A stretch of DNA of 25,145 nucleotides from a virus, in the IMG/VR virus record IMGVR_UViG_3300004369_000132, positions 1 to 25,145 of that record, one strand, 5' to 3'. A program made the translations under genes and the position numbers. Numbering within the stretch: the stretch's first letter is position 1; each line of letters begins with the position of its first letter. The notes under the pieces are model-generated. The model was not told the DNA's origin. It did not search any database and saw nothing but the letters and a program-made list of their open reading frames with translations. Below are positions 1-25,145 of this stretch, piece by piece.

Positions 1-39
1 GACGACCTGAAGGGGTGGCTGGATGAAAATGCCGAATAA
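1..39 (+). CDS. C-terminal tail of an upstream gene (partial)
   Basis: Frame 1 is open from the window edge and reads DDLKGWLDENAE before a TAA stop at 37-39. The short acidic, helical-looking peptide resembles a normal protein C-terminus. It would overlap the nuclease-like gene by 17 nt (11 nt if that gene starts at its second ATG). A second possibility is frame 3, which ends in TGA at 24-26 and makes an ATGA overlap with the ATG at 23. Twelve codons do not allow a function to be assigned. Confidence 0.35.
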   Translation, partial: DDLKGWLDENAE

Positions 40-385
40 GGTTCCGTACAGATACTCGGACTGCCGTGTTGAGGCAATACTCGACGGTGATACTGTCGAT
101 CTGTGGATCAACTTGGGCTTCTCGACGTTCGTTAAAAAACGCATCCGCATGTATGGTCTCGACACGCCGGAAACTCGCACAAGGGACAAAGAGGAGAAGG
201 TGCTGGGCTGTGCTGCAAAAGCAAGGCTGGTCGAATTACTGTCCGAGGGAGTCTGTGACCTCGACTCTTTGGAGCTAGGAAAATACGGTCGAGTGCTTGG
301 AATTCTTTACGTCGGCACGACGAACGTGAACGCCGAAATGCTTAAAACCGAGGGTACGAAGGAATACTACGGCGGAAAAAGATGA
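23..385 (+). CDS. Thermonuclease (staphylococcal nuclease-like) family protein
   Basis: The 120-aa product fits the SNase fold, a Ca2+-dependent phosphodiesterase that cleaves DNA or RNA. Visible family signatures are LDGDTVD (residues 20-26, with the metal-binding Asp), RIRMYGLDTPE (40-50, with equivalents of the catalytic Arg35, Asp40 and Glu43 of S. aureus nuclease at R42, D47 and E50), and GKYGRVLG (86-93, with R90 matching catalytic Arg87). All catalytic positions therefore look intact. No signal peptide is obvious, so it would act in the cytoplasm, perhaps in host DNA breakdown or phage recombination. The start could be ATG 23 or ATG 29; both precede the conserved core. Small SNase-like genes are common in phages. 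The specific role here is inference. Confidence 0.85.
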   Translation: MKMPNKVPYRYSDCRVEAILDGDTVDLWINLGFSTFVKKRIRMYGLDTPETRTRDKEEKVLGCAAKARLVELLSEGVCDLDSLELGKYGRVLGILYVGTTNVNAEMLKTEGTKEYYGGKR

Positions 386-413
386 GATGGAAGACGAAGA
401 GTTCGGCCTACGA

Positions 414-427
414 GTATCAATTGATAC
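414..427. repeat. Dispersed 14-bp palindrome, copy 1 (GTATCAATTGATAC)
   Basis: Perfect inverted repeat in the 126-bp gap between the nuclease-like and HTH genes, 85 bp upstream of the HTH start codon. That is a good position for an operator controlling the HTH gene. It also lies inside a micro-ORF (387-437, 16 codons, MEDEEFGLRVSIDTAN) in the same reading frame used by the copies within genes. The rest of the gap shows no convincing promoter or gene. Confidence 0.85.
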
Positions 428-511
428 GGCGAACTGAAAATCGTCGAAAATCCCGGAATCGTCCAGAATCAGACTTCCACGGCCAGCACGGATCGTTAGA
501 GTTCAGCAACG

Positions 512-721
512 ATGACTACAAACCAAAGCAAAACATACTTGACCGTGAAGGAACTGGCGGCACAAATGCGTGTGACGCCACAGACGGTCTACGCATGGGT
601 CAGGTCAGACCGGGTTCCGTATGTGCGGCGGATCGGGAAGATTCTGTTCGACTCCCAGAAGATCGCGGAGTGGCTCGAAGGAAATTCCGATGAGCGAGGG
701 GACGACGGTCCTGCTGCTTGA
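512..721 (+). CDS. Excisionase-type helix-turn-helix DNA-binding protein
   Basis: The 69-aa protein matches the HTH_17/excisionase (MerR-like winged helix) pattern. It has YLTVKELAAQMRVTPQTVYAWVR (helix-turn-helix, about residues 9-31), then a wing-like VPYVRRIGKILFD stretch and the closing KIAEWLE helix (about 50-56). Such proteins act as small repressors, recombination directionality factors or transcription factors. No integrase is seen in the window, so an excisionase role is not implied. The perfect palindrome at 414-427 lies just upstream, which fits autoregulation. The C-terminal end (residues 60-69) overlaps the next gene by 32 nt and looks like an unstructured tail. A different frame starting at 382 spans this gene but makes an implausible protein. 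The ribosome-binding site is weak. Confidence 0.83.
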   Translation: MTTNQSKTYLTVKELAAQMRVTPQTVYAWVRSDRVPYVRRIGKILFDSQKIAEWLEGNSDERGDDGPAA

Positions 722-875
722 TTCGGACGGGGCCTGCGTGGCGACGTTTCGGATTGTGCGAGCGGAGACGATGATCGCGACGGTCAGCATAGACACGGAG
801 CTGCAATGTCATCTGATACACCAAACAGTCGGGACGGGCTCTGTGACCAGAGTTCCTACGAAACCATCCGAATAA
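690..875 (+). CDS. Small hypothetical protein
   Basis: 61 codons from ATG 690, preceded by a good AAGGAA ribosome-binding site 7-8 nt upstream. The frame is open further upstream, but that part is the shadow of the HTH gene and gives an Arg/Ser-rich nonsense sequence. From the chosen start the protein reads MSEGTTVLLLDSDGACVATF, a plausible beta-strand pattern. It overlaps the HTH gene by 32 nt and the following gene by 70 nt, which is unusually long for this genome. Either this gene or the start of the next one may therefore be wrong. I do not recognise the family. Confidence 0.5.
   Translation: MSEGTTVLLLDSDGACVATFRIVRAETMIATVSIDTELQCHLIHQTVGTGSVTRVPTKPSE
806..819. repeat. Degenerate palindrome copy (ATGTCATCTGATAC)
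   Basis: Ten of the twelve arm positions match GTATCA-NN-TGATAC. It overlaps the ATG of the gene at 806 and encodes M-S-S-D-T in the same frame as the better copies. On its own this match would not be significant. Confidence 0.3.
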
Positions 876-1081
876 CGGTCTCCGGCCTGCGTGATCTGTT
901 CGAGGGGATCGTGTGGGAGATGGATCACCGGGCACACCTTCCGGGCGAGGCACGGTTATCGAATGATGTTGAAGCGGCCCTGGAAGCGTGCATCAGGGTT
1001 CAGAACACAATTGAGGCATACGCGGTCGAAGACCTGGTCTGGCACCGCAAGAGGATCGTCGAAGTCAGTGACGGTCAGTGA
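806..1081 (+). CDS. Small hypothetical protein
   Basis: 91-aa product with a Ser/Thr-rich start followed by a helical, acidic body containing FEGIVWEMDHRAHLP and DVEAALEACIRVQNTIEAYA. I do not recognise the family. ATG 806 lies 5 nt after CGGAG. The start overlaps a degenerate copy of the 14-bp palindrome (806-819, two mismatches in the arms), so a bound protein there would cover the start codon. Later in-frame starts would shorten the long overlap with the preceding gene. The C-terminal codons lie in a 10-bp direct repeat. Confidence 0.58.
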   Translation: MSSDTPNSRDGLCDQSSYETIRITVSGLRDLFEGIVWEMDHRAHLPGEARLSNDVEAALEACIRVQNTIEAYAVEDLVWHRKRIVEVSDGQ

Positions 1082-1090
1082 CGGTCAGGG
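1064..1090 (+). repeat. Short tandem repeat, unit GTCAGTGACG
   Basis: Two exact 10-bp copies (1064-1073 and 1074-1083) followed by a partial third copy (GTCAGG). The repeat spans the stop codon of the preceding gene and runs up to the ribosome-binding site of the gene at 1100, so it is a likely replication-slippage duplication. Confidence 0.75.
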
Positions 1091-1099
1091 AGAGCCGCA

Positions 1100-1465
1100 A
1101 TGAGTGAATATGTAGACGTGACTTCGGACGACCAGCGAGCCGAGGGAAATGGCGAGGAGCGATGGGTCCGCACATTCGACAAGCGTCACTGGATCAGCGT
1201 GTCGTATCGCCTGACCGGCTTCGGCTGGATGGAGTGGGAGACCGCCCTGTGCATCGTAGCGGACGTTCCGGCTCCGACATCGAACGACCGGGACTGCCTG
1301 ATCATCGCTGGTGACCGCCGCGAGGAACTGGAAGGCGTCGAGCCGGACGACTGGCGGCAGTGGTACGCGGATCGGATCGAGGGGAACAGAAATAGCTTCG
1401 AGTCGATACTGCGGCGCGCCGTTAATGAAATCAAAAGCGAGCAACTCAAAAGCGAGCAACATTGA
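1100..1465 (+). CDS. Hypothetical protein, 121 aa
   Basis: ATG 1100 is preceded by GGGAGAG, a good ribosome-binding site. The product has a hydrophilic N-terminus, an aromatic-rich centre (HWISVSYRLTGFGWMEWETA) and an acidic-to-basic helical C-terminus. No family is recognised. It ends in a duplicated peptide (KSEQLKSEQ) created by a 15-bp tandem DNA repeat at 1431-1460. It is the last gene before the folded RNA/terminator candidate and may end a transcription unit. Confidence 0.65.
   Translation: MSEYVDVTSDDQRAEGNGEERWVRTFDKRHWISVSYRLTGFGWMEWETALCIVADVPAPTSNDRDCLIIAGDRREELEGVEPDDWRQWYADRIEGNRNSFESILRRAVNEIKSEQLKSEQH
1431..1460 (+). repeat. Tandem duplication, 15-bp unit
   Basis: TCAAAAGCGAGCAAC is repeated exactly twice (1431-1445 and 1446-1460) in the last codons of the 1100-1465 gene, duplicating a five-residue peptide without breaking the frame. 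Confidence 0.85.
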
Positions 1466-1485
1466 GACACTGCCTACGTGAGAAG

Positions 1486-1556
1486 GGGTTCTTGCGGACC
1501 CGCTGCCCTATAGGATTACGGGGCTGCGCTGGCATGGTCGCCAGGGCGGGTTTTTT
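1486..1556 (+). terminator. Branched RNA structure ending in a T-run: terminator or attenuator candidate
   Basis: The gap 1466-1575 can fold into several stems. CCCGC (1499-1503) pairs with GCGGG (1546-1550), directly followed by TTTTTT (1551-1556). Inside are GCCC/GGGC (1505-1508/1521-1524) and CTGGC/GCCAG (1529-1533/1540-1544). Just upstream, GGGTTC (1486-1491) can pair with GGACCC (1496-1501, one G-U pair). That hairpin uses some of the same bases as the outer terminator stem, so the two folds exclude each other. This is the usual geometry of an attenuator or riboswitch expression platform. The next gene starts 20 nt after the T-run. The folding was done by eye; a plain terminator is the simpler explanation. 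Confidence 0.45.
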
Positions 1557-1575
1557 ACATGACAGGGAGAGACTA

Positions 1576-1788
1576 ATGCCGAATCCAATTTGCCGGGCGT
1601 GCGCGAAGGTCATGCGTTGCTCCGAGAACGAAGTCGTGGTGAACGATCCCGCCGTGGGCAATTCCCCGGCGAGCTACTGGCAGGGAGACGCATATCAGTG
1701 CTCGGAGTGCAATGCTGAGGTGGTTATCGGGTTTGGTGCGCCGAGCATGACAGCACCAGGGAGCGAGTCGCTGGAGTTCGGCTATTAA
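1576..1788 (+). CDS. Small zinc-ribbon-like protein
   Basis: 70-aa protein starting MPNPICRACAKVMRC, with a second Cys pair in YQCSECNAEVVIGF (about residues 36-49). Two CxxC knuckles about 30 residues apart suggest a treble-clef or zinc-ribbon fold. ATG 1576 follows AGGGAGAG with good spacing. The same frame is open back to 1462, but that part crosses the folded RNA region and is not coding-like. Function is unknown; phage zinc ribbons of this size are often regulators or partners of the replication or transcription machinery. Confidence 0.65.
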   Translation: MPNPICRACAKVMRCSENEVVVNDPAVGNSPASYWQGDAYQCSECNAEVVIGFGAPSMTAPGSESLEFGY

Positions 1789-1812
1789 GGCGTGATACCA
1801 CGGGGGCGGTGG

Positions 1813-2025
1813 ATGCCGGAATGTGAAACATGCAACGGAACAGGCCGGGTCACGGTCGTTGATAAGGGCCACCTGGACCGTGGCTCGAAGTGGCAACGGT
1901 CTTACGAATACGAATGCACGATGGAGTGCGATGATTGCGAGGGAACCGGTTACAAGGAGGTGAGCGATGCTTGTGTTGACGCGAGAGGCAGACGAGCGGG
2001 TGCGGATTACGACGCCGACCGGTGA
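1813..2025 (+). CDS. DnaJ-type zinc-finger small protein
   Basis: 70-aa product with two CxxCxGxG motifs, CETCNGTGRV (near the N-terminus) and CDDCEGTGYK (about residues 43-52). This is the arrangement of the cysteine-rich zinc domain of DnaJ, without any J-domain. ATG 1813 is preceded by GGGGGCGGTGG; a GTG at 1792 in the same frame is a less likely start. The end overlaps the csrA-like gene by 59 nt and includes its ribosome-binding site, so the last 20 or so residues may be unstructured. Small free-standing DnaJ-type zinc proteins are frequent in phages, and their role is mostly unknown. Confidence 0.6.
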   Translation: MPECETCNGTGRVTVVDKGHLDRGSKWQRSYEYECTMECDDCEGTGYKEVSDACVDARGRRAGADYDADR

Positions 2026-2161
2026 GATGTGGATCACGGTCATGAAGATGAGTCGCGGTCAGGTGCGGCTGGGGTTTAGCGGTCCGCGTGAGTTTGTGGT
2101 GGCCCGTGAGGAACTGGTCCCGGCAGACGAGCGGCCTGCACAGAAGGGGAGCGAGAGATGA
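1967..2161 (+). CDS. csrA: CsrA-like carbon storage regulator (mRNA-binding)
   Basis: The 64-aa protein opens MLVLTREADERVRI and continues with WITVMKMSRGQVRLGFSGP and EFVVAREELV, matching CsrA/RsmA along its length (beta1, then the GxQVRxG core, then VxREE). Key RNA-binding positions of E. coli CsrA are recognisable: L4, R6 and the Arg of the VxREE motif. Position 7, usually Arg, is Glu here. CsrA dimers bind GGA in loops over ribosome-binding sites and block or stabilise mRNAs. An excellent AAGGAGG site precedes ATG 1967. The stop forms an ATGA overlap with the nuclease gene. The target could be host mRNAs or the phage's own messages; the sequence does not say which. Confidence 0.93.
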   Translation: MLVLTREADERVRITTPTGEMWITVMKMSRGQVRLGFSGPREFVVAREELVPADERPAQKGSER

Positions 2162-3072
2162 AGCACGGCATTGATGAGATCATTCTGGGTGAGCGGACTG
2201 CTATCACGGGGGTGTATCCCGGCATGAGTCGGGACGAGTACCTCGATGACGTGGGTATGAACCCATCAACGCTGGCCAGGGCGTGGAACGGCGGGGCGAT
2301 TGACGTGCGGGCCGGGAAGGCCGCGTACGAGCAGCGTGGGAGCCGTCCATCACAGCAGGCCAAGATCGACCAGATGGATCGGGGGACGCTGGGGCACATG
2401 ATCATGCTGGAGCCACAACGGGTTCCGTTGGATGTGGCAGTCTGGAAGGGCAAGGTCCGGAACGGTAAAGCGTGGGACGAGTTCCAGGTTGAGCACATGG
2501 GGAAACTGATCGTTCGGCTGGCGGACTACGATCAGGTGATGACGGCCTGCACCGAGATCCTGAACGGCCTACAGTCTCACCCGCAGATACTGGGGCTGAT
2601 CGCCGAGGGCGAGAGCGAGGTGGCAGTCTACAGCGAGGAAGCCGGGATTCAGGTGCGGGGCCAGGTGGACTGGATTAACGTCAAGCCGGGGTTTGCTGGG
2701 ATTCCAGACCTGAAGTTTACTGAGCGCTCACTGGAGAAGCGGAATATCGACCTGAATGTGCGGCGGTTCCAGTACGACATGAAGATGGCGTGCTACTCGC
2801 GATGGGTATGCCGTGAACGCCAGGGTGGAGTTCCTCTGCAGCACTTCACCAATCTGACGTTCTGCATGACGAAACCGTATGGTGTGGCGGTGACACGGTA
2901 CGGGCCACAGGCGTTGGAATTCGGCTGGGACAAGGCCGAGAAAGCACTGACGGCCCTGCGAGCGGCGATTGAAGCCGATGACTGGCCGATGCTGGTCATG
3001 GATGACGAGTACGTTCCTTCTCCGTGGGAGATCGAGGACGTTGACGAGGACCTGGTGGGGTTTGAGCAATGA
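2158..3072 (+). CDS. PDDEXK (RecE/exonuclease VIII-like) nuclease
   Basis: 304-aa protein with the motif series of phage RecE/YqaJ-like exonucleases. It has GTLGHMIMLEP (residues 76-86, the H/E motif), GIQVRGQVDWI (163-173, catalytic Asp171), IPDLKFT (182-188, the D-x-K pair D184/K186), and RRFQYDMKMACYSRW (202-216, the Q-xxx-Y type motif). These predict a Mg2+-dependent 5'-3' dsDNA exonuclease producing ssDNA tails for strand annealing. It is followed with a 4-nt overlap by a small conserved protein, then by ParB-like and helicase genes, so it sits in a recombination/replication cassette. No RecT/Beta-type annealase is recognised nearby. Confidence 0.82.
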   Translation: MKHGIDEIILGERTAITGVYPGMSRDEYLDDVGMNPSTLARAWNGGAIDVRAGKAAYEQRGSRPSQQAKIDQMDRGTLGHMIMLEPQRVPLDVAVWKGKVRNGKAWDEFQVEHMGKLIVRLADYDQVMTACTEILNGLQSHPQILGLIAEGESEVAVYSEEAGIQVRGQVDWINVKPGFAGIPDLKFTERSLEKRNIDLNVRRFQYDMKMACYSRWVCRERQGGVPLQHFTNLTFCMTKPYGVAVTRYGPQALEFGWDKAEKALTALRAAIEADDWPMLVMDDEYVPSPWEIEDVDEDLVGFEQ

Positions 3073-3425
3073 GCGAAGAATTCACGGGCAAGGCATCCGA
3101 GATGCGCAAGTCTGACTGGCTTGCGTCCGAGGACTTGGAGGACCGTGGCGGCTCGGTGATCGTGACGATCGAGCAATGTCAGCGGCACCTGAATGTCGAG
3201 TTTGAAGCGGGGCGCACCGAGAAGAAGGTCTACACACTGAAATTCGTGAAGGCCGAGAAGGAGCTTGTCTTGAATGCGACGAATCGGAAAACGCTGACGG
3301 AGTTGTTCGGGCGTGATGTGAAGGATTGGAAGGGCAAGAAGGTGGAGTTGTTCGTGCAGTCGGGGATAAAACTGATGGGGAAAACAGTCAACGGTATTCG
3401 GATTCGCGGGGTGCCGAGTGAATGA
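3069..3425 (+). CDS. Conserved phage protein, possible ssDNA-binding partner of the nuclease
   Basis: 118 aa, starting in an ATGA overlap with the nuclease gene. It contains TLKFVKAEKELVLNATNRKT followed by LFGRDVKDWKGKKVELFVQ. This NxTN...FG-x-D-x-x-D-W-x-GK pattern resembles a small protein I associate with phage recombination and replication modules. The alternating beta-strand pattern would suit an OB fold and ssDNA binding, but that is inference. It may supply the annealing or protecting function missing from the RecE-like neighbour. Confidence 0.68.
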   Translation: MSEEFTGKASEMRKSDWLASEDLEDRGGSVIVTIEQCQRHLNVEFEAGRTEKKVYTLKFVKAEKELVLNATNRKTLTELFGRDVKDWKGKKVELFVQSGIKLMGKTVNGIRIRGVPSE

Positions 3426-3672
3426 TTCTCTGATCGAGGACTGGGTTCCCGATGACCGGGAGCACCGGGTGGTATCGAGTGAGTCGCATCGTCAGCTTCC
3501 GCGCCCAGCAGGCAACGAACTCGGAGACGGTCTACAGGCAATTCGGATGATCGACCTGTGGACCGACAAACTAAAGAAGGCACAGACGGGACCGATACCG
3601 GCGTGGCTGGTTGGTCTGGAGCAAATTGTTCGTGACGGAATGGAGTGGTACGGCGATGGCGAATCCTCATGA
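3418..3672 (+). CDS. Hypothetical protein, 84 aa
   Basis: Starts at GTG 3418, overlapping the previous stop by 8 nt, with GCGGGG as a ribosome-binding site. The N-terminal third is polar and probably disordered. The C-terminal part (DGLQAIRMIDLWTDKLKKAQ... IPAWLVGLEQIVRDGMEWYG) looks like two amphipathic helices. No family is recognised. It lies between the presumed ssDNA-binding protein and the ParB-like gene, with a 17-nt overlap into the latter. Confidence 0.6.
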   Translation: MNDSLIEDWVPDDREHRVVSSESHRQLPRPAGNELGDGLQAIRMIDLWTDKLKKAQTGPIPAWLVGLEQIVRDGMEWYGDGESS

Positions 3673-4615
3673 CATGGGGCTGACGATTATCCAGGCAATT
3701 CAGGATGCCGGCCGAGATTCGGACCCGGCATTACAGCAGGAGCACAAGGAAAACTTGCGTGCGATGGTGAGGAAGCGGGGGGAGTTCAAAGAGCCGATCG
3801 AGGTGTGTGATTGGCCGGACGGGTCGTTGATTCTGGACGGTCACACTCGGTACGAAATCTGGCTGGAAGAGCCTGAAGAGACAAAGGTGAAAAAGCCCCG
3901 GTTGCGATTGGTGCATGGGATCAAGACGGTCGAGGACGCTGAGAAGTACGCACTAGAGCAGGCACTGTTGGCACGTCGGAACCTGCGGCGTGAGTCGATG
4001 AAACACAAGATGGTCCGGCTGCTGGAACTGGGCGGGTCTGTGGCGGACGTCGTGACGCTGACCGGTTCGAGCAGGGCGACGGTCTACCGTGAGGTCGCGT
4101 TCTTGAAGCTGCCGCAGGACGTGCGGGACGACATCGAGTCAGGTGCGATCTACATTCCGCGTGGCGAGCTTCCGGGCCTGTTGCGACTCGGGACGTGGGC
4201 AGCGGCGGTCGAGAACTGCCGCGCTGGCCGGGCGTGGAACGATGACGGAAAGGAACCAGAGAGCCCGGCAGAGGAAGACGTATCATTTGATACGACCGAA
4301 GAGGATGAAGTGGTCGAGCCAGTGAAGACGCCAGGTCTGTCGAAGAACGCACAGGAGATTCAGCGGAAGTGCCGGACGATGATCAAGAACGTCATTCCGG
4401 TGCTGCAGGAGACGTCGATTGAGGTGGCTCGGATGATTCACTCGGGTACGGTCCCGAAGCGGGGCGGGTTCCCTGTTGAGCTGGTGAGTTCCGCGACTGC
4501 ACAGATCATGGCAGCGTTCCATACGTGGGAGCCTGTCGGAGAGTGCCCGGACTGCGAGACGGGCTGTTCGACGTGCAATGGTCGGGGGTGGAAGCGACGG
4601 GGGTCGGGAAGATGA
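3656..4615 (+). CDS. ParB-like nuclease-domain/HTH protein with C-terminal zinc finger
   Basis: 319 aa from ATG 3656 (the longer frame from 3611 adds a shadow of the preceding gene). The N-terminal part has the ParB/sulfiredoxin-type core LILDGHTRYEIW (58-69) and an ARRNLRRES segment (106-114) resembling the ParB N-x-x-RR box. An HTH-like region follows (about 127-150, GSVADVVTLTGSSRATVYRE). An acidic linker (200-222) contains a perfect copy of the 14-bp palindrome. A helical domain follows, then a DnaJ-like knuckle CPDCETGCSTCNGRG (297-311). ParB-like proteins bind palindromic sites and can spread along DNA by CTP-dependent clamping; phage members may act in partition, transcription or DNA modification. 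It shares an ATGA overlap with the helicase, suggesting coupled expression. Its binding site is not proven. Confidence 0.75.
   Translation: MANPHDMGLTIIQAIQDAGRDSDPALQQEHKENLRAMVRKRGEFKEPIEVCDWPDGSLILDGHTRYEIWLEEPEETKVKKPRLRLVHGIKTVEDAEKYALEQALLARRNLRRESMKHKMVRLLELGGSVADVVTLTGSSRATVYREVAFLKLPQDVRDDIESGAIYIPRGELPGLLRLGTWAAAVENCRAGRAWNDDGKEPESPAEEDVSFDTTEEDEVVEPVKTPGLSKNAQEIQRKCRTMIKNVIPVLQETSIEVARMIHSGTVPKRGGFPVELVSSATAQIMAAFHTWEPVGECPDCETGCSTCNGRGWKRRGSGR
4280..4293. repeat. Dispersed 14-bp palindrome, copy 2 (GTATCATTTGATAC)
   Basis: Perfect arms, extended by one further C-G pair (4279/4294). It lies in the acidic linker of the ParB-like gene, where it encodes V209-S-F-D-T213. It is identical over 14 bases to the copies at 20195 and 24379. 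Confidence 0.93.
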
Positions 4616-6138
4616 TCCAGGTCGGCGACTTCATTCTGGACGAGATGCAGGAGCACGCTGTGAATGCGGTGCGTGATGAGTTGCGTGCCGGGAAAAAGCG
4701 TGTGCTGCTGGTGGGGCCAACCGGCTTCGGGAAGACAGTTCTGGCCCTGGCCATCGAGTCGTTGTGTTTAGAGAAGGGGACACGGGTCGGGTTCATCACG
4801 AGCGGTCGGACCTTGATCCTGCAGAAAGCGGCGTCGTCGGAACGGGCGGGGCTGAACTTCTCTGTCCTGATGAACCAGTCGGGGTATCCGGCCTTCGACT
4901 GCATGACGGACTTTGCGATTGTATCAAAAGATACACTGAAGCATCGCGAGAAGAGGATGCTGTTCTCGCATCCGAACGTGTGGATTGTGGACGAAGCGGA
5001 CGTTGCGATCTCGCCGCGCTGGCTGGAGATGCTGGAGAACGCACAGGTCGTGCTGGGGCTGACGGCGACTCCCGTCACTGGGAAGGATCAGGGGCTGGGG
5101 TTCTTCTATGAGGCGATTGTTGAGGCAGCCAACTACTCACAGTTGATCGAGAGCGGGCGACTGGTGGATGTGCCGGAAGGAAAGATGTTCAGTCCGTATC
5201 GGCCCTACCTGCTGGGCGTGTCAAGCAGTTCCGGGGACTACAACAGCGCTTCGCTGACCGAGCGGATGGATAGTCCGCAGATCGTGGGAGACGTGGTGAA
5301 CGAGTGGGAGAAGCACGGGGAGGATCGGAAGACGGTGGCTTTTTGCTGTAACAAGGCTCACGCGGCGCATGTGGCGGATTGCTTCAACGCGAGGGGAATT
5401 CGAGCAGCGTACATTGTGGACGATACGAGCACGGATGAACGGGCAGACATTTTCGAGGAGACGTTGAACGGCACGAATCAGGTGATCGTAAACTGCCAGG
5501 TCCTGACGCGAGGCTGGGACATGCCGGCAATCAGTTGTGGAATCCTGATCAATCCCACGAAGCGAGCGAGGAAGTACCTGCAGTGCGTGGGGCGGATCCT
5601 GCGGTCTCATCCGGGCAAGACGGACGCGGTGTTGATTGATCATTCGGCGAACGTCTGGCGGCACGGCTGGCCGACTGAGGACCGTATCTGGACGCTGGCG
5701 ACGGACGTGTGCCAGGAAGACCTGCAGGATGAAGCGGAGAACAAGAAAGCCCCGGAAAACTTCTGCACGCAGTGTGGAGCGTTGTGGCGGAACGGTCCCG
5801 ACTGTCCAAATCCGGCGTGCAATGCGACCCGGAAGTCAGTGGTGAAGTCACAGCCTGCGGTGGACGTAGACGGGACGCTGGTGGCTGTGACGCGGAAGGG
5901 GATCAAGGAGCGGAAACCCGCTGAGTCCGATCCGCAGAAGTGCTGGACTGGGTTACTGTTTGCGTTTGGGCAGACGAATAAGACGTACGCGCAGGCGACC
6001 GCTGCATTCAAGGGGCGAATGGGCAACTGGCCTGACGCGGCGGGGGTTCATCCGCTGGCGAAGTGGCATGAGCGGAATATGAAAATCCGGGTGTTGTGGC
6101 CTGGGTATGGACCGAAGAAAGCAAGGGAGAAAGTATGA
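4612..6138 (+). CDS. Superfamily 2 DNA helicase (DEAD/DEAH-type) with zinc ribbon
   Basis: 508 aa from ATG 4612, which overlaps the ParB-like stop (ATGA); the frame upstream of this start is a shadow. SF2 motifs appear in order: GPTGFGKT (motif I, 35-42), VDEAD (II, 126-130), TATP (III, 151-154), VLTRGWDMP (V, 297-305) and QCVGRILR (VI, 324-331). A four-Cys zinc ribbon follows (C385, C388, C398, C403). The protein resembles the UvsW/RAD25-like ATP-dependent helicases found in phages, which remodel replication forks or recombination intermediates. It is the only clear motor for DNA replication in the window; no polymerase or primase is visible here. A near-palindrome copy lies at codons 104-108. 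Confidence 0.92.
   Translation: MIQVGDFILDEMQEHAVNAVRDELRAGKKRVLLVGPTGFGKTVLALAIESLCLEKGTRVGFITSGRTLILQKAASSERAGLNFSVLMNQSGYPAFDCMTDFAIVSKDTLKHREKRMLFSHPNVWIVDEADVAISPRWLEMLENAQVVLGLTATPVTGKDQGLGFFYEAIVEAANYSQLIESGRLVDVPEGKMFSPYRPYLLGVSSSSGDYNSASLTERMDSPQIVGDVVNEWEKHGEDRKTVAFCCNKAHAAHVADCFNARGIRAAYIVDDTSTDERADIFEETLNGTNQVIVNCQVLTRGWDMPAISCGILINPTKRARKYLQCVGRILRSHPGKTDAVLIDHSANVWRHGWPTEDRIWTLATDVCQEDLQDEAENKKAPENFCTQCGALWRNGPDCPNPACNATRKSVVKSQPAVDVDGTLVAVTRKGIKERKPAESDPQKCWTGLLFAFGQTNKTYAQATAAFKGRMGNWPDAAGVHPLAKWHERNMKIRVLWPGYGPKKAREKV
4921..4934. repeat. Near-palindrome copy (GTATCAAAAGATAC)
   Basis: One mismatch to the arms (A for T at the ninth base). Inside the helicase gene it encodes V-S-K-D-T in the same frame as the other copies. 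Confidence 0.6.
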
Positions 6139-6428
6139 GTGAGAAACCAGCAGTGTTCCTGAACTTCGTGGACGCGGTCACAGCGAGTGATGGTGATCAG
6201 CGACCGTTGTGGGAATTGTTAATAAGTTGTGGGATTGATAAGTCGCGGCAACTCTGGGTGCGGGCGACGACGGCCAATCAGGCACGGCAGACGGCGTTGA
6301 AGCATTTTACAGAGCCGGTTCGCATGACTCGCGACATGGTACAGCAGCAGATGGTGACGGAACTCAGGAAGGCGACCGGTCGCAATGGAGATTCTGGAAC
6401 TGGGGACGACGAAGCGGTGGCTACTTGA
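6135..6428 (+). CDS. Hypothetical protein, 97 aa
   Basis: Starts at ATG 6135 in an ATGA overlap with the helicase, after a GGGAGAAAG ribosome-binding site. It begins MSEKPAVFLNFVDAVTASDG, continues with a mixed alpha/beta stretch (QLWVRATTANQARQTALKHF) and ends in a polar Gly/Asp-rich tail. The RATTANQARQTAL stretch resembles small phage proteins of unknown role. It probably belongs to the same operon as the helicase. Confidence 0.65.
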   Translation: MSEKPAVFLNFVDAVTASDGDQRPLWELLISCGIDKSRQLWVRATTANQARQTALKHFTEPVRMTRDMVQQQMVTELRKATGRNGDSGTGDDEAVAT

Positions 6429-6789
6429 CATGATTATTGCAGGCGAACCGGTGGAACTGGATACTCGCGACCTGGCTCTGGCTGAGCTTCCGCAAATGGC
6501 CTTGTGGGTCAGTCCGGGGCTGAACGTCATTCTGGCGAAAGCAGAGGGGTCCGGGCTCGGTGTTGAGTTACACCGGTATCGTCGGCTGGACGCGGTCTGG
6601 CTGACGTGGCTGCGGCTGTACGCGACACGGGGGAAGTCGCCCGAGTCCGTTTCGCTGTTTGGTCAGCGGGCGGCAGAGCTGGGAAAACTGGTGGCAGTGT
6701 TTATGCCGGAGTTGGCGGGCGCAGTGGCTGAGATTCCCGAGGGGTACGAGCCGCCAGCGTTGGATTCTGTTTCGTACGCGAGGTCATAG
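6385..6789 (+). CDS. Hypothetical protein, 134 aa
   Basis: The long form starts at ATG 6385 and overlaps the previous gene by 44 nt. A shorter form from ATG 6430 (two bases after the previous stop, with GGTGG upstream) is equally possible and would avoid the overlap. The protein is mostly helical, with HRYRRLDAVWLTWLRLYATR and RAAELGKLVAVFMPELAGAV segments. It is not convincingly transmembrane. It sits just before the packaging genes and ends in TAG, followed by a leader motif shared with two other junctions. No family is recognised. Confidence 0.6.
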   Translation: MEILELGTTKRWLLDMIIAGEPVELDTRDLALAELPQMALWVSPGLNVILAKAEGSGLGVELHRYRRLDAVWLTWLRLYATRGKSPESVSLFGQRAAELGKLVAVFMPELAGAVAEIPEGYEPPALDSVSYARS

Positions 6790-6793
6790 CGCT

Positions 6794-6810
6794 CCGATAC
6801 AGGGGCATGA
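6794..6810 (+). promoter_or_regulatory. Leader motif CCGATACA...GGGCATGA, copy 1
   Basis: Between TAG (6787-6789) and ATG 6807 the sequence CCGATACAGGGGCATGA occurs. It is nearly the same as the leader of the portal gene at 9245-9262 (CCGATACAAAGGGCATGA). The G-run lies only 1-2 nt from the start codon, too close for a normal Shine-Dalgarno site, so the match may have another role. Confidence 0.4.
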
Positions 6811-7373
6811 CTGAATACACCGCGCACAATGAACCGCGAGACGTCTGGCTGGACCGGCTACGGAAAGAATCCCGCCTGGACGCCATGCTGGATGACTATC
6901 ACCGGCTGTGCCATCAGATCGGCTTGAGTGCCGCCGCTTTGCAAATCCGGGAAGCGTACTGGGATCCCCCGCCACCTCCCGTATCAGATGATACATTTCT
7001 GGAGGAAGCGACGACGATTGACGTTCTGGCCGAGATGCGGTCGAACGTGCAGTGGGCGTTGAACAACATCACAGATCAGAGGGCAGCCGCGCCGAATGTG
7101 ACGGCCCGAGCCTACCAGCAGATGGACGTGACCAAACTCACGGAACTGCTGTTGAAGGTCACGGAGCGGATCGAGAAGAGTACGGCTCCCACGGATGACC
7201 GGCTGGAAGAGGACTACCGGAAGCAGATGGGGTTCCTGACCAAGCTCCAGCCGATCGTAGAGCGGGACGTGCCGGCACAATGTGACGACATGATCCGTCT
7301 GCACTGGGAGATTCTGGAACGTCGGTTGATCCGGGCGGGCTATCAGGTGCAGCAACTGGAGATGGTCCAGTGA
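6807..7373 (+). CDS. Candidate terminase small subunit
   Basis: 188-aa helical protein directly before, and overlapping by 4 nt (GTGA), the large terminase gene, which is the usual place for the small terminase. The N-terminal half has LDAMLDDYHRLCHQIGLSAA, then a Pro-rich linker (PPPPPVSDDT, about 54-63) holding a palindrome copy. The C-terminal half is amphipathic helix (TKLTELLLKVTERIEKS... MIRLHWEILERRLIRAGYQV). I do not recognise a classic small-terminase HTH, so the assignment rests on position and helical character. It could instead be an unrelated head-operon protein. Confidence 0.5.
   Translation: MTEYTAHNEPRDVWLDRLRKESRLDAMLDDYHRLCHQIGLSAAALQIREAYWDPPPPPVSDDTFLEEATTIDVLAEMRSNVQWALNNITDQRAAAPNVTARAYQQMDVTKLTELLLKVTERIEKSTAPTDDRLEEDYRKQMGFLTKLQPIVERDVPAQCDDMIRLHWEILERRLIRAGYQVQQLEMVQ
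6981..6994. repeat. Dispersed 14-bp palindrome, copy 3 (GTATCAGATGATAC)
   Basis: Both six-base arms are perfect; the central bases are GA. It lies in the Pro-rich linker of the candidate small terminase, encoding V-S-D-D-T in the common frame. Confidence 0.88.
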
Positions 7374-9238
7374 GCATCTTCGATGTGAACCAGCAGGGCC
7401 AGTTGCCGATTGGCCCAACAGACTGGTTTTACCGCAACCTGGTCCCGAAAGAGCATTACGCGAACCTTGAGTTTCGCCGTCAGGTGCTGGAGATGTGCCG
7501 TGGCAGGCCGGACCATCAGGCGGACGTGTTCCGGATTTGTAGCCGGGACATTCTGTTCTATCTCAACGTGTTCGGATGGACCCTCAATCCGCGTCTCAAG
7601 CCACCATTGCGCCCGTTCATCACGTACGAGTATCAGGACCGGGCGATCCTGAAGATCCAGGAGAACCTCGGGAAGAAGGACATTGCGGTCCCAAAGTCGC
7701 GGGACATGGGGGCCAGTTGGGTTTGCCTGCTGTCGCTCGAACATGCGTGGCACTTCGACGAGATGTTGCAGTTCCTTCTGACGTCAGAGAAGGAGGAGCT
7801 GGTTGATGGGTCGTCAGAGAAGGCGCTGTTCAAGAAGCTGGATTTCTGGTGGAAGCATCTGCCAGCGTGGCTGCTGCCAGCGATGCACCGCAAGAAAATG
7901 CACGCGGGGAACAGGGATACGGCGTCAGCGTTCGACGGTGAGGCGACGGTCGAGCACATGGGTACTGGCGACCGGCGAACGGCGATCCTGCTGGATGAAG
8001 CGTCGAAGATGCGGTACGCGCACACGATCCGGACGGCAACACGGGATGTGTCGGACTGCCGAATGTTCAACTCGACACCGAACGGTCGGCAGGGCGTCGG
8101 CCAGGCGTTTTATGAGCAGGCGAAGAACCCGAACGGCGTGCGAATCTTCATGCACTGGAGTGAGCATCCGGAGAAACGGAAGGGTCTGTACCGGCTGTCG
8201 GCAGACGGGGAGCGGACGCCACTGGATGCGGAGACGTACGACTGGAAAGAAGACTACGACTTCGAGCAGTTGACGTTTCCGCCGAACCGGAAGCCACGGT
8301 CGATCTGGTACGACGAGCAGTGTGAGCGGGCACATCACAACCCGGTCGAGATTGCCCAGGAACTGGACATCGACTTCGTTGGTTCAACGCAGCGGCTGGT
8401 GGACCCGGAAACGATCGTGTTCGCGAGGCGGGAGTTGATTAAAGCGCCGATGCACACAGGGATGATATCGGTCGATCCGCACACGCTGGAGCTGGAGTTC
8501 ATTGAGCGTCGTCTGGGGCCGGTGAAACTGTGGTGTCCGCTGGGCGGGGATAACCGACCACCTCCCGGTCATTACTCGGAGGGCGTGGATATCAGCTCCG
8601 GCCGCAACACGGCACATACGTCGGAGTCAGCGATCAGTATGTGGGACCGTGCGACAAAGTCCCAGGTGCTGGAGTTCGCGAGCACGACGACGAAGCCAGA
8701 AGAGTGGGCGGTCATGGCGATCGCGTTGTGCAAGTGGTTCCATGATGCGTTCATGGTGCCGGAGTCGAACGGTCCGATCAACGGTCAGTTCATGGACGAA
8801 CTGGAGCGGCAGAGCTACTGGAACGTCCGCCGGCAACGCTACTCGAATGTCGGGTACGCCAAGATGAAGCAATCACTTGGGTATCACAACTCTGACGGCG
8901 GTCAGCAGATTCTGGGGCGGATGATCGCGGACATGATCCGGCACGAGTGTCAGTTGCGATCCGAGAAGGTGCTGGGGCAGATGCTGGAGTACGAATACCG
9001 GGCGGGCGGGAATCTGGTTCATGCGGGATCTCTGGCTGGCAGCACAGCCGGTCAGGGCAAACTGCACGGTGACGTCGCGATAGCCGCCGCCCTGGGATAT
9101 CTGGGCTGCATTGAGCGTCCGGCGAAGGAAGAAGTAGCAGATGATACACCGGTCATCCTGCCCGGCAGCATGGCGTACCGTCTGGAACGCCAGGACGCGG
9201 AAGCCGCCCTGTCGGGCGAGAACGCATTTCACTGGTAG
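7370..9238 (+). CDS. terL: Terminase large subunit (DNA-packaging ATPase and nuclease)
   Basis: 622 aa from GTG 7370, overlapping the upstream stop (GTGA). The ATPase domain shows a Walker A variant PKSRDMGAS (108-116), Walker B TAILLDEAS (204-212, D209/E210) and the coupling motif NSTPNG (234-239). The nuclease domain shows VDIS (D407), VPESNG (463-468, E465) and HGDVAIAAAL (566-575, D568), the acidic triad of the RNase H-like headful/cos nuclease. The protein powers DNA translocation into the prohead at the portal and cuts the concatemer. The gene is complete, with a near-palindrome copy in its C-terminal tail (EEVADDTP). It is followed by a short leader and the portal gene. This is the firmest evidence for a tailed phage. 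Confidence 0.96.
   Translation: MSIFDVNQQGQLPIGPTDWFYRNLVPKEHYANLEFRRQVLEMCRGRPDHQADVFRICSRDILFYLNVFGWTLNPRLKPPLRPFITYEYQDRAILKIQENLGKKDIAVPKSRDMGASWVCLLSLEHAWHFDEMLQFLLTSEKEELVDGSSEKALFKKLDFWWKHLPAWLLPAMHRKKMHAGNRDTASAFDGEATVEHMGTGDRRTAILLDEASKMRYAHTIRTATRDVSDCRMFNSTPNGRQGVGQAFYEQAKNPNGVRIFMHWSEHPEKRKGLYRLSADGERTPLDAETYDWKEDYDFEQLTFPPNRKPRSIWYDEQCERAHHNPVEIAQELDIDFVGSTQRLVDPETIVFARRELIKAPMHTGMISVDPHTLELEFIERRLGPVKLWCPLGGDNRPPPGHYSEGVDISSGRNTAHTSESAISMWDRATKSQVLEFASTTTKPEEWAVMAIALCKWFHDAFMVPESNGPINGQFMDELERQSYWNVRRQRYSNVGYAKMKQSLGYHNSDGGQQILGRMIADMIRHECQLRSEKVLGQMLEYEYRAGGNLVHAGSLAGSTAGQGKLHGDVAIAAALGYLGCIERPAKEEVADDTPVILPGSMAYRLERQDAEAALSGENAFHW
9134..9147. repeat. Degenerate palindrome copy (GTAGCAGATGATAC)
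   Basis: The right arm is perfect and the left arm has one mismatch (GTAGCA). It sits in the C-terminal tail of the large terminase, encoding V-A-D-D-T in the common frame. Confidence 0.5.
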
Positions 9239-9243
9239 GTCAT

Positions 9244-9262
9244 CCCGATACAAAGGGCATGA
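9244..9262 (+). promoter_or_regulatory. Leader motif CCGATACA...GGGCATGA, copy 2
   Basis: CCCGATACAAAGGGCATGA lies between the terminase stop (TAG) and the portal ATG at 9259. It matches the leader of the gene at 6807. As there, the G-run is next to the start codon. Confidence 0.4.
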
Positions 9263-11085
9263 TTGACCTGACAGGAAAATCGGGACGTCGCCGTCTCTGG
9301 AAAGCGATGGAGTATAGTTGGACGGAACTTCGTCCATTCCGGGAGAAGCGCGCCGAACTGCTGAAGCGGTATGTCGGTGCCGCCTGGGGCACATCCGAAG
9401 AGGAAAAGCGTCGGCCAACGATGCTGCCGTTGATCGCTCAGACCGCGAACGCCTACATGCAGTCGCTGGTGGCGAGCAACCCACGGGTGCTGATTTCGAC
9501 ACACGAGCGGGAGTTGCGGGCGTTTGCTCACAAGTACACGTCGGCGATCAACAACCTGCTGAAAGAGATTCACTTCGCGGACGAACTGCGAGTGACCACG
9601 CTGGATGCGTTCTTCTCAGCGGGCTACATGAAAATCTACTGGGCACCGGGCAATCCAGTGGAGGTGCCCGATCCGAAGAGGCCAGAAGAGCCGGGCGTGA
9701 TGGCTGAGGACAAGGATTGGGCGAAGTACCTGCGTCTGCAGCACAGCACGATCTGGATTGATCCCGGCAAGCCGATGGTGGAGCGGATCAGTCCGGACGA
9801 CTTCACGTTCGATATGACGGCGACAAAGTGGTCAGGGACCAGGTACCAGTGCCACGAGTACGACGTTCCGTTGGATGTACTGGCCGAGGATGACCGGGTC
9901 GACCAGAAGGTGCTGAAGCATCTGAAGGAATGGAACCGGTTTGACGGCAGTCTGTTCAAAGGCGGCGGTGCTCGGGCGGATCAGATGAACCAGTCTTCGG
10001 GAGAGCCAGAAGACCTGGAGCCGATGACGCGGGTGGCGGACGTCTATCTGCCGTTCGAACAGAAGTGGGCAATGATGGGGCCGAATGGGGCCATCCTGCA
10101 CATGGATGACTACGAGGGGCCAGAGCGTGGCCCGTTCAGGATGCTGACGTTTGACGATGTACCAGACAGTATTCCGGGCCTCGCGCCGGGGATGCACCTG
10201 ATGCACATGCACGACCTGCAGAACAGCCTCTTCCGCAAGCAGGCTCGGCAGGCGAAAAGACAGAAGTCCATGATCGCCTACATGGGCGACAGCGAGGATG
10301 CCGAGAACCATCGCCGGGAGCCAGATGGCGGTTACCTGCGGATCAACAACCCGGAGGCGTTGAAGCCGATCGACACGGGTGGTCCGAACCAGGTGAACAT
10401 GGCGTTCGGCCAGATGCTGGGCAGCCTGTTCAACAGCATTGCCGGCAACCCGGAAGCGATGAGCGGACGTGGTCCGTCGGCAAAGACGGCGTCCCAGGAA
10501 TCGCTGATCCACGGCCGACTGGCATCCCGTGAAGAGAAGATGCGGGACCGGATCATCACGATGACGTCGGGCATCTGCGAAGACCTGGCCCTGATGCTGT
10601 GGGTGGACGAGAACAAGGAGATGCGTGGCGAGTACACGCTGCCTGGTCTCGATGATCCGATCCCGGCTGACTGGTCGCCTGAAGACCGGGAAGGCGACCA
10701 CTTCCAGTACAACGTCCACGTTGAGCCGTACTCGATGCAGTACCAGAGCCCGCAGTCACGGTCGGAGGCACTGACGACGATCCTGCAGGGCGTGATCCTG
10801 CCGATCATGCCACAGTTGCAGCAGCAGGGCGGCAGCATCGACATGGCGGCTCTGACGGAGATGCTGGCGGACCTGAACGATCTGCCTCGCCTGAAGGAAC
10901 TGGTGACGTTCAACGCACCAGCAACGCCTCCCCCGCAGCCGGGTGAGGGTCCAGCCAATCCGAACACAGGAGCCCCGCGCCATTACGTGCGGGAGAGCGT
11001 CTCGGGCGGCAATTCACCGGATTCAGAGCGGACACAGAACATGCAGGCGCTGTTGTCGGATGGTGCCGGGGTGAATCCGGAATGA
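9259..11085 (+). CDS. Portal protein
   Basis: 608-aa protein directly after the large terminase and before the scaffold and capsid genes, the canonical portal position, and of typical length. The N-terminus (AMEYSWTELRPFREKRAELL, then YVGAAWG, then LIAQTANAYMQSLVASNPRV) matches the helical wing start and the NPRV-type segment of many podovirus/siphovirus portals. The C-terminal third is helical with a Pro/Gly-rich, probably disordered end. The portal forms a dodecameric ring at one capsid vertex that docks the terminase and later the adaptor and tail. The adaptor-like and nozzle-like genes downstream support this. No motif by itself is diagnostic, so the call is family resemblance plus context. 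Confidence 0.85.
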   Translation: MIDLTGKSGRRRLWKAMEYSWTELRPFREKRAELLKRYVGAAWGTSEEEKRRPTMLPLIAQTANAYMQSLVASNPRVLISTHERELRAFAHKYTSAINNLLKEIHFADELRVTTLDAFFSAGYMKIYWAPGNPVEVPDPKRPEEPGVMAEDKDWAKYLRLQHSTIWIDPGKPMVERISPDDFTFDMTATKWSGTRYQCHEYDVPLDVLAEDDRVDQKVLKHLKEWNRFDGSLFKGGGARADQMNQSSGEPEDLEPMTRVADVYLPFEQKWAMMGPNGAILHMDDYEGPERGPFRMLTFDDVPDSIPGLAPGMHLMHMHDLQNSLFRKQARQAKRQKSMIAYMGDSEDAENHRREPDGGYLRINNPEALKPIDTGGPNQVNMAFGQMLGSLFNSIAGNPEAMSGRGPSAKTASQESLIHGRLASREEKMRDRIITMTSGICEDLALMLWVDENKEMRGEYTLPGLDDPIPADWSPEDREGDHFQYNVHVEPYSMQYQSPQSRSEALTTILQGVILPIMPQLQQQGGSIDMAALTEMLADLNDLPRLKELVTFNAPATPPPQPGEGPANPNTGAPRHYVRESVSGGNSPDSERTQNMQALLSDGAGVNPE

Positions 11086-11171
11086 ACACACAATCGACGT
11101 CAGTGCAGGGTCAACAGCCATCAATGACAGGTCGCCCGCTGAGTTTGGCGACATCCCTGGGGGCACGATGA
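11082..11171 (+). CDS. Very small ORF bridging portal and next gene
   Basis: 29 codons (MNTQSTSVQGQQPSMTGRPL...) starting in an ATGA overlap with the portal stop and ending in another ATGA overlap with the gene at 11168. The double stop-start overlap fills the whole 82-nt gap and is what translational coupling would produce. The peptide is polar and Ser/Gln-rich, with no recognised family. It may be a small virion or assembly peptide, or only a device to pass ribosomes to the next gene. Confidence 0.5.
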   Translation: MNTQSTSVQGQQPSMTGRPLSLATSLGAR

Positions 11172-11626
11172 CGGCGTACGTGGTGAACGGTCGGACGATG
11201 ACAGCCGAGGAGTTTGCGGCACATTCCGCGAAACGGACACGGCTGCACGGTGGTGTAGCGGGGATCGTGGATGCCGGCGTGGCACCGGGCGGTCACGCAC
11301 CGTACTGGGGCACCGGCCATGTATCGTTTGGTCTGGGGTGTTCGATCGGAGATCGGGCGGAATACGACCAGTTCCTGAAGGAAAATGGATGCAACGGCTA
11401 CACGCTGAACGACGACGGGAGCATGTCGGTCGCGAGTCCGGAGAACTGGCGGAAGATCAAAGCGGCCAACGGAGTCGAGGAGCAGACACCGTACGGCACG
11501 GGGAAAAAGCGGACGGACATCCCAGAAAAGAAGCCACGGTCCCATGCGCCAGACACGGAGAAACTGCGAGCGGCAGCACATCGGATTCGCCAGAGCGAGT
11601 CTGTACGGCGTGTGTTGGGGGAATAG
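11168..11626 (+). CDS. Hypothetical head-region protein, 152 aa
   Basis: ATG 11168 overlaps the preceding small ORF stop (ATGA). The sequence begins MTAYVVNGRTMTAEEF, has a central SFGLGCSIGDRAEYDQFLKENG motif followed by YTLNDDGSMSVASPENWRKI, and a basic polar C-terminus. The pattern of a conserved small domain then 'residues before a D/N-DG-x-x-x-V' recalls short phage proteins found between portal and scaffold that carry a start region, a variable centre and a C-terminal helix, but I cannot name the family. It ends in TAG followed by a third CCCGATACA leader. Confidence 0.65.
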   Translation: MTAYVVNGRTMTAEEFAAHSAKRTRLHGGVAGIVDAGVAPGGHAPYWGTGHVSFGLGCSIGDRAEYDQFLKENGCNGYTLNDDGSMSVASPENWRKIKAANGVEEQTPYGTGKKRTDIPEKKPRSHAPDTEKLRAAAHRIRQSESVRRVLGE

Positions 11627-11660
11627 TCCCGATACACAGGTGAGGGGAAAATTCACCGGG
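11627..11660 (+). promoter_or_regulatory. Leader with CCCGATACA motif and a small hairpin
   Basis: TCCCGATACACAGG begins immediately after the TAG stop (11624-11626). It is followed by GGTGA...TCACC, a short inverted repeat that could form a stem upstream of the scaffold gene. The CCCGATACA element is shared with the leaders at 6794 and 9244. Confidence 0.35.
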
Positions 11661-11674
11661 AGCGAGGATAGGAC

Positions 11675-12787
11675 ATGCTGATTCGAGACTTGACAGCCGA
11701 CACCAGGAAGTTTGCGCAAGCACCCGTTGCTGAGGCGGGGATGGCGGTTGCCGGTCCTGTGCCTTCTGAGGAGTTGCGGGAACTGGCGCGGTCGACTGGC
11801 AAGGACATGGGACTGGAGCCTCGCACGGCACCGAAGCCAGAGCGAGACGATCCGGTTGATGAAGTCGACGAAGAAGTATCAAATGATACCGACGACGCGG
11901 ACGACGACACAGACACAATCGACTACTTCCAGCCCAAGGCGGACGAGGCTGATGATGAGGCTGATGATGAGCGTGCTCCATCAGCTACTGGGCAGAACGA
12001 TGAGTTACTCCGTTTTGCGGTTGAGTTGGGCATGGACGAAAGCGTGGCGAAATCCATGCCGGATGACCATGTGCGTGCTGTCCTGAAAATGAAGCTGGGG
12101 AACCTCCAGTTCCAGCAGCCACAGAACATGCCATCGGCAGCGATGCCGCAACCAACTTCACAGGTGCCATTCCCACCTGTAGCGGACCCATTGGACGAAC
12201 TGGCGGCTGCCACAGAGGCAGCACTGCGGGCGGCTGAGGATGAGGGTCACGGCGAAGAAGTGACAGGTCTGGTGAAGGCTCTCCGCGCGGAGGCGTCAGC
12301 CAGGGTTGCCGCACAGGCCGAGGAACTGAAACGGATGCAGGCTCACATCATGGCGATGGAGCAATCGCAGACGTATCAGCAGTCGGCGGCGATGGAGCAG
12401 AGGACGACCTCTGTGAATTCGTTGATTGATACGCATCTGGATAACCCGGAACGGTACGGGACTGCGGCACAGTGGACCCAAGAGCAGGCTGCGAGAGCGC
12501 AGCACATCGACGGTTTGTTGTACGCCTGCGAGCAGGCAAAGATCACAGTCACGCCCACCGTGTTGCGGGAACTGGATGCACTGGCGTTCGGCAGCCCACA
12601 GGCTTCACCGGAGTCGAAGGTGCAGGCGTCCAAGACGCGGGCACTGAAGAGTCAGTCCAAACGACGCATGGGTGTGTCAGCCAAACCGGCGGCACCCCGT
12701 GAGACGAAGTGGTCTGGCGATCCGATGGATAACCCGAAGCTGCATGACATTGCACGGAAATTTCAACAAGAAGCCGGTCTCCGTTGA
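11675..12787 (+). CDS. Scaffolding-like protein
   Basis: 370 aa, immediately upstream of the major capsid gene. It is strongly acidic in the first third (for example DPVDEVDEEVSNDTDDADDD, 59-78). A long Ala/Glu-rich helical, probably coiled-coil region follows (about 171-240), and the C-terminus is basic (residues 315-345 rich in K/R). This acidic-helical-basic pattern and position fit a scaffold that guides prohead assembly and binds coat protein through its basic tail. Scaffolds diverge fast, so sequence recognition is not expected. A perfect palindrome copy encodes V68-S-N-D-T72 in the acidic segment. ATG 11675 follows GAGGATAGG. Confidence 0.72.
   Translation: MLIRDLTADTRKFAQAPVAEAGMAVAGPVPSEELRELARSTGKDMGLEPRTAPKPERDDPVDEVDEEVSNDTDDADDDTDTIDYFQPKADEADDEADDERAPSATGQNDELLRFAVELGMDESVAKSMPDDHVRAVLKMKLGNLQFQQPQNMPSAAMPQPTSQVPFPPVADPLDELAAATEAALRAAEDEGHGEEVTGLVKALRAEASARVAAQAEELKRMQAHIMAMEQSQTYQQSAAMEQRTTSVNSLIDTHLDNPERYGTAAQWTQEQAARAQHIDGLLYACEQAKITVTPTVLRELDALAFGSPQASPESKVQASKTRALKSQSKRRMGVSAKPAAPRETKWSGDPMDNPKLHDIARKFQQEAGLR
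11876..11889. repeat. Dispersed 14-bp palindrome, copy 4 (GTATCAAATGATAC)
   Basis: Perfect arms, central AA (the reverse complement of the TT form). It lies in the acidic disordered part of the scaffold-like gene and encodes V-S-N-D-T in the common frame. Confidence 0.92.
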
Positions 12788-12817
12788 GACCAGGTTCATC
12801 GATAAAAGGAGCCAGAT

Positions 12818-13867
12818 ATGGCTGTTCTGCTTCCAGATCAACTGGATGACTTCGTTACGGCAACGCTGGATGAGTACCGCCGTGGCGACTGGGTCGACAT
12901 TTCGATGCCGCACCAGGAATACTCGTTCGCTGAACGATTCATGAGCAAGAAGGGTCCGAAGTCTCGCGGCGGTGTGCAGCAGACTTGGGACGTTCAGATC
13001 TCGAATCTGGGCAATGCCCGGATGACGGAGCTGTATGCCACGGATCAAGTGCGTCAGAAGAACGTGCTGACCCAGGGCAAACAGCAGTGGGCGAAGTCGA
13101 CTGCAAACTTCATGTACGACATCGACGAAGATGCCTTCCAGACGAGCGTGGAAGAGATCATCAACCTGGTGCTGGTGCGTGAACACGCGATGTGGAACGA
13201 CTGGTTCATCCTGATGGAAGATCAGATTTGGGGTGCTCCGACGTCGGACACTCAGTCACCTCGGAACATTTCCGGCGTGCCGTTCTGGATCCAGAAAAAT
13301 GCGACAACCGGCTTCAACGGCGGGAATCCTTCGGGCTTCTCGTCGGGTGCAGCCGGAATCAATACCACGACGTATGCGAAGTGGAAGAACTTCACCGGCA
13401 CGTACAGCTCAGTGAGCCGTACGGACCTAGTTGCATCGTGGATCAAGGCCGTGAACTTCTGCAAGTTCAAAGCGGCACACTCCCACAAGCAGCTCGATGC
13501 GCAGGAGCAGCGTGAGTTCTGGACGACGTTCCGTCTGGTTCAACCACTGTGGGAATTCCTGGACAGCCGCAACGACAACCTGACGGACGTCGCTGGTATG
13601 GCATCGAGTGATCCGAAGTTCATGGGCATTCCGGTTCGGACTGCCTGGGCTCTGGAGAACGCGGGTCCGGCTATTGACACGTCCGATCCTCTGTACGGGA
13701 TCGACTGGGGCACGATGGAGTTCTTCTTCAGCAAGGGTCGTGAGATGCGTCTCGGGCCGATCGAGCGGGCTCCCGCAAGTCACACGGTTCGGGAGCGTCA
13801 TCTGGACAGCTTCTGCAACCTGACCTGCAACAACCGTCGTCGCAACTTCGTTCTGTACCAGGCCTGA
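12818..13867 (+). CDS. Major capsid protein
   Basis: 349-aa protein with a very strong ribosome-binding site (AAAAGGAGCC before ATG 12818), as expected for an abundant structural protein, and in the capsid position after the scaffold. It has an N-terminal amphipathic start (LLPDQLDDFVTATLDEYRRG), an extended E-loop-like segment (QEYSFAERFMSKKGPKSRGG) and a C-terminal beta-rich domain ending HTVRERHLDSFCNLTCNNRR. It is compatible with an HK97-fold coat protein of about 39 kDa. I see no N-terminal protease delta domain, in line with a separate scaffold. The family name cannot be given from sequence alone. Confidence 0.82.
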   Translation: MAVLLPDQLDDFVTATLDEYRRGDWVDISMPHQEYSFAERFMSKKGPKSRGGVQQTWDVQISNLGNARMTELYATDQVRQKNVLTQGKQQWAKSTANFMYDIDEDAFQTSVEEIINLVLVREHAMWNDWFILMEDQIWGAPTSDTQSPRNISGVPFWIQKNATTGFNGGNPSGFSSGAAGINTTTYAKWKNFTGTYSSVSRTDLVASWIKAVNFCKFKAAHSHKQLDAQEQREFWTTFRLVQPLWEFLDSRNDNLTDVAGMASSDPKFMGIPVRTAWALENAGPAIDTSDPLYGIDWGTMEFFFSKGREMRLGPIERAPASHTVRERHLDSFCNLTCNNRRRNFVLYQA

Positions 13868-13925
13868 TCTGCTTGAGCAGTGAGGCGAGTTTCAACAACT
13901 TCTACTCCAAAGAGGAGAACAGATT

Positions 13926-14687
13926 ATGTCTATCGAACGCCGTTACGACGGCGAATACGAGTCGGGCACGCGGGGTCGGTCAGCCCAAATCTTTCGTGGT
14001 ATCGACATCGCGAGCATCCTGACTGGAAACCGGGTGCGAGGCTTTGGGTTTGCGAATGATTTCCTCAGCAATGGGGATATCAGCGACTGGACCTTGACGG
14101 ATACGACCGCTTCGGAGGGCCCGGCGACCTTCGCAGCGGGAGATGGTATCGGCGGCCTCGCGGTGCTGAGCGCCGGCAGTACGATTTTTACGGAAGGTGG
14201 TCAGATTCAGTACGGAGCCGGGGAGATGTTTATCCCGGCTGCGAACAAGATCATCGCTCTCGAAACCAGTCTGACGATGACTGGGATTGGTGCCCTGAAT
14301 GTCGAGTTCTTCTTCGGGCTGTCCGTGGAGGACACGACGGTCATTGGTTCGTCGGCGAATACTTCGGCGAATCACATCGGCTTCGAGTCGGTGTCGGATG
14401 ATGGGATTGTGCTGTGTCTCGCGGAAAAGGCGGGCACTCGCCCATCATCGCCAGTCACCGGGCACACGTTCGTGTCGGGGACAAATGTCCGACTCGGCAT
14501 TCGAGTCATTGGCGTCACAAACATCGAGTTTTATGTCGATGGAGTGCTCGTGGATGACACGGTGCTCACGGCGAACATCCCGATTGTCGAGATGACGCCA
14601 ACACTGGTGGTTCAGTCAGGTGGTACTGACTCGCCGATCGCCACGGTCGACTGGGTCGACTGCTTCCAGCAGGACCACAACGACTGA
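13926..14687 (+). CDS. Capsid decoration/head-fibre-like protein with lectin-like domain
   Basis: 253 aa, with a strong ribosome-binding site (AAGAGGAGAAC) after the major capsid gene, so probably made in quantity. The first 40 residues (MSIERRYDGEYESGTRGRSA) are polar and may anchor to the capsid. The rest is beta-rich, with phrases typical of laminin-G/concanavalin-like sandwiches (GTNVRLGIRVIGVTNIEFYV followed by DGVLVDD). Such proteins often decorate capsids and bind glycans. It is the last gene before the 14711-14744 terminator, so the head operon probably ends here. The lectin role is inference. Confidence 0.65.
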   Translation: MSIERRYDGEYESGTRGRSAQIFRGIDIASILTGNRVRGFGFANDFLSNGDISDWTLTDTTASEGPATFAAGDGIGGLAVLSAGSTIFTEGGQIQYGAGEMFIPAANKIIALETSLTMTGIGALNVEFFFGLSVEDTTVIGSSANTSANHIGFESVSDDGIVLCLAEKAGTRPSSPVTGHTFVSGTNVRLGIRVIGVTNIEFYVDGVLVDDTVLTANIPIVEMTPTLVVQSGGTDSPIATVDWVDCFQQDHND

Positions 14688-14710
14688 TGCTGAGTGATGG
14701 ATGAGAACCA

Positions 14711-14744
14711 ACGGGGGAGTATCAAATGATACTCCCCCGTTTTT
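14711..14744 (+). terminator. Strong intrinsic terminator built on the palindrome
   Basis: ACGGGGGAGTATCA (14711-14724), AA, TGATACTCCCCCGT (14727-14740): a perfect 14-bp stem with minimal loop, followed by TTTT (the run is T14740-T14744). The upper stem is a perfect GTATCA-NN-TGATAC palindrome and the lower stem is G/C. No T-run follows on the other strand, so it would work in the + direction. It separates head genes from neck and tail genes. Confidence 0.92.
14719..14732. repeat. Dispersed 14-bp palindrome, copy 5 (GTATCAAATGATAC)
   Basis: Perfect copy forming the top of the terminator stem at 14711-14740. It is the only copy whose symmetry extends well past the 14-bp core. Confidence 0.92.
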
Positions 14745-14763
14745 CCAGAGGGGGAGGGAACTG

Positions 14764-15573
14764 ATGGCAGAATTGGATCCAGAGGAGCGGCGGGCGGTTG
14801 AGATGATGCTGGGACGAGCTGTCCCGGCAGAGGTGGAAGAAATCATTCTGGCGTTTCACGACATGATGGCGGTCCGGTCAGGACCAGAGGTATTGGAAGA
14901 CCCGTTTCTGGCCTGTTGCCTGTTGATGGCCGGGCTGCGGCGGGAACACATGAAGGTCGTGAACAAGCACAGCGACACGCCGATCGGCACGAAGCTGATG
15001 TGGGTCGAAGGTCAGCGGGAAATATGGGGCACGTTCCAGGGCGTGTGCGAGAAGCCGCGTGGGACGTACTGTCGGATGTGGATGCTGGACGAGTCGGAAT
15101 TCGAGCGGTCGGTCCCGGACGAGAAGTTGACGGCAATGGTCGAGCGACCGAAGTTGCCGGACGGGCTTCGCGATCTGCCGTTTGAGCCGGGCACAGAAGT
15201 AGTGGCTGACGGGAAGCGAGGGCTCTTTCGCAGCGTCTCACGCGAGGGGCGGCTGCGAGTAGAGATTGAGGAGTCTGGCATCGTCGGGCTACAGACGTTC
15301 GATCTGGACGAGGTACTGGCGTACGTGGGGAATGAGGACACGGTCCGGCATGAGTCCACAAAGGGCTGGGAGTCGGTGAAGGTCGGGTATCCAGTGACAG
15401 TGTCGGACGTCGCGGGTGAGTGGGGTACAGAGGGGGAGTTGCTGGGCGGGACATTTCAGGGCATCGGTGCAGAGGGGCAGTTGGAGATTTATCTGATCGA
15501 GCAGGACCAGGACATCCTGATCGATGCGGAGGAGGTTATCCCCGACCGGGAACTCTTTGCTGAGGCGACTTGA
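14764..15573 (+). CDS. Hypothetical structural-module protein, 269 aa
   Basis: ATG 14764 follows GGGGGAGGG with good spacing. The frame is open back to ATG 14701, but that extension runs through the terminator hairpin and has a weak ribosome-binding site, so the shorter start is chosen. The N-terminal half is helical (PEERRAVEMMLGRAVPAEVE...). The second half has two beta-rich segments that resemble each other in outline, about 140-190 (PGTEVVADGKRGLFRSVS) and 200-255 (GYPVTVSDVAGEWGTEGELL), possibly two small SH3/KOW-like barrels. No family is recognised. It is the first gene after the terminator and directly upstream of the adaptor (TGATG junction). Confidence 0.68.
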   Translation: MAELDPEERRAVEMMLGRAVPAEVEEIILAFHDMMAVRSGPEVLEDPFLACCLLMAGLRREHMKVVNKHSDTPIGTKLMWVEGQREIWGTFQGVCEKPRGTYCRMWMLDESEFERSVPDEKLTAMVERPKLPDGLRDLPFEPGTEVVADGKRGLFRSVSREGRLRVEIEESGIVGLQTFDLDEVLAYVGNEDTVRHESTKGWESVKVGYPVTVSDVAGEWGTEGELLGGTFQGIGAEGQLEIYLIEQDQDILIDAEEVIPDRELFAEAT

Positions 15574-17948
15574 TGGCTGAGTCAACGCTGTCCCTGAAGC
15601 GAGATGACATCCGGAAGCGGATCGCGTTGTATCTGGGATTCGGCCTGGATGAAGAGCGATGGGACACGACGCAGATCGAGCAATTGAGCCTGTTCCTGAG
15701 TGACGGACTACGGTGCTTCGAATCGCCAGTGATCGAGAAGCAGCCGTACGAGTGGTCATTCCGGAAGATCCAGGGCACGATCACGACGGGTAATGCGCAG
15801 CAGGCGTATTCATTGCCGGATGACTTCAGTGGCGTCATTGATCGGCTGGTGATGACATCCCAGAGCGGTTCACTCACGATCACGATGATCCCGTTGGATG
15901 CGTTGCTGCAGAAGCAGGCGAAGGAAGCTCCAGCGAATGGGCCTCCACAATACGCAGCGATCCGGAAGTTGTCTGGTGCTCCCAGTACGAGCCAGAGCAT
16001 ACGCTGGGAACTACTGCTGTTCCCCACGAGCGATGCGACGGTCCGGACGCTGCGATACACGTACCCGTACATTCCGGACGGGGTGTCGGCAACAAGCAAT
16101 ACCTACACGTCAGTGCCGGCGATGCACGCAGAAACGGTTGTGGCAGCCTGTCTGGCGTCCGCCGAGCGGTATACGAACCGTGAGAGCCAGGTGCAGCAGG
16201 CGTACTTCCAGGAGCGTTTGCAGGCGTCAGTGCAGCACGACCAGCAGGTGCGCCGGTCGATGGAAGAGACGTTCTCCTTTGTGAAGCCAGCGTATGGCGC
16301 GTACAACTGGTTTGCTCGCCGGATCGGAAGATGGGCAGGATTCGGCTGGAACTACGAAGAGTGGAGTAATCCCCAGTCGGAAGAGGTGAACGACATCATC
16401 CAGCGGGGCCTGCGTCGATTTTACTTTCCGCCTCCAATGCCACGCGGGGAAGGGGCACCGCCTGAGTCACCGCATGAATGGTCGTTCCTGAGTCCGACCG
16501 GCACAATTGCGATGGTGACGTCACAGGTCGAGTACGATTTGCCGGATGGGTTTCAGGGCGTGATCGGTGAAATGGCCTTCCCTGTGGGGTCTGGTTACAA
16601 GTCTCTTCAGAAGGTGAGCCACAGCGATCATCTGGCCATGCTGGCGGGTGATTCGACAGATGGGGTGCCGCGATATTATTCCGTGGTCCCTAAGTCGCAG
16701 ACAGGATCAGCGAATCAACTGGCAAAGGCGGCGCTGTATCCGCCACCGGCAGTGGCCCATAACGGTACGTCGTTGATCTATCGGTTTAAGCGGACGCCGG
16801 CCGCGTTGGCGACAGCCACTCCGTATCCGTACGGCGGTGAGGCACACGCAGAGACGATGCTGGCGGCAATGCGATGTGTCTGGGCGGATGGCGGCGAGCA
16901 GGAGCAGCCGGCCTATCAGGGGTTCCTGCAAAGGCTGGCCGCGTCCATCCAACTGGACAAGGTGGGTGAGCAGGGAACGGTCATGCCGTGGAACGTGACG
17001 GCACCAACCTACGGCAGTTATGACTGGCTGCTGGAAGAAGTCGGCGCGGTGATGGGCGTGGGTGGTAACCCAGCCGCCTGGTCCCACGACGAAGAGCGGC
17101 GAATTGACAGCTTCATTCAGCGTGGCTATGAAATCTTCCAGATGCCTCACCTGACGGGTGATCCGGCCCTGAGTCATCATCGCTGGAGTTTCTTGTATAC
17201 CACGGCCACGCTGACTACGGTTGAATCATACGATACAGGCACGATCACGAGCACGGCGGGTGTCGGCGTTGAGTTGAGCGGGGGCACGTTCCCGACCTGG
17301 GCTGCGTCCGGCGAGATTGAGATTGACGGCGTCTGGTACGAGGTGGACACCCGGACGGACGGCGACACGATCGTTCTGGTGGACACGGGGGTCACGGCAG
17401 CGGCAGGCACGGAGTACACGCTGCATCGGATGTGGTATAGCCTGCCGAGCACGTTGCAGGACCTGGACGGGCCATTGACGTACGCAGCGGGGAACGCACC
17501 GTACGCGACGGTCGAAGAGCGAACTGAGGCGTTTCTTCGGGAGCGTCGGCAGAATGAGCCGTCGACAGGGTACGCGAGGTATTTCGCGGTGCGGCCCACG
17601 ATTGCCGCCACGGCTGGCACGACCTGGGAGTTGACTGCTTGGCCGAACTGGGACGGCATCTATGTCCTGACATACCGATACAAGGTGAAGCCAGGCGTGT
17701 TGACGACGGGCGACTTCCCACTGGGTGGGTCGGAGCACGCAGAGACGGTCCTGGCAAGTTGTCTGGCACTGGTTGACCCTCGGAAGTTCCGCGAGGACTT
17801 CATGCTCAAGCTGGCTGGTTCGATCCGAATGGATCAGCGTGAGCAGAGTCCGGCCTCGTTGGGGATCGGCTATGACAGATCAGATTTTTCCGGGATCGGG
17901 TGGTCACACGGCTACGACGGTCACACTAACGTCTATGAGAGCCCGTAA
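15573..17948 (+). CDS. Triplicated head-tail adaptor-like protein
   Basis: 791 aa from ATG 15573 (TGATG overlap); a TTG just before it is less likely. The chain holds three copies of one domain. Copy starts are marked by FGLDEERW... (21-52), FGWNYEEW... (256-286) and VGGNPAAW... (496-525). Each is followed by W-S-F (61-63, 303-305, 538-540), an LPDDF-like turn (81-85, 323-327, 624 onwards) and an HAETV/M helix (185, 425, 722). The YSLPDDFSGVIDRL pattern resembles single-domain phage adaptor proteins (SU10/P22 gp4/T7 gp11 type) that form a 12-mer ring under the portal. The third copy carries an extra beta-rich insert (about 553-617, including GEIEIDGVWYEVDTRT). Fusion of three adaptors is unusual. 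Confidence 0.75.
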   Translation: MAESTLSLKRDDIRKRIALYLGFGLDEERWDTTQIEQLSLFLSDGLRCFESPVIEKQPYEWSFRKIQGTITTGNAQQAYSLPDDFSGVIDRLVMTSQSGSLTITMIPLDALLQKQAKEAPANGPPQYAAIRKLSGAPSTSQSIRWELLLFPTSDATVRTLRYTYPYIPDGVSATSNTYTSVPAMHAETVVAACLASAERYTNRESQVQQAYFQERLQASVQHDQQVRRSMEETFSFVKPAYGAYNWFARRIGRWAGFGWNYEEWSNPQSEEVNDIIQRGLRRFYFPPPMPRGEGAPPESPHEWSFLSPTGTIAMVTSQVEYDLPDGFQGVIGEMAFPVGSGYKSLQKVSHSDHLAMLAGDSTDGVPRYYSVVPKSQTGSANQLAKAALYPPPAVAHNGTSLIYRFKRTPAALATATPYPYGGEAHAETMLAAMRCVWADGGEQEQPAYQGFLQRLAASIQLDKVGEQGTVMPWNVTAPTYGSYDWLLEEVGAVMGVGGNPAAWSHDEERRIDSFIQRGYEIFQMPHLTGDPALSHHRWSFLYTTATLTTVESYDTGTITSTAGVGVELSGGTFPTWAASGEIEIDGVWYEVDTRTDGDTIVLVDTGVTAAAGTEYTLHRMWYSLPSTLQDLDGPLTYAAGNAPYATVEERTEAFLRERRQNEPSTGYARYFAVRPTIAATAGTTWELTAWPNWDGIYVLTYRYKVKPGVLTTGDFPLGGSEHAETVLASCLALVDPRKFREDFMLKLAGSIRMDQREQSPASLGIGYDRSDFSGIGWSHGYDGHTNVYESP
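17223..17236. repeat. Degenerate palindrome copy (GAATCATACGATAC)
   Basis: Two mismatches in the arms. It lies at the start of the insert in the third adaptor repeat and encodes E-S-Y-D-T in the common frame. Weak on its own. Confidence 0.35.
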
Positions 17949-18292
17949 TGGAAAACCGCGCCCCTTCACTGAACTACGCTCACACGTACAGCACCGATTC
18001 TGCGAATAACGCAGCGGCGACGATCACGCTGGCGGCTGCGGCGAATGTGCAGCATGTGCTGGACCGGATTGACGTGGCGTTTGATATTTCGCCGGCAGCG
18101 GCCGTGCTGTTGACGATCTCGATTGCCGGGTCAGTGGTGTGGACGATGCCGCTCACGACCGCCGGACCGGCACCGTTCCTGTTCGATGGGGACGAGAAGT
18201 ATTACACCGGAAAGAACGAAGAGATGATTATCAGCCTGGCCGCGTCCGGGACAGCGGGCCGGACGGGTTACTTGAATACGATCACGCATTGA
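17948..18292 (+). CDS. Small beta-rich virion-region protein, 114 aa
   Basis: Starts at ATG 17948 in a TAATG overlap with the adaptor stop. The sequence (MENRAPSLNYAHTYSTDSAN, then AAATITLAAAANVQHVLDRI) has alternating hydrophobic strands and an Ala/Thr-rich composition. It ends with TGRTGYLNTITH-like strands. This suggests a small beta-sandwich of the kind found as minor neck or tail components. No signal peptide and no catalytic motif are visible. Family not recognised. Confidence 0.65.
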   Translation: MENRAPSLNYAHTYSTDSANNAAATITLAAAANVQHVLDRIDVAFDISPAAAVLLTISIAGSVVWTMPLTTAGPAPFLFDGDEKYYTGKNEEMIISLAASGTAGRTGYLNTITH

Positions 18293-18299
18293 GAACACG

Positions 18300-19151
18300 A
18301 TGGCGTACAAAGGACTTTCCGGGTTACCCGGCACCAGTGGCACCTTAACGGCGAGACACGATTCTTCGCTGGTGCGAGTAGTCAAAGAACAGAAGAAGCC
18401 CCGTCGCAAATATGCGATTGTCTGCCCGCACGCAGGGAAGGGCTTCTGCTGGACGGAATTCCGGAAGAGCTTGAGGCAGTTGCCGATCGATCAGTCGCAT
18501 GTTGTCCTGTATGACAATTCTCGGTCAGGCTTGCATCGGAGGCGGTTGGAATCGTTGGCGGATTCGTTGCCATCTTTCACGCTGATTCAGGACATGAACA
18601 CTCCCCAATCGATCGAGAGCACTCGCGATTTCGTGCCGATCGTGAAGCGGTGCAGCGAAGTTTACGAAGAGATTTACGGGAACCATTTGTCAAGAAGCGA
18701 GTTCGTGATCAATCTTGAGGACGATATCGGAGTTCCTGCTGGTGGATTCGAGCAGTTGCTGTGGGCGATGAAGGACGAGAATGTCGGAACCGTGATCGGC
18801 GATTGCAATGACCGTCGCACCATGGTCTCGGAAGGGCGGATTCAATCGATTGTCTGCAATTTCCTTGAGGTTAAAGAGATTGGCGGGGCGGCAGGGGTGG
18901 AGATCCAGACAGAATTGGTGCCGACAAAGCCGGGGGGGCTGGAATGGGTCGGCTCGGGCCACATGGGATTATGGTTAAGTCGCCGGGAAGCGGTCGATGA
19001 AGTGGGGATGAAAACGACGCTGGGTGAGCCGATTGGTCACGACATCCAGTACGGTCTGCGGCTGAACCGGGCAGGCTGGCGGTTTGCTGTGAACTGGGGT
19101 GTGAAACTGAAACACTTTTATCAGGACGGTAAGCAGAAGATGAATGTGTGA
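18300..19151 (+). CDS. Glycosyltransferase, GT-A fold (GT2-like)
   Basis: 283 aa. After an unusual N-terminus (YKGLSGLPGTSGTLTARHDS) the GT domain starts near residue 37 (KYAIVCPHAGKG). It has a nucleotide-sugar type segment HVVLYDNSRSGLHRRRLESL (67-86), an acidic metal-binding motif FVINLEDDIG (135-144) in DxD position, and a C-terminal HDIQYGLRLNRAGWRFAV (247-264) with KLKHFY (269-274). This fits the acceptor/catalytic Asp and late His of GT-A enzymes. It would transfer a sugar from a nucleotide-sugar to a glycan, protein or DNA base. It overlaps the sulfotransferase gene by 8 nt and is flanked by virion-protein genes. Base composition looks less GC-rich than the neighbours, a hint of later acquisition. 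Confidence 0.75.
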   Translation: MAYKGLSGLPGTSGTLTARHDSSLVRVVKEQKKPRRKYAIVCPHAGKGFCWTEFRKSLRQLPIDQSHVVLYDNSRSGLHRRRLESLADSLPSFTLIQDMNTPQSIESTRDFVPIVKRCSEVYEEIYGNHLSRSEFVINLEDDIGVPAGGFEQLLWAMKDENVGTVIGDCNDRRTMVSEGRIQSIVCNFLEVKEIGGAAGVEIQTELVPTKPGGLEWVGSGHMGLWLSRREAVDEVGMKTTLGEPIGHDIQYGLRLNRAGWRFAVNWGVKLKHFYQDGKQKMNV

Positions 19152-19791
19152 GATGGGCATGATTCTCCCGAAATCCGTGTTTATTCACATCCCGAAAACA
19201 GGCGGGACTTCGGTTCGGATGTTGTGCGAAATGATGGGGATCTGTCTGGGCGAGACTGGCTCAGCGACGCAGACGGATCTGGAAAATAAACATGCTCCGT
19301 ATCGGGTGATGCGGAGCGAGGTGGGTTCGCGGGGAGCGTTTGCGACAGTCAGGCCGACGCTGGAGTGGTATCGGTCGCAATGGATGCACAAGACGAGGAC
19401 GGGGGACGGAGGGGGAATTGTTGGTGAAGAGTATTACCGGCCTGACTTTGATGAGTGGGTCAGGCATGTGACAGTGGCGTTGCCTGGTCATTATGGCTGG
19501 TATCTGGGTTCGATGCTGGATGGTTCGGATGCGGTACTCATTGAAACGTGTCGGCTGCTCAATGGATTGAGGGGGGCGTTGCATCATCTGAATGAAGCAT
19601 TTACATGGCCCAGGTTAGATTCGTCCTGGCGGATGAATCGGGCTGGTGAGTCGGAAAGAGAACAATCAGCCTGGACGCCAGAACTCATGTTGAGAGTGGT
19701 GGCGTCAGAAGGAAAACAGAGGTATCCGGATGAGTTTCTGGATAAGTATGGTAAGAATTTTGTCCGTCGCGAGAGCGGCATCACAGTGTGA
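19144..19791 (+). CDS. Carbohydrate sulfotransferase-like protein (PAPS-dependent)
   Basis: 215 aa. The N-terminus carries VFIHIPKTGGTSVRMLCEMM (12-31), the classic 5'-phosphosulfate-binding loop of the Sulfotransfer_2/heparan-sulfate-type family (IPKTGGTS). A second segment FATVRPTLEWYRSQWMHK (66-83) matches the 3'-phosphate motif (Arg70...Ser78). KHAPYRV (49-55) is a candidate acceptor-side histidine region. It would move sulfate from PAPS onto a sugar hydroxyl. ATG 19144 overlaps the glycosyltransferase stop by 8 nt; ATG 19153 and 19159 are alternative starts. PAPS must come from the host, since no APS kinase is seen. Paired with the GT it suggests synthesis of a sulfated glycan. Confidence 0.82.
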   Translation: MCEMGMILPKSVFIHIPKTGGTSVRMLCEMMGICLGETGSATQTDLENKHAPYRVMRSEVGSRGAFATVRPTLEWYRSQWMHKTRTGDGGGIVGEEYYRPDFDEWVRHVTVALPGHYGWYLGSMLDGSDAVLIETCRLLNGLRGALHHLNEAFTWPRLDSSWRMNRAGESEREQSAWTPELMLRVVASEGKQRYPDEFLDKYGKNFVRRESGITV

Positions 19792-19802
19792 GGAGAATTA
19801 CG

Positions 19803-20189
19803 ATGGGACAGTTGGATCAAGATGCCCGCCGGGCAACGGATGAGCTGGATATCCGCGATCCGGGCGATGCGAAAACGATTACGTCGCGCGGTGTCGTGGG
19901 ATCACGGTGCGTGTTGACGAGCGCGGCCGCAGAAACACGGATTCTCGGTGCCCCGCAGCAGGAGAATGAAACCCTGCTGTTGACGGCGAAGGATCAGGCA
20001 GCGGGTGACATTACGCTGACGATCACTCCGACCGGCCTGTATGACTCCGGCTACCAGTCCGGGGAGTTGGTGACACTGACGACGGTTGTCTTCAGTGCAG
20101 ACGGGGAATCCCTGCTGCTGCGAGCGATCAGCGTCGGCGGAACGCTTAAGTGGGTGGTTGAGTCTGCGATGGGCGCGGCACTGTCCTGA
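19803..20189 (+). CDS. Small beta-rich virion-region protein, 128 aa
   Basis: ATG 19803 follows GAGGAGAATT, a good site; an in-frame GTG at 19788 sits in the previous stop region. The N-terminal 30 residues are polar and acidic (MGQLDQDARRATDELDIRDP). The rest is beta-rich with Thr/Leu alternation (TLLLTAKDQAAGDITLTITP, VTLTTVVFSADGESLLLRAI). It fits a capsid/tail decoration or neck protein. Family not recognised. A perfect palindrome copy follows it at 20195-20208. Confidence 0.65.
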   Translation: MGQLDQDARRATDELDIRDPGDAKTITSRGVVGSRCVLTSAAAETRILGAPQQENETLLLTAKDQAAGDITLTITPTGLYDSGYQSGELVTLTTVVFSADGESLLLRAISVGGTLKWVVESAMGAALS

Positions 20190-20194
20190 TAAAA

Positions 20195-20208
20195 GTATCA
20201 TTTGATAC
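20195..20208. repeat. Dispersed 14-bp palindrome, copy 6 (GTATCATTTGATAC)
   Basis: Perfect copy in the 31-bp gap between genes ending at 20189 and starting at 20221, 12 bp upstream of the ATG and next to the ribosome-binding site. A bound protein here could affect transcription or the start of the next gene. No T-run or G/C extension is present, so it is not a terminator. Confidence 0.93.
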
Positions 20209-20220
20209 CGGGGTGAGCCG

Positions 20221-20877
20221 ATGGCTGAGCGGGTTCTGACATGCGCAGTGAGTGCCGACGACGGGTATGAAGCCAACGGTGGCGGCATGACCTTGACGGA
20301 CATAGTGTTGCAGCTGGGAATGCCCAACAACAATGAGGTGGCCTGCGCGTTCCGTTTCCCGTTGCCGTCAACTGGCTGGCTGGTGGACAAGACGTTGACG
20401 GATGTGTCGTTGCGGTTGACGTTTACTGGTGGGAATCAGGGCAGTTACACGGCGAAGTTGTATCTGGAGAACGGCGCTACACCTGGCGTGTTGACGACGG
20501 GATCTGGTGACATCTCTGGCCGAACGAAGACAACGGCGTTTGTGTGGTTCGGATCGGGTGTCGTGGGTTCACCGACCCCGGATGAGGTGAAATCCTATAA
20601 CATGGATGGGACCGGACGGTCGATCCTGCTGGCATTGGAGGAGGTGATCACATCTCGGACGGCAGAGTTGATGGATGCGATTGTGGTGATCGTCATCTAT
20701 ACGGCGTCGACCGACAATGGTTATCGCAGCATTTACGCATACGACAAAGACGTAACGCCAGCAACAAGCGTGGCTCCGGGTCCACCACGACTGGTGCTGA
20801 CGTACAGTGAGGACGTGATCGTTGATGACCGGAACGTGAGGTTTCACATGACCGATAACGCGGACGTGGTAGTGTAA
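20221..20877 (+). CDS. Virion-surface protein with beta-sandwich/CBM-like fold, 218 aa
   Basis: ATG 20221 follows GGGGTGAG. The chain is beta-rich, starting AERVLTCAVSADDGYEANGG, with FPLPSTGWLVDKTLTDVSLR and YTAKLYLENGATPGVLTTGS segments typical of jelly-roll carbohydrate-binding or DNRLRE-type domains. It continues with a long strand-rich tail ending in FHMTDNADVVV. Such domains in phage tail regions usually bind glycans or mediate trimerisation. No enzymatic motif is visible. Placement between the sulfotransferase and hub genes would fit a fibre or spike. This is inference from composition and position. Confidence 0.62.
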   Translation: MAERVLTCAVSADDGYEANGGGMTLTDIVLQLGMPNNNEVACAFRFPLPSTGWLVDKTLTDVSLRLTFTGGNQGSYTAKLYLENGATPGVLTTGSGDISGRTKTTAFVWFGSGVVGSPTPDEVKSYNMDGTGRSILLALEEVITSRTAELMDAIVVIVIYTASTDNGYRSIYAYDKDVTPATSVAPGPPRLVLTYSEDVIVDDRNVRFHMTDNADVVV

Positions 20878-21191
20878 TGGCCTTCGAAACAACCAACGGT
20901 AGTTTTGGCGAGACGATCCGCCGGACGATTCAGGATCAGTCGGGTAACGTGATTGATATCTCGGGTGCCACGACCAAAGTGTTTTATTTGCGGGCTCCCA
21001 GCGGGACGGTCACGACCGCAACCGCATCATTTGAGACAGACGGCACAGACGGTGTGCTGACCTACGTGATCGCGACTGGCGTGATCAACGAGACGGGACC
21101 GTGGCAACTGGAGACTCGCGTTGTGACGCCGTCGATTGACAAGACGTCGAAGCCGGAGGACTGGGCTCAGGTCCACGAGAGGTTTTTCTGA
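20877..21191 (+). CDS. BppU-like/Ig-like small tail protein, 104 aa
   Basis: Starts at ATG 20877 in a TAATG overlap. The pattern FGETIRRTIQDQSGNVIDIS followed by TTKVFYLRAPSGTVTTATAS, then GVLTYVIATGVINETGPWQL, resembles the N-terminal domain of the BppU/baseplate-upper-type family (a membrane-distal beta-sandwich in phage adsorption organelles). The protein is nearly all beta. It lies just before the large hub/nozzle-like gene, with a 1-nt overlap. It may connect the nozzle to fibres. The resemblance is moderate. Confidence 0.6.
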   Translation: MAFETTNGSFGETIRRTIQDQSGNVIDISGATTKVFYLRAPSGTVTTATASFETDGTDGVLTYVIATGVINETGPWQLETRVVTPSIDKTSKPEDWAQVHERFF

Positions 21192-23869
21192 TGCAACCTT
21201 ATTACGTTGAAGCCGGGTTTCCAGTGAGTGGTCTGGCCGAGGTTGCGCCGTTCAGTGATCAGGAAGCCGGCACGTCCCCGGACATGCTGAATCTGCTGCC
21301 GTTTGATGCGAAGGGTCGATTGCGTGGTGGACGCCGCCCCGGTTTGACGAAGTACAGCGAGTATCAGATTAACGGGTTGCTGCCGGTCCAGTGCATGGAG
21401 AGCATCAGCGCGACGTATGTGAAGCCGGTTCTGGGTGACGGCACCGTGGCGATGAACGGGAACGACGCGTTGACGACAGGCATGGCCTTTCGCGCGAATG
21501 ACGGGTCCGGCACGATTACCAATGTGGAATCGGCGGAGATGGGTTCGCATACGCATCTGGGTTCGACGTTCGGGCCAGACGGGAAGTGTTACGTCGTGGC
21601 TTACACGACGACCGCCGTCAAGCTCCTGCGAATCCAGACGGACGCGACGGTCGACTACACGGCCAGCATCTTTACGGCCGGGAGTTCCGTGAGTTCCAAG
21701 CAAATGCTGGGTCTGTGTGCGGACGAGGACACGGTCTATCTGTGGTACAAGGACATTGCCGATATCGGTGAAGGGATCATGCGGCTGAATCAGTCGGATG
21801 GCTCGAACCGGGACAGTGTAACGGATGGGGTCTGGATCCGGGCTGAGGACGACGCGACGAACATTGAACGAGTGTTCGGCGGCGTGTCGGGCTGCGGCTG
21901 GGATGTGATCGGCACGGTGACGCACTCGATGATGGTGACGTACCTGGGTTACCTGGTCGTGGTGGGTGCTCCCGACCTGTCCACGACTCCCTCATCGAAC
22001 CAGTTGGTTGTGTATGTGATCAACACGAAGACCGGGATCCCGGACGCGGTCAGCGATCTGGGGATTGACGGGACCAGTTCATCGAATGACCGGGGCATCT
22101 TCATTGACCTGGCGATCGGTCTCGATGGGTTCATCTACGTGCTCTACAAGGATGAGGATCAGGCCTCATCGACAAGCACGGTCACCTACATCCGGAAGAT
22201 CGCCATTGATGGGACAGCGATCTGGGAGATCGAGTACACAGGCAACCCGACGACGGCTGGTGCGTACTCACTGTGCTGGGTGCCGAAACGAAATGTGCTG
22301 GCGGTGTGCGGGAACAATGTGTTCGGGACGGGGGGGCATCTGCTCCTGATTGATCCCGACGCAAAAGGGTTTATCGAGTACCAGGACCTGAGTGTCAGTC
22401 GCAACATGGTGCGGTGTGACGCTGACGGGAGTTTCTACTTCTGGAAAAACGGGTCATCGAACACAATCGCCAAGTTCGATACCGACTTCGTGCAGGTCTG
22501 GGACGTCAGCGATCCGAATACGGATCAGGCACGCGGCAGCCTGAATGCGTACTACAACGCGGGGAATGACGAGACTGGCAGTACGCGCTATCAGGAGTTG
22601 CTGGCGATTTCGGGCGGGACGCTGGTCAAGGTGGAAACGTCAGGCAACACACCCGTGACAGGCGGGGCGTCGTTTTCGGCATCAGCCCGAGTGATTTACG
22701 GGGCACCGTTTGGCGTGCTGTGTTTCTTCGCGGATGGTGAGGACCATTTTTACTACGATGCGGTGCAGTCGGCCGTGCTGGACTGGTCGGACAATCTGGT
22801 CTACGGTGCGTTGCCGGCAGACCTGAACGGGGGCTTCAAATATCTCGAAGTGTGGAACGATCGCGTGCTGGCGTTCGGCCTGACGAACGACCCGAACAAC
22901 TACTACTTCAGTGCCAAGGGTGATCCGTTTGACTGGAAGCTCCAGCAGGGTGTGGCAGGGGCAGCGATTAACGGGACATTGAGTCCCGCCAAGCGGTTTC
23001 CCGAGAAACTGGTTGGAGCGATTCCGTACAATAACGACATCCTGATCATGTGCGGTGATCACTCGCTGTATCAGATGACACTCGACCCGGCCGTGGATGC
23101 CCAGTTGGATTTGATCACGGACAAGATCGGTATGGCACCGGGCAGGGCGTGGTGTAAAGACGGTATGGGGGGCGTGTATTTCTTCGGGAACAGCGGAGGG
23201 ATGTATAAGCTGAGCCTGGATTCACCACCGGTGCGGATCAGTAATCGAACGATCGATGACCGGTTCACCGATGTGGAAATCGCAGAGGTCGACATCCAGA
23301 TGCAGTGGGACCAGAGCCGGCAGGGTGTCTGGGTGATGTTTCATCCTCATTCGAACGCAGCGGCGACACAGTATTTCTTTGACATCCGGACAGAAGGGTT
23401 CTTTCCGGTGAAGTTTGCGAATCCGGCCTACAATCCTGTGTGTTCGACCATTCTGGACCGTGACAATCCGAAGGACGCCAAGGTGATGTTCGGCAATTCC
23501 GATGGGTATGTGCGGTACCTGGACGACGCAGCGAAGGATGACGACGGGACACTGTTTGAGCGATACTTTGTGCTGGGGCCGTGGACCGCGCAGAGTGGTT
23601 CTCTCATGAATGTCATGGTCGAGGAGATGGACGTTGCTGTGGGGAACGGCTCGTTTCTCAAGGCCGAAGTGCTGGTGGGTCCGGATGCCGAGACGGTGAT
23701 CACGGATCGTCGCGTGGCGTATGCAACAAAATGCGAGGAGCGGCGGCGGAATGGTTCGATTCCAAGGATTTCAGGACGGTCCGTGGCGTTAAAGCTCAGC
23801 ACGCAGGGCGACCAGAACGCGGCGTTTGAAGGCGTGCGAATGAAGATGCGTGACCAGAGGAGCTTGTAA
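21191..23869 (+). CDS. Tail nozzle/hub-like protein (beta-propeller-rich)
   Basis: 892 aa in a TGATG overlap. The N-terminus has SPDMLNLLPFDAKGRLRGGR followed by RPGLTKYSEYQ, a pattern typical of podovirus tail nozzle/hub (T7 gp12, P22 gp10-like) proteins, where residues 25-50 form the start of the propeller. The rest is long, strand-rich and rich in repeated D-G-x-x-Y/F-x-V units (for example IGLDGFIYVLYKDEDQASS and DGSFYFWKNGSSNTIAKFD), consistent with a propeller. It would form the tip of a short tail that docks to the adaptor and contacts the host. The C-terminal part (RRVAYATKCEERRRNGSIPR) carries a final helical and basic segment. A near-palindrome copy lies at 23068. Confidence 0.75.
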   Translation: MQPYYVEAGFPVSGLAEVAPFSDQEAGTSPDMLNLLPFDAKGRLRGGRRPGLTKYSEYQINGLLPVQCMESISATYVKPVLGDGTVAMNGNDALTTGMAFRANDGSGTITNVESAEMGSHTHLGSTFGPDGKCYVVAYTTTAVKLLRIQTDATVDYTASIFTAGSSVSSKQMLGLCADEDTVYLWYKDIADIGEGIMRLNQSDGSNRDSVTDGVWIRAEDDATNIERVFGGVSGCGWDVIGTVTHSMMVTYLGYLVVVGAPDLSTTPSSNQLVVYVINTKTGIPDAVSDLGIDGTSSSNDRGIFIDLAIGLDGFIYVLYKDEDQASSTSTVTYIRKIAIDGTAIWEIEYTGNPTTAGAYSLCWVPKRNVLAVCGNNVFGTGGHLLLIDPDAKGFIEYQDLSVSRNMVRCDADGSFYFWKNGSSNTIAKFDTDFVQVWDVSDPNTDQARGSLNAYYNAGNDETGSTRYQELLAISGGTLVKVETSGNTPVTGGASFSASARVIYGAPFGVLCFFADGEDHFYYDAVQSAVLDWSDNLVYGALPADLNGGFKYLEVWNDRVLAFGLTNDPNNYYFSAKGDPFDWKLQQGVAGAAINGTLSPAKRFPEKLVGAIPYNNDILIMCGDHSLYQMTLDPAVDAQLDLITDKIGMAPGRAWCKDGMGGVYFFGNSGGMYKLSLDSPPVRISNRTIDDRFTDVEIAEVDIQMQWDQSRQGVWVMFHPHSNAAATQYFFDIRTEGFFPVKFANPAYNPVCSTILDRDNPKDAKVMFGNSDGYVRYLDDAAKDDDGTLFERYFVLGPWTAQSGSLMNVMVEEMDVAVGNGSFLKAEVLVGPDAETVITDRRVAYATKCEERRRNGSIPRISGRSVALKLSTQGDQNAAFEGVRMKMRDQRSL
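23068..23081. repeat. Near-palindrome copy (GTATCAGATGACAC)
   Basis: One mismatch in the right arm (C for T). It lies in the nozzle/hub-like gene but in a different reading frame from all other copies (Y-Q-M-T), so it may be a chance match. Confidence 0.4.
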
Positions 23870-24144
23870 TGCCACACAGCCTACAGATGCCGCAGATGCC
23901 GCAGATGCCGGCGATGCCTCAGATGCAGCAGAAGCGACCGTTCGGGCCGGTGATGCGAGGCGGGTTGCTGCCGGGTAAGAAGCCGAACCGGTTGCGACGG
24001 TCAGCCCCACCGTTGGATCATGACGACGAGGACGTGATTAAGCCGAATCGTCTGGCGCGTCCGCGAGCGGATATCGATAAACTGAAGACCGATTACAAGA
24101 ATCTGATGGACCGGTATCGAGGAGTCCTGCATGGCCGTCAATGA
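23869..24144 (+). CDS. Small Met/Gln/Pro-rich protein, 91 aa
   Basis: ATG 23869 is in a TAATG overlap after GAGGAGC. The N-terminus is a low-complexity repeat (QMPQMPQMPAMPQMQQK) encoded by 9-bp tandem units. A basic stretch (RGGLLPGKKPNRLRR), an acidic stretch (DHDDEDV) and a C-terminal helix (DIDKLKTDYKNLMDRYRG) follow. It may be a virion or internal protein. No family is recognised. It overlaps the next gene by 14 nt. Confidence 0.65.
   Translation: MPHSLQMPQMPQMPAMPQMQQKRPFGPVMRGGLLPGKKPNRLRRSAPPLDHDDEDVIKPNRLARPRADIDKLKTDYKNLMDRYRGVLHGRQ
23884..23928 (+). repeat. 9-bp tandem repeat (CAGATGCCG)
   Basis: Three exact CAGATGCCG units (23884-23910), then GCGATGCCT and CAGATGCAG variants. 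They code for the Gln-Met-Pro repeat of the 23869 gene. Confidence 0.9.
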
Positions 24145-24346
24145 CAGGAAGTTCGCCGAGAAGAGTACGAATCTGGCTCCGTTGACGCGGACGGCGCAAT
24201 CGTTCTCGCCGGACACGTTTGCGACACCGGACTTCGCACAGGGTCGAGTTGTGCTGGCACAGTTCAAGTTCCCCGGCTCACAGCGGTTGTCGGAGTTCGG
24301 GAAGTCCTACACGAAGAATGGCATTCCGGATGAGGAAGCGCAATGA
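24131..24346 (+). CDS. Small virion-region protein, 71 aa
   Basis: ATG 24131 follows GAGGAGTCC. The sequence MAVNDRKFAEKSTNLAPLTR and FSPDTFATPDFAQGRVVLAQ is polar, with a short C-terminal helix. It ends ATGA-overlapped with the next gene. Function unknown. Confidence 0.62.
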   Translation: MAVNDRKFAEKSTNLAPLTRTAQSFSPDTFATPDFAQGRVVLAQFKFPGSQRLSEFGKSYTKNGIPDEEAQ

Positions 24347-25145
24347 GAGGCTTCAACGGTTCACTGGCTCAGCCAGGCGTATCATTTGATACCGGCTCCG
24401 TCCAGCAGACAGGCGGGCGGCTGTACGGGGTACCTGGTCAGGTCCGTCAGTCGTATTCCGGTCGTCTGTCGTCTCCCGTGGGGACGTCTGGCGGTGGGGT
24501 TGTGGATCGGACGGTTCCGGCAGCGGTTGCGAGCGTGTCACCCGAGGAGCGTACGGCGGCCTCACTGGCCCGCAGCCCGGCGACGATTGGAATTCCGACC
24601 ACAGGGTTCAGTCAGCAGCAACTGCCCGGAGGACGGCTGGCAGACCGCCTGGGCGGTGAGCCACTGCCGCGTCAATTGTTCGGTGATCGTGGCGAGTCAG
24701 CGGATGATCAGGACTACTCGACGTTGCTGCGGGTTTCGCGGTCCCAGTACGACCGAAACCGGGCGGCAGCGTTGTCGGCGTTCGACAGTCAGACGGGCGA
24801 AAACCGGACGGCGTACGAGGCACAGGTTGCGGCAGCGAGGGCAGCGCATGAGCAGCGGTACGCACCGCTGGTGCAGTCGGCTCGGACAGCGTACGACACA
24901 GAGAACCAGCTCGCGCAGGAAGCGTTTGCGCGCCGAGCGAACACTGCAGAGGGGACGTACAATTACATCCGAAGTCGACCGTCGAACACGACCTTTACGA
25001 CAAACTACATACGGGAAGCCGAGCGTGAGTACCAGGCGACACGCGGGGGATATCGGCCGCCCCCGTTCAAATCACCGGCACCAGCGTTCGAGGCGCTACC
25101 ATTCCCTGGTGGGGGCGAATTCAGTTACCCGGAGTTCACGGCACC
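24343..25145 (+). CDS. Partial structural protein with long helical segment, runs off the window
   Basis: ATG 24343 forms an ATGA overlap with the previous stop, after GAGGAAGC. The frame stays open to the last base (267 full codons). The first part is Gly/Ser/Val-rich and probably disordered (residues 1-85). A charged, Ala-rich helical segment follows (about 130-200, with SRSQYDRNRAAALSAFDSQT and YEAQVAAARAAHEQRYAPLV), likely coiled coil. The end is Pro-rich (RPPPFKSPAPAFEALPFPGG). It may be a tail fibre, needle or ejection protein. A perfect palindrome copy encodes V13-S-F-D-T17 near the N-terminus. The end of the gene lies outside the window. Confidence 0.75.
   Translation, partial: MRGFNGSLAQPGVSFDTGSVQQTGGRLYGVPGQVRQSYSGRLSSPVGTSGGGVVDRTVPAAVASVSPEERTAASLARSPATIGIPTTGFSQQQLPGGRLADRLGGEPLPRQLFGDRGESADDQDYSTLLRVSRSQYDRNRAAALSAFDSQTGENRTAYEAQVAAARAAHEQRYAPLVQSARTAYDTENQLAQEAFARRANTAEGTYNYIRSRPSNTTFTTNYIREAEREYQATRGGYRPPPFKSPAPAFEALPFPGGGEFSYPEFTA
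24379..24392. repeat. Dispersed 14-bp palindrome, copy 7 (GTATCATTTGATAC)
   Basis: Perfect copy near the start of the partial last gene, in a Gly/Ser-rich disordered stretch, encoding V-S-F-D-T in the common frame. It is identical over 14 bases to copies 2 and 6. Confidence 0.93.

What the first reader, a model, noticed from the sequence alone, without database searches (positions are those of the whole stretch)
414..24392. Genome-wide 14-bp palindrome GTATCA-NN-TGATAC, seven perfect copies
Seen directly: perfect arms at 414, 4280, 6981, 11876, 14719, 20195 and 24379, plus near copies at 4921 and 23068 and weaker ones at 806, 9134 and 17223. Twelve fixed bases should occur about 0.0015 times in 25 kb if bases were random, so seven is far beyond chance. 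Copies lie in gaps, in disordered protein linkers and in a terminator, roughly every 2-6 kb. This resembles dispersed operator or 'stoperator' systems known in some mycobacteriophages, ParB/parS-like partition sites, or a site for a host protein. It may be the main regulatory or organising signal of this phage.
Basis: partly seen in the sequence, partly recalled or inferred. Interest (0 to 1): 0.88.

Follow-up and report, generated by a model that had tools for sequence, protein, structure and literature searches.

The report
Evenly spaced ParB-type palindromes in phage
A virus of bacteria carries seven exact copies of a 14-letter mirror-image DNA word spread evenly over its genome, most likely landing sites for its own ParB-like protein, a relative of the proteins that sort bacterial chromosomes; who binds the sites has still to be shown.

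Summary
GTATCA-NN-TGATAC occurs seven times in 25,145 bases, at the stated coordinates; shuffled sequence gives none. Copies are spaced more evenly than random points (P about 0.0007). They sit in gene gaps (3 of 7, though gaps are 2.5% of the window) or, in frame as Val-Ser-x-Asp-Thr, in linkers and one N-terminus. They use codons GTA TCA, which encode only 5.5% of valines and 15.5% of serines here, so DNA, not protein, is conserved. The nearest relative (75% identical capsid protein) and all other relatives lack the site. 580 bacterial genomes hold 46 places; the two six-copy genomes hold one repeated element.

Best explanation: dispersed binding sites of the phage's own ParB-like protein (3656-4615). 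The half-site GTATCA differs from the parS half-site GTTTCA at one base, and by alignment the protein keeps the Arg and Gly that mark parS-reading ParBs. Closest precedents: scattered SopB sites of prophage N15 and KorB operators of plasmid RK2. Against: ParB-like proteins of related phages come without such sites, no ParA gene was found, and structure models failed. Binder and function remain inferred.

The parts
414..427 (.). perfect site GTATCAATTGATAC, gene gap 85 bp before the HTH_17 gene
4280..4293 (.). perfect site, inside the parB-like gene, linker VSFDT
6981..6994 (.). perfect site, linker VSDDT of the gene before the terminase
11876..11889 (.). perfect site, acidic linker VSNDT of the gene before the capsid gene (scaffold-like position)
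14719..14732 (.). perfect site forming the top of an intrinsic terminator (GGGGGA-site-TCCCCC then T run)
   Evidence: folding energy -26.5 kcal/mol, z -7.3
20195..20208 (.). perfect site in the short gap between genes 19788-20189 and 20221-20877
24379..24392 (.). perfect site near the start of the gene at 24343 (VSFDT)
4921..4934 (.). one-mismatch copy in the helicase gene (VSKDT, codons GTA TCA AAA GAT ACA)
9134..9147 (.). one-mismatch copy in the terminase C-terminal tail (VADDT)
23068..23081 (.). one-mismatch copy in gene 21191-23869, other reading frame
3656..4615 (+). ParB-like protein (ParB fold, HTH, C-terminal cysteine knuckle): proposed binder
   Evidence: phrog_1033 E 1.6e-9; PF17762 HTH_ParB E 0.015, below cut-off; best PDB matches Spo0J and Noc, weak
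512..721 (+). 69-aa HTH_17/excisionase-like protein: second candidate binder
   Evidence: PF12728 E 2.5e-12; TIGR01764

Best explanation
The palindromes are DNA-level binding sites of a symmetric protein dimer, most likely the phage's own ParB-like protein (3656-4615). Shown: the sites, their excess over chance, even spacing, selection at the DNA level and restriction to this phage among the relatives examined. Inferred: each dimer docks on the two GTATCA half-sites through its HTH, closes as a nucleotide-dependent clamp and slides off, so that sites every 3-5 kb coat the genome. This would act as a distributed centromere and/or long-range silencer, as SopB does on prophage N15 or KorB on plasmid RK2.
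For: Seven copies against none in shuffles; even spacing, P 0.0007; three of seven in the 2.5% non-coding DNA, P 0.0005; rare codons GTA and TCA in every in-frame perfect copy; aligned linkers of the relative G001 lack the word. Link to ParB: the arm GTATCA is one base from the parS arm GTTTCA (0.46% of six-mers are that close) with the same 2-bp centre; the site keeps G1 and A6, the bases that separate parS from NBS (PMC7383237), and the protein by alignment keeps R173 (as R140) and, with a two-residue insertion, G201 (as G170). The four N15 SopB sites also have exact arms round a variable 2-bp centre (AC, TC, AT, AC). A ParB-like protein and the sites are both missing in G001.
Against: Related phages such as G005 carry a ParB-like protein with the same cysteine knuckle beside a helicase but no dispersed palindromes, so the association is not general; their HTH region is very different. 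Across all 14 positions the site has four mismatches to canonical parS. Several parS-contacting residues differ (Q162, K171, N178, R204 become V, S, R, P by alignment). No ParA-type ATPase was found in the window or in G001. Both structure models are too poor to use. The HTH_17 protein, or a repressor encoded outside the record, could be the binder.
Confidence: 0.5

Rival explanations
1. The sites are dispersed operators of a phage repressor, either the 69-aa HTH_17 protein (512-721) or one encoded outside the record. It would block promoters or elongation at many places, like stoperators or other dispersed operators.
For: One site lies 85 bp upstream of the HTH_17 gene; that protein has no homologue in the six other phage records compared; the record may be a fragment, so other regulators may be missing.
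Against: HTH_17/excisionase proteins are usually associated with direct or differently spaced sites (own knowledge). Four of seven sites are inside genes, and the consensus scan puts no promoter-like site near them. Described stoperators are asymmetric and oriented (PMC3029335).
Confidence: 0.3
2. The sites are bound by a host or plasmid protein, for example a host ParB variant, which the phage hijacks for segregation or silencing.
For: Hijacking of a foreign parABS system is known for the element SGI1 (PMC10954446, title and abstract only).
Against: 294, 145 and 141 genomes of three phyla hold 34, 9 and 3 places; the two six-copy genomes hold copies of one repeated element. The host is unknown, so this is limited evidence.
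Confidence: 0.12
3. The signal acts as RNA: each copy forms a small hairpin that is processed or terminates transcription.
For: The copy at 14719 is the upper stem of a strong terminator.
Against: The other six fold weakly (-4.9 to -8.5 kcal/mol, z -1.4 to -2.5), have a 5-6 pair stem, no compensatory changes between copies and no T run. Identical arms in all copies point to sequence recognition.
Confidence: 0.04
4. The repeats reflect a conserved protein motif Val-Ser-x-Asp-Thr or a small mobile element.
For: The four perfect copies inside genes all read V-S-x-D-T.
Against: Three copies are non-coding; codons are the rare GTA and TCA each time; of the two frames without a stop codon one gives V-S-x-D-T anyway; nothing is shared outside the 14 bp.
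Confidence: 0.02

Closest known systems
SopB/IR sites of linear plasmid-prophage N15
   Same: Phage genome; four inverted repeats scattered over the genome; exact arms with a variable 2-bp centre; read by a ParB-family protein (PMC7205306, PMC5016525).
   Different: N15 arms are GTGCGACC; it has a SopA partner; four sites; the ParB-like protein here has a C-terminal cysteine knuckle and no ParA was found.
KorB/OB operators of plasmid RK2
   Same: ParB-family clamp, 16-bp operators scattered over a plasmid, long-range silencing by sliding (PMC11790492, PMC5016525).
   Different: No KorA homologue identified; sites here do not sit at recognisable promoters.
Chromosomal ParB/parS (and Noc/NBS)
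   Same: 6+2+6 palindrome, one base per arm from parS, RxxG specificity residues by alignment (PMC7383237).
   Different: Sites are dispersed evenly, centre is mostly A/T instead of CG, several DNA-contact residues differ, no ParA found.
Mycobacteriophage stoperators
   Same: Many copies dispersed over a phage genome.
   Different: Stoperators are asymmetric 13-mers, oriented and mostly intergenic (PMC3029335).

Membership tests
ParB/parS | canonical TGTTTCACGTGAAACA site | tested here: not met
   four of the 14 core positions differ; the closest canonical-like word in the window is a single GTTTCCCGAGAAAC at 22996
ParB/parS | ParB fold plus HTH in the protein | tested here: met
   by sequence only: phrog_1033 over residues 26-165; weak PF17762; aligned with Spo0J
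ParB/parS | Arg173 and Gly201 specificity pair | tested here: met
   alignment only, G201 needs a two-residue insertion (PMC7383237)
ParB/parS | ParA ATPase partner | tested here: inconclusive
   none in the window or G001, but the record may be a fragment
ParB/parS | CTP-dependent clamp | not testable with these tools
   needs biochemistry; Box I reads DGHTR where canonical ParBs have GERR
N15-type scattered SopB sites | scattered identical palindromes with variable 2-bp centre on a phage genome | tested here: met
   N15 oligonucleotides
N15-type scattered SopB sites | SopA-type partner gene and plasmid-prophage lifestyle | tested here: inconclusive
   no ParA-type ATPase in the record, lifestyle unknown
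KorB/OB | operators upstream of target promoters | tested here: inconclusive
   sigma-70 scan found no excess and none near the sites; host promoter type unknown
Stoperator system | asymmetric oriented site, mostly intergenic | tested here: not met
   perfect palindrome, four of seven intragenic

The most novel reading that the evidence does not exclude
A phage has seeded its genome, including its own coding linkers, with clamp-loading sites about every 4 kb for a non-canonical ParB, so that the whole viral genome is coated without a ParA. This would be a ParB-based genome-packing or genome-silencing system rather than a segregation system, with a parS-like specificity not found in the literature searched here.
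Probability: 0.2. Interest if true: 0.75.

Novelty: new variant of a known kind. Interest (0 to 1): 0.52.

Why it matters
Phages carry many ParB-fold proteins without known DNA targets (survey PMC12704722). Here a candidate target can be read directly from the genome, with exact arms and a testable base-to-residue prediction. If right, it gives a phage ParB with a new specificity, a natural orthogonal ParB-site pair, and a case of a regulatory word written into protein linkers.

Tried and rejected
No similar phage in INPHARED (megablast; tblastn of ParB). Viral scans with the ParB-like protein, the helicase and a two-protein ParB alignment found no relatives. The capsid protein found only G001. 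Searching the six other phage records for any over-represented gapped palindrome found none like this; only G004 showed GC-rich five-base arms. A planctomycete ParB-like protein in an integrated element (L043) shares the cysteine knuckle but its surroundings hold no dispersed palindrome. Two AlphaFold models of the ParB-like protein had mean pLDDT 44, so no fold search was made. No Rfam family and no tRNA in the window.

Full report
What is there. Dinucleotide shuffles give none; three further copies have one mismatch against 0.015 expected. The conserved part is exactly 14 bp: flanks share nothing. The two centre bases are A/T in six of seven copies. No ten-base word occurs five or more times without being part of this site family.

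Placement. Spacings run from 2.7 to 5.5 kb; seven random points are spaced this evenly in about 0.07% of trials by smallest spacing and 0.26% by coefficient of variation. If the three one-mismatch copies are included, evenness weakens (P 0.07 and 0.03). Three copies are in gene gaps although gaps make up 2.5% of the window (P 0.0005). One of these forms the upper stem of an intrinsic terminator. The other four are in genes, all in the frame that reads Val-Ser-x-Asp-Thr: in a linker of the ParB-like protein, in the gene before the terminase, in the gene before the capsid gene and near the start of the gene at 24343. Of three frames one would put a TGA stop in the gene, so only two were possible. 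Codons GTA (5.5% of valines) and TCA (15.5% of serines) are used each time. In the nearest relative, G001, with 65% identical terminase and 75% identical capsid protein, the aligned linkers are gapped or unrelated and the word is absent. The word is therefore kept as DNA, in places that tolerate it.

Who shares it. None of six related phage records has the word even with one mismatch, and a search for any repeated gapped palindrome in them found no comparable family. Whole-genome samples from the phyla of three bacterial genomes that hold a relative of the terminase gave 34 places in 294 genomes, 9 in 145 and 3 in 141. The two genomes with six copies have the word inside copies of one repeated element with near-identical flanks, in the eight copies read. 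The site is thus not a common host signal in those groups. The host of this phage is unknown.

Candidate binders. Two clear HTH proteins are encoded in the window: a 69-aa HTH_17/excisionase-like protein (512-721) and a ParB-like protein (3656-4615; phrog_1033; HTH_ParB below cut-off). Genes around the latter encode an exonuclease and a helicase. Canonical parS is TGTTTCACGTGAAACA (PMC7383237), that is GTTTCA-CG-TGAAAC inside. The phage arm differs in one base, a closeness that 0.46% of six-mers reach; counting the centre, four of 14 positions differ. In ParB, R173 contacts G1, and the residue at 201 decides between A6 (G201, parS) and C6 (R201, NBS) (PMC7383237). The phage site keeps G1 and A6. 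Aligned to a planctomycete ParB and through it to Caulobacter ParB, the phage protein has R140 at R173 and, after a two-residue insertion, G170 at G201; it has lysine at position 184, called permissive for new specificity in that paper, and different residues at Q162, K171, N178 and R204 (numbering counted by hand from these alignments). This pattern fits a ParB that reads a parS-like word with a changed third base and a relaxed centre. It is an inference from sequence.

What speaks against it. G005 and its relatives encode a ParB-like protein with the same C-terminal cysteine knuckle, in G005 next to a helicase as in the window, yet show no dispersed palindrome. Their HTH region is unlike that of the window protein, so a change of target in this lineage is possible, but co-occurrence across phages cannot be claimed. 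No ParA-type ATPase was found in the window or in G001. The AlphaFold models were too poor to compare.

Precedents. N15 SopB reads four inverted repeats whose arms are identical and whose two centre bases vary (AC, TC, AT, AC in the oligonucleotides of PMC7205306); a review describes such sites, citing N15 and RK2, as scattered across the genome (PMC5016525). KorB loads at its operator and slides as a CTP-dependent clamp to silence promoters up to 1.5 kb away (PMC11790492). Mycobacteriophage stoperators are asymmetric, oriented and mostly intergenic (PMC3029335). The present sites resemble the first two in design and differ from the third.

Verdict. The palindrome is a real, strongly selected DNA signal of this phage. 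Function as a distributed centromere or silencer is inferred by analogy. The window is a possibly partial viral record, so count and spacing over the whole genome are unknown.

Noticed in passing
window 1967-2161: A 64-aa CsrA-family protein (PF02599, E 2.6e-12) is encoded by the phage; its relative G001 also has one.
   Followed up: no
window 14705-14750: Very strong intrinsic terminator (-26.5 kcal/mol) after gene 13926-14687, built around one of the palindromes.
   Followed up: partly
window 15570-17948: The 792-aa product matches relatives in several offset registers, which suggests about three internal repeats of roughly 250 residues.
   Followed up: no
L034:4170-5105 (G005) and L043: A family of phage and element ParB-like proteins with a C-terminal cysteine knuckle of unknown role, in G005 beside a helicase gene.
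   Followed up: partly
G098 and G132 (genomes of the phylum of G009): Six copies each of the same 14-mer; those read lie in a repeated element with conserved flanks, so a coincidence.
   Followed up: yes
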